Origin: Artemia franciscana
Taxonomy: Eukaryota; Arthropoda; Branchiopoda; Anostraca; Artemiidae
Assembly (NCBI RefSeq): GCF_032884065.1
Contig: NC_088866.1
Span: 25,834,335 to 25,898,334, forward strand
Direction of reading: 5' to 3'
DNA length: 64,000 bases
The number at the start of each line of letters is the position of its first letter. Position 1 is the first letter of the stretch. The position numbers were made by a program, and so were the translations under genes. The notes under the pieces are model-generated. The model was not told the origin of the DNA. It saw nothing but the letters and a program-made list of their open reading frames with translations, and did no database searches. Below are positions 1 to 64,000 of this stretch, piece by piece.

Positions 1-484
1 TTCTACGTATTGATTTTCACTGTCCCATGTGTTCTATTGCAGTTTTTTCAAAGATATTTGATCATTAAAGCAAGTCCAATTTCAAACAATAATATCTACT
101 AAGCTTCAAAGTTTTGGTTTTCTTTTTTAAGGTGTTTTAATTCTTGTAATCCCTTGTTTTTTGATTTTAATTTTTTTCTCTTTTAGTTTTTTTTGGTTGT
201 TTACCTTTTTTGTTTTTTTTCGTTTTTTCTTCATTTTTATTTCATTTTTTAGTTTTTTCCGGAACGTGCCCCAGCAACACGTGTGCAAGGTGCTAATTTG
301 TAATTGCGTAAAACTTGCGGACATACAACTGGTAATTCCTCGACATGCATTCTTTTTTTACTTTCTCTTTCAGCCGCAAGCCAGGTTTCGCGTTGCTCTT
401 GTAATGCATCGATACGTTTTCTTTTGGTAATTGCTTTCTGAGCCGCAAGCCTAACTCCCCACCCCTCCGCTAAGGCAACATGTA

Positions 485-832
485 TGCAAGGTGCTAATTT
501 TTAACTGTGTAAAACTTGTGGATATACAACATTCTTCGCGGTCCCATTGTCTGTGCATATAAATAGATTGTCCGGTTTATCGACTCTTGAGCATGCAACA
601 TATAATTGTCCATGGGAAAAACGACCTGTATTAAGATATATATCGCATTTTTTTTAATGATTGCCCTTGAGCTTTGCTTATGGTGATTGCAAATACTAAT
701 CGAATTCGGAGTCGCAATCTTTCAAATTGAAAAGGCAGATCCGTTGCAATCATAGGAATGCGAGGAATAAGGACAGCATCACCCTTGGAAGACCCTGTCA
801 AGATTGTTGCCTCTATTACGTTTTCCATTGTT
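485..832 (-). pseudogene. Helitron helicase C-terminal fragment
   Basis: Read on the minus strand, this gives the end of a Pif1-like Helitron helicase. It has the LIPRIPMI and DLPFQF segments and the motif-V-like AFAITINKAQGQSL region, here decayed to VFAITISKAQGQSL. The same segment is seen in better shape at 12203-12540 (minus) and 21120-21432 (plus). Only the last 120 or so residues are represented and the frame is lost after the motif V region, so this is a dead fragment. Confidence 0.75.
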
Positions 833-1004
833 CTTCTTTTTACGGCAAGTCCGTTTAGTTTTTTTCAGTTTTTCTTCTTTTTTTAGTTTCCTTTTTCTTC
901 TTTATTTTTGTTTTTTTCCCTTTTTCAAAGAAGATAGTGTAACGGACAGACAGACAGTAGATTTTTATTTATATAGATAGATAGATTGTTTTTTCTGCTG
1001 GAAT

Positions 1005-1185
1005 CATGGGAATGCGAGGAATAAAAACAGCCTCACCTTCGGAGGACCCTGTCAAGATTGTTGCCTCTATTATGTTTTCCGTTGTTTTTTTATGGCAAGT
1101 CGCGTGCCGTTGCAAAGCTTTGATGGGTTAATATTTCGCAACATGATTGTTGTTACGCTTATTTTTAGTTGTAGCACATGTGGTG
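1005..1185 (-). pseudogene. second Helitron helicase fragment
   Basis: This is a shorter minus-strand piece of the same helicase C-terminal region. It covers the FIPRIPMIP and NIIEATILTG segments and part of the preceding ALQRHA-like and lysine-rich stretch. It lies about 200 bases from the fragment at 485-832 and covers a slightly more upstream part, so it comes from a different insertion or a rearranged copy. It cannot encode a functional product. Confidence 0.65.
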
Positions 1186-1524
1186 GAAACCCTTTTTTTT
1201 CTTTTTTCAGTTTTTTTCTTTTTCAGTTTTTTTTTAATATTTGTTCTTTTTTAGTTTTTTCTCTTTTTGTTTTTTATTTTTTTGTTTTTTTCTTTTTTAT
1301 CTTTTTAGTTTTTTAATTTTTATCCTTTTTTAGTTTTTTTCCAGTTTTTTTTGTTCTTTTTTTTTAGTTTTCTTTTTCTTATTTATTTTTTGTTTTTTTT
1401 CCTTTTTTTTTATAGAAGATAGTGTAACGGACAGACAGACAGTACATTTTTATTTATATAGGTAGGTAGAGAGTTTTTAGTTTTTCTTTGTTTTTAGTTT
1501 TTTTATTTTTTTAGTTATTTTCTT

Positions 1525-1651
1525 CTTTATTTTTTGCTTTTTTAGTTTTAATTTTTTAGTTTTTTTCCTTTTGTCCTTTTTAGTTTTTTTTAGTTTTTTT
1601 CGCTTTTTTAATACAAGATAGTGTAACGGACAGACAGACAGTACGTTTATA

Positions 1652-1741
<90 letters not shown>

Positions 1742-1873
1742 TATAAACGTACTGTCTGTCTGTCCGTTACACTATCTTCTATTAAAAAAGGGAAAAAAAC
1801 TAAAAAAAAAACTAAAAAGGACAAAAGGAAAAAAACTAAAAAATTAAAACTGAAAAAGCAAAAAATAAAGAAG

Positions 1874-1880
<7 letters not shown>
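1525..1880. repeat. long inverted repeat with a (TA)n core
   Basis: The left arm (about 1525-1655) and right arm (about 1735-1875) are near-complementary. Both contain CGTACTGTCTGTCTGTCCG (or its complement), the TTACACTATCTT segment, and the same order of T-rich or A-rich blocks. The centre is a pure TA tract of roughly 80 bases (1655-1735). This looks like two copies of one Helitron-type end lying head to head around a microsatellite. A second (TA)n tract follows at 1878-1948. Confidence 0.75.

Positions 1881-1948
<68 letters not shown>
1878..1948. repeat. (TA)n microsatellite
   Basis: An uninterrupted TA dinucleotide tract that directly follows the A-rich right arm of the inverted repeat. 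The Tyr-Ile open frames that run through it are artefacts of the repeat. Confidence 0.95.
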
Positions 1949-1949
<1 letters not shown>

Positions 1950-1952
<3 letters not shown>

Positions 1953-2713
1953 TTGTTTTCGTTTGGTTCTCTAATAATAGTTATTTTATTTTCCGAGAGA
2001 TTCACATCTTGCTCGGTGCTAATTTGTCAATGTTTTAATTTTTTATATCATAATTGTTTTTAATCTTTCAAGTTATTCTTAAATACGAAACAGCAGAAGT
2101 ACTTTTTTATTTTCTGTAGAAGAGAATTTGGATTTTCTTTTTTACTAATACGGACAAATAAGACGAAAATAGCACAAACGAAGTTGTATGCATTGGTCGA
2201 GTGAGATTGATTTACAATTAACAAGTCCCAACTGTGATTTTCCAAATTTCACTACTTATATTCGTTAAAAATGTGTTGTTTTAGTTTAATACATTAATTT
2301 TTTAATGTACACACTAGGATTTAACATAAAAAGATTATTGTTAGTTGTTTTTGATTTTGCGGAATTCAATGTGAAATGTTTTCAGTGGATTGTGCAAAAC
2401 CTAAAATCTAAGTCGGTTCATCTCTATCTGGTTTGGACCTCTTTCGTTCCATGAAAATTTCTGAAATAAACTGGAATATTTAAGGATTTAATATTTAATT
2501 CAAAGCTAAAATCTCGAACTCACAATGTATATAAAACTTATGATAATTTTCCTTACCCTCTATACATAGTACTGTAAAAACAATGTTCCTTTACAGTTAT
2601 TTCATTACACTGGAATAACAAAATATGTGTTTATAGTCTTATTCAGATTACATTCAAATCCTTTAACACAGCATACTTTTCCTGCTCTATTATTCAAGTA
2701 ACGAAAAACAAAT
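1950..2713. other. non-coding flank, nothing recognised
   Basis: AT-rich sequence downstream of the minus-strand LRR gene. It probably contains that gene's 3' UTR next to 2714. I saw no canonical AATAAA on the minus strand close to the stop codon and no other supported feature. Confidence 0.4.
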
Positions 2714-2970
2714 TTAGCAATGATTAAAATCTTCTGGCTTCAAATCACTGAAATACTTGCCACTTTCGCATTTTGGTTCTCCTTTTACTCTATTTCTCTT
2801 CGGTGGGCTTTTTACTAACCATTCAATTGAGCAGTCACATGACAACGCTGTTCCATCGGTCGTACTCCATATAAGTGAATTGCCTTCTTTATCTAGAAAA
2901 CTTTCAAACAAATCTTCTTCTATTGTATACATTGCGTTGTTTGACAAATCCAATTCAGCACCATCCAAGT
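2714..2970 (-). CDS. LRR gene, last coding exon
   Basis: This exon encodes the last LRR (LDLSNNAMYTIEEDLF), the C-terminal cysteine cap and a TAA stop at 2716-2714. The acceptor is CAG at 2973-2971, preceded by a T-rich stretch. Two leading bases complete the Asp codon split across the intron. The C-x-C and WLV pattern followed by spaced cysteines is typical of an LRR C-terminal cap in this family. Confidence 0.8.
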
Positions 2971-5900
2971 CTGATATAAAAACAAGTGCTATTGTTTTAC
3001 TTTAAAATTCAAAAAAAAAAACAAAATTAAACTTAAGTATAGAAATCAGACACAGAGTCAATAAATGTATCAGGATTAAATATTTGGGTTAGGCAGCCTT
3101 AAAGGTGGGTATAGGGGGTTGAGTTTAGGAGTAAAAGGTTTGTTCTACAGGAGCAGGAGTAGAAATGCACCGTGAGTCCAAAAGCGTTCAATTAGAGGTA
3201 TCAAACAATCCCAAAGGATAGGCGTTAAGTGAATCCAGGGTAACTGCATATCGAAGCAGCTATCCAGTAAAAAAAAACAACACAGAAGTGTATTTCGTAA
3301 TCATGCGTTAAAAAGGAAAGTGCAGTATAATATTTGCAATATTCTGGAGCAACTAATAAAGGTAATGACTCAAGTATTCACAAATGTGAAATTTTGCTCT
3401 CTTCGCCCAATTTTGATATTATCATGTTTACCATAAAAAATACCAAACATACCAAAATTATAAAAATACCCGCACCGGTGGTACAGTAAAATGTAAAAAA
3501 TTGTGAAAATACCAAACTATTTTAGTTTTTATTCTTTGCCTGTTTTTTCCCCGATCCGCTGAGTTTTTTCAATAATAAATGGGTAATTTTGCTCCCTTCT
3601 CTCAATTTTAATATTATCACTTTTATCTTAATATTTTAGTTTTTTTTGTACTTTGCCTTTTTTCAATCTATTTCTTCAATTTCCAAAACGTAAGTGCACA
3701 AAATGAATTTATGCGTCAGTGCCAACCTTAGACACGGTAATCCATGGCTGCTCTGAACGAAAAAAGCCTATATCGCATCTCCTTATGGTCTTTGGTTTCC
3801 CTCTCTACAGACCTTCTAAGGACTATTCTTGATAAAAAAAAAAACAAAAAAAAAAAAACACTACCTTTCACAAAAAGATAAATGATTAAAGCGCTATTTT
3901 TTTAGATGTTGTGCTTTTTTATGATCTTTTTTTAGTTTTATGACTCTGAAATGTATATTCGACCCTTTGGGATTGTGATAGAATTTTTTTCAAATAAATA
4001 TCTTATCTCTTGCGTAAAATTGTCTTTTTGTCTTTGTAAAACTTTTTGTTAGGTAATACAGCAAGTCTTTTCAAACTGAAAAACTAAACGTATTTTGAAC
4101 AGTGTGCTTTAGTTTTCCAAAACATGGGTTAAGACCCCTTAGCACCTAAGCAAAACCCCGTCATTTCTTCATTTAGTATATTTTTTTTTCTTTGACCAGA
4201 TTTTAAGTTAACAATGTCTAGCCCCTAGCACCATTAACATATCCCCATAGATTATTATTGTGTTGCGAGAGGAACACTTTGGTTTTGTCCCATTTTTTTC
4301 CTATGCTGCCGATCTCAGCTTATTCCTGGAAACTGGTAAGGGTCTAACCTATGCGGTTTTTACAGAAAGTGTGGACCTCAGGCCGGATTGATGAATTAAA
4401 TAAAAAAAAACAAGTTTTTTGAAATGAAAGTAAGGAGCGACATTAAAACTTAAAACGAACAGAAATTACTCCGTATATGAGAGGGGCTTTTCCTCCTCGA
4501 CACCCCGCTCTTTACGCTAAAGTTTTTTTATTGTTTTAAAAAGTAGAGTTGCGAGAAAGAATCAAACTTTAGCGCAAGGAGCGGGGTGTCGAGGAGGAAA
4601 AGCCCCTTTCATATACGGAGTAATTTCTGTTCGTTTTAAGTTTTAATGTTGCTCCTTACTTTCATTTCAAAAAACTTGTTTTTTTTATTTAATTTCTGAA
4701 AGTTTTTGAATTAATGCATGTCTGATTTTGGCTCTCCGTACATAAATTATTAAAATGAAATTTGCATATTAATTCTATTTTTGGCTAAATGGCTTTCTCT
4801 TAGTTTTGACCAGACGATTTTGAGAAATAAGGGGTGGGGAAGGAGGCCTAGTTGCCCTCCAATTTTTCGGTTTCTTAGAAAGGCAACTAGATCTTTTAAT
4901 TTTTAACGAACGTTTTTATTAGTAAAAATATACGTAACTTAAGAATTAACTTACGTAACAAACTTTTATATTAATATATTTTTGATTATATATATGAGGG
5001 GGTTGGTCCCCTCGTTAATACCTCGCTCTTCACACTAAATCTTATTTTGTCCCAATTCTTTAAGAATGACCCCTGAATCAGAAAGGCCGTAGAATAAATA
5101 GTTGAAATTACTTAAAAATTTTTAGAATAAAGAGCGAAGTATTTATCTCCTCCTAAATACCTCGCTCTTTATGCTAAAGTATTTGTAGAACCCCTCATAT
5201 GCGTAATAATCTCTGTTCGTTTTAATGCTTCTCCTTACTTTCAATTGAAAAAAACTTTTTCATGTTTATATTTTCATTGTTTTTTTTTTAATAGTAATGC
5301 TAGAAAATCCTGCGCCCTTTTCATTGAATTTCTCTTCCCCAATGAAATATTCCTCCAAGGAAAGATCCTCCCATATAGCCCCCTCCCCTGAACCCCACAC
5401 CCAAACCAAAAAAATCCCCCTGATAACGTCAGTACACTTCCCAGTAACCATTACTGTATGTAAACATTGGTCAAAGTTTGTAACTTGCAGCCCCTCCTCC
5501 AGGGACTGTGGGGGGTAAGTCATCCCCAACGACATAGTTATTAGAGTTTTCGACTATGCGGAACAAAATGGCTATCTCAAAATTTTGATCCATTGACTTT
5601 GGGAAAAAATGAGCGTGGGAGGGGGCCTAGGTGTCCTCTAATTTTTTTGGTCACTTAAAAAGGGCACTAGAACTTCTCATTTCCGTTAGAATGAGCCCTA
5701 TTGCAACACTCTAGGAACACTTGGTCGATACGATGACCCCTGGGAAAAAAAAAAAAACAAAAAAAAAATAAACACGCACCCGTGATTTGTCTTATGGCAA
5801 AAAATACAAAATTCCACATTTTTGTAGATTGGACCTTGAAATTTTCCTATGACTTTTAGGGGGGTTTTACCCCCTATTTTCCAAAATAAGGCAAATTTTC

Positions 5901-8900
5901 TCAGGATCGTAACTTTTGATGATAAAGACTAAATTCGATGAAACTTATATATTTGAAATCAGCATAAAAATCCGATTCTTTTGATATATCTTTTAGCATC
6001 GAAATTCCGTTTTTTAGAGTTTCGTTTACTATTGAGCCGGGTCGCTCCTTACTACAGTTCGTTACCACGAACTGTTTGATATGACATTACATTTTGGAAA
6101 GCTCCGCGGAACTCTTGCCTGGGGCCAAAAAGGTTGCTTTTTGCTTGTCCAAGAACCAGAGCCTATGGTGTCCGAAGTGAAGTGGAGTTCTATAGCCTAT
6201 GTCAGAGAGGAGTATCTGAAGTTGTGCAGCCAAGCTTTCGTTTCATCAAACCATGTTTCTGCTTTCGAGTGGAAAGCTCCGTTCTAGCAAGCAAGCAGGC
6301 AGGCACCACTTTCAAATTGAAGATGGCCTAAAATCTATTTGTCAAATATATGCGGTAGTTACCCGACCCCACAGCCAATATATCTTCTTTGAGTGATAAA
6401 TAGAAAAATTTACAGAAGCAAAAATGTGGCATTGTTGCCATCTATTGTCTCTACCCATTTCTGTTCGTGATTTCAGCTGAGTTTATCATTCGGTTTTCTG
6501 GACTTGGGATTGCGGTAAAAAAATGGTATCAGATGTGCCTAGTAAACTTTAAAAGTTCTCTCATTGCTAAAGAAATTGGAGCTTATCCTTTGCTTCTTTC
6601 TAAGTGGTGACGTTAGAAAGTTGGCCTATGGCGAAAAAATCAACTTTTGGACTAGGACAGATAGATTTTTTTTTCGACGGCAATCGATAGCTCTTGATGA
6701 GCTGATCAAAGTATATGACATCCATTTTTTGGTACAAAAATTCCTTCATGAGGTATACCAGTTTGAAAGTTTCAAGGGGTTGACAACTTAAGTAGTAAGG
6801 TACACACTGAAACGAAATCTAGGCCGATACAAATTGTGAGACATATAGAGGACTTGTAAGCAACAGTCAGCTGTTAGGTAATAATCACCTTCGGCAATGA
6901 GGGGTTAGCAACTTTTGCTAGTTGGTGTATCTATTATTTGTTTCCAGTGTATTTGATGGTAAAACCAATTTGGTTCCAGTGGTAAGACATGTAGGGGACT
7001 TGTAAGTAATAATCTGCTGTTAGGCTACAGTCAACTTCAGCAATGAGGGGCTTGCAACTATGCTAGTTGGTGTACCCATTTATTTGTTTTCCGGTGAACT
7101 TGATGCCTATCACGAGAGAGGGACTTATAAGTAAGAATCGGTTCACTTTGGGCGAGAAACGGCTGTTAGCTCCTAATCATCATTGGCAATGAATGTTTAG
7201 CCACATTTGCTAATTGGTGTAACCTATTATTTGTCTCCGGTGTATTTGATGGTTAAACCAATGTGGTTCCAGTGGTAAGACATGTAGGGGACTTGTAAGT
7301 AATAGTCGGCTGTTGGGCTACAATCATCTTCAGAGATAAGGGGTTTGCAACTTTTGCTAGTTGGTGTACCCATTTATTTGTTCCGGTGAACCTGATGTAT
7401 ATCACGGGAGAGGGACATGTAAGTAAGAATCTGTTCACTTTGGGATAGAAATTTGTGCAAATTGGTGCACATTGTATTCGAACTCTTTAAATCTGACAGA
7501 ATTAAGTGTTTACGCAACGGGTACAAACGATAACGTAAAACAATGAGGTAGTTTCGCAATAATTAGTGTCACCTATTGTATTTTAATCCTGAAAAGTTAC
7601 AGATAGCTTTATAATACCAACTAGATTGTATAAGATTTTGTTCTAAGTTTTCATCCGTCACGATGTATACGATTGAAAAGGATAAAGATCAACTGGCTGC
7701 AAAGTCAATTTAGTCCCTTCTTTCGATATTAGTTTGTAGTTGTTGTTTTTCAACGCTGAGGAATAGCCTTTGGCCATGTGATAACTGATTGCGTTCTTGT
7801 TTGAACATACCGTTTTAAAAATTTCGATATGCTGACAACTTCGTCATTTAACCGATAGTGAAGAAGCAAGCACAAACGAGAATGTAAAACAATGAGATAG
7901 TTTCGTAATAATTAATAGAATGTCATCTATGGTATTTTGATCCTGAAAAGTACGGGATAGCTTTATAATACCAACTATATTACATGAGATATTGTTCCGG
8001 GTTTTCATCCGTCACGATGTCTACGATTGAAAAGGATAAAGTTCAACTGGCTGCAAAGTCAATTTAGTCCCTTCTTTTGATACTACTTTTTTTTGTTTTT
8101 TCAACGCTGAGGAGATTTTGTTTTCAAACAAAAAAAAAATTGTTTTTCACATTGATCCTGTGAATACTGATCAATAGCGAAGAAGCAAAACCAAAGTGTT
8201 GCTCTTGCAACACTTTAGTCGGCAAAGCCGGACAAAGGTTGCCGCAAGACTTCACGTTGCTCGGGCAACGTAGGTCTAGTTTTTCATTTCAAATTATGTT
8301 TTTTTTTTACATTAACGATAAGTTATCTTCCCAAGAGCCTCAAATAAGATATGCATGCCTTATCTTCACTTTAATCAGCTTACAATTTCTAAAACACGTA
8401 AAAATCAACGGTGCACTCAGCCAAGTCAAATATAATATCCAAGAAGACAAATAATAAGTGCTCGTTTCAAGATTTTGAACTATCTGACCTTTATCAGACA
8501 GAAAGTCACAGGTAATTTACCAAAAACAAATGGAAATTCAGGAGGAAAGCGCTACATTCTTTCACTGCATCCATAAGATTGGCGTATTCACCTCTATTAA
8601 ATATTTTTTGGATTAAAAGCTAAGGATTTTGAAGCACTTCCAAAGAGTTCTTTCTAATCATTCTGAAATCGTTACATATGCTTAACTACAATTTTGACAA
8701 ATAATTGTTATTTTGGAATAATAATTATAGCTTGCACTATTTGTGTCAGCAGTCTATTTGTTGAGCATAGTTGTGATAGTGAATTTTATCGTCCTAATAT
8801 TCAAAATGACTGCTGAGTTTCTTTTAATTTGGGGGGAAGAGAAATGGTAGACATTACTCTCGTTGTTTTTAAAGACGGGATAAATAACAAACAATAAGTT

Positions 8901-9646
8901 TACTTACCTATAAAGGCATCTTTATTCACACTGGCTATCCTGTTGTTTTTTAAAATTAGCTTTCTAATGCTTTCGCTCCTCAGCTCCAATGTCTTTTTAT
9001 CAATATGGGAAATGAAATTATAGCTCAAGTACAAATTCGTTAGCTTAGGAAGGTCATGAAAATAACTCCTACCAATTTTCTTAATTTTTGATGTATCTAA
9101 TATTAAAGTCTCTAGTTTAGGTAGGTGAGGCAGCGCCTGAATCCGGTAAAGAAAATGGTTATTCCTAATGTTTATGAAATACAGTTCGGGTAAGGTAGGT
9201 AGTCCAACAAAAGACCGAATACCAGTGAAGCCAAACTCAAGTTTCTGTAACCGGTTGAAACCTTCCAGGTATTGAAAATGGAAATATTTTAAATCAGGAA
9301 GTATGTAAAATGTAAGGGACTCTATTTCATTCTTTATTTCACTGAAAAACTGAGGTGTAAAACTGACTAAGTTGGCACAATTTGAAACAGTGAAAGCTTC
9401 CGGAGGACGGTCTCCAAAAAAACCCGCTTCTATCTGTATTGGTTCTCCGAATTCACAGTCTTTCAGCACAAAGTTAAAAATTGGTCTTTCAATGTTGTTC
9501 AAGGTTGTAGTGACAAACGCAATATCTGTTATATTTTCACATATTAAAATATCCTCATTTTGAAAGATGCATTCTGGTTTCGCAAAAACCGTCAGAAAAC
9601 TGATCATTAGTGTCACTGCATGAATAAAAATCTTTATTTTCTTCAT
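2714..9646 (-). CDS. secreted leucine-rich-repeat protein (two coding exons seen)
   Basis: Spliced minus-strand gene; coding parts are 9646-8908 and 2970-2714. The first exon starts with a signal peptide (residues 1-22, basic start then a hydrophobic core ending near VFA). Cysteines at 26 and 36 follow, then irregular leucine-rich repeats over roughly residues 110-246 (segments such as LPKLTNLYLSYNFI and IRKLILKNNRI). It ends at a GTAAGTA donor in phase 1. The second exon has a TATCAG acceptor, and the join gives Asp then LDGAELDLSNNAMYTI, a continuing LRR. It closes with a cysteine-rich cap (CDCSIEWLV ... C ... C-stop). Total is 331 residues, a complete-looking protein. A TTTGCAG acceptor 4 bases before the ATG implies an upstream non-coding exon. 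The layout resembles proteins annotated in crustaceans as the Oplophorus-luciferin 2-monooxygenase non-catalytic subunit; no enzymatic role is implied. A small exon inside the 5.9 kb intron cannot be excluded. Confidence 0.8.
2971..4392. other. LRR-gene intron, part without genes
   Basis: AT-rich intronic sequence. An imperfect direct repeat of about 45 bases (ATTTTGCTC...ATATTATCA) occurs at about 3390 and about 3586. A-rich tracts lie at 3828-3860. No coding similarity was seen. Confidence 0.4.
4393..4694. repeat. about 130-bp-arm hairpin at the end of copy a
   Basis: The left arm runs from about 4394 to 4527 and the right arm from about 4566 to 4694, separated by roughly 40 bases. I count about three mismatches along the arms (for example GAGCGAC against GAGCAAC, and GAGAGGGG against GAAAGGGG). 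Landmarks in both arms are CGAACAGAAATTACTCCG and CTCCTCGACACCCCGCTC. Confidence 0.9.
4393..6081 (-). repeat. fold-back repeat family, copy a (full length)
   Basis: Non-coding element of about 1.69 kb in reverse orientation to the copies at 24341-25524 and 60163-61771. Its outer end (6055-6081) is the short palindrome CAGTTCG-TGGTAA-CGAACTG, followed inward by TAGTAAGGAGCGACCCGGC. Its inner end (4393-4694) is a long hairpin. Modules occur in the same order as in the 60 kb copy. No conserved reading frame is shared by the three copies, so I treat the open frames inside as chance. Transposon class is unknown; behaviour resembles a MITE or fold-back element. Confidence 0.75.
6082..6844. other. 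intronic, nothing recognised
   Basis: No supported gene or repeat was seen. Short open frames (for example 6081-6287) show no recognisable domain. Confidence 0.35.
6845..7440. repeat. 147-bp tandem repeat with two-unit higher order
   Basis: The marker TTGGTGTA falls at 6922, 7067, 7214 and 7361, giving a period of 145-147 bases for four units. Units 1 and 3 share TTTGATGGT(T)AAACCAAT and units 2 and 4 share GGTGAACNTGATG, so the array is A-B-A-B with a 292-base higher-order period. It lies inside the LRR-gene intron. Confidence 0.8.
7519..8113. repeat. 354-bp-spaced direct duplication
   Basis: About 240 bases at 7519-7760 are repeated at 7873-8113. Shared landmarks are ATAGCTTTATAATACCAACT, TCATCCGTCACGATGT and TCAACTGGCTGCAAAGTCAA, at a constant offset of 354. 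Divergence is a few percent plus small indels, so the duplication is not very recent. Confidence 0.75.
8193..8271. repeat. cluster of short perfect hairpins
   Basis: AAAGTGTTGC-TCTT-GCAACACTTT (8193-8216) is a perfect 10-bp stem with a 4-base loop. ACGTTGC-TCGG-GCAACGT (8254-8271) is a perfect 7-bp stem with a 4-base loop. A weaker CGGC-AAA-GCCG stem lies between them. Function unknown; it may be the end of a transposon. Confidence 0.6.
8908..9646 (-). CDS. LRR gene, first coding exon
   Basis: This exon encodes residues 1-246 plus one base: the signal peptide, N-terminal cysteines and most of the leucine-rich repeats. The minus-strand donor GTAAGTA occupies 8907-8901, giving phase 1. The start at 9646 is the first ATG after a strong acceptor (CAG at 9653-9651). 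It gives a typical signal peptide, which supports this start. Confidence 0.85.
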
Positions 9647-9653
9647 TGCTCTG

Positions 9654-10471
9654 CAAATAAATGATGAATATTAGTTTGAAGGGAAGAAGATAACAGAACA
9701 GAGAGAGGAGAGAAGTAAAAGAAAGAGAATGAGTAGGTAGAAGAAAGGGGGAGAAGAATTTATCAATGCACTAGAAAAACAGAAGATTTTTTGTTTGCTA
9801 AATACAGCTATCTGAATTCTAAAAGAGTTTCTTTTGAAAACCTGACATTCTAGTTTAAAGAGGATAAAGGATGGAATGTAGAAGTATTAAACAAGATCTT
9901 ACCTAGTTTCTTTGATTAAATACTCTTAGTGTTTTTGTGTTTGGAGAGAGTTTTCATACCACCCAAACTCCTTTGTTGCACCAAGGGGTTTTAGAATATT
10001 TAAAATAGTCTCGCTTTGGCCTCCAAAAGGGCTTTGATACAAACGTAATAATATTTTACAATGGTGTTAGGCGTTTATCCAAATAGCCAGTCTTCCTCAA
10101 AAAGGATCAGCTCCCATTTAAAGAATATTAAGACTCTTCCATGGATCTTAAATCTTCTACAGCCATTGATGGTATATAGGGCGTCTACGAAGCATATTCC
10201 CTGGTTTTAAGGCTATTCCGCACCGGTAACATTATCCAATTCCAACATTAGAGACGTCTCAGTCATTGGATCGTAGTCATAGATTCACTGTAAGTTTTTT
10301 CACCAACGATCTCGTTTTATTAGCTATCTAGTATTTGATCATAAACTGATCAAGGTAGGTAGATATGTTTAAGTCTATCTCTTTTTTCTATTTCAGCTAT
10401 TATTTTACCAAGCCCAATCAATGCAGCTACTTTGGTCTTTCTCTCTTTAACCTTCTTTAATTCTTATTCTT
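9654..10471. other. 5' flank or 5' intron of the LRR gene, nothing recognised
   Basis: A purine-rich stretch at 9670-9760 and ordinary AT-rich sequence. It probably includes the first intron upstream of the acceptor at 9651-9653. No promoter motif could be assigned. Confidence 0.35.
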
Positions 10472-10600
10472 TCAATGCTGGACAAGCGGTAGGCGTGCAA
10501 TGGACATGCTCTTTGACTTGTCCACATTAATGATTAGTCCGATGTGTTTTGCTTTTTCTATGATACCATCTAGTGCACTTCTCTATACCAACTACTGCAA
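10472..10600 (-). pseudogene. LINE reverse transcriptase scrap (RTE-like)
   Basis: The minus strand gives about 35 residues including IIEKAKHIGLIINVDKSKSM. This is the late RT segment (GLxIN..K(T/S)K.M) that follows the catalytic YADD in LINEs. The A-K-x-I-G-L spacing is most like the RTE group, which is an inference. Flanking frames are broken and no YADD is visible, so this is a short dead fragment. Confidence 0.45.
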
Positions 10601-10639
10601 ACTCTATTTAGATTTTAAAAGAAAGACAACGGCGTGAGA

Positions 10640-11606
10640 AAAATCAAATTTGTGTCCCGGTGTCCTAGTCTGTAACTTATCTTTGAGTGTTTTCTCTTTG
10701 AGTGTCCCGGTCGTCATTTATATTCCCTGTGTCCCGGTCGTCATTTGTGTCCCGGTGTCCCGGTCTGTAATTTCTCTTTGAGTGGCCCGGTCGTCATTTA
10801 TATTCCCTGTGTCCCGGTCGTCATTTGTGTCCCGGTTGTCCATGGAAAAAACAATCCGCATTCAGATCTATAGCTCATAATTTTAATGATTACCCTTGAG
10901 CTTTGTTGATGGTGATTGCTAATCGAACATTCCCTGTGTCCCGGTCGTCATTTACATTCCCTGTGTCCCGGTCGTTATTTGTGTCCCGGTGTCCCAGCCT
11001 GTAATTTCTCTTTGAGTGTCCCGGTCGTCATTTATATATCCCTCTGTGCCCCCCGGCGTCCCCGTTGTAGTTGTGTCCCTGTGTCCCAGTCGTCATTTAT
11101 ATTCCCTGTGTCTCGGTCGTCATTTGTGTCCCGGTGTCCCAGTCTGTAATTTCTCTTTGAGTGTCTCAGTCGTCATTTATATTCCCTGTGTCCCGGTGTC
11201 CCGGTCTGTAATTTCTCTTCGAACATTCCCTGTGTCCCGGTCGTCATTTATATATCCCCCCTGTGCCCCAGCGTCCCCGTTGTAGTTGTTTCCCTGTGTC
11301 CCGGTCGTCATTTATATTCCCTGTGTCCCGGTCGTTATTTGTGTCCCGGTGTCCCAGTCTGTAATTTCTCTTTGAGTGTACCGGTCGTCATTTATATTCC
11401 CTGTGTCCCAGTCGTCATTTGTGTCCCGGTGTCCCAGTCTGTAATTTCATCAGTTGACAAACATGACGTCAGTCAACAAACAACTTCACGACGACATACA
11501 GCTCAATCCTTATAATGACGTCAGTCGACAAACATGACATCAGTCGACACACAAACATGACGTAACTCGACAGACAGACAGACAGACAACTTATTTTTAT
11601 ATATAT
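10640..11606 (-). repeat. non-autonomous Helitron block rich in GTCCCGGTCGTCATTT
   Basis: About 20 copies of a short cassette built from GTCCCGGTCGTCATTT, ATATTCCCTGTGTCCCGG and CTGTAATTTCTCTTTGAG. Around 10840-10930 is a scrap of helicase 3' coding sequence (CCCTTGAGCTTTG). The block closes with TGACGTCA-containing sequence and CAGACAACTTATTTTTATATATA (complement of a Helitron 5' end) near 11580-11606. The orientation is therefore minus. Confidence 0.65.
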
Positions 11607-11731
11607 TCCCGGTGTCCCGGTCGTCATTTGTGTCCCGGTGTGCTAATGCTCAATCCTTATAATGACGTCAGTCGACACACAAACATGATGTCAGTCAACA
11701 CACAAACAAACAACATATTTTTAAATAAAAA
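11607..11731 (-). repeat. Helitron 5'-end fragment
   Basis: Contains a GTCCCGG cassette, TGACGTCA motifs and a degenerate 5' end (CAACATATTTTTAAATAAAA). It abuts the 3' end of the next minus-strand element at 11732. Confidence 0.5.
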
Positions 11732-11847
11732 CTAGCTGTTGGGGTGGCGCTTCGCGCCCCCCAAGCCCCCCCGCACAAGTAAGTCGTTACGTGCCATATT
11801 AGTTACGCGCCGTTGTAGTTGTGTCCCTGTGTCCCACCTGTGAATTT

Positions 11848-11884
<37 letters not shown>
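11732..11884 (-). mobile_element. Helitron 3' terminal fragment with GC-rich end
   Basis: On the minus strand it ends in a GC-rich hairpin-like segment followed by CTAG, with T next to the end, matching the Helitron CTRR-T rule. Inside are ATGGCGCGTAAC-type repeats and a (TA)n tract at 11848-11884. The inner hairpin arm is partly decayed in this copy. Confidence 0.7.
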
Positions 11885-11885
<1 letters not shown>

Positions 11886-12190
11886 TAGCTGTTGGGGTGG
11901 CGCTTCGCGCCACCCCAAGCCCCCCCGCGCGCGTAAGTCGTTACGCGCCATATTAGTTACGCGCCATTGTAGTTGTGTCCCTGTGTCCCACCTGTGAATA
12001 TAGATAGATTTATATATGTGTTTCAAACTACGTAAAAATTGCGAATATACAACATTCTTGACTTTCCCATTGTCTGTCCATATACAAAGCCGTATGTACT
12101 AATAATGACGTCATATGCAAACGCTCTTTTTACAAACAAACAAACATGCATACACACAACTCGTTTTTATATAGATAGATAGATAGATAG
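11885..12190 (-). mobile_element. short minus-strand Helitron derivative
   Basis: The 3' end at 11885 reads (minus strand) a strong hairpin GGGGTGGCGC-GAA-GCGCCACCCC then AACAGCTAG. It continues through the GGCGCGTAAC repeats, scraps of helicase 3' coding sequence and a TGACGTCA-like motif. It finishes at a 5'-end-like AACTCGTTTTTATATAGATAG near 12160-12190. Confidence 0.65.
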
Positions 12191-12202
12191 ATACAATACA
12201 AA

Positions 12203-13163
12203 TTAACTACGTAAAACTTGTGAATATACAACAGTCTTCGCTGTCCCATTGTCTGTGCGTATAAATAGATTGTCAGGTTTACCGACCCTCAAAGATGCAA
12301 CATACAATTGTACATTGGTAAAGCAATCTGTATTAAGATCTATACCGCATTTTTCTAGTGATTGCCCTTGAGCTTTGTTGATGGTGGTTGCAAATGCTAA
12401 TCGAATTGGGAATTGCAATCTTTTAAATTGAAAAGGCAGATCTGTTGGAATCATGGGAATGCGAGGAATAAGAACAGCCTCACCCTCAAAAGTTCCTGTC
12501 AGGATTGTGGCCTCTATTAGGTTTTCCATTGTTTTTTTTTACGACAAGTCGAGTGCCATTGCAAAGCTTTGGTGGGTTTATATTTCTTAAAAGTATTAAT
12601 TTTAATGTTTTTATGTGTGCCCATAAATTAGAATTTTTACGGCAAGCATTCATTTCGTCTGCAGGAGTTGATCTAGGTATTATAGGTAATGTAAGCCTGT
12701 TTCCCTGCTGGTCTTTTGATTCCTCGGCACGCCTTCTTTTTTCACTTTCTCTTTTAGCAGCAAGTCTGCTTCTGCGTTGCTCTGGTAGTTCCTCGGCATG
12801 CTTTCTGTTCTTTCTTTCTCTATCAGCCTCAAGCCTGTTTCCCTGCTGGTCTTTTGATTCCTCGGCACGCCTTCTTTTTTCACTTTCTCTTTTAGCAGCA
12901 AGTCTGCTTCTGCGTTGCTCTGGTAGTTCCTCGGCATGCTTTCTGTTCTTTCTTTCTCTATCAGCCTCAAGCCTGTTTCCCTGCTGGTCTTTTGATTCCT
13001 CGGCACGCCTTCTTTTTTCACTTTCTCTTTTAGCAGCAAGTCTGCTTTCGCGTTGCTCTGGTAGTTCCTCGGCACGCTTTCTTTTCTGACTTTCTCTATC
13101 AGCAGCAAGTTTTTTGGCATAGACTCTTTGAGCATCTTCATTAGTCATTGTAAACTTAAACAT
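12203..13163 (-). pseudogene. internally deleted Helitron Rep/helicase ORF
   Basis: The frame starting at 13163 encodes MFKFTMTNEDAQRVYAKKLA followed by a highly charged repeat region (46-residue unit, about 2.9 copies). It is fused directly to LPIIPRSTPADEMNAC (helicase motif III neighbourhood), then jumps to ILLRNINPPKLCNGTRL, which lies about 150 residues further on in the family. A frameshift near 12535 leads into the C-terminal helicase piece 12529-12203 with INKAQGQSL. The Rep HUH domain, Walker A and Walker B are absent. A second in-family Met (MTNEDAQ, 13148) may be the real start. Confidence 0.75.
12693..13106 (-). repeat. 138-bp coding tandem repeat (46-residue unit)
   Basis: AAGCCTGTTTCCCTGCTGGT starts at 12693 (with one flanking change), 12831 and 12969, an exact 138-base period. 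The encoded 46-residue unit is itself two related 23-residue halves of the form (R/K)-RAEE-x-QxxRLAA-RE. It is predicted to be a charged alpha-helix or coiled coil. Repeats this similar at the DNA level imply recent expansion. Confidence 0.85.
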
Positions 13164-13187
13164 TGATAGAATTCTACGCGAACATAT

Positions 13188-13275
13188 GTCTTATATAACT
13201 TGAATGACGTCACCTTCAAAGCAAAAATGATGGCAACTAATTTCATGACGTCAGCCGAAACATGACGTCACCTGA
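13188..13275 (-). promoter_or_regulatory. Helitron promoter: TATA box and CRE-like sites
   Basis: On the minus strand, TATATAAG lies at 13197-13190, about 30 bases before the first ATG (13163). Upstream are three TGACGTCA octamers at 13205-13212, about 13244 and about 13263. TGACGTCA is the consensus CREB/ATF binding site. With TATA so close, transcription should start around the first ATG, which favours MTNEDAQ as the translation start. The promoter role is inferred from motif layout. Confidence 0.55.
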
Positions 13276-13322
13276 TCCATCCACAGATCCACACACAGAC
13301 AACTTATTTTTATATATATAGA

Positions 13323-13834
13323 TATATATTTAACTACGTAGAACTTGCGAATATACAACATTCTTGGCTGTCCCATTGTTTGTGCATATAAATAGATTGT
13401 CAGGTTACCGACTCTTGAACATGCAACATATAATTGTCAATGGGAAAAACAATCTGTATTCAGATCTATACCTCATTTTTCTAATGATTGCCCTTGAGCT
13501 TTGTTGATGGTGATTGCTAATTGAACATTCCCTGTGTCCCCGTCGTCATTTATATATCCCCCTGTGCCCCCCCCCCGGCGTCCCCGTTGTAGTTGTGTCC
13601 CTGTGCCCCGGTCGTAATTTATATTCCCTGTGCTAATCGAACATTCCTTGTGTCCCGGTCGCTTTCTCTTTGAGTGTCCCGGTCGTCATTTATATTCCCT
13701 AATAGCTGTAGGGGGGGGGGTCGCTTCACGCCCCCCAGGCCCCCCCGCACGCGTAAGTCGTTACGCGCCATATTAGTTACGCGCCATTGTAGTTGTGTCC
13801 CTGTATCCCACCTGTGAATATATATATATATCTA
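13323..13834 (-). repeat. minus-strand Helitron fragments
   Basis: 13330-13530 is the non-coding equivalent of the helicase 3' end (CTACGTAGAACTTGCGAATA and onwards). It is followed by GTCCCGG cassettes (13530-13700) and a decayed GC-rich 3' end (13705-13760) with GGCGCGTAAC-type repeats up to 13800. Fragments of at least two elements are joined. Confidence 0.55.
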
Positions 13835-15195
13835 TCTATATAAAAATAAGTTGTCTGTCTGTGGATGGATGGATGGATGTGTCAGGTGACGTCACCTGAA
13901 AAAACTGGATTAGGTGACGTCAAAACTGAAAAAACTAAAAAAAGGCAAAAACTACAAAAAAAAACTAAAAACTAATAAAAAAAATAAAAAAGCTAAAAAA
14001 CTAAAAAAACTATAAAGGTAAAAACCAATAAAAAACTAAAAAAAAAACTGAAAAAACTAAAAAAAGGCAAAAACTACAAAAAAAAACTAAAAACTAATAA
14101 AAAAAGTTTAAAAAGCTAAAAAACTAAAAAAACTAAAAAAACTAAAAAAAGGTAAAAAACTAAAAAAAATAAAAAATAAAAAAAAACTAAAAAAAAGGAA
14201 AAAACTGAAAAATAAGCTAAAATAAAGGTAAAAACCAATAAAAAACTAAAAAAAAAAGGAAAAAACTAATAAATGACGACACTCAAAGAGAAAGCGACCA
14301 GGACAAAAGGAATGTTCGATTAGCAATCAACAAAGCACCGGGACACAGGGAGTATAAATGACGACCAGGACATAAGTAAAAAAAAAAAACTATCTATATA
14401 TATAAAAATAAGTTGTCTGTGGATCTGTGGATCGTGGATCAGGTGACGTCACCTGAAAAAACTGGATCAGGTGACGTCAAAACTGAAAAAACTAAAAAAA
14501 GGCAAAAACTACAAAAAAAACTAAAAACTAATAAAAAAAATAAAAAAGCTAAAAAACTAAAAAAACTAAAAAAAGGCAAAAACTACAAAAAAAAACTAAA
14601 AACTAATAAAAAAGCTAAAAAACTAAAAAAACTAAAAAAAAGGCAAAAACTAAAAAAAAACTAAAAACTAATAAAAAAAATAAAAAAGCTAAAAAACTAA
14701 AAAAACTAAAAAAAGGTAAAAAACTAAAAAATAAATAACGACCGGGACACAGGGACACAACTACAACGGGGACACCGGGGGAAACAGGGGGATATAAATG
14801 ACGACCGGGACAAAAAAACTAAAAAGAAATAAAAACTAAAAACTAATAAAAAAAACTAAAAAATCTAAAAATCTAAATAAGCTAAAAAAGAAAAAAAAAG
14901 GAAAAAAATAAAGGAGAAAAACAAAACTAAAAAACGAATGTATATACAGACCGGGACACCGGGATACAAATGATGACCGGGACCCGGGACACAGGGAATA
15001 TAAATGACGACCGGGACACAGGGACACAACTACAACGGGGACACCGGGGGAAACAGGGGGATAACCTGACAATCTATTTATATGCAAAGACAATGGGACA
15101 GCAAAGAATGTTGTATATTCGCAAGTTTTACGTAGTTAAAACCATATATATATATATATCTATATTCACAGGTGGGACATAGGGACACAACTACA

Positions 15196-15234
15196 ATGGC
15201 GCGTAACTATTATGGCGCGTAACGACTTACGCGC
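15196..15234 (+). promoter_or_regulatory. iteron-like GGCGCGTAAC repeats near the Helitron 3' end
   Basis: ATGGCGCGTAAC occurs at 15196-15207 and again at 15212-15223, a 16-base period. An inverted TTACGCGC follows at 15227-15234. The block is conserved next to the 3' hairpin in the copies at about 11790, 11940, 13755, 16935 and 18020. Conservation and spacing suggest a Rep-binding or replication-stop site. That role is inference. Confidence 0.45.
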
Positions 15235-15246
15235 GCGGGGGGGCTT

Positions 15247-15315
15247 GGGGGGGGGCGCGAAGCGCCCCCACCAACTAGGTGTTGGGGTGGCGCGAAGCGC
15301 CACCCCAACAGCTAG
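15247..15315 (+). terminator. double Helitron 3' hairpin ends
   Basis: The first end is GGGGGCGC-GAA-GCGCCCCC (15251-15269) followed by CTAG at 15275-15278. The second is TGTTGGGGTGGCGC-GAA-GCGCCACCCCAACA (15280-15310), a perfect 14-bp stem, then G and CTAG at 15312-15315. Both have the hairpin-then-CTRR form of Helitron replication terminators. The pair is repeated at 16983-17051. Confidence 0.8.
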
Positions 15316-16128
15316 TCTATATATAAAAATAAGTTGTCTGTCTGTGGATGGATGGATGGATGTGTCAGGTGACGTCACCTGAAAAAACTGGATTAGGTGA
15401 CGTCAAAACTGAAAAAACTAAAAAAAGGCAAAAACTACAAAAAAAAACTAAAAACTAATAAAAAAAATAAAAAAGCTAAAAAACTAAAAAAACTATAAAG
15501 GTAAAAACCAATAAAAAACTAAAAAAAACTGAAAAAACTAAAAAAAGGCAAAAACTACAAAAAAAAAACTAAAAACTAATAAAAAAAGTAAAAAAGCTAA
15601 AAAACTAAAAAAACTAAAAAAACTAAAAAAAGGTAAAAAACTAAAAAAAAAAAAAAAATAAAAAAAAAAACTAAAAAAAAGGAAAAAACTGAAAAATAAG
15701 CTAAAATAAAGGTAAAAACCAATAAAAAGCTAAAAAAAAAAGGAAAAAACTAATAAATGACGACACTCAAAGAGAAAGCGACCAGGACAAAAGGAATGTT
15801 CGATTAGCAATCAACAAAGCACCGGGACACAGGGAGTATAAATGACGACCAGGACATAAGTAAAAAAAAAAAAAACTATCTATATATATAAAAACTAAAA
15901 AAAATAAAAAATAAAAAAAAACTAAAAAAAAGGAAAAAACTGAAAAATAAGCTAAAATAAAGGTAAAAACCAATAAAAAACTAAAAAAAAAAGGAAAAAA
16001 CTAATAAATGACGACACTCAAAGAGAAAGCGACCAGGACAAAAGGAATGTTCGATTAGCAATCAACAAAGCACCGGGACACAGGGAGTATAAATGACGAC
16101 CAGGACATAAGTAAAAAAAAAAAAACTA

Positions 16129-17051
16129 TCTATATATATAAAAATAAGTTGTTTGTGGATCTGTGGATCGTGGATCAGGTGACGTCACCTGAAAAAACTG
16201 GATCAGGTGACGTCAAAACTGAAAAAACTAAAAAAAAGGCAAAAACTACAAAAAAAACTAAAAACTAATAAAAAAAATAAAAAAGCTAAAAAACTAAAAA
16301 AACTAAAAAAAGGCAAAAACTACAAAAAAAACTAAAAACTAATAAAAAAGCTAAAAAACTAAAAAAACTAAAAAAAAGGCAAAAACTAAAAAAAAAACTA
16401 AAAACTAATAAAAAAAATAAAAAAGCTAAAAAACTAAAAAAACTAAAAAAAGGTAAAAAACTAAAAAATAAATAACGACCGGGACACAGGGACACAACTA
16501 CAACGGGGACACCGGGGGAAACAGGGGGATATAAATGACGACCGGGACAAAAAAACTAAAAAGAAATAAAAACTAAAAACTAATAAAAAAAACTAAAAAA
16601 TCTAAAAATCTAAATAAGCTAAAAAAGAAAAAAAAGGAAAAAAATAAAGGAGAAAAACAAAACTAAAAAACGAATGTATATACAGACCGGGACACCGGGA
16701 TACAAATGATGACCGGGACCCGGGACACAGGGAATATAAATGACGACCGGGACACAGGGACACAACTACAACGGGGACACCGGGGGAAACAGGGGGATAA
16801 CCTGACAATCTATTTATATGCAAAGACAATGGGACAGCAAAGAATGTTGTATATTCGCAAGTTTTACGTAGTTAAAACCATATATATATATATATCTATA
16901 TTCACAGGTGGGACATAGGGACACAACTACAATGGCGCGTAACTATTATGGCGCGTAACGACTTACGCGCGCGGGGGGGCTTGGGGGGGGGCGCGAAGCG
17001 CCCCCACCAACTAGGTGTTGGGGTGGCGCGAAGCGCCACCCCAACAGCTAG
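16129..17051 (+). mobile_element. 923-bp non-autonomous Helitron unit, second copy
   Basis: The same 923 bases in the same order as 14393-15315, with 5' TC and 3' hairpin plus CTAG. Open frames identical to the first copy's (for example 70 codons at 16706-16918) show very high identity. They are not taken as genes. Confidence 0.8.
17016..17051 (+). terminator. Helitron 3' hairpin and CTAG end of copy 2
   Basis: TGTTGGGGTGGCGC-GAA-GCGCCACCCCAACA then G-CTAG. It is preceded by the weaker GGGGGCGC hairpin and its own CTAG at 17011-17014. Confidence 0.8.
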
Positions 17052-17054
17052 TAT

Positions 17055-17940
17055 ATATATATATATATACTTTTAACTACGTAAAACTTGCGAATATACA
17101 ACATTCTTGGCTGTCCCATTGTCTGTGCATATAAATAGATTGTCAGGTTTACCGACTCTTGAATATTCAACATATAATTGTTCACGGGAAAAACAATCTG
17201 TGTTTAGATCTATACCTCATTATTCTAATGTTTGCCCTTGAGCTTTGTTGATGGTGATTGCTAATCGAACATTCCCTGTGTCCCCGTCGTCATTTAAATA
17301 TATATATCCCTGTACCCCCCGGCGTCCCCTTTGTTGTTGTTTCCCTGTGTCTCGGTCGTCAGTTGTGTCCCGGTGTCCCAGTCTGTAATTTCTCTTTGAG
17401 TTTCGCGGTTGTCATTTATATTCCCTGTGTCCTGGTGTCCCGGTCGTCATTTTTGTCCCGGTCGTCATTTGTGTTCCGGTGTCCCGGTCTGTAATTTCTC
17501 TTTGAGTGTCCCGGTCGTCATTTATATTCCCTGTGTCCCGGTCGTCATTTGTGTCCCGATGTCCCGGTCTGTAATTTCGTCAGTCGACAAACATGACGTC
17601 AGTCGACACACAAACATGACGTCACTCGACATACACACAGACAACTTATTTATATATATATATAGATCGTCATTTATATTCCCTGTGTCCCGGTCGTCAT
17701 TTGTGTCCCGGTGCTTTGTTGGTGGTGATTGCTAATCGAACATTCCTTGTGTCCCGGTCGCTTTCTCTTTGAGTATCCCGGTCGTCATTTATATTTCCTA
17801 TTTCCCGGTGTCCCGGTCGTCATTTGTGTCCCGATATCCCGGTCTGTAATTTCGTCAGTCGACAAACATGACGTCAGTCGACACAAAAAAACATGATGTC
17901 ACTCGACAGACACACAATACAACTTATTTTTATATCTATA
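17055..17940 (-). repeat. two minus-strand Helitron fragments
   Basis: 17055-17667 starts with the helicase 3' remnant (CTACGTAAAACTTGCGAATA) and runs through GTCCCGG cassettes and TGACGTCA sites to a 5' end near 17640-17670. 17671-17940 repeats the cassette and 5'-end part only, ending near CAACTTATTTTTATATC. No protein is encoded. Confidence 0.6.
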
Positions 17941-18262
<322 letters not shown>

Positions 18263-18600
18263 GTTGCATATAAATAGATTGTCAGGTTTACTGAATCTTG
18301 AACATGCAACATATAATTGTCCATGGGAAAAACAGTCCGTATTCAGATCTATACCTCATTATTCTAATGATGTGTCCCTGTGTCCCGGTCGTTATTTATA
18401 TTCCCTGTGTCCCGGTCGACATTTGTGTCCCGGTGTCCCAGTTTGTAATTTCTCTTTGAGTGTCCCGGTCGTCATTTATATTCCCTGTGTCCCGGTGTCC
18501 TGGTCGTCATTTGTGTCCCGGTATGACGACCGGGACACAGGGACACATCATTAGAATAATGAGGCATAGATCTGAATACGGATTGTTACTCAGATAATTG
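18263..18600. repeat. Helitron fragment with inverted duplication
   Basis: 18338-18391 (from CCGTATTCAGATCTATACC through GTGTCCCGGTCGT) reappears as its reverse complement at 18522-18582. The arms are about 55 bases and nearly perfect, separated by GTCCCGG cassettes. It is a local fold-back of helicase-derived 3' sequence. Confidence 0.7.
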
Positions 18601-18627
18601 TTACTCAGATTGTTACTCTGGATACGG

Positions 18628-18672
18628 ATTGCTGTTGGGGTGGCGCTTCGCGCCACCCCAACAGCTAGTAGA
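18628..18672. terminator. Helitron hairpin with inverted loop
   Basis: GCTGTTGGGGTGGCGC-TTC-GCGCCACCCCAACAGC is a perfect 16-bp stem, followed by TAG and then T. Read towards the CTAG, the loop is TTC. Every other well-formed copy has GAA there. Confidence 0.7.
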
Positions 18673-19061
18673 TAGATAGATGTCCCGATGTCCCGGTCGT
18701 CAGTCGACAAACATGACGTCAGTCGACACACAAACATGACGTCACTCGACAGACGCACAGACAACTTATTTTTATATATATAGATATAGATGTCCTGGTC
18801 GTTATTTGTGTCCCGGTGTCCCAGTCTGTAATTTCTCTTTGAGTCTCCTGGGCGTCATTTATATTCCCTGTGTCCCGGTCGTCATTTGTGTCCCGGTGTC
18901 CCAGTCTGTAATTTCGTCAGTGGACAAACATGACGAGAGTCGACAAACAACTTCGTGACGGCATAATGCTCAATCCTTATAATGACGTCAGTCGACACAC
19001 AAACATGACGTCAGTCAACACATAAACAAACAACTTATTTTTACATTTACATAGATTTATA
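18673..19061 (-). repeat. minus-strand Helitron 5'-end fragments up to the gap
   Basis: Two truncated copies of the cassette and TGACGTCA region. The first has a 5' end near 18755-18790 (GACAACTTATTTTTATATA); the second ends near 19030-19061, where the assembly gap begins. Confidence 0.6.
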
Positions 19062-19161
19062 NNNNNNNNNNNNNNNNNNNNNNNNNNNNNNNNNNNNNNN
19101 NNNNNNNNNNNNNNNNNNNNNNNNNNNNNNNNNNNNNNNNNNNNNNNNNNNNNNNNNNNNN
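19062..19161. other. assembly gap (100 N)
   Basis: Exactly 100 N, the usual placeholder for a gap of unknown length. It falls inside Helitron sequence, with the Rep region beginning immediately after it. Confidence 1.
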
Positions 19162-21432
19162 GAACGAAAATTCACCATGCATGGCCAAAGGAAGGTGCAC
19201 AAAGCAATATCCTCGACTTTTAGCATCCAACACAATTACTGGCAATAATGGTTACCCACAATATAGAAGAAGATCTACTGAAGATGGCGGTAAAACAGCA
19301 ATAATAAACAAGCGTAACGGTACCACCATCGAAGTAGACAACCAGTGGGTTGTTCCATATTCCCCATTATTATCAAAAACATTTAATGCACACATAAACG
19401 TTGAATACTGTAACTCCTTAAAGGCAATCACATACATATGTAAATACGTCAACAAAGGCAGTGACATGGCAGTTTTTGGCTTGCAGTCCGAAATCAAAGA
19501 TATCGACAAAATCGTACAATATCAGGCTGGAAGATACATAAGCAGTAATGAAGCTGTTTGGCGAATTCTTTTATTTCCGATACATGAACGTAGTTCAGCT
19601 GTTGTTCACTTAGCGGCACATTTACAGAATGGTCAACGTGTTTATTTCTCGGACACCAACGTGCAACAAAGAGCCCTGAATTCACCGGATACAAAGTTAA
19701 CTGCTTTCTTTTTGCTATGCAAAAAACATTCTTTTGCAAAAAAACTACTGTATACTGAAGTGCCTTCGTATTACACGTGGAATACTAAAAATAAAGTATT
19801 TGAACGTCGCTAACAGGGTAAGTCACTCGACAGCCAACCAACCATCTTCAAAGATACCATGATAGGAAGACTACATCGTTCACCCCAATCAACATGAATG
19901 CTTCTTTCTACGCCTGCTTTTGGTGAATGTACCCGGTCCGACGTCCTTTGAGTATTTGAGAACTGTAAACGTTACTATACATGACACTTACCGTAGTGCA
20001 TGCCAAGCTCTGAATGTATTGGAGAATGACCAACACTGGGATAACTGCATCAATGACGCGTGCGAAACGTCAACTCCAAGTCAAATTCGTGCATTGTTTG
20101 GCATCATACTAACAACTTGCTCTCCATCAGCTCCTACAGAGTTATGGGAAAAATATAAATCAAAAATGTCCGAAAGTATACTCCATCGAAAACGGTTAGA
20201 GACGTCAGATATGACTTTTGATTTTACATCAGAAATTTATACGCAACGTTGCTGCCTGGTGGAAGAACTGCTCATTCCGCTTTGAAATCGCCTCTGAATT
20301 TGCATTCTACAGAAACCCCCACGTGCAATATTTCCAAATCATCTGGGATGGGTAAAGTATTGCAGCAATGCAAACTTATTATTTGGGACGAGTGCACAAT
20401 GGCACACAAAAAATCGCTCGAGGCTCTGGATCAATTTTTGAAAGATTTGCGAGGGAATTCGAAACCCTTTGGCAGCACATTAATATTGCTTGCGGGAGAT
20501 TTCAGGCAAACATTACCTATAATACCTAGATCAACCCCTGCAGACGAAATGAATGCTTGCCTGAAAAATTCCAATTTATGGGCAGACGTAAAAACATTAA
20601 AATTAACTACAAATATGCGTGTCCGATTGCAAAACGATGACTCTGGTCAAACATTTTCAGATCAATTACTGGCAATTGGAAACGGAAAGCTTCCAGTAGA
20701 CTCAATTTCAGGACGTATACAACTACCTGCTGAATTCTGTAATTTAGTGACGTCCAAAAATGAATTGATTGAAAAAGTATTTCCGAATATTCTAAACAAT
20801 TATAAAAATAATAAATGGCTAAGTGAAAGAGCGATTCTTGCACCCAAAAATATAGACGCCCACGAAATCAACAATATTGTTTTGACCAAGATTCGAGACT
20901 AGGCAGTCCTTTACAAGTCAGTCGACACAGTTTTGGAACCAAATGAGGCGGTTAATTATCCATCTGAATTTGTAAATTCTGTGGATCTTTCAGGGTATCC
21001 ACCACACATGCTACAACTAAAAATAGGCGTACCAATAATACTGTTAAGAAATATCAACCCACCGAAGCTTTGCAATGGCACGCGACTTGCCGTAAAAAAA
21101 CAATGGAAAACGTAATAGAGGCCACAATCTGAACAGGGCCTTTTGAGGGTGAGGTTGTTCTTATTCCTCGTATTCCCATGATTCCAACGGATCTGCCTTT
21201 TCAATTTAAACGATTGCAATTCCCAATTCGATTAGCATTTGCAATCACCATCAACAAAGCTCAAGGTCAATCATTAGAAAAATGTGGCATTGATCTTAAT
21301 ACTGATTGTTTTTCCCATGGACAATTGTGCGTTGCATGTTCGAGGGTCGGTAAACCTGACAATCTTTTTATATGCAGCGACAATTGGACAGCGAAGAATG
21401 TTGTATATTTGCAAGTTTTACGCAGTTAATTT
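19162..21432 (+). pseudogene. Helitron Rep/Pif1 helicase, damaged copy
   Basis: The frame entering from the gap reads NENSPCMAKGRCTKQYP, then the Rep region with AITYICKYVNKGSD (two tyrosines four apart, the Helitron catalytic pair) and SNEAVWRILLFPIHER. A stop at 19811-19813 and a frame change lead to NVPGPTSFEYLRTVN (19925 onwards). Near 20240 the frame jumps from EIYTQR to LLPGGRTAHSALKSPLNL; the intervening Pif1 N-terminal part with Walker A is missing. Walker B (IIWDECTMAHK) and motif III (LLAGDFRQTLPI) follow. There is an in-frame TAG at 20900-20902, a frame change in the A-run near 21100 and a TGA at 21130-21132. The C-terminus keeps AFAITINKAQGQSL and GQLCVACSRV and stops at 21427-21429. 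The enzyme cannot be active. Confidence 0.9.
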
Positions 21433-21847
21433 GTCAGATCATAATATATGGTTCATAGCCTGGGGCCTTCTGTTTGGGATAATCCGCGGAATAGTCACTA
21501 TCTGTCACTTTATACGGGTTTAAAAATAAAGTGAAAATATTTTATTTAGCTAATAGATATCAGAAAGGCGGGAGGTTTTTGATGTTTATTTTTGCAGTTT
21601 TTTGGGGTGTTGCGGGGGATCAAACCGGTAAAAATTAATTAATAGGACTACTTTGTTATATAGTGTTCATGTGGATGTGTTGTTTTTTTATATATAAGAT
21701 AGTCTAGGTGGATAATCATGAGTTGTTATGTTCAGATAATTATTTCTAATATATAAGTCATAACAGGAATTTGTATTACAAGTCCTTAGCACTTTCCTTT
21801 TGCTCCAATAATTTGTTAGTGGTGTCAATTTTATTTATTTTTATATT
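21433..21847. other. Helitron 3' flank, nothing recognised
   Basis: No GC hairpin or CTAG end follows the helicase stop, so this Helitron has lost its 3' terminus. The rest is AT-rich sequence without a supported feature. Confidence 0.4.
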
Positions 21848-23164
21848 GTGGATAAAATGAATCCTACCTACCAATCTCTTACCCAAATATCTGAGAAGTT
21901 GTTGCTCTTTAGATTTATATATTTCTTCCTCCAAATCTTTAATTCAATTGATTCAAGTACAAAAAGTGACGATTTTAATAGCTTTGCCCTCCTTAAACAG
22001 CACTTTCTAGATGAAGAAATTTATGATTTATTAACTTGTAAGGGCACATACCCGTATGAGAACAACAGTTCCACCTCAAGCCTACATGAGGAAAAATTAC
22101 CGCCCATCGAAGCGTTTTATGATTAACTTTATGATCGAAAACTTACGATCATAAGGCAGTGATTTATGATCACTACCGATTATGAATTGGCCTAAAGATG
22201 TTTGGGCCAAGGCAAAATGGGGAGGATTATTGTAGAATGTACCTGACGAACGATAAATTGACGCTGTGGGATTTTATCTTTAAAAACACGGATATAATCT
22301 ACCAGGAATTCGGATTTAATTTGGGGTATTATTTTTCAACTCCTTCTCTGGTGAAGGATTTAATTCTTAACTCAGTAAAGAAAAAGTAGGTCTGATCACC
22401 GAGGTGGATCAGCACTTATTTATAGAGAGGTCAGTGCGGGTAGGGTATATTTTTCATGGGGATCATAACTTGAAAACTGATCCGACTGGACAACTTACAG
22501 TTGTAAAGTCAGATGCAGTTTTCCTTGATATGAAATCACAATATTTTTGTGTCAGTCAGCTAAAGTTACTTCCCCCTGTTAAAATAGGATTGCTGAAATG
22601 ATCATGCACCGGACTGATGTTTCCCCACTTTCTTCAACAATGTACAACTTACATAACCCATACATTTCCTTATTTTTAATTCCCAACTCGTCATCTGGAG
22701 ATAGTCATTGGGTAATTTTCATTGCACAGCCTTGAAACTGACTTATTTTCCGCTTTAATAAGCGTAATCATAGCTGTGCCTATATAATTTTTCCCAAATG
22801 CGTCTACTAATGGCACGGTATTACTCGAGTCTCTTTGATCACGGCCATATGAGACTGCAATGGCTTCATGTTCTTTAACACGATTCGGGGTTGATGGTTT
22901 GTACACATCCATGAGTTCGGCATCGATTTCCAACTCCACCTTGTCGCTCTGCAAGAGCAAATTTTGAAAGTTTTTGAAACGGAAGATGCCATTGTCACCT
23001 GTTACTAAACCCAACCTCTCGTACCAATGATGCTTAAAGTGTCTTAATTTTAATTTGCTATAAAATCTTGAAAAATACAATCGACAATAGTAGCAATTAC
23101 CCATCCCAATGTTTTTACCCTCACTTAGAACCCAACTTACTTTTGGAATATAAAAGAAATGCAC
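21848..23164. mobile_element. Polinton/Maverick fossil: family B DNA polymerase pieces
   Basis: Two pieces of a protein-primed family B DNA polymerase of the Polinton type lie next to each other in opposite orientation. 21848-22600 (plus) corresponds to the middle region that follows the exonuclease domain. 22691-23164 (minus) corresponds to the N-terminal zinc-finger-like and exonuclease region. The element is broken in several places, incomplete at both ends and internally rearranged. No capsid, integrase or terminal repeats were seen. It looks old. The family assignment is from memory of the protein family. Confidence 0.6.
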
Positions 23165-24340
23165 ATTGAATCGGGTATTTGGCAGGCTCGTTAAGAAGCC
23201 CTGCCCAGCTTTTCACCGATTTAATGGACAGATCCCTCCCCGAGTAGATTACCCCCTTTTTATTTTTGGGTTATCCCTCTTCCAATTCTTCATTGTGCTA
23301 TAAAACTGTAAAACCAATCTTTAAATGCTCGTTAGCTCTCTAAGAAATGTCTATCCGCTTAAGTGTTACAGGATAAGGCCCCTTTAAATAGTTAAAATCT
23401 ACATTATGAAACTCAGCTCCCTCCCCGTCCAATTATCTTCCGAACCATTCAAAGTGTCTTGCCAACATTCTTTGCACGGGTTTATAGACTGACACTAGAA
23501 AAGTGTACTTGAAGCAATCTAAGCCCATATCTAAAGAAAAGCGTCATATACCTCTACAACCCTTTGAATCAGCATTATATTTTACACCTCTTTCCCCCTC
23601 TTAAAACAAATTTCTTTGTTTAAATAAGAAAGTTTACTGAACCACTCCCATTTTCATTTTAGTTGTTCACCCTGTTACAAATACTTCCCACCCAATCTGA
23701 AAAAACGCCTCCAAAATTGTAGAAGTCCAGATAAAGTGTCTTCATCTCCGTCTATAGATAATAAGAGTACCCTCTGAACAGACTTTTCATTTAAAAAAAT
23801 ATTTACCGCTTGTAAAAATGTTAATGCTTTTAAGTGTTAAATGCGTCTCTATATCAAGCTCCAAAAATATAAGTGTTACGCAAGGCAGAATCAGCTAGAT
23901 AAAACTGTGGTAAAACAGGGGCTTATCTAGCACCAATTCATCCTGCTTCTCCTTCATCACTGTCAATGTGAGGGGTGGGCAATATGTGTTTGAGTGCCCT
24001 CTCGACGACGCTAGGTGGTAGTTGGTCTAAAACAGAGACTTAAAATTCTGCAACGAGGCCGATCTTCCTCAAGAAAGTGTCTAAATTGAAATTGCCTGAA
24101 TATACACTAATAAGCGTCATTTCCACACTAAACGCCCCTCATGTTCACTTTGCATGAGGCCCATTCATAGATTATTACGAAATTGCGATTACGGTGACGA
24201 CATGTTCTCACTTGGACATAAAGGGACCATACTACCACCTAAAGGCTTAAGGACAAAAAAATATTGTGTAAATATGGGGCAAAGTGATTGTTTGGATATG
24301 GAAACCCCATACTACTATTAAAAAGCTTAACGACCAGAAG
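23165..24340. other. intergenic, nothing recognised
   Basis: AT-rich with many pyrimidine-rich stretches. No coding similarity, tandem repeat or strong inverted repeat was seen. Confidence 0.35.
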
Positions 24341-25524
24341 TCAAACAGTTCACAGTAACGAACTGTAGTAAGGAGCGACCCGGCTCAATATTAACCGAAA
24401 CTCTAAAAAATAGAATTTTGATACCAATAGTTACAGCAAAAGAATTGCATTTTAATGCTGATTTTAAATAAATAAGTTTCATCAAGATTAGTTTTACCCA
24501 TCAAAAGTTACGAGCCTGAGAATATTTGCCTCCTTTTCGAAAATAGGGGAAAACACCCCTAAAATTCACACGATCTTAACGAAAATCACACCATCAAATT
24601 CAGCGCATCAGAGAACCTTATTATAGAAGTTTCAAGCCCCTATCTACAAAAATGTGGAATTTAGAAATTTTTGCCAGAAGAAAAATCACGGATGCGTGTT
24701 TATTTGTTTTTTTTTCCCAGGGGTTATCGTATCGACTCAGTGGTCCTAGAATGTCGCAAAAGGGCTCTTTCTAACGGAAACTAAAAGTTTTAGTGTCCTT
24801 TTTAAGTGACAAAAAAAATTAGAGGGCACCTAGGACCCCTCCCACGCTCATTTTTCCCCAAAGTCACCGAATCAAAATTCTGAGATAGCCATTTTATTCA
24901 CCATAGTCAAAAAACCTAATAACTATGTCTTTGGAGACGACTTATTCCCCCGCAGTCCCCGTGGGAGGGGCTGCAAGTTACAAACTGTGACCTGTGATTA
25001 CATATAGTAATGGTTACTGGGAAGCGTACAAACGTTTTCTGGGCATTTTTTTGGTTTGGGGGGGGGGAGAGTTGAGGGGTGGGGGGTTACGTGGGAGGAT
25101 CTTTCCATGGAGGTACTTCTCATGGGAGAAGAGACTTTCAACGGAGGGGGCGAAGGATTTTCTAGCATTATTTAAAAAACAATGAAAAAATAAATATGAA
25201 GTTTTTTCTACTGAAAGTAAGGAGCAGCATTAAAACTTAAAACGAACAGAAATTATTACGCATATTAGGGGTTTACCTCCTCGTAATACCTCGCTCTTAA
25301 CGCTAAAGTATTTTTAGTAATCTCAACTATTTAATCTACGGCCTTTGTGATTCAGGGGTCATTCTTAAGGAATTGGGACAAAATTTAAGCTTTAGTGTAA
25401 AGAGCGAGGTGAGCGGGGCGTTGAGGAGGAAAAGCCCCTTTCATATACGGAGTAAATTCTGTTCGTTGTAAGTTTTAATGTTGCTCCTTACTTTCATTTA
25501 AAAAACTTGTTTTTTTGTTTAATT
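24341..25524 (+). repeat. fold-back repeat family, copy b (shortened)
   Basis: Starts TCAAACAGTTCACAGTAACGAACTG and continues AGTAAGGAGCGACCCGGCTC, matching copies a and c. It runs through the G-rich module near 25060-25110 to an end at 25395-25524 that matches the right hairpin arm of copy a. About 0.5 kb of the central module present in copies a and c is missing. Its opposing arm (25195-25310) belongs to a diverged arm subtype. Confidence 0.75.
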
Positions 25525-27060
25525 ACCCATAAAGGTGAGTAAGTTACCTCTTTAAGCTTCATTTATTATAAAGCTCCTGAATTAAAATTATGAGTCTAAG
25601 AAAATAGAGCTTACAGAGGCGGTGGTAGTGTCCATTTGTGGTGCTCCGAGAAAATAGGCGAGCAGACTATCAATTAAATAACCAAAATCATCAATGGGAG
25701 CCTAAAAAAGAATGATTATTATCATTTTCTTGAAACTCTTGTGATTTTAAGCTGTAAAAAAGAATACATTATTAAACTCAGGGCTCTCGCCCCTTGAGTT
25801 GAAGTAAATATTTCCTTTACAAAATGTGGTATTTTTATTCTGATTCAAATACCTATTGGGCAATGCCCTTAAATCTCCCATCTCAAAAAAGGTTCCCTTT
25901 CAACATTAAAACACTACTAATCACTAAAAGAATGTATTGTTTTCAATGTAATGAAAACCTTATTTCTTTGAGGACCCGGGGGGGCAACAGGACCATCGAA
26001 ATAAGGGACTGTGTTTAATACTCTGTAACCTTAGGTGAGTCTTGGACCCAAAATGTTCTAAAAGACTGACAAACTTATCTCACGTAAAATTTAGTTTTCA
26101 CCGATAAAACGTAATGAAGACTATTTTTTTGGAGGCTAGGGGGCTCCTCAAAGCCCCCACAAAAATATAAAAAGGGCCTTGCTATTTATTAAACTAAAAA
26201 GAAAACAAGGATGAGAAACCTTTTTTTTTAGGATTGGCAATACCATCAAATACCCCTCCCGTTGATAGCAGATACCAAAGATACTCTTATCCATTAACTA
26301 TTGACATATAGCATTTGCGATGCGGAATTGATCCCTACCTAATTAAGTAACACTAGGGTGATTGGAGAGCCTTCTTACAGGCATGACAATTAAACTTGAA
26401 GCTACATACCTATTGATTCTTTTACCAGCTTCATCTGACATTAAAATAATGTAATTTTCGCAGTAAAGCATATTTCATATTTCACGTAATTATTATATCA
26501 CCTATAGAACTGGGCAATTGAGGGAGGAGTTAAGATTTTACTTGTTAATTCTATAGACAAAATTCTAATAGGTTTTATTAATTATAACCTAACACCTTTT
26601 TTGATGGGGAAAAGGGGGTATTCTTCATAGAAATAGAGGCTGACCTACATTTAAGCAGCCGTTCACTTGTTTTGTAAATTCCATGGTAGGTTAGCACTCA
26701 TTTTGGATATAACGCTGATGAGAGTGCTTGTCTAGAACTGGGTTTTATAGTTCCCCGAGAAAAAAGAAAATTACCCGGTTACACTACACGAGTAAACAGG
26801 TTCTTGTATAATGGAAGTTAATGGAAGTCTAGACCACGTAACGGGACGAGTTTGTTCTACTAGACCACTTGACGGGACAAACATGTGACTATAATACTGC
26901 GTAAGACCCAACTGCACGTAATAGTGTCTTGAGGGGCTCCAATAGTATACCTCCTATCTGGGCGTTTAAACTTCTTGATATGATACTACTTATCACCACT
27001 CCTAATACTACCACTATTACTACCACACTACGGCATTTAAAACATTGAAGATCGATTAAA
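25525..27060. other. intergenic, nothing recognised
   Basis: No supported gene. The 64-codon frame at 25824-26018 has no recognisable domain. Confidence 0.35.
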
Positions 27061-28050
27061 CTGAATCAAAATACGGTAGGTGCCTGTACATCTGGGTTAC
27101 GGCTGTAGCTAGCAACCTAGTAAGAGATGATCACATTCCATAGCAAATAACAAAATAGCTCAGCTCATAGCTCCTAAAACTAGGGTCAGATAAAAAAAAA
27201 GTACACTCTTAGAACCGCCTTGTCAAATACCCCTATATAGGAAACAAACTGTCCCTTGGCTTGAATACAAAGGAAGTTACATTGGTCTGAAAATAAAAAA
27301 AAAGTGGTTGAGACAACGATATTCCGCGTTACGGGCATCTTTTTTCTTTCTTTTCCTCCGATACCAGGCATTGGAAAATCATAGAGAGCTGTTGAATAGC
27401 TCATTTTAAAGAAAATTGATGTGGTAGTTTAAAAAAGTATTTATAAAATATAATCACTTTTACGAAAAACTGCAGTTTCTTAGTCAAAATTATTGAATGA
27501 CGTCCTAAACGTGGGTTTTTAATCATCATAATACTGCTGTTTAATGGCTCATTTTAAAGGAAATTGCTCTATATAGAAACCATTTGTAACTAACAAGAAT
27601 AATCTTTAATATAATTTCTACAAAAAACTGCATAAGTAAAAGTAAGAAGTTTAAGTATAGACAGACATTGCCCAAGAGTATTTGGGTTGCAGCGGTAGCT
27701 CGCAACCTAGTAAGAGACGATCACGTCCCAGAGTAAAAACAAAATTATAATAAAGAACAAACTCTAGCCCATAGTAGTTTAACTATTTTACATAAGAGCT
27801 ATATTAAACATCTGGGTTGCAGCGGTAGCTATTAACCTAGTAAGATTACATAAAGGATCAATATATTTCATCTTAAGAGGTGTTAGTCAAGTAGTTGTTA
27901 ATAGAATTTTTGTTTAGATTTTAACTTGATAAATATGCAAAAAATGGCTGATGCAAGAATTGAACCTGTGACCCTCGGAGTAGAATACCAGTTCTAATAA
28001 AGAACAAACTCTAGCCCATAGTAGCTGAAATACTAGCATAAATCATCACA
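27061..28050. repeat. old interspersed repeat, possibly SINE-related
   Basis: GGGTT(G/A)C(A/G)GC(G/T)GTAGCT...AACCTAGTAAGA occurs at about 27090, 27690 and 27810. AATAAAGAACAAACTCTAGCCCATAGTAG occurs at about 27750 and 27995 (shown here in parts). Related text lies at about 47275 and 48035. On the minus strand 28016-27945 is a 72-base tRNA-like piece with a B-box-like GGTTCAATTCT and a partly pairing GGCT/AGCC acceptor. This suggests a tRNA-derived SINE, but the anticodon arm does not fold well. Confidence 0.35.
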
Positions 28051-28325
28051 TGTATGATGATGCAACACAATTATCTTTTAGCATCTAAATATAACACAAA
28101 TATGTTTTGAAAAATAGGATCTCTGGTATATGGTGTCATTTTTTTTTACTCAGTTCACAATCTGATTCCCTGTGTAAAAATTGCGAAAACAAGAATTATA
28201 GCATGTCAAAATTTAAATGATGCCGAAAATTGGTATCCTTTTACCGAATTTATCATTTTAAATGATACTTAAAATTGTCAATTTCCATTAAAACTAATCA
28301 TTAAACAGCTCCCTATTATGTTTCA

Positions 28326-28712
28326 ATGCCCAGATATTTACAAATAAGAAAAAAGATTCCGTTTATGCAGAATATCATGGCTAGAGCTATTTTTCTTGAT
28401 TTTCTCAAAATGCTGCCCTCTAAGAGTCCCCCAGCTGGAGCTTTATCGTGTATAGCAAAATGTGGTTATATGGACACATTTCCAAACGTTTTTATTTTAC
28501 TGAGAGTTCTATTACCACTTCCAGTATCAGGTGCCAGTGGCGAAAGGAGTTTCTCCTAGTTAAAGTTAATAAAAACCTACTTAAGATCTAAGTTGATTCA
28601 GGATCGACTGAGTGGGCTTGCATCCATGGCCATCGAAAATTACATGCCAAGTGAATACAATAAGGACAGACTGCTCAATGAGTTTTCAAACATGAAAGCT
28701 AGAAAAGAATTC
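28326..28712 (+). pseudogene. hAT transposase C-terminal dimerisation region
   Basis: The translation gives ALSCIAKCGYMDTFPNVFIL, then LRVLLPLPVSGASGERSFS, a stop, and in the same frame LKLIKTYLRSKLIQDRLSGL and ASMAIENY. This is the hATC dimerisation motif of the ZMYM1/DUF4371-like hAT group, where ASGERSFSKLKLIK is typical. The TAG at 28557-28559 replaces the expected Lys. The DDE catalytic region is not visible upstream, so only the 3' end of the element remains. Confidence 0.75.
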
Positions 28713-29539
28713 GTTATACAAAGTTGTATATTTAACTGTTTTATAAGTAGTATGTTCAACCATATAAATTGTGAATCATATTTTAACAATTTATCATAAA
28801 AACATGTAGGGCTGGCCATGACTGAATCAAATGTTTTTGACAAGATGATGCCGATAGGCCACCTGCTATGATTCAGAGAGAGTGGTACTTTAGCTCTCTG
28901 GCATTGATAAAGTGACTAAAACACTACATATTTAAAACTATTGAGGCAAGTGTTGTAGAGAAAACAACACTATAATTTTCGAGCTTACACTGCCGAATTT
29001 CTGAAAAAAAATCTTGTTTTTAAAAGTATCTTTTGATGGTATAAAACGATGGCAGTCGATTGATGCCTTCAGGGAGGTGCTGTGTAAGATGTGGCTTAAG
29101 CATTGAGTTACCAAACCAAAGGATAAGAAAACGAATGAAAAGGTAGAAATTTTCTGAGCTAGAAACTGGAATAACACGAAAAGGTGGGATATTCTTGCAT
29201 ATCCTAGTTGTATAAAATATATACTATTTTGAATTATTGTAGATGTAACTCATGATGTGTTCAAGAATTTAGATTAGTAGCAAGACATATTTCCTTAGGT
29301 TGTAAAAATACAACATCAGACGGTCACGGCTAAAAATTGTGAAACAAACAACTAAATCAGCCAAATGAACACGATGAAGAAAACAGTATAATTTTACATC
29401 AGCTATTATTTAGGAGGGGTCTCTCCTACATAATAGCTCACATCACCCCTCAGAGATGGTGGATTATTGATTAGGAGAGTGTACCATATGCCTAATTTTT
29501 GTTTCTTTTCTAGATGGTGGAATCTTAAGACAGACTAAG
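28713..29539. other. intergenic, nothing recognised
   Basis: AT-rich; includes a small imperfect hairpin at 29404-29441 (AGCTATTAT...ATAATAGCT). No gene support. Confidence 0.35.
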
Positions 29540-30970
29540 AACACGAGCTCAAAATCACCAAATTGACACAGAAGAGGCAGCCAAGTATATTTTTGACATT
29601 ACAGAAGAAATGTTGTTGGACTTGTCAGATGATGAAAATGACGCTGATCCAGATTTACTGTCTCCAGAATATCTTATCAATGATCCCGATGCAGACTTGT
29701 TGGCTTTACTGGATAATTGTCACTTCCTTTTTGGAGAAGGATGACCTGGACGCTCACAGTGAACCCAGCAACAATGATTCGGGGGAAACTCCAGCCTCTA
29801 CTTAGCAACAGGAACTAGTAGCAGCAAGTTCTGAAAGATCAAAGAACAAATCAGAAGTCTAAGAAAAATTAGGCTTAGGAACAATAGAAATAGAAAAAGT
29901 TGACCTGTCTTAGAAAGGAAAGCTTCGACAAGTTCCAGGCATCTTGGAGACTCCATTGAAATGCTTCAAATTTTTTTTTGACAATAAACCCCTTGAGCTG
30001 ATAGTTGAACAAAGTAACGTCTTTGCACTCGAGCAAATGATTACTTCCAAGGGGTAAAGCAACTTGAGACAATATCTCCCGAAAAAGCCGACGAAGTGGA
30101 GAACTAAAGTCCTCACAAGAGCTTGTATGTCAGGTTTTGGTCATGATTTTGAAGTTTGTTAAGGTAAAGAACTGTTGTTAAAAATGACATAGAGCCAGAT
30201 CCTCGGGTTGGAGGCAATATAGTTTTACGTCTGATAAGTACCTTAGTTGACAAAATGAACTACAAGATTTACTTTGACAACTGGTTGTTGAAATCTATTG
30301 ACTTTGCTAAAACTGATTCCCTTGTATTGTTACGTTGAAAAAAAGGGCGACTGAAGGGCTACCCACTCCTCAAAGATGGTGAAATGAAAAAACAAGAGAA
30401 ATCCGATTACAGGACCGACATTCATCCTGGCGTTATTATAGTGAAATTTTGATAACAACACGGTTTGCTTGGCTTCGATGTAAGCAGTCATAACGCCTCA
30501 GGATACGTCAACACGCTGGAACGTTAAGGATGAATCCAGGGTTGAAGTTTCAAGGCCAGCCATTGCTTATGAGTACAACCGCCATATGGGTGGTATAAAT
30601 TGAGCAGAAATACTGGTGGAGATGTACCAAACTCATTTTCTGACACAGAAATGGTATATTATAATCACACAGCAGGTGGGTTATTGACACAGCAGTGTGC
30701 AATATTTGGCTTCTTTTCAGGTCAGACGTCAAAGCACTCACTTCAAGGACAAACAAACCGATCATCTTGACAGCCTTCAGGTCTGAAGTTGCAGCAAGGG
30801 TTGTGTGACTCGATACGTATGATACCCCAATGTAAACTTAGTAGACCATCTACTGATGTCGAAAAAAGTCCCAGACCCATTCGAAGTCGCAATTGAATCC
30901 GACCAGCAATATCTGCTCAAGCCAATGGGCTTGATCACCGGCCAAAAAAGACTGAGAATCAGAGCCTAAT
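29540..30970 (+). pseudogene. decayed piggyBac transposase
   Basis: Fragments in order across three frames: an acidic N-terminal stretch (LLDLSDDENDADPDLL, about 29600), TPLKCFKFFFDNKPLELIVE (about 29950), KNDIEPDPRVGGNIVLRLIS and KMNYKIYFDNWLL (about 30180-30290), then PAIAYEYNRHMGGIN (about 30560), followed by GYIDTAVCNIWLLFRSD (about 30680). FDNWFTS, YNxxMGGVD and IDTAxxNSWLLYR are family landmarks. The catalytic Asp of GGVD is changed to Asn here, and frameshifts and stops are frequent. No TTAA-flanked ends were identified. Confidence 0.75.
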
Positions 30971-31274
30971 GTCGTATTTTTATAACGTGATCTAAAATTG
31001 ACAATTTAGAATAAATATTCCAAGAACATTCTTTGTGTCAGTAGTCTGAGCTAGAGATTGCATGGGAGACCTCAGAGATTTTTCCTAGTATTCTTTCTTT
31101 AGTGACCTGTCTAGGGTTAATGGTTTAATTGCTATCAACACTCCCTAGCGAAAACTAGATTTTGATTTTGGTAATTCACCATAATCATCGTGCTGAACAT
31201 ATTAGAATTTTATTCTATCATACATTTCTGGAACTGAAATTCTGCTAAGTTGCTCCTATATTTGAAACTACGAA

Positions 31275-31298
31275 ATGTCCATCGGTGTCCCTATCAAA
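31275..31298 (+). CDS. SNRPD3: SNRPD3 coding exon 1 (MSIGVPIK)
   Basis: Only 24 coding bases, ATGTCCATCGGTGTCCCTAT and so on, encoding the invariant N-terminus MSIGVPIK. The start context ACGAAATGT is acceptable. The donor GTTAGT follows at 31299. Too short to be found by ORF length. The exact match to the conserved N-terminus and phase 0 agreement with exon 2 support it. Confidence 0.93.
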
Positions 31299-34200
31299 GT
31301 TAGTATAAGTTTGAAACAATTCAATGTTAAATTTTGGTTCTAGTTGTAGGCCTAGCTTAACATTAGATCCCTTATTTTAATCTCTTCGATAGGCTTAGCT
31401 ATTTTTCTGACAATATATCACACCTTCATTGTCCAATATAATTATGATGCGTAAAATTAAGGCCTAATAAATTTTTGGGGATGTCAGTCTACAATTTGGA
31501 CTGTTGAGAAGGAAACCATCAGATTTTAGTGCAAGTTGGAAAAAATATTTACATTTACCATTTATAAAAGAGCTTCTTTTTACTTTACTCTTACCCCCCC
31601 TTAAGTTCAAAGATAGGTTTGTAGCCCAAATTATTTAGGCTTTTGTAATGCATTGCTCTTGTTTTTGGTAAATTCAGAGATGTTTCCATTGCTGAGGTAG
31701 AAATTAAGTTTACATAGCTTACCATCCAAGACAATGCTCTTTCTGAATAAAGTATGCCAATTGCTTTACTCAGAAATACAGTTTTAAGCCCTTTATGGAT
31801 TTTCAAAGATTATACCTTTTTCCCTTAGCCTATTTTTTGCTGTAGAAAAGGGCTAAAATAGGCTGTTGTTACCTCCTCAGAAATAAGCCAAACACTAAAT
31901 CATTCAAATAAATCCTTCTATCACTTCTGAAAGCACTTCTTCTTATTTTAACAAGTCCCACCTCTCCCTAATGAATAAATATATAACCCAAATTGTATAT
32001 TCCAAATTTTTTTTTTCTATTTCTTGATTTTGAGGACATTGCCTCTTTGCTGTTAAATATATTTGAGGGAAGCAGTGATATGTATCAAAATGCATAGAAA
32101 ATAGATGATACAGAGTTATTATTATTTTTTTTTAGCCTACATTGTTTCATTCTAAGGAGCAGTAATTGTAAACTAGACTGTTATCTTGGAAAGGAGCTAG
32201 TGCAGGAAAATGAAACTTCAGGAATGAGTCTACAGACCAAAGTAACCCCTTTTCAAGATAGCAAAAAGTGGATAAACTTGACCAACAGTCCTAGTTTACA
32301 ATAACTCTTCCTTGGAAGGAAACACTAAAAAAAACAAAAAAAAAACATATTATCTATTTTGTATGCATTTTAAAAAACCTTAATTTTGGAAAAAAAAGGA
32401 TTTGTTTTGCAATGATGTAATTTACTAACATAAAAATCTGCACTAATGCTATATTCATGAATTATGTCATGCATTTTCCTTATATGATTTCATTTATAGC
32501 ATAAAAGATAATAATTTATGAGAATAAACATCATTAAGCTTACAGTTTTCAGTGCAACCAGCCATATAATGTCTGTAGGAAGATTTAAAAAACAAAAATC
32601 TGCAATTGTTTCAAATGATGGTTCTTTGGAATATCTTGAATTATCAAATATGATAAGACCAATAGAACAACCTGACCAAAACCCAATAAATGAAAATTTA
32701 CAATTATTATAAATGATAATTCATGGAAGATAAAGAAATTTTTGTCCTACCACCTGAACAATTAACAAATCAACAACCTAGACTATCATGTAAGACTAGA
32801 CCAATAAAGGCAGCTAAAGCAATGGGTATTGGTATTAATAATGGGTGAAAATCAACCACTTGGACCATTAAATGAAAACAAGAATTTACAAGTATTATAA
32901 ATGATTATTTGTTTGAAGGAATAGAAGTTTGTCTTACCACCTGAACAATCCCTTCCCCAATAAGCATCTTTCTAAAAAAATTTATAGAATTTGGTCTGGC
33001 TCAGATGGGCTAAATTTCCAGGTGTTTTTATATCAGTTCCTTAATTCAAGAGGTTCATTTCCCTTGTCCCCTCTTTGCTGGTATTGTAATTTAAAAATGT
33101 AACAACTAACCATTGTCTATTTGAATTTAAAATGCTGACATCTGCACAGAATACACTGCAATGCAAACTGTTAAAGTTCTTCAAACACCACTGAATCTCA
33201 TTATCAGCTAAAAGTCTATCTGACAGTACCTGCACACAGCTCAGAACTCACTGTTTATCCTCTTATATTTCAACTCATAGAATCAAAAGATTTACTGGAA
33301 AAAATCTGAGCAGATTCAAGATAAATAAGAAGCAACCAATTCAGTAGCTCTGTTCATCTCACAGAGTGAATCAAAAGGAATAGGGCTGAACAGTCTTGAC
33401 TGAGAAACCCTCATTTGCTGAAACAGAAGAAGAAGAGGAAGAAGATTAACTACCTGGACCATCATGTAAGACTAGACCAATAAGGGTAGCTAAAGCAAGG
33501 TGCATTGGCAAATAGTCTTAAGTAATGAAAATCAAAACTGAAGAAGAAAGAAAAACAGTCTTACAAGATAAGCAACAGTAAGAATCAAACCATTTCAAAA
33601 TTGAAAGCAATAATGATGATGGTTGGGTTCAGGATTTTGAAATAGATAAGGTAATTGATGCTTACTATGCCTTTGTTAAAGAAAATAAAGGTTTGGTGAC
33701 ATATATTTCATAATAACAAAAAGTAAGCTGAGGCAAAAGTCAAGACTCAATATTTTATAAAAGCTCCAAGCAATGAAATAGCTCTAAATAAAGACATTAG
33801 AGTTTATAAGGATGTTAGCCAAGAATTCCTAAGTATCTACTGCATTTTCTGTTATGGCATTTGCTTACAAAAACAGACAGGCTTTGTATTAGTTCAAGAC
33901 TATATAGATAACTAAAGTTTCTATTGGATCCTCCTTTGTAGATGCAAAGCTTATTTATTGTGAAGAGTACCCCATTGATGACCCTGTTTTTTTGTCCCTG
34001 AATCAGAGAATGGTCAATTGATAAGCACTGATTTTGTTGTCCCTCAACATGCACACATTTGTGTGTTGTTTTCTTTGTTCTTTTTGTTGTATCTTTAAAT
34101 GTTAATTGAGTAATTCCTATTTCAGTGTTCTGCTGTTTTCTTATATTTGTAAGTGTTTACAATATATTATTATTATTACTATGCAAATCAATTATTCCTA

Positions 34201-37200
34201 AGTCATATGTTCAGTGGGCATAGATTGTTCACAACTAAATATGATAAATTTGACAAATAGTAAATATTTTAGTATAGTTAATTAACTCCTTTCTTCATAA
34301 TAAAAGGTATGTTTGCTGAGCCTTAAAATTTGCTTTAACTTTGTAAATAGATGGGATGTTATGAACAAAGGCAAAAGTGAGCAAAAAACTACAAATTAAT
34401 TTCCTTTTACAAGACCAAAAAAAAAAAAAAAAAAACATTAAATGGCATGCTACTTCAACAAAACTACAAAAGTGAAAAACGAATGGATAAATGCAATGCA
34501 GTTAAATATCCTTGGAAATATGAATTAAGGATAAAAAAATCAGTGTCACTTTAGGGCCCATTTTAGGGCTTTAAACTGGATTTGCAAGTAAAATTATTAT
34601 ATTTGGAAAGAGTATAAAAAAGACATCAAGCAAAGTGTTCACTCAGTGCCTGCATTAGTAATGGAATCATGAAAATATTTACCAAATATTAGTGTTCTTG
34701 GGCTTGATGTATATAGGTTTGGACTACCATGCAAAAAATGAGATAGCAAAGTAGTAATACCACTTGCCAGTTTTCAAATTTGTTGGCAGATTTTTTTGTG
34801 AAAATAACATCTTTATATATAAGATTATGCTTAAAGAAAAGGTGTCAAAACACAAGTTGTGCTCTGCTGTACAAAGCGTGAGGTAGCATAGTAGCAATGC
34901 TACTTGGCAGTTTTCATGGCATAGCAAAATTTGTTGTCAGATTTTGTCTGAAAATACCTGCGCTTCTGCTATCCCTGAATTTTTGGGGGATTTCCCCAAA
35001 AATGTGTCTTCTCAAAAAAATTGGTTCCCTAAAAATCCTCTTTTGCTGAGGGTTCCCACCCCCTAGTGATTTATCACTAGCGACAATCTACTGGTAGTAA
35101 CTGTTAATTTCACTTAACTTGATGTAAATTTTTTTCACTACTTTCCAAAGTTTTTGTCTCTATTATTTACCACACATCAAAAACCAGACATAGACCATTG
35201 AATTACTTACCTTTCTTCCCATGCTAGTAAAACCATAATGTTTTTAAGACTATACCATTTCATCAAAGATTTGTGACTTGTGTTAAATCTTGTGACTTGT
35301 GGTAAGGAATTTCATTTGAACATGCTTATGTTCAGTGTAATTCTGAGCATCAATGCAAAGAGGGTTATTTTGGGCAGCTGGACTTCAAGTTCAAATTTAT
35401 TTTCTTTAGCTATTCAGTTTAAATTCCTTGCCATTCTGGCTCCTACAGCATGCAATCAGATTGAATCTGGCAATCATGTTCCAGTATCACGCCTGGATAT
35501 TTTGATAATAAGTATTTACCTCCCAACAAATTACTGCAATGAAAGCTCTGATTCAAAGTATCCAAGTGCTTGCAAAATGTTTGCTGACTCATCAAGAAAG
35601 TGGAGAAGTCATCTGACTCATATGTTATAATCATTGGTGACTTTAATTGTGACTTTACAAACAAAACCCTCCCAAGGAGTCAATTGCTCTGGAGCTCCAT
35701 TTCACCATTTTACTCTCTAGTTGAAAAAGATGAAAATTTTACTTATATAGGCACTAGTTCCTCAATGTTGAACCTTGATCATATTGTCTCTTCTTTTTCC
35801 TTGAACCAAGCCATAGTCTTGCATGAAGGCCTTTGCTCTGATCACCCTCTGATCTATGTATATATTGAGTGCATCAATGCTATCAAAACTTCTAACTTCA
35901 AAAAATGGTTCAATATCCAAGATTGGAGCTGCATAAATCACCAGTTATTTATGTTAGAGTGTGACCTGCTACTTAATAAAGTAAAGGTTCCATTCCATCT
36001 ACTTAACCCCAACTATAGTTCTTATCTTAGTGAGTTTCAGATTGAAATTCAGATTACCAATTATCTTGCGGAAATGAATCACACAGTTTGATGTGCAGAA
36101 CTTACTGCAGTTCCAACTAGATGTGTTCACAAAAAAACAAGTGGCTGATTGGTCGAAAAACTCAAATCTTGTTTCAGCTTGTGCATCAGCTAAGCTATGG
36201 CTCTGGAATGAATGTGATAGACCATGTTCTGGTGTAGTAAACAATTTGTATTTTAGAACAAAAAGAAAATTTGCAAGAGTTCTTAAGAACCACAAAATCA
36301 TGCTGATACAAAAAAATGTAGACAATATAGTAAGTGATCCTTCTCTTTTATGGAAGTCTTAAAGGTTCCAAATAGACTTCTTGTTGTAATATTTCTGAAA
36401 TTAAGTGAATTGAATATTATAAAACTGTATCTTGGCTAAATTCCAGTGGTCTACCTTCTCAATTACTCCTTCTGATGTAAAGTTCACTTTAAGAAAGATC
36501 AAGAAAAAAACATCCTCTAGTGTTGATCTCGTCTCTGCTAAACATTTTGAAAATGCTAGTGATTTGCTTGTGCAGCACCTCTTGCTGTTTTTCCAATTGT
36601 CAATTTCTACAGGTATGGTGCCACAACAGTTTTACATCTGCCAGATCACTCCTATTCCCAAAAAGGGAAAAAGTCATTATACTGCCCTATAACCATTTTG
36701 TGTATCTTGTTCAAAATTTTTGAGTCTGTTATTCTCAGAACCACCCAAATCAGGCACTCATACCTCCTACTGAGACTTCTTACCCTCCATTGGCTAAGGA
36801 GCATCCCAAGGTGGCTGAAGCTAGCCCATCCCTCAACAATCCTAAAACTAAGCCTAAATCTTGTTCTGAAAGAGTGGCAGCTTTTCCTAATATTTCTACT
36901 CAAGCCATAACTATGCAAGATAGAGTTGGACCTCATATTACTAATTTAATTAAATATGTTGCATCAGTGGACCTAATATTACAATCAAATATGGCTAAAG
37001 ATAAAAAAGCCAGTATAACAAAAGAAATTGCAGAATACTACTTTTCCAATTCTATTTTCAATGAAATAGGAACAGAATTATCATCCATTCTCTCAAAATA
37101 TCATGCATGTCACCTATTCAACCCTTCCTATGTTAACTAAGCTGCAGATCCTACAATGGAATTGCGTCTCTTTAAATTCAAATAAACTTGCTGATCTTAT

Positions 37201-40200
37201 CCAATGTGCAAATGATAAGAGAATAGGAATTATTTGTCTACAAGAGACTAATCTTCATCAGTACAAGAAAATCAAAATGCCTGGGTACAAGTGCTACAGG
37301 AAGGATAGATCAACTAAAAGAAAGGGAGGGGGTGTGGCAATTTTTGTTCATGATTCAATCCAACACTCCCCTCAACCCTTAACTATCTACAGGGATGAAA
37401 TAGATGTTGTAGGCATATTAATTACCTTAGCTAATGGTAACCATCTTGCCATAAAATCCTTTTATAATCCATGTGGGAGTAAGGACATCCAAAGTATCTT
37501 GGAAACAGAATTATCAGGTAATAATACCTTTATTTTTGGTGATTTTAATGCCCACAGTCCTCTCTGGGAACAATCAGCAGGTAGCAACAAAGCAGGAAGA
37601 GGAATAGAGTACATATTGTCCAATTTTCCTGACACCTTGATTTTCACTCCATTTGACTTTCAGACCAGGTATAATATTTCTTCTAACTCTTTCTCAACTA
37701 TAGATTTGCTTCTAGGTCCTTCTTCATATTATGATTTAGTTCAGATGGTAAAGGTGTCGTCTCTCCAATCTGATCATTGTGCAATTCTTACATCATTTCA
37801 AGATTTATGCTACACTCCCAAACCCTACGTCCCTACATTTATCAACTCCAAAGGTAATTGGTCCCTTTTTCGTGAGATATTAAATGAAGTAGATTTTTCC
37901 TTTGTTTCTCCTAATTATGATATTAATGCCATTGAGTCTAATTTGAGATCAATCCTGCTGGAGTCAGCTAAATCGGCAATTCCAATGACTAGGGTACGTT
38001 TTTACAATGGCTCCAAAAGACCCAAGAATTGGTGGAATGATGAGTGTAGGGTTGCAGTTCTGGCAAAAAGAAAGGCTCGTAAAATGTTTCAAAAGCACCC
38101 ATCTCAGTCAACAGCAATCTTTTATAAGCAGTCATGTGCTAAGGTGAAACTAATTTGTAGGAGAGCTAAACAGAGTACATGGCTGAATTTCAGCTCAAGT
38201 ATCAGTTTTAGAACCCCAATTTCAAAGGTCCATAATTTCATTAGCCAACTAAATAGTGGAAAGCAGCCTAATGATGACCGTAGATATGATATCATTCAGG
38301 ATGGATATCCAATTGTATCAGATAAAAAGAAAGCAGATCTGTTTACCAATGTTTTTAATAATGATTGCTCAGACTTTCATCCCAGCCGACCTCCTTTTTG
38401 TAATCTCCCTCTTACCTGTTCTTATAAGGGTACTCTGATGAAACCTTTTTCCCAAGATGAATTTTGTGTAGCACTTAATTCTCTTAACATCAAGTCTTCC
38501 CCAGGTTATGACGGTATTTATATGAAGTGGATTCTTGAGTCCCCAAAGGTGTTTCATACAGCCCTCTTAAGTCTTTATAATCTTATTTGGTCAAGTCAAA
38601 AGTTCCCAGATGCCTGGAAGATTGCTCAGGTATTCCCAGCTTTAAAACCTTCTTATTCATCTAATGATCTCAAGTCTTACCGTCCTATATCAGTATTACC
38701 TTCCTTTAGTAAAGTTCTGGAAAGGCTTGTCTTATCAAGAATTGAGTGGTTTTCTGAAGTCAACAATCTCTTTCCTAGTGAACAAACAGGTTTCAGAAAA
38801 GGACATAGCTCTTTAGATAACATTACCCGGCTAGAAACTGATGTTTGTAACTCCCTCAAAAAAAGACATGTCACAATGGCTGTTCTGTTTGACTGGTCGA
38901 ATGCCTATGGAAATGTAGTCCACAATAAATTATTGGAAATCCTAATAAATCTTGACTTCCCATATCCTTTTATAAGTTTTATAAAGTCTTTTCTAACTGA
39001 TAGATATTTTTACGTTCAAGTAAATCAGTCTAGAAGTGAGCAATGCCCCATTACAAGAGGACTTCCTCAAGGTGCAATATTGAGTCCTCTTCTATTCAAC
39101 TTGTATGTTTCTGAATTTCAAGTATCTCATGCATCATTTGGCCTTTATGCAGATGATTTGATCATTTGGAAGTCAGGAAGGGATATTAGCCTTCTTCAAA
39201 GCCTTATTCAACATGATATAAGTCTAGTCCAGAGATTCTCTTTAGCATTTGGCTTTCCAATATCAATCAGTAAAACTAAAGCCATTATATTTACTAATGG
39301 TACTCTAGATCCTCCTAATCCACTGACAATTTTCTCAAGGGAGATCCCATATTGCAATTCAGTGAAGTTACTTGGTTTATTAATGGATTCTAAAATGCAG
39401 TGGCATGAACATATTAATTCTTTGAAATCTCTGATTATTCAGAGACTTTGTATTCTAAAAAGACTTGCTGGAAGTAAGTGGGGATGTCACCCAAAGATTA
39501 TTTTGGATTTTTACAAATTATATATTCGTTCAAATATAGAATATGGGATTCAAATATTTTCAGCTCGTCCCCCATCCTCATTCAAAATCCTTGAATCTTT
39601 ACAAAATTCTGCTATTCGAATAGCTTTGGGGGTGCATAAGCATACTCCTCTGTCAAAGTTAAGAACACTGTCGGGATTGGTGTCCCTAAGTGAAAGAGCA
39701 TCTAGTCTAAGGATAAAGTATTTCTCGCAAATCCAGGCTTATGGAGCCAAGCATGCTGTATATGCACATACCTTTGCTGAGAAGTCAGCCTGTCCCAATG
39801 CCCATTCATCATGGAATCAGTTTCATCTGGAGGTCCCAAACTGGAATCAACATTCGCTTCATGCATATCCCTTTACTGAGTCCCCCCCATGGGAAATGAG
39901 TCCTCCAAGCTGTCAAGTAGAACTTATCTCTATTAGTAAAGATTTGATTCCTAATTATGAGATCCAGACTATTTTGGCTGAACACATCTCAAAGGCTTAC
40001 CCCAACTATAGAAAAATATATACTGATGGATCCGTCCAGAGGGAAAGAGCTGGAGCAGGAGCATGTATCCCATCCCTGAATTTGAATATTTATTCTCCTC
40101 TCCCATTGAGATCTTCTATCCTGTCTGCTGAATTATGTGCCATCCGCCTGGCCTTGGATGCTCTTATAAATTATAACATTGAATCTGAAAATATACTCTG

Positions 40201-43200
40201 TCTCTCTGACTCTAAATCAGCATTATTACTGATCCAAAATATTAATAGAATTGCTAATGACAAAGATTTATATAATATTAGAAGACAGCTTCTTAATCTT
40301 AAGATCAAGGAAAATGAAGTTTATTTTCAACATGTTCCTAGTCATAAAGGTATAAAATATAATGATATGGCTGATTCTCTAGCAGCAAAGGCTTCCATGT
40401 TATCTCCTAGTCCTTCCTCTGACCTCAATTCACGAGATATTATCAGGCAAAGATCCAAAGTTAATCACAGTACATAAATGTTATCTCCATTTCATACAAG
40501 ATTAAATACAGTGCTATATTACCGACTGAAATCAGGTGCCCTACTTCTAAATAGCTTGTTATTTAATTGGAAGCTACATCATTCCCCTTTATGCCGAATC
40601 TGCTTTTCAACAGAGGAAACAATCCAGCATATTTTATTTGATTGCCAGGCTCAGAGTGAGGAGACTGTTGCTCTTAAGCGTTTCTGCTCCTTGGCTAAGA
40701 TTCCAAATACTTATACAGCTATCCTGGATTCTAACCTGCCATGGGAAATTGATCGTAAGATATTTAAGGCAGCAATTGATACCTTAAAGAAGAGAAATGT
40801 TGTTTAATAAGGATTAAAGCTTGAAGAAGTCAATTTTTAATGGGACGCAATTTATCCATAGTTTTTGATTGTGCAGAAGAGAGCGGGAATGAGTAGGAAG
40901 AGCCGTATTGGTACCGGCCGGCCTAGTGCCTTAAACTGCTGGGGACAGGTAGCTCAGGTACTCGCACTTCCCACAATCAATAATAGTTTATTATTGTTCA
41001 TAATCGTATATATCCATTGTTTGCAGACTGGAGCAGAATAGCGCTTCCAGTAGCTAGTTTTTCTGAAGAAGAAGTCAAAGAGGTGAAAGGACTTGGTGTT
41101 AGTCCATATACCTCCCTACAATTTTTGGAACTGGAACTCAGTGAAACTTTTTATAAGTGTTATGCTTCTCTGCATCAGTTTGGTTTCCAGAAAGAGTTAA
41201 GTTGGGAACATGCTCTTTATGCCCTTTTTAATGTTCTAGCTGATGTGGAAGGATCTAGGGATTTACTTGTTCTTTGCACACTTGACATAGCTAGAGCATT
41301 TGATTCATATGTATTTGCCCAGATGTTGACAGGGTTATAAAAAGAGGGGTTGATCTTTCTGTTATTAATTGTCTCCATTATATGTGTAGTCATCTTAAAG
41401 CTAAAATAAAAGGAGGTACAGATCTTTTCAATATGTTGAAGGGTGTCAGACAGGGTGGTTTAACTTCTCCTGCTCTTTTTAATAACTTGGTTTCTGCTGA
41501 TCATGCTCTGTTGAGTGCATGTGTATACATGGTGGAATCAATGTTTTTTTATTTACCTATGCTGATGATATTTTGAATCTAAGATGCACCTTTTTGGGAA
41601 GTAAGAGAGCTTTTCCTAAACTTGAGCATCAATATCAGCAAATCAATCTGGATTTTAATGTTGATAAAACTGTAGCAATTGCTTTCAATTTTAGGGTAAC
41701 TCTGACATGCAACTTGAACTTTCTGGAACAACTATTCTGTTTTCTGATAGCCTTTTTTTTGTATGCCCATTGGAAGAAGTATTAAAGAAGCCATTAAGCT
41801 TGTAATTCAAAACCTCACTAAAATATTCAAATTGCATATGCTTTGCTTGCATTTAATATCACAAATCTTAGTTGGTTTCACGTTTCCAAACTTTACAACA
41901 GTCTAACTGTGCCCCATCTTCTTGCTATTTCCCCCATTCGGAATTTTTTTTTTTTCTGCTGCAAACAAAAAAAATATTGACCAAATCTGTTTTAAATTTG
42001 CCAAGTATCTGCTGCATCTGCCTCCTTGGACCAGTAATTCTTCTCCAGTACAAAAACTTAAATTGATTCTGCCTGCAAACATTATTGATAAAAGAGTGGA
42101 AGATTTCATATCCTCTGCTAGAAAACTCAACCACAAGTAGTCTTCCCTCTTTGTATAATATGTAGTTATGTTTGTGTTTGTTGATTGTGATCTCTCTTTT
42201 CATTGTTGTTTATTTTCTCTTTTTTTATTTTTTTTGTCTTACCTTATCACTAGGGCTACAAATTCTTTGTTTTGTTGACAGGCCAGAAATAAATTGATTG
42301 ATTGATTGATATAAGTTAGATTGAAAAATTACTCTAAAATGAAAAATGGAAAGCATGGTAGCTATGCAGAGAGGGGTGGAGGAGATTTCATGATAAATTT
42401 GAGATATTTTCATTATTGAGCTATAAATTAGATGAACATACCACTTAAGACCTTTTTTATGCTCTTTCAAAATATAATCATTGTTTTACTCAAAAACTAA
42501 ATAAGTCCTTTTAGATGATACCTTTTTCTCTTATTTTTGCAATTTAGTTTCAGTCTTATTTTCTTTTACTCTAGGTTTTGGGCATAATATATTAATCTTA
42601 AATACATAGTAATTAAATGTGTTTTAGATTAAAGGGTACTTCTATATGATACTGCCAGCACTCTAGTTTCTGCTATGTAAAACTCAAGAACAACCTGGTT
42701 TTATCTCTCTGTATCAAGACAAATTTTGCTTATGGTCATTGAAAAATAAGTGGCAAGTGACAGAATACATTAGAATTATATAATTTGGTCAATATATATT
42801 TGCACATTAATTAGGGCTGGGGGGTAGTTAAGTTTAGGTCAGGTTACCCCCACCCCATCCCTTAATGTGCAAATATATAGCTAGATGTTTCTAAGTAATT
42901 TGTTTCTATTGTTTCTAATGTATTATATTTTCAACATGTTTTGGTACTTTTCATTAGGATTAACCTAACTTCACTTCTTGTGTTTTGGCAGTATAATACA
43001 TAAGTACCAATAAAAGGAATTGATCTATTTGTTGAATTTTGCTTTGTTTGGTGTGTAAAATTACGTACTTTTCTTTATTCCTTGAGAATTCTATTTTGCA
43101 TATAATCTTTTATCTTCAATATATTCCCCTCATCATTGGTATACGGGCACCCTCCCCCTTATAGTATTGTTGGCGGGTATTTTTGCTTGATTGAGTGGTT

Positions 43201-46200
43201 CAACTGCAGTCTAGGATCTTTTTACACTTTAGGAAAGTTGTTAAGTAAGTAACTGAAATTTTACAGAATAGATATTCTGCTCAAATTAGGGCATTGGAAA
43301 TTTTTTTAATATCTACCTCCTATCTGCACAACTTCTAATGCTTGAATAATTATTAACCCTGTTTGAAGGCTAATCTTGAGATAAAAACAATAGAATAAAA
43401 AAAAATTGTGTTAGAATTGGATTTCCATTCAAAACTTTTACTAAATACAATCTTCTCACCATAAAAATTGCAGCCCCTCCCATATGCCCCTCTTTATGAG
43501 ACAAATCAAGATATAGATTATATTCAATTTGGATAATAGTTGAATAAAATAGAAGCAACCCCAAAACATGATTCATAAGAAATTGTATATTATAGCCAAA
43601 AGTAAAAATTCAGTTATTATTTCTGGAATGTTTTCTTGTAAAGTTTTATATTGTTTTCAGTTATTTTTGCACAAACGGTGGGTCTTTATTTCTTACTCTG
43701 CTACCTGACATCTGTGTTTGAAGATTGATCACATAGTTTGTGACAATGAACTGTAAGTAACTCAACCCAACAGGGACCAAAACTCAACAGATATGAAATC
43801 CAACAACCTGTTATGGATGATTTCCTAATAAAACGAATTTATGAACCTTCTCCATTCCATCCCTCACGGATTTCGGGCTGAAAGTTTGCTCCTCAACGTA
43901 ATTAGTACTGCACATGTTACTTGTTGTAGATCCAATAATTTTTTGCTGGAAAATATATTTATATCAAATTATATGTAAATCGAAAATTTCTTGAAAATAA
44001 AAATCTGGGATTTCCACATTGACCTTAACAGAATTGTTCCTTAAATATCTATAAGAGATACAGAGTTTGAATAAATAATCCGATGCTATGCATGAGCCCA
44101 ACATTGAATGATATAGATAAAAATTTTAATTTGGTCTTCAGATGGTTTGGGCTGAAAATTTGCTCCTCAAAAAACGTAATTAGGACTGCACATGTTACTT
44201 GTTGTAGATCCAATAATTTTTTGCTGAAAAATATATTTATATCAAAATATATGTAAATTAAAAATTTCTTGAAAACAAAAATCTGGGATTTCCACATTGA
44301 CCTTTACAGAATTGTTCCTTAAATATCTATACGAGATACAGAGTTTGAATAAATAATCCGATGCTATGCATGAGCCCAACATTGAATGATACAGATACAA
44401 ATTTTAATTTGGTCTTCAGATGGTTTGGGCTGAAAGTTTGCTCCTCAAAAAACGTAATTAGGACTGCACATGTTACTTGTTGTAGATCCAATAATTTTTT
44501 GCTGGAAAATATATTTATATCAAAATATATGTAAATCGAAAATTTATTGAAAACAAAAATCTGGGATTTCCACATTGACCTTTACAGAATTGTTCCTTAA
44601 ATATCTATAAGAGATACAGAGTTTGAATAAATAATCCGATGCTATGCATGAGCCCAACATTGAATGATATGGATAAAAATTTTAATTTGGTCTTCTGATG
44701 GTTTTGTCTATACTATTTAACAGATTTAGAAAAACGGTTACCTTTTTTTCAGGAAACTTATTGGAAATTTTGCCAACTCTTATTTAATGTTACCAAAATA
44801 TTGATTGCTGTTCACCATAAACAAATGGCTAGCAAACAACAGTTTTTGTTCCTTGCTACACTTGCATGCTCTAAAGCTTTGCAGTATTTTTAGGGTGCTG
44901 GTAGGTGATTCACTGATTATATCTAGTTTGGGGCAATAAAAAAAGGTAGTAATGTTGTTCACATGGAATTTATATGGTTTCCAAATATCCAGTCTGCTAC
45001 CTTCACAACTGTATTTACTTCTTGAATTTTGCAGGCTGTATGTCAGTTTTCAGTCATTAAAGCAAAAATTATGTTTTAATGACCAATACATTACGTAAAC
45101 GTAAGTGGCGTAAATTAGAAAAATATTTTGTAACAATTATTAGCCCAGTTCCATGAAGTTTTTAGTTATGGAGCATCTGTTCAAATTGGAATTTTTTTTT
45201 TAGGTTCTTCATGAGGCTGAAGGCCATATTGTGACTTGTGAGACAATAACTGGAGAAGTTTACAGAGGAAAGCTTATTGAAGCTGAGGACAACATGAATT
45301 GTCAAATGACGGATGTAACAGTGACATTTAGGTACAACCTCAAATATTGTCTGCTTCTGTTTTTCATTATTAATTATTTCCTTTTACATATTTATTTTTT
45401 CATTATTTCATTTTCATTACTTCATTTAGATTCATTAATTATTATCAATTGTTTTATTTTAGATATTCTCTTTTATTACAGTAAGTACCAGAATAAGTTG
45501 GCTTTCCAGTTTTCTGTTGCTGGGTTTATTTTAAGTTTTCTTTTGTCAATGTTGCACTTAGCCTATTACTGTTACCAATCACCACAACACAATGCCATCC
45601 AAGCCTAACAAAATGGCTCAAGGCCATGTCAGTTTCTTGGCTATATTTACCTCAGCTGTTACCACTCCTTAAGGTTCATTTGAGTCCCAAAATGAATTTT
45701 GTGTCCTTTTTTACCTACTGTAACTACTCAATATACAATTTTGCTACCCTAATTAGATAACATAAACTGACATCATTTTAGATTTGAAAAATCAGTTTGG
45801 GTAAAGGCTGTTATTCTAATAAACAAGTACAAAAACAATGAACAAATTTAGTAGTGATAGATAATTAATCTGAAGTGGAAAATAGGAATTTTTTAAGAAT
45901 TGGTTCTGAAGTCAACAAAAATTTCTGGAATCTTAAAACAATGTAACAAAAAACTTCTGATTTTGACAGAAACTTCTTTCTTTAAATTTATTACTCAGAC
46001 ATAGCTATTGATTAAGCTAGCAAGACACCAACTGTAACTTTCTTTCAATGCCGTGGCTTTCAGGTCATTACTACTTTATGGGGAAATTAATAAGTACCAT
46101 AATTTAATGGTAGTTTAGAAGATTAAGCCTTTTCTCTTATGTTTAAACAAAATTGCTGTTTTCTTTTTCATATTAATTCAAAAGCAGTGCTGATAATTTT

Positions 46201-49200
46201 GGTTAAGATTGATAATTTGTTTAGTTTTAAGAACATGCAAGTATTCTCAAAAAACCTATGAAATCTTTTTCTTTGCCCCTGCAGATACTAGAAAAGAAGT
46301 TTTTAGAGATTATAGCAGGTAGAAAAATTCTGACTGCTATTGGACCCGCTGTTTTGATGTAATGTATTAAAGGTAATTATTCGATGAAAAAACAAACAAC
46401 TCTTCTCCTATTTTGGTAATCCGGATAGATATACACTTGATTGAAGTCTTGACCTTACCCGTCCTATGAATCGTCTGGAACAAGGAGTTGGATTAATGGG
46501 TATATCATGAAAATCTCTAGATTTTGCGAAGGAAAGGTCTGGGTCTGAATGGAACCCCTAGGACCTTAAACTGGAAGGTGCCAAAATACAAGAAATCTAT
46601 AGGAATCTAGAATAAAGAATAATTATACAAGGCCAATAATTATGAAAATATGGCAAACATTATAGGGCATAGTGGACTGTGGAGGAACGAAGTTTACCTG
46701 CACGAAAAATTGTATAGCCTGATTTTTTTTTTTTTCTAGCTTAAAATTTAACACAGAAGAACCAATCAGACACAATTAAACTCTTTTTTTACTGGTTTGA
46801 AACCTACAGAGGAACCAATTAGATTTTTAAAAGGTAAAGCTATTTGGGTTTCCCTTTCTGACATATTGTTATCAATTGTCAGAACAATTATTGTTGAACA
46901 ATTGAATTGGTTTATGAAATTATATCATATACTAATAAAATCAAAGCATGCCACCTGAGCTCAAAGCTCAAGCATGCCAAAGCTCAGCATCAAGCTACTT
47001 GAGGCCAACAAAACTACAAATGCCCCTTTTCCATCCCAATCCATTCAAAGTCTCCCTCTTTAGACCCTCCCAAGAAGCTCCCGTTTCTCTTAAGTCCTTT
47101 ATCTTCCTTAAATCTTTGTGTGTAATTTGTAATTCTCTTTTAAAATAGGCAGTTTTAATTTTTATTATCAATACTAATTTGTGCTTTAAATACTTTGAAT
47201 TTCAGTAAAAAGAAGCAAAATATCAAAGCTGAAATTTTATTTACCATCAAATGAAAATAATGGTCGCAGCAAAAGCTGTAACCTAGTAAAGAGAGAACAA
47301 AGTCCCGTAGTAACCAAAAGTCTAAAGTTTTTTTTTTCTGTATTGATGAAGCATTTTCGTGAATCGAAATTATTATTTCGATCAATCTTATAGTAAAATG
47401 TTATTTTGCAAACGAAGTTACAGGAATTTTGAAAAAAAGAGCCTGAAAGTCCTCGAAAATGGCGTGGGACTAAATCGAAAAATACATAATTGGAATGATA
47501 ATTTTCGAAAACTCGAGGTCATATTTTCGAAAGACAGGGAACTTGCTGGCATGGCTCTGGAACTTCATACAGTGTTGTGTAAGGATTCATTTAAATGACA
47601 GTTTTTATGTTAAATCGCATTGTACAAACTTGACAACACCTTCATAAACTCCCATATGCCATCCAAAAAGTAAGCATGAAAGGGGCAATGTCATAACCTC
47701 CATGGCCAAAAGCCCTAAAATTGAGTTTTACAATTTTCCCTCTAGTATATTCTCGCTCCCATTCCTCAATTAAGTTTCATAATTCATTACTTGACTAGCA
47801 GAGGTAGAAGTTAACTGCAGTGTCACAGAGAGATGGCTCATTTTAAAGCTCTTGATTATAAATATGTGCTCTATGTGAATTTGTCTGGACAACTCCATCC
47901 TTAAGTGCCATATACCATCAAAAATTGCATTTTTGGGTGGAATTTTTAGAGTAGAAATGCTAAAAATATGTGTTTGAAAATCAATATCCAGAGGTTTTTA
48001 AACCCTACTTTTTAGTGCTACCCCAGTCAGCCCCTCTAGGAAACTAGTAAAGAGCAAGCTACTGCCCAAAAGTCTAAAAGTATATTTTAAAAAGACAGTG
48101 TCTTGTCAGGAAAATTGCCGTTTGTAGCTGATTCAGAAATGGTAAATATTGTTTTATTCAACACACCCATAGAGTAAAATTAGGTAAAGCTGGGGTAAAA
48201 GTTTGAATCGATTTGATACCACAAAGATAAGAAAGCTTTATATCTTCTTTGGATTTCATTTTCCAGTTTGTGAATTAAGGCCTTAAACTGTAGCTTGCAA
48301 TTATCAAACTTAGAATTTTTCCTCGCATCTGTTTTTTGTTGTTTTTTTTTACGTTTTGTTTTGTCAACGGATTTTAGTCTCCTAAAATGTTGAAGCCCAA
48401 GAAGAAAAAATAACGATAGCGCTCTTTCTTCTGAGAAGTTCAGAATTTTTGGCAATAATGCAGCAGGAACAAAATGCAATAGTAATGACATACATTTTTG
48501 TAAATTATATTGCCTATGCATCTGAAACTCGTTTAATTTCTTTTAGTTTTCTAGAGTCTCTATATGTTATATGCGGGACGATATTTTATAAACAATGATA
48601 ATTTTAACTTCAAATTCTCTTAAGATACTCTAGATAATATACCCTTGGACACAGTTTAACAAAATTGAATTAAAATCAAATAGTTATGGGCATCAAGCCA
48701 TGGCTAATTGTAGAAAAGGCCAAGACAGATAGTCCAATTGAGTGAGAGGCAAATCTGGAATTAACCTGGTTATTAGGATTGTATAAAAATGATGTTAGTT
48801 ATTTGTTAATTGATAAATTTATTTATTATCCATCCATGCGTCATTCCTAGGACAGAAGAACTAAGTTAGATAGGTTAAGCACTAATGGGTGGAGGGATAA
48901 TAATTACACCAAAACAACACTCAATTGGGATGCTCTGAATACGGAATAGCACCTGGTCACACTAATGAACTTTGCATACAACTCAAGTTATCATTCTGGA
49001 GCTCTACAAGGAGAAATCCTTAGATTGCTCCTAGCTGCAATTTAAGGTAATTTAAAATCGCATATTTTAACGATTAAAATGACGCTGTCCATAGAGAAAA
49101 TGTTCACTTATAAGCTTTACAGCTTCTTTATTTAAGTTGTAAAAAGTATAAAAAGTATCTCTTTAAGTATGGCGTCAAGGTACTTGTCTTGGTTGACCCA

Positions 49201-52200
49201 AAGTAACTTCAGTTAGTCTAAGGGTAAGAATCTTTCTTCTATTTTTTACTCTGGTTATTCCTTCCGAAAATAAAAACTTCAATTGGGAGTCTTGTTTTAA
49301 GAATCAACATTGGTTCGATTTTTACATGCCAGACATTTTTATTGTGCAAGATATGTTGTTGTGAGGTCCGAGGGTGTGTAAACGGGCTTAAAATAAAAAT
49401 TTAAAAACGATTCGCAACATTCCCGAAAAATATTTATATTGGGGCGGGGGGTATGGTAGATCTTTATTTGGTTTTAACGTCATTTGTACTTTAAGCAAAT
49501 CATAAATGTGGCTAAAGCATACACTGGGGGAGGGGATTGACTATTTTTTACATAAAAATAGTCAAAAGGCAGTGAAAATGTTGTAATCTGTAAGTAACTG
49601 GTAATTGAGTAATTCAAGGTTTCTCAGTTTTATTGTGCTATTTTGAATGAATGGTAAGAAGACAATTAATGCTGATGATCTATGGATGATGTAGCATCAA
49701 TAAGTAAAGAAGTGAGTACTCTGTCTCTACCCTTTAAGATCTACACTACTCTAGTTCATTATGTTAAATTATGGTGGACACCCATGATGGTAGAACGATT
49801 AACGTTTCTTTCCGTATTTTTCCATGATGCTATAAATCATTGACGTTTTTTTTTCAGAGATGGAAGAGTTGGTCAAATGCAGAACATTTTTATTCGTGGT
49901 TCAAAGATTAAATTTCTTATTTTACCAGATATGCTTAAAAATGCTCCTATGTTCAAAACGCTGCAGAAAGGCAAAGCACAGGCGGTTCGAGGTAAAACAG
50001 CGATCTTACGTGCCTCAGCTGGTAAGTCATGCTTGATGTTTCAAAACCAAACTGTAGGCTAACTTTGTATTTACTATAGGTTATTGTTTATCATTTAATT
50101 TGATTAAGAGAATAGTTATCCCTCGTTTAGAGTGATAAAATTAATTGAAATTGACTAGATAAGCTCTAATGAATGGTAAGAAAATTTTTTAAACAAATAT
50201 AATGCACTGATCCCACGAAGGATCCATGGCCTTAATAAGGGGGGGGGGGGGGGTGTGCACATACTATTTGAACTTTAACTCAAACATTAAATAAAGAAAG
50301 AGGGAAAGATTTCGGTGGTTGTCCAAAATTTATTCTGGTCTCTAGGCAAAAAATTGACCAGTGACCAATGTTCAAAAATCAATCAAAAACTTTTTTTTTA
50401 AATGTTGAAAGTGCCAAACGAGTGGAATTCTCTAGCTGAATTAGGAAGGGTATTCCATATAACATGACTCGGTACCAAAGGGTTGAAATCAGACCTTACT
50501 GGAAGAGCATGTGACATTGAATTGAATTGAATTTATTTATAACCCGTTATAATACACATGAAAAACGGAGTAAAATGTGAATAAAAGAAAAGAGGAAAAA
50601 GAAAATGAAATAAAAACTACACAAGAAACTTTTCAACACTTCACCTTACTTAAAAATAATTAAAACATACAAAAGCAAAACATTCATTGAAACAAAATAG
50701 CTCTCCATGGGTGCCGACCAATTCTACTATTATAAGCTTCTATGCTTTTTCTGATAGAAGCATTCGGGTCTATGATGCCGTATCTTTTAATGACCCAGGA
50801 GTTGCTTGACCATGGTGGAAGGGCAAGCAGGTATTTGGCATACCGGAAATAGATTCGCCGAAGCTCCTTCGTCTCGGTTATCGTAAACGTACGCCAAAAA
50901 GGTGCAAGGTATAAGAAGTTCGGGAGTGCAGAAGCATTGTAGAGTTTCGCTAGCAGTTTACGGTTGAGTCGAAGTTTGTTTGCTACCAAGCTTCCGTATG
51001 CAGCTGCTGTTCGACGTTGGAAATGAAGGATCAAGAGCCTTCTTGTTGCTTTAAGAGTGTCACCGATAGGAAGCCCTAAATATTTCATTTGTGATTTTGG
51101 AGAAACTGGCGCGCCGTCGAGATTAATAGTAAATCCTGCTCAAGTTTCAACCCAGTTGAACAGAACCACGTCCGATTTTTCTCTATTGAATGTAAGGTTA
51201 ATCTTAGCATATTCTTTACTTAAAATAGCAAAATTTCTTTCGAACGACTGTACTGTTCCACTAGGGTTAAAAATATCATCTGCATAAGCGATAAGTGACA
51301 CATCAATCCCTTTTAAAATACACGAAGGAACTGCGCTGGATTGGGGGTTCAGGATACATTTATTAAAGGCAACTGGAGAGGTAAGGGCACCCTGTCTGAC
51401 ACCTCGACGGACTGGAATAACGAAACGTGTTATGGTCCCATCAGGTAGTCTGATAACAACAGCAAGATGGTTATACATATCATATAAAGCACGAATGGCA
51501 GACGTGTCAACTCCCCGTTTATATAGCTCAAGGAGAATTTGTGCGTGAATCTGAGAGTCAAAAGCATGGCTTACATCATGACTCCCTAGGACGAGCGAAT
51601 CACCAGACTTATCAGCATCTATAAGTATTGACGATAGTGCAGTAAGCGCGTGGGCACACCCTAGGCCTTTTTGGAAGCCAAACTGATATGGCGGCATGTA
51701 GCATTTATTTGTAAGTTCTGGCATTACGAGTGTTTCAAAAATCTTGCAGAAAGTAGTAGCAACTGTAATAGGCCGATATGAAGAACACTCATTCAGCGTT
51801 GTTATTTTTTTTTGGAACAGGAATAAGATGACCAGAAGAGAACGAGGTTGGAACTATTCCAGTTGTGAACACCATTTGGAACATGAGATCAAGGTGACAA
51901 AGTAGTAGGGGACTTCCAAGAAGAATGTGCTTAGCACAAATATTATCTGTACCCCTCGAAAAAGGTTTCTTAATTTTTTGCGCAGAATTCATAATATCAG
52001 ACAGTGAAACAATAAACGTGGGTACAGTATTTTTTGACAGTATCCGATTGAGATCACATTTAAGGGGATATTCTACTTTGGAATCAAGTTCTGAAAACTC
52101 TTTCAAAAAATGCTGTTGCCAGGCCTCAGTAGAGATATGAGCTGACGGAGCGTTTCTTTCACTCTGGTTGCGGGTCAAACTTTTCCACAGAAGCGTCGGA

Positions 52201-55200
52201 TTACTCATTATCTTTTCTGAAAAATCAGAACGAATAGCGGCTCTATGTTTTTGCAGTTCTTTGGAAAAATGGCGCTTTGTGGAAATCCGTATTTGGTTCA
52301 CTATGCCGTTCTTGGGTCTCCCGCATTCTATCCATATGCCTAGCCAAAATTTGGCCTTCTGGCAGGCTTCAACAAGGGATGGGTTCCCGGACCAGCCCTT
52401 AACTTGTGACCCAGCACGGACTCTGGATCGAGGGACAAAGTGTGATTCTGCTTGTAGTAGCGCATGCGAAATAAGTGACGAGTACATATTTAGTTTTAGA
52501 CGAATTTCAGACGTGGGAATAGGTACTGATGTTTGGAGCAAGTCAAAAGGTATTTTTATCTTCGAAAGTAGATTATCAAGCCAGTACTGATACTGAGTCA
52601 AATCGGTTTTACTCCATTCAATGATTGTTGTCCATTTTGAAGGTCGATTTGCGCGCATTCGATAAAATGGTGCACTGATTCGGAACGATAGCGGTAAATG
52701 GTCAGAAGCAAAAAATTCACGGAGCACATTTACTGTTAATGAGCTACTAAAAATACTACTAGACACAAGGACATGATCAAGGTTAGAAACTGATCCGGTA
52801 AGGTGGATGTACGTAAAGTCACCCGCTTTCGGTACAAGAGCACTTTCATTTGGAATCAGACTAAGCAGAAGAGCTGAACGCGAGCTTTCACTTTTGGATA
52901 TATCACAATTAAAGTCCCCCAATAAAATCCAATGGAGATGAGAAGCACTAATTTTATTCATACATTTCCCCAGTTCTTTGCAGGCTAGAGCAAACTTCAT
53001 TTCGGAGCAATCGTCTCTGTAGTCGGTGGGCAGGTACACATTTATTATAACAGTCTCGCCAACTCTAACTGCTAAGAAATGGTTGGAACTAGCGAACAAT
53101 TCGGAGTTGATATGCCCACTTATTAGCGTGGCAAGTCCACCCGAGGGGCGCCCTCGTTTCTTAGGTTTTTTCGCTGGTACAAAATGGACCATGTGTGAGG
53201 GTAAGGCATTGAATATATTTCTACTGTCGTTAGACAGAAAGTGTTCTTGGAGATAAATAATTTCTTCGGTGAGGCAGAGCTGTTCAAGCACGGTAATTTT
53301 GGTACTAAGACTACCATTCATATTCCAGGAGACGAAACGCTTGTCAATATAAAATTCATTCATTTTGGGCGTTTGAGGTCATTAACTTCGCTGACTTGTT
53401 AGATATTTTGAGAGCTACAGAACTGATAATTTGACATCCAGTAAGGGTTCAGTTGCTGAACTACTTCTTTCTTGACTAGATTTTTGGCTTTATTATAAGT
53501 GTTGGAAAACCGTTTGAAAAAAGAAGGAAAAATAGACATTCATGTAATTGACCAATAAGAAACACGACTAAATTAAACTGTGAAAGAGTATTCTTTGAAT
53601 CGGCGAAAGAAATATCTGTTTGGACTTTCTGAGGGCACTAAGGCTTCTGCATGCCTTCGTTTTAGTCAATATTGTGGTTAAGAGGTAAACTGTTGTCAAC
53701 TCAGATAACAGTCTTGGTCAATCTGTGATATACTGTTAGAGCCTTTGGACAGATGGATTTCAGAAAGTCAAGGGTAAACCTGAGATACACGAAATAAACT
53801 AAAAACTAGACTTACAAACGCTTAGGGCAGCAACCTTTCATCAAACCAAAGTAAACTCTCGAACAGGTCCATTAGTTTTGTACTCACCTCAGTCTCCGTT
53901 CTCCCTGAAGTAACAGGGGTACTATTATCTGCAGAAGTTCCAGGAGAATCTAAAGGAAGTAAGCTATGATTATGGACACAAGAAAATATAGGATGGCACA
54001 GACACCATTGTCAAAATCTCGTAAAATTTGAGATTGTAAAAATCTCGAAGATTAAAGGTTCAGTATGACCATCTCCTTCAGATCTAGGCAACTTTTTTGC
54101 CTCTCTTAAATATCTCCGGGGAGTGATTTACAAAGTGTGTTTGACATACTGGAAACGACGTCAAAATTAAAGGGACGTCCAAGCGCAATAGTATGTTTCT
54201 TTTGAGTAATTTAGTCATCCAGCTCTAGATGAAAATCTTGATTTTACGCAATGCCATTGTTGAGCCATTTCATTGAATCATTCAGTCAACATTGTGTTTT
54301 TTCTCTGATGCCTTTCCTCTTCTGCTTCTCTTCTGTTGCGCGTGCGTTGTCAATAAGTGGTTGATTTCGGAGTTTTATTGTTTTACCGCCTTTTTTATTT
54401 AAAGTTCTAGAAATGATTTTTTGGTGGAGGTTTTGCGGTTAATGGTCTAACCTTTAATTGGTAAATATTTAACTATCATTCTTTGAGCGACTTCATTTTA
54501 ATAATAGAGAAGTTACTCTCTCTCATTACTTGTTCTGAAATACTATTGTATGTGAAATTTTGAGTCACGTCGGTCTTCCTGTTCCCATGCCCCTCGCTGC
54601 CTTTAAGCTTTGAACATCCCTGAGTAGCCGCTATTGAAATATTAATACTTTTTCAAAGCTGCCAGGTAAAGTTGCTTCTCTCGTCCTTACGATTTAATTT
54701 ATGAGTGAAACTTAACTTGTCACGGTGTTGCTAAATTAAGCAGCTGGATATTCTATATTTAGCTGTGTATCCTCTGCCACCTGAATCAAGGGCTCTCGTC
54801 CTGTTTTTGGGTCCCTGACGCAGCTAGGTTTTTCCTAAAACACTTCTTTTTATAAATTTATGATTGCAGGTAATATTATATCGTCTGCAGTAGACCTTTT
54901 CCCGTACTCCAAAAATAATTTATTACCGTTTGCGTACCTTGCTTGTAGATTGTGCGGAAAGTATATGTTTAAACATCCTTTCTATTATATTTTATTGTTA
55001 TGATATTGGTGGTATATTTTTATTAATTTATTTCATCCTGTTATATTGTTTTTTTATATTATAATTTGTTATCGCTTACATCTATTTAATTTTGATTGGA
55101 AATTTGAGGTTAGTATTGCAATACTATTGCTATTTTGTTATCATTACGTTATCCTGTTATATATTATTTTTTTAACAATTATGAAAGCTCTTTGCTGAGC

Positions 55201-55486
55201 AATATGGGTCCCGGGGTTCTATCCCAGCTACGACAGGCTTGTTACTCATCCCTGGGAGAAAAAGAAACTGGCAACTGAAACGTTGACAATAATCAGCGCC
55301 GAGCTGGTCTGAACGGCCTGTATCTCGTCGAAAGTGTTAGATAGTAGTGTTAATATATATTTTTTATCTGTATTTTATGACATCTATTTACTTTGAGTCA
55401 TCTTTTTAGCTGGAAGAGCTCGAGGTGGACGTGGTGTTAGGCAATTTATGCCTCAACGAGGAATGCCAATGGGTCAAAGAAGATAG
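31275..55486 (+). CDS. SNRPD3: small nuclear ribonucleoprotein Sm D3, four coding exons
   Basis: Coding exons are 31275-31298, 45204-45331, 49858-50021 and 55410-55486; total 393 bases, 130 residues plus stop (human SmD3 has 126). The joined protein starts [20 protein letters not shown] and continues [20 protein letters not shown]. Sm motif 2 is in [17 protein letters not shown], and the tail is rich in Arg-Gly ([14 protein letters not shown]). Phases agree at every junction (0, 2, 1) and all introns are GT-AG. SmD3 is one of seven Sm-ring subunits that assemble on U1, U2, U4 and U5 snRNA; its RG tail is typically dimethylated for SMN-dependent assembly. Introns are 13.9, 4.5 and 5.4 kb and are filled with LINEs. 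The gene appears intact. Confidence 0.96.
31299..35285. other. SNRPD3 intron 1, first part
   Basis: Mostly unassigned. A module containing GTCTTACCACCTGAACAAT is repeated at about 32735 and 32925. A module with CATGTAAGACTAGACCAATAA is repeated at about 32790 and 33460. Together these suggest a degraded repeat with some coding-like stretches that I cannot assign. 34735-34820 and 34875-34965 are imperfect copies of each other (GAGATAGCAAAGTAGTAAT against GAGGTAGCATAGTAGCAAT). A poly-A tract lies near 34420. Confidence 0.35.
36742..37140 (+). pseudogene. LINE B ORF1, C-terminal fragment
   Basis: An open frame of about 130 codons ([20 protein letters not shown] and onwards, then [19 protein letters not shown]) that ends at 37138-37140. 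It overlaps the start of ORF2 by about 38 bases in another frame, as is common for ORF1/ORF2 of this group. No zinc knuckles are visible in the part that remains; the N-terminal part was lost by 5' truncation. Confidence 0.55.
37103..40477 (+). CDS. LINE B ORF2: endonuclease, reverse transcriptase, RNase H
   Basis: 1124 open codons. The APE endonuclease is N-terminal: N20 in ILQWNC, E48 in CLQET, GDFNAH near residue 146, and SDHCAIL near 220. The RT has a [20 protein letters not shown] segment and YADD at residues 682-685. RNase H has D975 in [27 protein letters not shown] and [14 protein letters not shown]. The frame stops at TAA 40475-40477 and is open again in the same frame to 40807. RNase H after RT places it with the I superfamily (I/LOA-like) rather than CR1 or RTE. 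Apart from the stop I see no damage in ORF2. Confidence 0.88.
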   Translation: MHVTYSTLPMLTKLQILQWNCVSLNSNKLADLIQCANDKRIGIICLQETNLHQYKKIKMPGYKCYRKDRSTKRKGGGVAIFVHDSIQHSPQPLTIYRDEIDVVGILITLANGNHLAIKSFYNPCGSKDIQSILETELSGNNTFIFGDFNAHSPLWEQSAGSNKAGRGIEYILSNFPDTLIFTPFDFQTRYNISSNSFSTIDLLLGPSSYYDLVQMVKVSSLQSDHCAILTSFQDLCYTPKPYVPTFINSKGNWSLFREILNEVDFSFVSPNYDINAIESNLRSILLESAKSAIPMTRVRFYNGSKRPKNWWNDECRVAVLAKRKARKMFQKHPSQSTAIFYKQSCAKVKLICRRAKQSTWLNFSSSISFRTPISKVHNFISQLNSGKQPNDDRRYDIIQDGYPIVSDKKKADLFTNVFNNDCSDFHPSRPPFCNLPLTCSYKGTLMKPFSQDEFCVALNSLNIKSSPGYDGIYMKWILESPKVFHTALLSLYNLIWSSQKFPDAWKIAQVFPALKPSYSSNDLKSYRPISVLPSFSKVLERLVLSRIEWFSEVNNLFPSEQTGFRKGHSSLDNITRLETDVCNSLKKRHVTMAVLFDWSNAYGNVVHNKLLEILINLDFPYPFISFIKSFLTDRYFYVQVNQSRSEQCPITRGLPQGAILSPLLFNLYVSEFQVSHASFGLYADDLIIWKSGRDISLLQSLIQHDISLVQRFSLAFGFPISISKTKAIIFTNGTLDPPNPLTIFSREIPYCNSVKLLGLLMDSKMQWHEHINSLKSLIIQRLCILKRLAGSKWGCHPKIILDFYKLYIRSNIEYGIQIFSARPPSSFKILESLQNSAIRIALGVHKHTPLSKLRTLSGLVSLSERASSLRIKYFSQIQAYGAKHAVYAHTFAEKSACPNAHSSWNQFHLEVPNWNQHSLHAYPFTESPPWEMSPPSCQVELISISKDLIPNYEIQTILAEHISKAYPNYRKIYTDGSVQRERAGAGACIPSLNLNIYSPLPLRSSILSAELCAIRLALDALINYNIESENILCLSDSKSALLLIQNINRIANDKDLYNIRRQLLNLKIKENEVYFQHVPSHKGIKYNDMADSLAAKASMLSPSPSSDLNSRDIIRQRSKVNHST
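40478..40807 (+). CDS. LINE B ORF2, C-terminal zinc-knuckle part
   Basis: 109 codons in the same frame as the ORF2 body, directly after its TAA. They include [19 protein letters not shown], the C-x2-C-x(n)-H-x4-C knuckle commonly found at the C-terminus of I/Jockey ORF2 proteins. The stop between them is most simply a Lys codon changed to TAA. Natural termination there is less likely because the knuckle is conserved downstream. Confidence 0.7.
   Translation: MLSPFHTRLNTVLYYRLKSGALLLNSLLFNWKLHHSPLCRICFSTEETIQHILFDCQAQSEETVALKRFCSLAKIPNTYTAILDSNLPWEIDRKIFKAAIDTLKKRNVV
42311..43874. other. SNRPD3 intron 1, unassigned part
   Basis: AT-rich with one notable hairpin (42794-42878, listed separately). 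No coding similarity was seen. Confidence 0.35.
42794..42878. repeat. 85-bp hairpin element
   Basis: ATATATTTGCACATTAA (42794-42810) is the exact reverse complement of 42862-42878. The inner parts also pair with gaps (GGGCTGGGGGG against CCCCCACCCC). The GC-rich middle within AT-rich intron suggests a tiny MITE-like insertion. Confidence 0.6.
43875..44706. repeat. three-copy 276-bp tandem repeat
   Basis: GGGCTGAAA starts at 43875, 44149 and 44427 (periods 274 and 278). The copies share GCACATGTTACTTGTTGTAG, ATCTGGGATTTCCACATTGA and CCGATGCTATGCATGAGCCC, and differ at only a few positions. The open frames on the minus strand are repeat artefacts. It lies in SNRPD3 intron 1, 500 bases before exon 2. 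Confidence 0.85.
45204..45331 (+). CDS. SNRPD3: SNRPD3 coding exon 2 (Sm motif 1)
   Basis: Follows a T-rich acceptor (TTTTTTTAG, AG at 45202-45203). It encodes 42 residues from VLHEAEG to TVTF plus two bases and ends at the donor G|GTACAA. It covers beta strands 1-3 of the Sm fold. Frames read through the donor are meaningless. Confidence 0.95.
45332..49857. other. SNRPD3 intron 2
   Basis: A 4.5 kb intron. Old copies of the CTAGTAAAGAG-type interspersed repeat appear at about 47275 and 48035, along with TGGCTCATTTTAAAG at about 47833 (also at about 27545). No genes or intact elements were seen. The 113-codon minus frame at 48180-48521 has no recognisable domain. Confidence 0.4.
49858..50021 (+). 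CDS. SNRPD3: SNRPD3 coding exon 3 (Sm motif 2)
   Basis: The acceptor is TTTTTTTTCAG and the first base completes Arg. It encodes [20 protein letters not shown] and [20 protein letters not shown], then [14 protein letters not shown], ending at G|GTAAGT. The [20 protein letters not shown] segment is nearly identical to vertebrate SmD3. Confidence 0.96.
50239..50253. repeat. G15 homopolymer
   Basis: An uninterrupted run of 15 G in SNRPD3 intron 3. It is unusual in this AT-rich sequence and a likely place for a sequencing length error. Confidence 0.9.
50684..51785 (-). pseudogene. LINE C ORF2, RT and C-terminal part
   Basis: Continues in one frame from [16 protein letters not shown] through [34 protein letters not shown] and the catalytic AYADDIFN to FNWVET. 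A TGA (51142-51140) follows, then the same frame continues through [20 protein letters not shown] and [15 protein letters not shown] to the stop at 50684. All RT catalytic motifs are present. The TGA is the only interruption in this part. Confidence 0.78.
51789..53363 (-). CDS. LINE C ORF2, endonuclease and start of RT
   Basis: 524 codons from ATG at 53363. The endonuclease has [35 protein letters not shown] and SDHLPLSF. A linker of about 200 residues follows ([19 protein letters not shown]). RT begins at HLIPVPKKN, where the frame ends in a run of nine A (51813-51805 on the minus strand). The next RT motif, [20 protein letters not shown], is in a neighbouring frame. This suggests a one-base length change in the homopolymer. 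Confidence 0.8.
   Translation of the reverse strand: MNEFYIDKRFVSWNMNGSLSTKITVLEQLCLTEEIIYLQEHFLSNDSRNIFNALPSHMVHFVPAKKPKKRGRPSGGLATLISGHINSELFASSNHFLAVRVGETVIINVYLPTDYRDDCSEMKFALACKELGKCMNKISASHLHWILLGDFNCDISKSESSRSALLLSLIPNESALVPKAGDFTYIHLTGSVSNLDHVLVSSSIFSSSLTVNVLREFFASDHLPLSFRISAPFYRMRANRPSKWTTIIEWSKTDLTQYQYWLDNLLSKIKIPFDLLQTSVPIPTSEIRLKLNMYSSLISHALLQAESHFVPRSRVRAGSQVKGWSGNPSLVEACQKAKFWLGIWIECGRPKNGIVNQIRISTKRHFSKELQKHRAAIRSDFSEKIMSNPTLLWKSLTRNQSERNAPSAHISTEAWQQHFLKEFSELDSKVEYPLKCDLNRILSKNTVPTFIVSLSDIMNSAQKIKKPFSRGTDNICAKHILLGSPLLLCHLDLMFQMVFTTGIVPTSFSSGHLIPVPKKNNNAE
53561..55409. other. SNRPD3 intron 3, remainder
   Basis: Mostly unassigned AT-rich DNA. 55185-55330 has a tRNA-like B box (GGGGTTCTATCCC) and a moderately GC-rich body ending in AATATATATTTTT, which could be a SINE. 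I found no second copy in the window. Confidence 0.3.
55410..55486 (+). CDS. SNRPD3: SNRPD3 coding exon 4 (Arg-Gly tail)
   Basis: The acceptor is TCTTTTTAG. It encodes the end of the Ala codon and [20 protein letters not shown], then MGQRR and TAG. Arg-Gly repeats are as expected for SmD3, though the extreme C-terminus is lineage-specific. An ATTAAA polyadenylation signal follows 60 bases after the stop. Confidence 0.93.
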
Positions 55487-55545
55487 TCATTTTTTGAACT
55501 CAGCTTATGTTTTTTACTTGATCCTTTTTGTATGATTACCTGAAA

Positions 55546-55551
55546 ATTAAA
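55546..55551 (+). promoter_or_regulatory. SNRPD3: SNRPD3 polyadenylation signal ATTAAA
   Basis: ATTAAA lies 60 bases after the TAG and is followed by a T- and G-rich stretch (TTCGTTTGTATTTGATAG). This is the commonest variant polyadenylation hexamer, and the position fits a very short 3' UTR. Confidence 0.6.
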
Positions 55552-55569
55552 ATCATTCGTTTGTATTTG

Positions 55570-57444
55570 ATAGAGTTTTAATTTTGCTCTTTTTAGGGGG
55601 GGGGGGACGTTTTGAATATAAGATTCGAGTGTTGTGTGCTATAGGTTGTTTTATCCTGATTCTCATGTAGCACATAAGGCTTTATATTGAGACTCTCTCT
55701 GAAACTTTAACGGGACCATTCGCGACAAGCCGTCTTTTTGGCAAAAAAGTAAAAAATAAACATTGAAGTCTTATGACCTTTAGTAATAGCAAAAAATATG
55801 ACACAGTTCAACTCTATAGAGTTTGATCGTAGGCTACATTTTGATTTAAGTCAATCTCATTTATGCTTCGCGTTGAAAAAAAAATCCTAATATATTTCAA
55901 TATAAACATTTTAGCCTAGCTGTCTTCATTGTATGACCTGAAAGAATAAGTGACAATGAAAAACTTAAATAGGTGATAACCATGCAAAAACAGTATATTA
56001 AGCTATGGGACCCTATACACATGTGCTGGTAGCGGGAGGATATTAGAAAGTCGGGTTTAAGGGTAGGTGTTGGCTATGCGTGACCATCAGGCTTTGGCCC
56101 TAAACACAAATCTCTGCACAACTAGCAGCGAATCGAGGTGATTCAGAATCAATCATGCCCTCTTTTACTATTAATTTTTTTTATATATTATCAATGGGAA
56201 ACTTGCATAAGTGGCATCCTTGGCCAGGGGCTGATGGGGGTTTGTCAACCCATGAGATCTAGTTACTTGACTTTTGGATTATTTTTAACAAGATTCCAAA
56301 TTTTGATCGGATACAGGCAACTAGTAGAACTTATAGACCTTGCCCCAGGGGTTGTCAACCCCAGAGGCATAGGGTTTTGCCTTTGGACAGAAAGAACTAG
56401 AAGTTTCAGTTTCCAAACGAATAAGCCGTCTCCAAAGCTAATACGACCACCCCTAAAGTGTTATCCAAATTCAAGGAGGGTAGAAACCCCCCCCCTAAAT
56501 AATACCCCTAACTACAAATGGCATATGTTCAGGCGAGCTCCTTCCCCTTTTATGCCATGTCTCTTATAGTCAAGATAAAAGACAAAACCAACTGATTTCT
56601 TTTCAAATTTATTTCCACTTTCGTTTCGAGAAGCTAATAGTTAGCTTTGTAGGAAAAGCATTCAGTCCTGTTTTTACTTGAAGAAAAAGCATTATAACTG
56701 TCCAAAAAAACAAATTTTATCTTCATTGTGGCTTTTTCAGGCGAAGTCAACCGAGTGAAAACCTCTTTTCACTTACTAAATTCGATTTTTCTTGAAACAA
56801 AACCTTCAAAATATACTTATTAGCCTCTTGAGCCTTACAAAGCATCACATGAGACTAAAACTGGCTCAACTAAGTCCTTCCCTGTTTGCTGTGATTTAAT
56901 CATCAAATATTTTTTTATTGTTGTTATGTTAATTTCACCGATTTAATTGAAAAATCTGGCTATAAAAATAAAAGAAGGGGCATTTAAATGCAGCATAAAA
57001 AACAAAAATAAAAAGGAGCGGCTACACTTTAGTTACAGCAATGGTAATAAGTTATATCCTAGCATGAGACAAAGGAAAGAAAAACAAACCAGAATATAAG
57101 AATAAATCAAATGAGGATTATTCACGTCCATTCTTTTATGACCAACAAAGCTTCAACTCCCATCACGTCAACTAAGTTCACAATAGAGTGCAGCAAAACC
57201 CAGGAGGCCTAAAAAAATCTGTTTTAAATCGTACAACAACAAGAAGCAGAATTGGCATTAATCGTACAGCCTACAAAATCGAAGAGAGTTTAGTTGGTTA
57301 CAGCCTTACCCCTGGAACAAGCTTGAGATGCAAATCGTATATTTAGCCTCTTGCTCGTTTATCGAGGTTTACTTTAGAACCTTTTTTATCTTTCTACTTT
57401 ATTGGAATTTATTTTAGATATGGAGCCATACAATCTTTCCACTG
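55570..57444. other. intergenic, nothing recognised
   Basis: Non-coding. CCAGGGG(C/T)TG...GTCAACCC occurs twice about 120 bases apart (56224 and 56344), so the 143-codon frame at 56138-56569 is partly a local duplication and is not called as a gene. Confidence 0.35.
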
Positions 57445-57985
57445 ATCAGCCTAGAGTAAAAAATTATTTACCAATCAAGATCGTCTGCATGTTCAAGTGA
57501 TAGATCTTGTTTCCAGAAGGTATACAAAAAATTATTTACCACTCAGACGAATATGCATTTTCCAGTGATAACTCCTGTTTCCAGGAGGTATACAAAAAAC
57601 TATTTACCAATCAGAAGGTTCTGTATTTTTCAGTGATAACTCCTGTCTCCAGAAGGTATACAATCAGATGGTATACAAAAAATTATTTACCAATCAGAGG
57701 GGGGCTGCATTTTCCAGCGAAAAGTCCTGTTTCCAGAACGTATGTAAAAAATTTACCTATCAGAATGTCTGCATTTCTGGTGATAACTCCTGTTTCGAGA
57801 AGGTATACAACCAAAATGTATACAGCCAGAAGTTATACAAAAATTATTTACCAATCAGAATGGTGTGCATTTTCCAGCGATAGCTCCTATTTTAAGAAGG
57901 TATACAACAGTTTATTTAATAATCATGACGATCTCCATTTTCCAGTAATAACTCCTGTTTCCAGAACGTATACAACCTGCGAAAA
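57445..57985. repeat. minisatellite, unit about 68 bp, about eight units
   Basis: The unit contains AATTATTTACCAATCAGA, TGCATTTTCCAGTGATAACT and CCTGTTTCCAGAAGGTATAC. Starts lie near 57464, 57531, 57601, 57684, 57757, 57848 and 57910, with small insertions in some units. The 177-codon frame over it is built from the repeat. Confidence 0.8.
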
Positions 57986-58571
57986 CGCTATTCTAAGTAC
58001 AGCCTATATACAATTCTTTAACACTAGATATTTTATTTGAAAATACTACAAAACGTGTAGGCTGAATATGATGAATCTGAATGCTGGAGAGACTTTCCTA
58101 GACCCCATTTATAATGAACTTATTAATTCCGATCATTTTATATCCATCCACAAAGTTATATTTTACAATCTAATAGTCTCAGATAATACCCTACCTGGCA
58201 AGCAATTAGCCTTTAAGAATGCTTTACATAAAATGAAATAGTGAAATGTTAGTCAGTATTGTATTTTTATTTAGTTACCCTTTCGTCGTTGCATTGAAAG
58301 GGTCCTTAGATATTTAAAGCTTAGTTAAAGCTCGAATTTGCTACATTTTTGCTTAGTTTTCTAATGCAGGGTGGTATCTGGTGCCAATATTATCATTCCC
58401 TGGTTAGGCAAATGGACTAGATAGCAGTTTTAGAGTATTTTCTATTAGATAAACTCCTAATTTAATAAAGCAGAGGTTTATACATAGGAATAAGTATTTT
58501 GTTTTCATCTTTATAATTTCTGAATCTCAGCATATTAAAGATAACAAAAACTATGCAATTTCACTTCTCAT
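57986..58571. other. 3' flank of the DNAJC30-like gene
   Basis: AT-rich. It probably includes the 3' UTR of the minus-strand gene. The complement of AATAAA is present as TTTATT-type sequence only at a distance (about 58460), so the polyadenylation site is unclear. Confidence 0.35.
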
Positions 58572-59204
58572 TCATTTGCTAGTTCTACTCTTTTCAGGAA
58601 CTGTATCATAATCAGTCATTGAATAACACGTATATACCACAACAGCTATTAAGATAAATTTGGCTAAATAACTCATATCTTTAGCATCATTTTTCATTGC
58701 ACTATATTCTTGTTCTTTTGTCCACCTTGCCTTTGCTTTTTCACGTCTAATAAATGTTTCACCATAATGACTTTTTGACCACGCATCAAAATCATATATG
58801 GCAGTCCGTCCAGTCATTGGTGTTTTATGTACTTTATCTCTAGACTTGTAGAATTTTGACTGCCGTTTTAATTCATCCTCTTGTTCTCTAGGTGTAAAAC
58901 TTCCTAATTTTGAACTAATAACTCCTTTGTCATACATTTTTCTTGAATGTACGTTTCCTAAAATTTCATAAGCTTCTGTAATTTCCCGAAAACGTGTAGC
59001 AGATTCTGAGGAGCTGTTTACATCAGGATGATAAATCTTTGAAAGTTTATAATAAGCGGTTTTAACTTGTCTCTGATGGGCTTTGGGGGAGACTTGGAGC
59101 ACATCGTAATAAGACCGAGCAGTTGACTTCAATCTGATTATTTTAGTTTGGTAGCAAAAACAACTACAAACTTTTAATGTAGATAGTTGTAGGTGTCTTT
59201 GCAT
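58572..59204 (-). CDS. DNAJC30: mitochondrial J-domain membrane protein, DNAJC30-like
   Basis: 210 residues in one exon. Residues 1-30 are basic and lack acidic residues, as in a mitochondrial presequence. The J domain spans residues 32-97 (SYYDVLQVSP start, HPD at 59-61, REITEAYEILGN, RKMYDKG). The middle is charged and contains YDFDAWSKSHYG, which resembles the conserved segment after the J domain in DNAJC30. One transmembrane helix at about 178-194 (YLAKFILIAVVVYTCYSM) is followed by a short tail. Human DNAJC30 (226 residues) has the same layout; it sits in the inner mitochondrial membrane and works with complex I and ATP synthase. The gene is convergent with SNRPD3, 3.1 kb away. Orthology to DNAJC30 rather than another small J protein is likely but not certain. 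Confidence 0.8.
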   Translation of the reverse strand: MQRHLQLSTLKVCSCFCYQTKIIRLKSTARSYYDVLQVSPKAHQRQVKTAYYKLSKIYHPDVNSSSESATRFREITEAYEILGNVHSRKMYDKGVISSKLGSFTPREQEDELKRQSKFYKSRDKVHKTPMTGRTAIYDFDAWSKSHYGETFIRREKAKARWTKEQEYSAMKNDAKDMSYLAKFILIAVVVYTCYSMTDYDTVPEKSRTSK

Positions 59205-60162
59205 ACTGAAAATTCACAAGACATACCATATCCAGAGATATTTTCTGAAGCTAAAAAGAAAAAAAAATATATACATGTTAATATTCAGAATCCATATCAT
59301 AAGCATATCTTACCAATCTGAGCACAACAGATACATGTACATAAACGGTAAGTTCAGACAATGAGCACTTCAGAAACAAAATTCATCTAACCTACCCATT
59401 TATTTATGTGAGGCCTCCTTGGATACCGCTTAGCTTTTATACCTACAATTAAAGCTTGTAAGAAGTAGTTGTAACATGGTGGCAGTAGCAAAATAAATTC
59501 AGCTGAAATAAGATTTTTCTTTCGTGAAGGTGTTTTTACTAATCTTTTGTCCAACACTAAGATTTTTGGAAGCAGTCTTTCTTAGTGCTAAACACAGCCT
59601 CAATGACAGTAGCTATTCAAGTTACAAAAAAAACTTACAAATGTATTTTTTTTTCTCCCTAATGCCATTACTATCATATCATCTCTCAGGTATATACCTA
59701 ATTCATATACATACATAGCATAGAAATATGGCTGGAAAAGTCCCCAAGAATGGTCAGAAGGACCTCCTAATCAAACAAAGGAGCCACAAGTGCAATTTTA
59801 TATTCTAAAAAATATACTCAAAATTTTATATTTGATAATGGTTTTACATTTTTTATTCTCCCCCTAAAGGAAAAGACTTTTACAATGAATGCTGAAAGCA
59901 GTAATTCAAAATGTATTAGGCAACACTTTATGAAACTGACATTCACAGATTACATGATTTAAATGCAGCATACTCTATTGATTGGTTCAATATGCTTCTC
60001 CTCTATCTTCTTTGCTTAAAACATGCTTCCCTTTTTTTTCCAAAATGAGTTATATACTGCTTTTTCACTTGTAAAAACAGCAAGGAGATCAACTTTTACA
60101 ATCAAAATAATTTTTTGCAGTATCTCGAATTTGTGTAAAACCTTCTTAGTAGAAACAATTGA
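59205..60162. other. 5' flank of the DNAJC30-like gene
   Basis: A TTTTCAG immediately before the ATG could be a splice acceptor for a 5' UTR intron, but no matching donor could be fixed. No other feature was seen. Confidence 0.35.
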
Positions 60163-61771
60163 TCAAACAGTTTGTGGTAACGAACTGTAGTTAGGAGCGA
60201 CCTGGCTCAATAGTAACCAAAACTCTAAAAAATAAATAGAATTTTGATACCAATAGCTACATCAAAAGAATCGCATTTTAATGCTAATTTTAAATATATA
60301 AGTTTCATTAAGTTTAGTCTTACCCATCAAAAGTTACAAGCCTGAGAAAATTTGTATTATTTTAGAAAATAGGGGGAAACACCCCCTAAAAGTCATAGAA
60401 TCTTAACGAAAATCACACCATCAGATTCAGCGTATCAGAGAACCCTACTGTAGAAGTTTCAAGCTCCTCTCTACAAAAATGTGGAATTTTGTATTTTTTG
60501 CCAGAAGGCAGATCATGGATGCGTGTTTATTTGTTTGCTTTTTTTCTATTTCCGAAATTGGAGGGCACCTAGGCCACCTCCCACACTAATTATTTTCCCA
60601 AAGTCAACGGATCAAAATTCTGAGATAGACATTTTATTCAGCATAGTCGAAAAACCTTATAACTATGTCTTTGGGGACGACTTACTCCCCCACAGTCCCC
60701 GTGGGAGGGGCAACAAGTTACAAACTTTGACCAGTGCTTACATATAGTAATGGTTATTGGGAAGTGTACAGGCGTTTTCAGGAGAATTTTTTTGGTTGGG
60801 GGGAGGGGTTGAGAAGAGGGGGATATGCTGGGGGAACTTTCTATCGAGAATTTGTCATGGGGGAAGAAAATTTCCATGAAGGGAGTGCAGGATTTACTAG
60901 CATTATTTAAAAAAACAATGAAAAAATAAATATGAAAAAGTTTTTTCAGCTGGAGGTAAGGAACAGCATTAAAACTTAAAACAAACAGAAATTATTACCC
61001 ATAAGAGGGGCTCACCTCCTCCTAATACCTCGCTCTTTACGCTAAAGTATTTTTAGTAATTTCAACTAATTATTCTACGGCTTTTGTGATTCAGGGGTCA
61101 TTCTTAATGAATTGGGACACAATTTAAGCTTTAGTGTAAAGAGCGAGGTACGGACGAGGGGGCGAACCCCCTCATATATGTAATAAAAACATGAGAATAC
61201 AAAAGTTCTTTACGTAAGCTAATTTATAAGTTACGTAAATCTTTTAGCCTACTAATAAAAAGATTTGTAAGACATTAAAAGTTCTAGCTGCCTTTTTAAT
61301 TAACCAAAAAATCGGAGGGCAACTAGGCTTCCTCCCCTACTCTTTTTTTCTCAAAATCATTCGATCAGAATCATGAGAAAGCCATTTATCAGAAAAAAAA
61401 AATGCATATTTCATTTTAATTATTGCTCTGCGAAGAGCCAAAATCAAAACGCATTGATTCAAAAACGTTCAGAAATTAAATAAAAAAAAAGTTTTTTAAC
61501 TGAAAGTAAGGAGCGACATTAAAACTTAAAACAAACAGAAGTTACTTCGTATATGAAAGAGGCTGCTTCCTCATCAACGCCCCGCTCTTTACGCTAAAGT
61601 TTTTTACTGTTTTAAAAAGAAGAATTGAGAGAAAGAGTCAAACTTTAGCGTAAAGAGCGGGGCGTTGATGAGGAAGCAGCCTCTTTCATATACGAAGTAA
61701 TTTCTGTTCGTTTTAAGTTTTAATGTCGCTCCTTACTTTCAGTTAAAAAACTTGTTTTTTTTTTATTTAAT
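60163..61771 (+). repeat. fold-back repeat family, copy c (full length)
   Basis: About 1.6 kb in plus orientation. It starts ATCAAACAGTTTGTGGTAAC, then GAACTGTAGTTAGGAGCGAC. Next come the G-rich module (60790-60850), the central module with ACGTAAGC and GGAGGGCAACTAGGC (61190-61480), and the long hairpin 61478-61771. Order and content match copy a read in reverse. Confidence 0.8.
61478..61771. repeat. about 130-bp-arm hairpin at the end of copy c
   Basis: The left arm runs from 61478 to about 61603 and the right arm from about 61641 to 61771. They are near-perfect complements, including GAGGCTGCTTCCTCATCAAC against GTTGATGAGGAAGCAGCCTC, which differ from copy a in the same way on both arms. 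I count two substitutions plus a three-base indel between arms. Confidence 0.9.
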
Positions 61772-62169
<398 letters not shown>

Positions 62170-62299
62170 CCTTAGAAGTTTCTCAATTATTAGGTAAATA
62201 CACTTGATCATCCTAAATTTTCTCTTATTTTCTTCTTCAGTGGTCCGAATGTGACGACAAAATGAATTTATATGTATACTTAGAACTTTTCACAGAAGA

Positions 62300-63700
62300 A
62301 AGGTCACTCATATCCCTGATAATTACAGATCCAGCTCCCTCAAAGAGATCGGATCCATACCAATTATGTCAATCTCGTATCTATAACATGTGCTTATTCT
62401 TCCCATCAAGTTTCATCCCAATCTCTCCACTCTAAGGGTTTTCCAAGATTTCCAGTTTCTAAGATTTCTGTTTCCCCCTCCAACCCTCTATGTCCCTGGA
62501 TCCGATTCAAATTGGAAATGGACCATCTGAGACATAAGATTCTTCGAACAATCAAGTTTCATTAAGATCTGATCACCCATTCATAAGATACCTCAATTTT
62601 CACATTTTCCAAGAATTCCAGTTTCCCCCTACAACACCCTTCAATGTCACCAGATCTGATCAAAATTTAAAATGAGAGTTCTTAAGAACAAGATCCTTCT
62701 AGATATCAAATTTCATTAAGACCTGATCACCCGTTTGTAAGTTACAAATACCTCATTTTTTCAAGTTTTCCCAAATTACTCCCCCCCCCAACTCCACCAA
62801 AGAGAGCGAATCTGGTCCAGTTATGTCAGTCACCTATCTTGGACTTGTCCCATTTCTTTCCACCAAGTTTCATCCTGATCTCTCCACTTTAAGCTTTTTC
62901 CAAGATTTCTGGTCCCCTCCCCCAAATAAAACTGGATCCAGTCGGGATTTAAAATAAGAGATCTGAGTTTTGAGGTCTTTCTAAATATGAAATTTCATTA
63001 AGATATGATCAATCTTTTGTAAGTCAAAAATACAGCATTTTTTAATTTTTTTAAAATTGACTCTCCCCCCAACTCCCCCAAAGAGGGCAGATCCGTTCCT
63101 GTTATGTCAATCCTGTATCTAGGACTTGTGCTTATTTTTCCCACCAGGTTTCATCTTGATCCCTCCACTCTAAGCATTCCAAGATTTTAGGTTCTGCCCT
63201 CCCCCACCTTCCCCTTCACCAGATCCGGTCGGGATTTAAATCGGGAGTTCTGAGACACAATATTCTTCTAAATATCAAATTTCATTAAGATCCAATCACT
63301 CCCTTGTAAGTTAAAAATACCGCATTTTTTTAATTTTTCAGAATTAACCCTCCTCCCCCAAACAGAGCAGGTGGGATTTAAAATAAGAGCTCTGAGACAC
63401 AATATCCTTCTAAACATCAAATTTCCTTAAGATCCCATCACCCATTCATAACTTAACATACTTCATTTTTTCTGAATTAACCAACCCCCTACTCCCCCCA
63501 AGATGATCAAATCGCAAAAACAACTATTTCTAATTTAATCTGGTCTGGTCCCTGATACGCCTGCCAAATTTCATTGTCCTAGCTTACATGGAAGTGCCTA
63601 AAGTAGCAAAACCAGGACATACTGACCAACAGACAGACTGACAGAGTTTGTGATTGCTATATGTCACTTGGTTAATACCAAGTGCCATAATAAAAAAAAA
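62300..63700 (+). repeat. tandem-repeat-bearing element with terminal hairpin
   Basis: Units of about 285 bases share TTTCATTAAGAT(C)(T/C)GATCACCC, TTATGTCAATC, GGACTTGTGCTTATTTTTCC and CATCCTGATCTCTCCACT. The marker TTTCATTAAG falls at about 62557, 62711, 62992, 63280 and 63422, so full units alternate with half units. After the array come a unique stretch, GACAGACTGACAGAG, and the perfect hairpin CACTTGG-TTAATA-CCAAGTG (63665-63684). The layout (array plus 3' hairpin) recalls Helitron-like elements with internal tandem repeats, but no class is proven. Confidence 0.65.
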
Positions 63701-64000
63701 TTCAAAACAAAACTAGCAGAAACACATTTTCACAATAATCATTTTTAAATCATTTATAGTATTATTTGTCAGTGTTTGTTGTAGTGGTTATTTTTCACAG
63801 ATTTGTATGTGTGTATTATGTTGTCAGCATTGTCAAAATTTCTTTTTATATATTCAGTGTGACAAGCTTGAAAGCTTACCATATTTGGTATTAACAAATA
63901 AATAAATAAAAAACAACCAAAAAAACCTTCCATTCTTCACAAAGGATGCAAAGAGAATAATCAGCAGGAAAGCTAGAGACTGGAAAAGGTAGAACAAGAT
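63701..64000. other. window end; (AAAT)n tract
   Basis: AAATAAATAAATAAAAAA at about 63894-63911 could be a LINE tail. Nothing else is recognisable. Confidence 0.35.

Follow-up and report, generated by a model that had tools for sequence, protein, structure and literature searches.

The arms of inverted repeats are known to evolve in concert in yeast genes (PMC8604942), in animal mitochondria and in human sex chromosomes (cited in PMC6649704), as far as the available parts of these papers tell. In the excerpts of PMC8604942, template switching between inverted repeats is recognized by homogenized arms together with an inverted spacer. Among rolling-circle transposons, the Helitron2, Helentron and HINE elements carry subterminal inverted repeats of 11–15 bp, the 3′ copy being set back tens of bp from the terminus (excerpts of PMC5148889, PMC4067079 and PMC7492417). 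The target differs in some Helitron2 relatives, according to a portion of PMC5148889, and earlier analyses of DINE-1 target-site modification are judged inconclusive in a portion of PMC4067079.

The window analysed here, 64,000 nt of the brine shrimp Artemia franciscana, contains an element in which both themes meet. Two giant hairpins had been reported in it. Hairpin a lies where it was placed, with a refined span of 4393–4696, and comprises an outer, body-distal arm (4393–4525), a 38-nt loop (4526–4563) and an inner, body-proximal arm (4564–4696). Hairpin c ends at 61771 as reported, but starts at 61474 and not at 61478; its inner arm (61474–61602), 37-nt loop (61603–61639) and outer arm (61640–61771) follow in this order. 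The folding energy of hairpin a is −142.9 kcal/mol versus a mean of −29.9 (sd 3.9) for 100 shuffles. Arm against arm, hairpin a has 127 matches and seven mismatches including the ragged ends (four in the stem core), and hairpin c 126 matches and two mismatches. As first described, each copy carries its own variants on both arms, namely CTTTTCCTCCTCGACACC in a and CTGCTTCCTCATCAACGCC in c, and likewise ACTCCG on both arms of a and ACTTCG on both arms of c. Homologous arms of a and c differ at 8–12 sites plus indels, in line with the ten or so announced.

Each hairpin forms one terminus of a non-coding element of 1.2–1.7 kb, present in the window as copies a, b and c. The longer related elements, the chimeric third copy b and the inverted loop of c had been overlooked in the initial annotation. 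Element a (4394–6079, minus strand; 1.69 kb, without an ORF of at least 110 amino acids) and element c (60163–61771, plus strand) run from TC (at 6079 in a) to ...TTTAA(T), with the hairpin, HP1, at the 3′ end. Read from the TC, a small hairpin marks the 5′ end and the giant one the 3′ end, with inverted repeats of 13 bp in subterminal position. The 22-nt 5′ hairpin occurs in a (6054–6075, ACAGTTCGT-TACC-ACGAACTGT), in c (60167–60188, one mismatch to the pattern) and in b (two mismatches). The subterminal repeat AGTAAGGAGCGAC starts at +27 (6041–6053 in a; 60189–60201 in c), and its inverted copy lies 34–36 nt before the 3′ end of a, b and c (4429–4441 in the outer arm of a; 61725–61737 in c); the 5′ copy of c and the 3′ copy of b have one mismatch each. 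The window holds nine matches to this motif at up to two mismatches, for 0.67 expected. Element a also has an older, degenerate hairpin region, HP2 (4981–5275), with a short inverted duplication of stem sequence (5121–5187) that is missing in b and c and is a further event of the snap-back type. Element b (24341–25525, plus strand) is a chimera of an HP1-type outer arm (25411–25525) and an HP2-type remainder, with the junction at 25410/25411; between its arms, 92 of the 111 aligned positions agree. Elsewhere in the window, a PIF1 helicase fragment at 20249–20899 belongs to another repeat. No Rfam family matches the window at gathering scores.

The ends were compared in 29 genomic copies with both end motifs intact. 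The proposal that target-site duplications might flank the outer ends found no echo in these 29 copies: with lengths of 1–8 and nine end placements, never more than two copies stood above the shuffled pairing. Immediately before TC, 23 of the 29 copies have A (T on the read strand), and immediately after the 3′ end 27 have T, although that T could be part of the element. The 5′ TC and the A|T target are traits of Helitron1; the 3′ CTRR end with a 16–20 nt hairpin about 11 nt upstream is absent, the element ending in TTTAA(T) with arms of about 130 bp. Subterminal inverted repeats, terminal hairpins and the absence of target-site duplication are traits of Helitron2/HINE; their insertion in TT or T-rich sites is not found, the bias being A|T. 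In its ends the element resembles Helitron2/HINE rolling-circle transposons, of which it is a putative member. A free-standing fold-back insertion is rejected: the element body lies on one side only in 59 of 64 hairpins (58 loci), on both sides in one, and was not recognised by the script in four. Foldback elements such as Galileo have long inverted repeats, like the hairpins here. A Foldback or MITE-type element with terminal inverted repeats is likewise rejected, as there is no target-site duplication and the hairpin occupies a single end of a larger, asymmetric unit.

The element is abundant in the brine-shrimp genome and apparently of the rolling-circle type. Exact patterns gave no match in the viral_contigs and genome_contigs collections, where records of its own genome are possibly absent. 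Among titles and abstract openings, no published description was found, which is no proof of absence, and the A. franciscana repeat library may contain the element under another name. Sixty-four hairpins were found, of which 62 were used, 59 with a usable body; most copies were selected by similarity to a or c. A second set, selected by body, comprised 32 loci (20 + 12), three of them duplicates of known places and six without a full hairpin; of the remaining 23 hairpins, 21 were used, copy a among them, and the low-scoring L068 and L087 were left out. Arm changes were counted over about 104 columns, the A/T-rich outer tail being excluded.

The case for concerted arms starts with the four arms of a and c. 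Twelve alignment columns group them by copy, nine of which are reliable since three fall in a sliding A/T run; none groups them by side, and the remaining variable columns give none by loop side and 18 other patterns. In a tree of eight arms, both c arms fall together (92/93), and the outer arm of b pairs up with the inner arm of copy a (91/94), inside the group of copy a. The initial annotation held that independent mutation could not produce such a pattern and that arm-to-arm copying was needed; 29 hairpins chosen by hand bear this out, with double changes in 36 of 112 stem pairs versus 11.3 when shuffled. None of 500 shuffles reaches 36, and slid partners give 4–9. In the 21 body-selected copies, four both-arm changes occur, each in one copy only (shuffled mean 0.43, maximum 3 in 2000 shuffles).

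Paired changes could also stem from selection for pairing, in a terminator or a double-stranded RNA, with compensatory mutations and without any copying. This has precedent in the bat Helitron Helraiser, whose 3′ hairpin is a transposition terminator (excerpts of PMC4778049), and G–T intermediates do occur here, 18 of the 112 pairs varying on one side only. Against it, some of the 36 double-changed pairs are transversions, impossible via G–T: at columns 37/282 and 110/209, where C–G faces A–T, stepwise compensation is unlikely because there is no wobble intermediate. A second hit to the exact complement would be too rare at ~9% divergence, and one-arm changes build up in copies. Selection for pairing is therefore a very improbable source of the pattern.

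Genomic copies qualify the picture drawn from a and c. By the refuting condition set in the initial annotation, arms of the sampled copies tend to group by side: in family A, 54 of the 56 arms are closest to the same-side arm of another copy, as are 51 of the 68 arms outside this family, and an arm's strictly closest match is its partner in the same hairpin in none of the 56 and in 12 of the 68. The a/c differences are mostly family-wide diagnostics (eight on both arms, three on one) and not changes of single copies. In young copies, mutations lie mostly on one arm: the 28 hairpin-selected family-A copies show 24 one-arm-only changes and, over the counted columns, two distinct paired changes, neither confined to a single copy. 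That one arm arises anew from the other in every copy is disfavoured by the arm/loop boundary, which 29 aligned hairpins have in common, and by the homology of their loops.

Such distributions at first suggested correction in transposition only, with a folded single-stranded or rolling-circle intermediate being repaired, new copies starting matched and resident copies remaining uncorrected. The 0 of 2 paired changes found in single copies versus 24 one-arm changes in family A agree with this, as do the counts on a tree of 53 copies, where internal branches bear 18 paired and 17 single changes (18 of 35) and terminal branches 23 paired and 157 single ones (23 of 180; odds ratio 7.2, p = 1.6e-6). 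A larger paired share on internal branches would also be expected if correction were coupled to transposition. At least 17 of the 23 terminal paired changes are in L038, L034, L021 and L018, possibly representing subfamilies outside the sample. On the other hand, family A was amplified with two arm differences kept, both being retained in 25 of the 28 hairpin-selected and 12 of the 21 body-selected copies, so that the arms are not matched anew at every transposition. Single-copy both-arm changes in four of the 21 body-selected copies, and in L050 at column 43, just outside the counted columns, also speak against it. Correction confined to transposition, weakened by the body-selected sample and by the rate fit, now seems unlikely.

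One constant correction rate, estimated at about 21–44 times the substitution rate, fits without it. The three intervals for corrections per substitution are 4.8–45, 21–353 and 18.5–44, overlapping at ~21–44, with copies in common between the three estimates. Young copies give a point estimate of 18, below the 69 obtained at the family level; with r = 18, the split seen among families would be unlikely (0.01). A mismatch between arms would persist for a mean of about 1/30 of the substitution-time; with such a short lifetime, young copies would show mostly one-arm changes and families ~9% apart mostly both-arm changes.

Loops point to the same kind of event. Relative to the body, the loop of c is inverted with respect to that of a: their alignment scores 26.7 versus −1.1 in the other sense, the best of 2000 shuffles reaching 11.5. 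Among a-type copies, three of 48 have a flipped loop (L055 and L056 in the 28 hairpin-selected copies, L088 in the 21 body-selected ones). On the tree built from 53 element bodies, loop orientation requires three changes. Six copies were left out of this tree because their bodies were poorly covered or their branches very long (L017, L028.1, L033, L035, L036.1 and L055.1), and L020 and L056 were kept despite long branches.

Collectively, the arms are probably homogenized by template switching or conversion that recurs inside the 3′-terminal hairpin of a non-autonomous element with ends akin to Helitron2/HINE. This is the best explanation of what is observed: sharp ends without target duplication, A|T bias, subterminal repeats, concerted arms and loop inversion. 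The arms may pair as a cruciform or hairpin while a copy resides in the chromosome or replicates. A polymerase switching template between the arms, or gene conversion, could then transfer or erase a mutation, and a switch paired with a switch back would leave the loop inverted. Gene conversion between arms, with or without crossover, would leave marks identical to those of template switching.

Two other sources of paired differences bear on this reading. Whole hairpins may be exchanged between elements, the differences being imports from other families. Exchange has left traces, with a c-type hairpin on an a-type body at L012, a divergent hairpin on an a-type body at L068, and the chimeric b. 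It moves paired differences but cannot create them, and differences on both arms already separate c-type from a-type hairpins, which makes exchange improbable as the origin of the pattern. The assembly or its polishing might have homogenized arms and flipped loops, as palindromes are difficult to assemble and a single assembly was available. Hairpins of ~300 bp are presumably short relative to long reads, however; two arm differences are retained in 25 of 28 copies, and both-arm changes are common to whole families at many genomic places. Such an artefact is extremely improbable. Beyond arm-to-arm template switching or conversion as such, it is tempting to speculate, with much doubt, that a rolling-circle family enlarged its 3′ terminator into a self-repairing 300-nt fold-back, the arms of which would serve as mutual templates in element replication, and which would thereby stay functional, and be loop-invertible and swappable as a whole between subfamilies.

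How does the element compare with described systems? Unlike Galileo-type Foldback elements, this asymmetric element carries its fold-back at a single end and makes no target duplication. With Helitron2, Helentron and HINE it shares the asymmetric spacing of subterminal repeats and near-end hairpins; however, in the available parts of the above reports, the 3′ palindromes of HINE-Mo measure 5–10 bp versus arms of ~130 bp here, and Helitron2/HINE insert in TT versus A|T here, as in canonical Helitrons. With a canonical Helitron (Helraiser, excerpts of PMC4778049) it has in common the TC start, A|T insertion, lack of target duplication and a 3′ hairpin, and it differs in having no CTRR, a hairpin other than 16–20 nt and subterminal inverted repeats. 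Thus, the hairpin at a Helitron-like end can reach many times the length of those reported for Helitron relatives in the excerpts at hand. As for the process, template switching in yeast genes also keeps arms alike and recurrently inverts the spacer, but the spacer-inversion cases in the available part of PMC8604942 have arms of 10–16 bp and spacers of 2–5 bp, whereas here ~130-bp arms and a 37–38 nt loop recur in many mobile copies. The long inverted repeats of Nematomorpha mitochondria show concerted arms and paired substitutions within species, as here; they are mitochondrial coding sequence with near-perfect arms and are not described as mobile in the available part of PMC6649704. The process, template switching or conversion, is known and its setting is unusual: with one hairpin in many copies of differing age within one genome, the speed of correction relative to substitution and the frequency of loop inversion become measurable.

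The two fold-back hairpins reported in the initial annotation are present as described, and they form the ends of longer elements rather than whole units. Elements a (minus strand, 4394-6079) and c (plus strand, 60163-61771), each ending in a giant 3'-terminal hairpin (HP1), have their body and right end in common with a third copy, b (24341-25525); no ORF of at least 110 aa lies within these elements. Read from the TC end, each starts with TCAAACAGTT..., with a 22-nt hairpin at that start, and carries AGTAAGGAGCGAC at +27 (one mismatch in c) and its inverse 34-36 nt before the opposite end (one mismatch in b). The terminus of a and c consists of HP1 followed by TTTAA(T). A fourth match to the small end hairpin, with three mismatches, occurs at 43733-43754, outside any element recognised by a profile built from a, b and c, and may be due to chance. 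A search for target-site duplications at the outer ends, as had been proposed, reveals none in 29 copies that retain both end motifs, whichever of eight lengths and nine placements of the ends is assumed. Read in the sense of the body, A precedes TTAAA[TC] in 27/29 copies and T follows TTTGA in 23/29. Insertion borders in the TC orientation are thus A|TC ... TTTAA|T, the border at TTAAA being uncertain by one base, as the adjoining base may belong to the element.

Element b is a chimera, in which an HP1-type outer arm is joined at 25410/25411 to a remainder of the HP2 type, HP2 being an older degenerate hairpin region. With b as query, 38 of the 40 copies scored match only from query positions 118-122, i.e. 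at this junction; the other two are b itself and one further copy. The arms of b are less similar (92/111) than those of a and c. In HP2 of a, stem sequence is duplicated in inverted orientation (5121-5187, 23/25 aligned bases identical); this duplication is absent from b and c and resembles the product of local snap-back copying.

Arms are identical at 127/134 aligned positions in a and 126/128 in c, and hairpin folding energy lies far outside the range of shuffled sequence (z -29). Between a and c, arms differ at 8-12 positions, plus indels. Twelve columns of this quartet sort by copy (nine reliably, three lying in a sliding A/T run) and none by side or loop side, so the observation that arms within a copy change together is real. 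In 29 hairpins chosen from genomic loci, pairing holds for 97.5% of stem cells and double changes occur in 36/112 stem pairs, against 11.3 with partners shuffled and 4-9 with partners slid; 18 further pairs show one-sided variation only. The main inference of the initial annotation is right, but young copies do not look concerted and, by the test proposed there, arms of genomic copies tend to group by side. In family A (a-type copies), the nearest arm is the same-side arm of another copy in 54/56 cases (one tie, one other side); in the other 34 copies this holds for 51/68, the own other arm being nearest in 12/68.

The consensus of 28 family A copies, selected by similarity to HP1, differs from that of the other 34 at eight sites on both arms and three on one. 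Within family A, 24 changes are confined to one arm, and seven cells are paired (shuffled mean 1.5, largest 5), deriving from two distinct changes, each common to several copies; a both-arm change found only in L050 lies just beyond the counted columns. The other 34 copies have 60 paired cells (shuffled mean 8.8, largest 27) from 33 distinct changes, 20 of them in a single copy. On a tree of 53 bodies, internal branches carry 18 paired and 17 single changes, whereas terminal branches carry 23 and 157; sliding R-arm columns by 1-7 leaves both-sided change on only 3-7 branches. Because hairpin selection favours unchanged hairpins, a second, body-selected sample was drawn by means of the element end opposite HP1. 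Its 21 hairpins show 56 single changes and four changes on both arms, one private to each of L061, L062, L070 and L077 (shuffled mean 0.43). Both family-specific arm differences are kept in 25/28 hairpin-selected and 12/21 body-selected copies; the remaining nine have the R-arm base on the L arm at the first family-specific site, one of them at both sites. These nine may reflect few events, since seven have one common state.

To align the loops of a and c, the two hairpins have to be turned in opposite directions with respect to the body. Loop orientation requires three changes on the 53 bodies: one between the a and c clades, and flips within the a clade in L055 and L056, the latter on a long branch of unsure position. 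The body-selected L088 is likewise flipped, giving 3/48 distinct a-type hairpins (28 + 20). The orientation of L057 was assigned by eye from the body match. Among the other 34 hairpins, 29 have the c orientation, two the a orientation and three were not called. One of these two, L012, combines a c-type hairpin (L012:1501-1802) with an a-type body; together with another a-type body that bears a hairpin of a different type (L068:2911-3194), it suggests that whole hairpins are also exchanged between subfamilies. Two HP1 hairpins lie near each other in tandem at L021:935-1803, and with bodies on opposite sides at L036:1500-2152, as if element ends were stacked.

Concerted arms, inverted loops and the short inverted duplication in HP2 of a are observed; template switching or conversion between arms would be the underlying process. 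If a mismatched site is corrected in either direction at r per unit substitution time, r is 17.8 (4.8-45) for young body-selected copies, 29 (18.5-44) for terminal branches and 69 (21-353) for the family split, under a model that takes no account of selection, rate differences or unsampled subfamilies. The intervals overlap at ~21-44, the estimates having copies in common and not being independent. That internal and terminal branches differ in their share of paired changes is therefore explicable without a special transposition step, with which it is also compatible. Arm correction is sufficiently slow for young copies to appear non-concerted.

Helitrons account for 8.81% of the Artemia franciscana genome (PMC11492255). 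First-look candidates in 1,270,528,402 bases (6,468 contigs) number 1,621 for the a hairpin, 773 for the c hairpin, 3,611 for the right end and 22,664 for b; these are seeds rather than confirmed copies, scoring having covered 40 per query. In the window, a PIF1-like helicase fragment (20249-20899; Pfam PF05970, E 1.8e-41) probably comes from an unrelated Helitron remnant among repeats at 10-21 kb. There, short blocks around GTCCCGGTCGTCATTT, in many copies and several arrangements (10648-19001), are a separate repeat system. An ORF of 69-bp tandem units (12486-13163) matches Pfam STPRs and, near its end, Pif1 2B below the family cut-off, an unusual domain combination. A 278-bp unit is repeated head to tail, with three copies in all (43895-44728; 96% and 92% to the first copy), upstream of a stretch encoding an LSM domain (45204-45332; PF01423). 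Two non-LTR retrotransposon ORFs encode endonuclease and reverse transcriptase (37103-40477, also RNase H; 51140-53363).

In end structure the element agrees with Helitron2/HINE as described in PMC5148889, PMC4067079 and PMC7492417, except that its target is A|T and its 3' hairpin far longer. By analogy with a Helitron 3' hairpin that works as a transposition terminator (PMC4778049), HP1 may play this role. No earlier description of this setting or of the measurable correction rate was found in the portions of the literature searched; the process itself is of a known kind. Concerted arms are described in worm mitochondria (PMC6649704), and in yeast, template switching is reported both to homogenize arms and to invert the spacer (PMC8604942).
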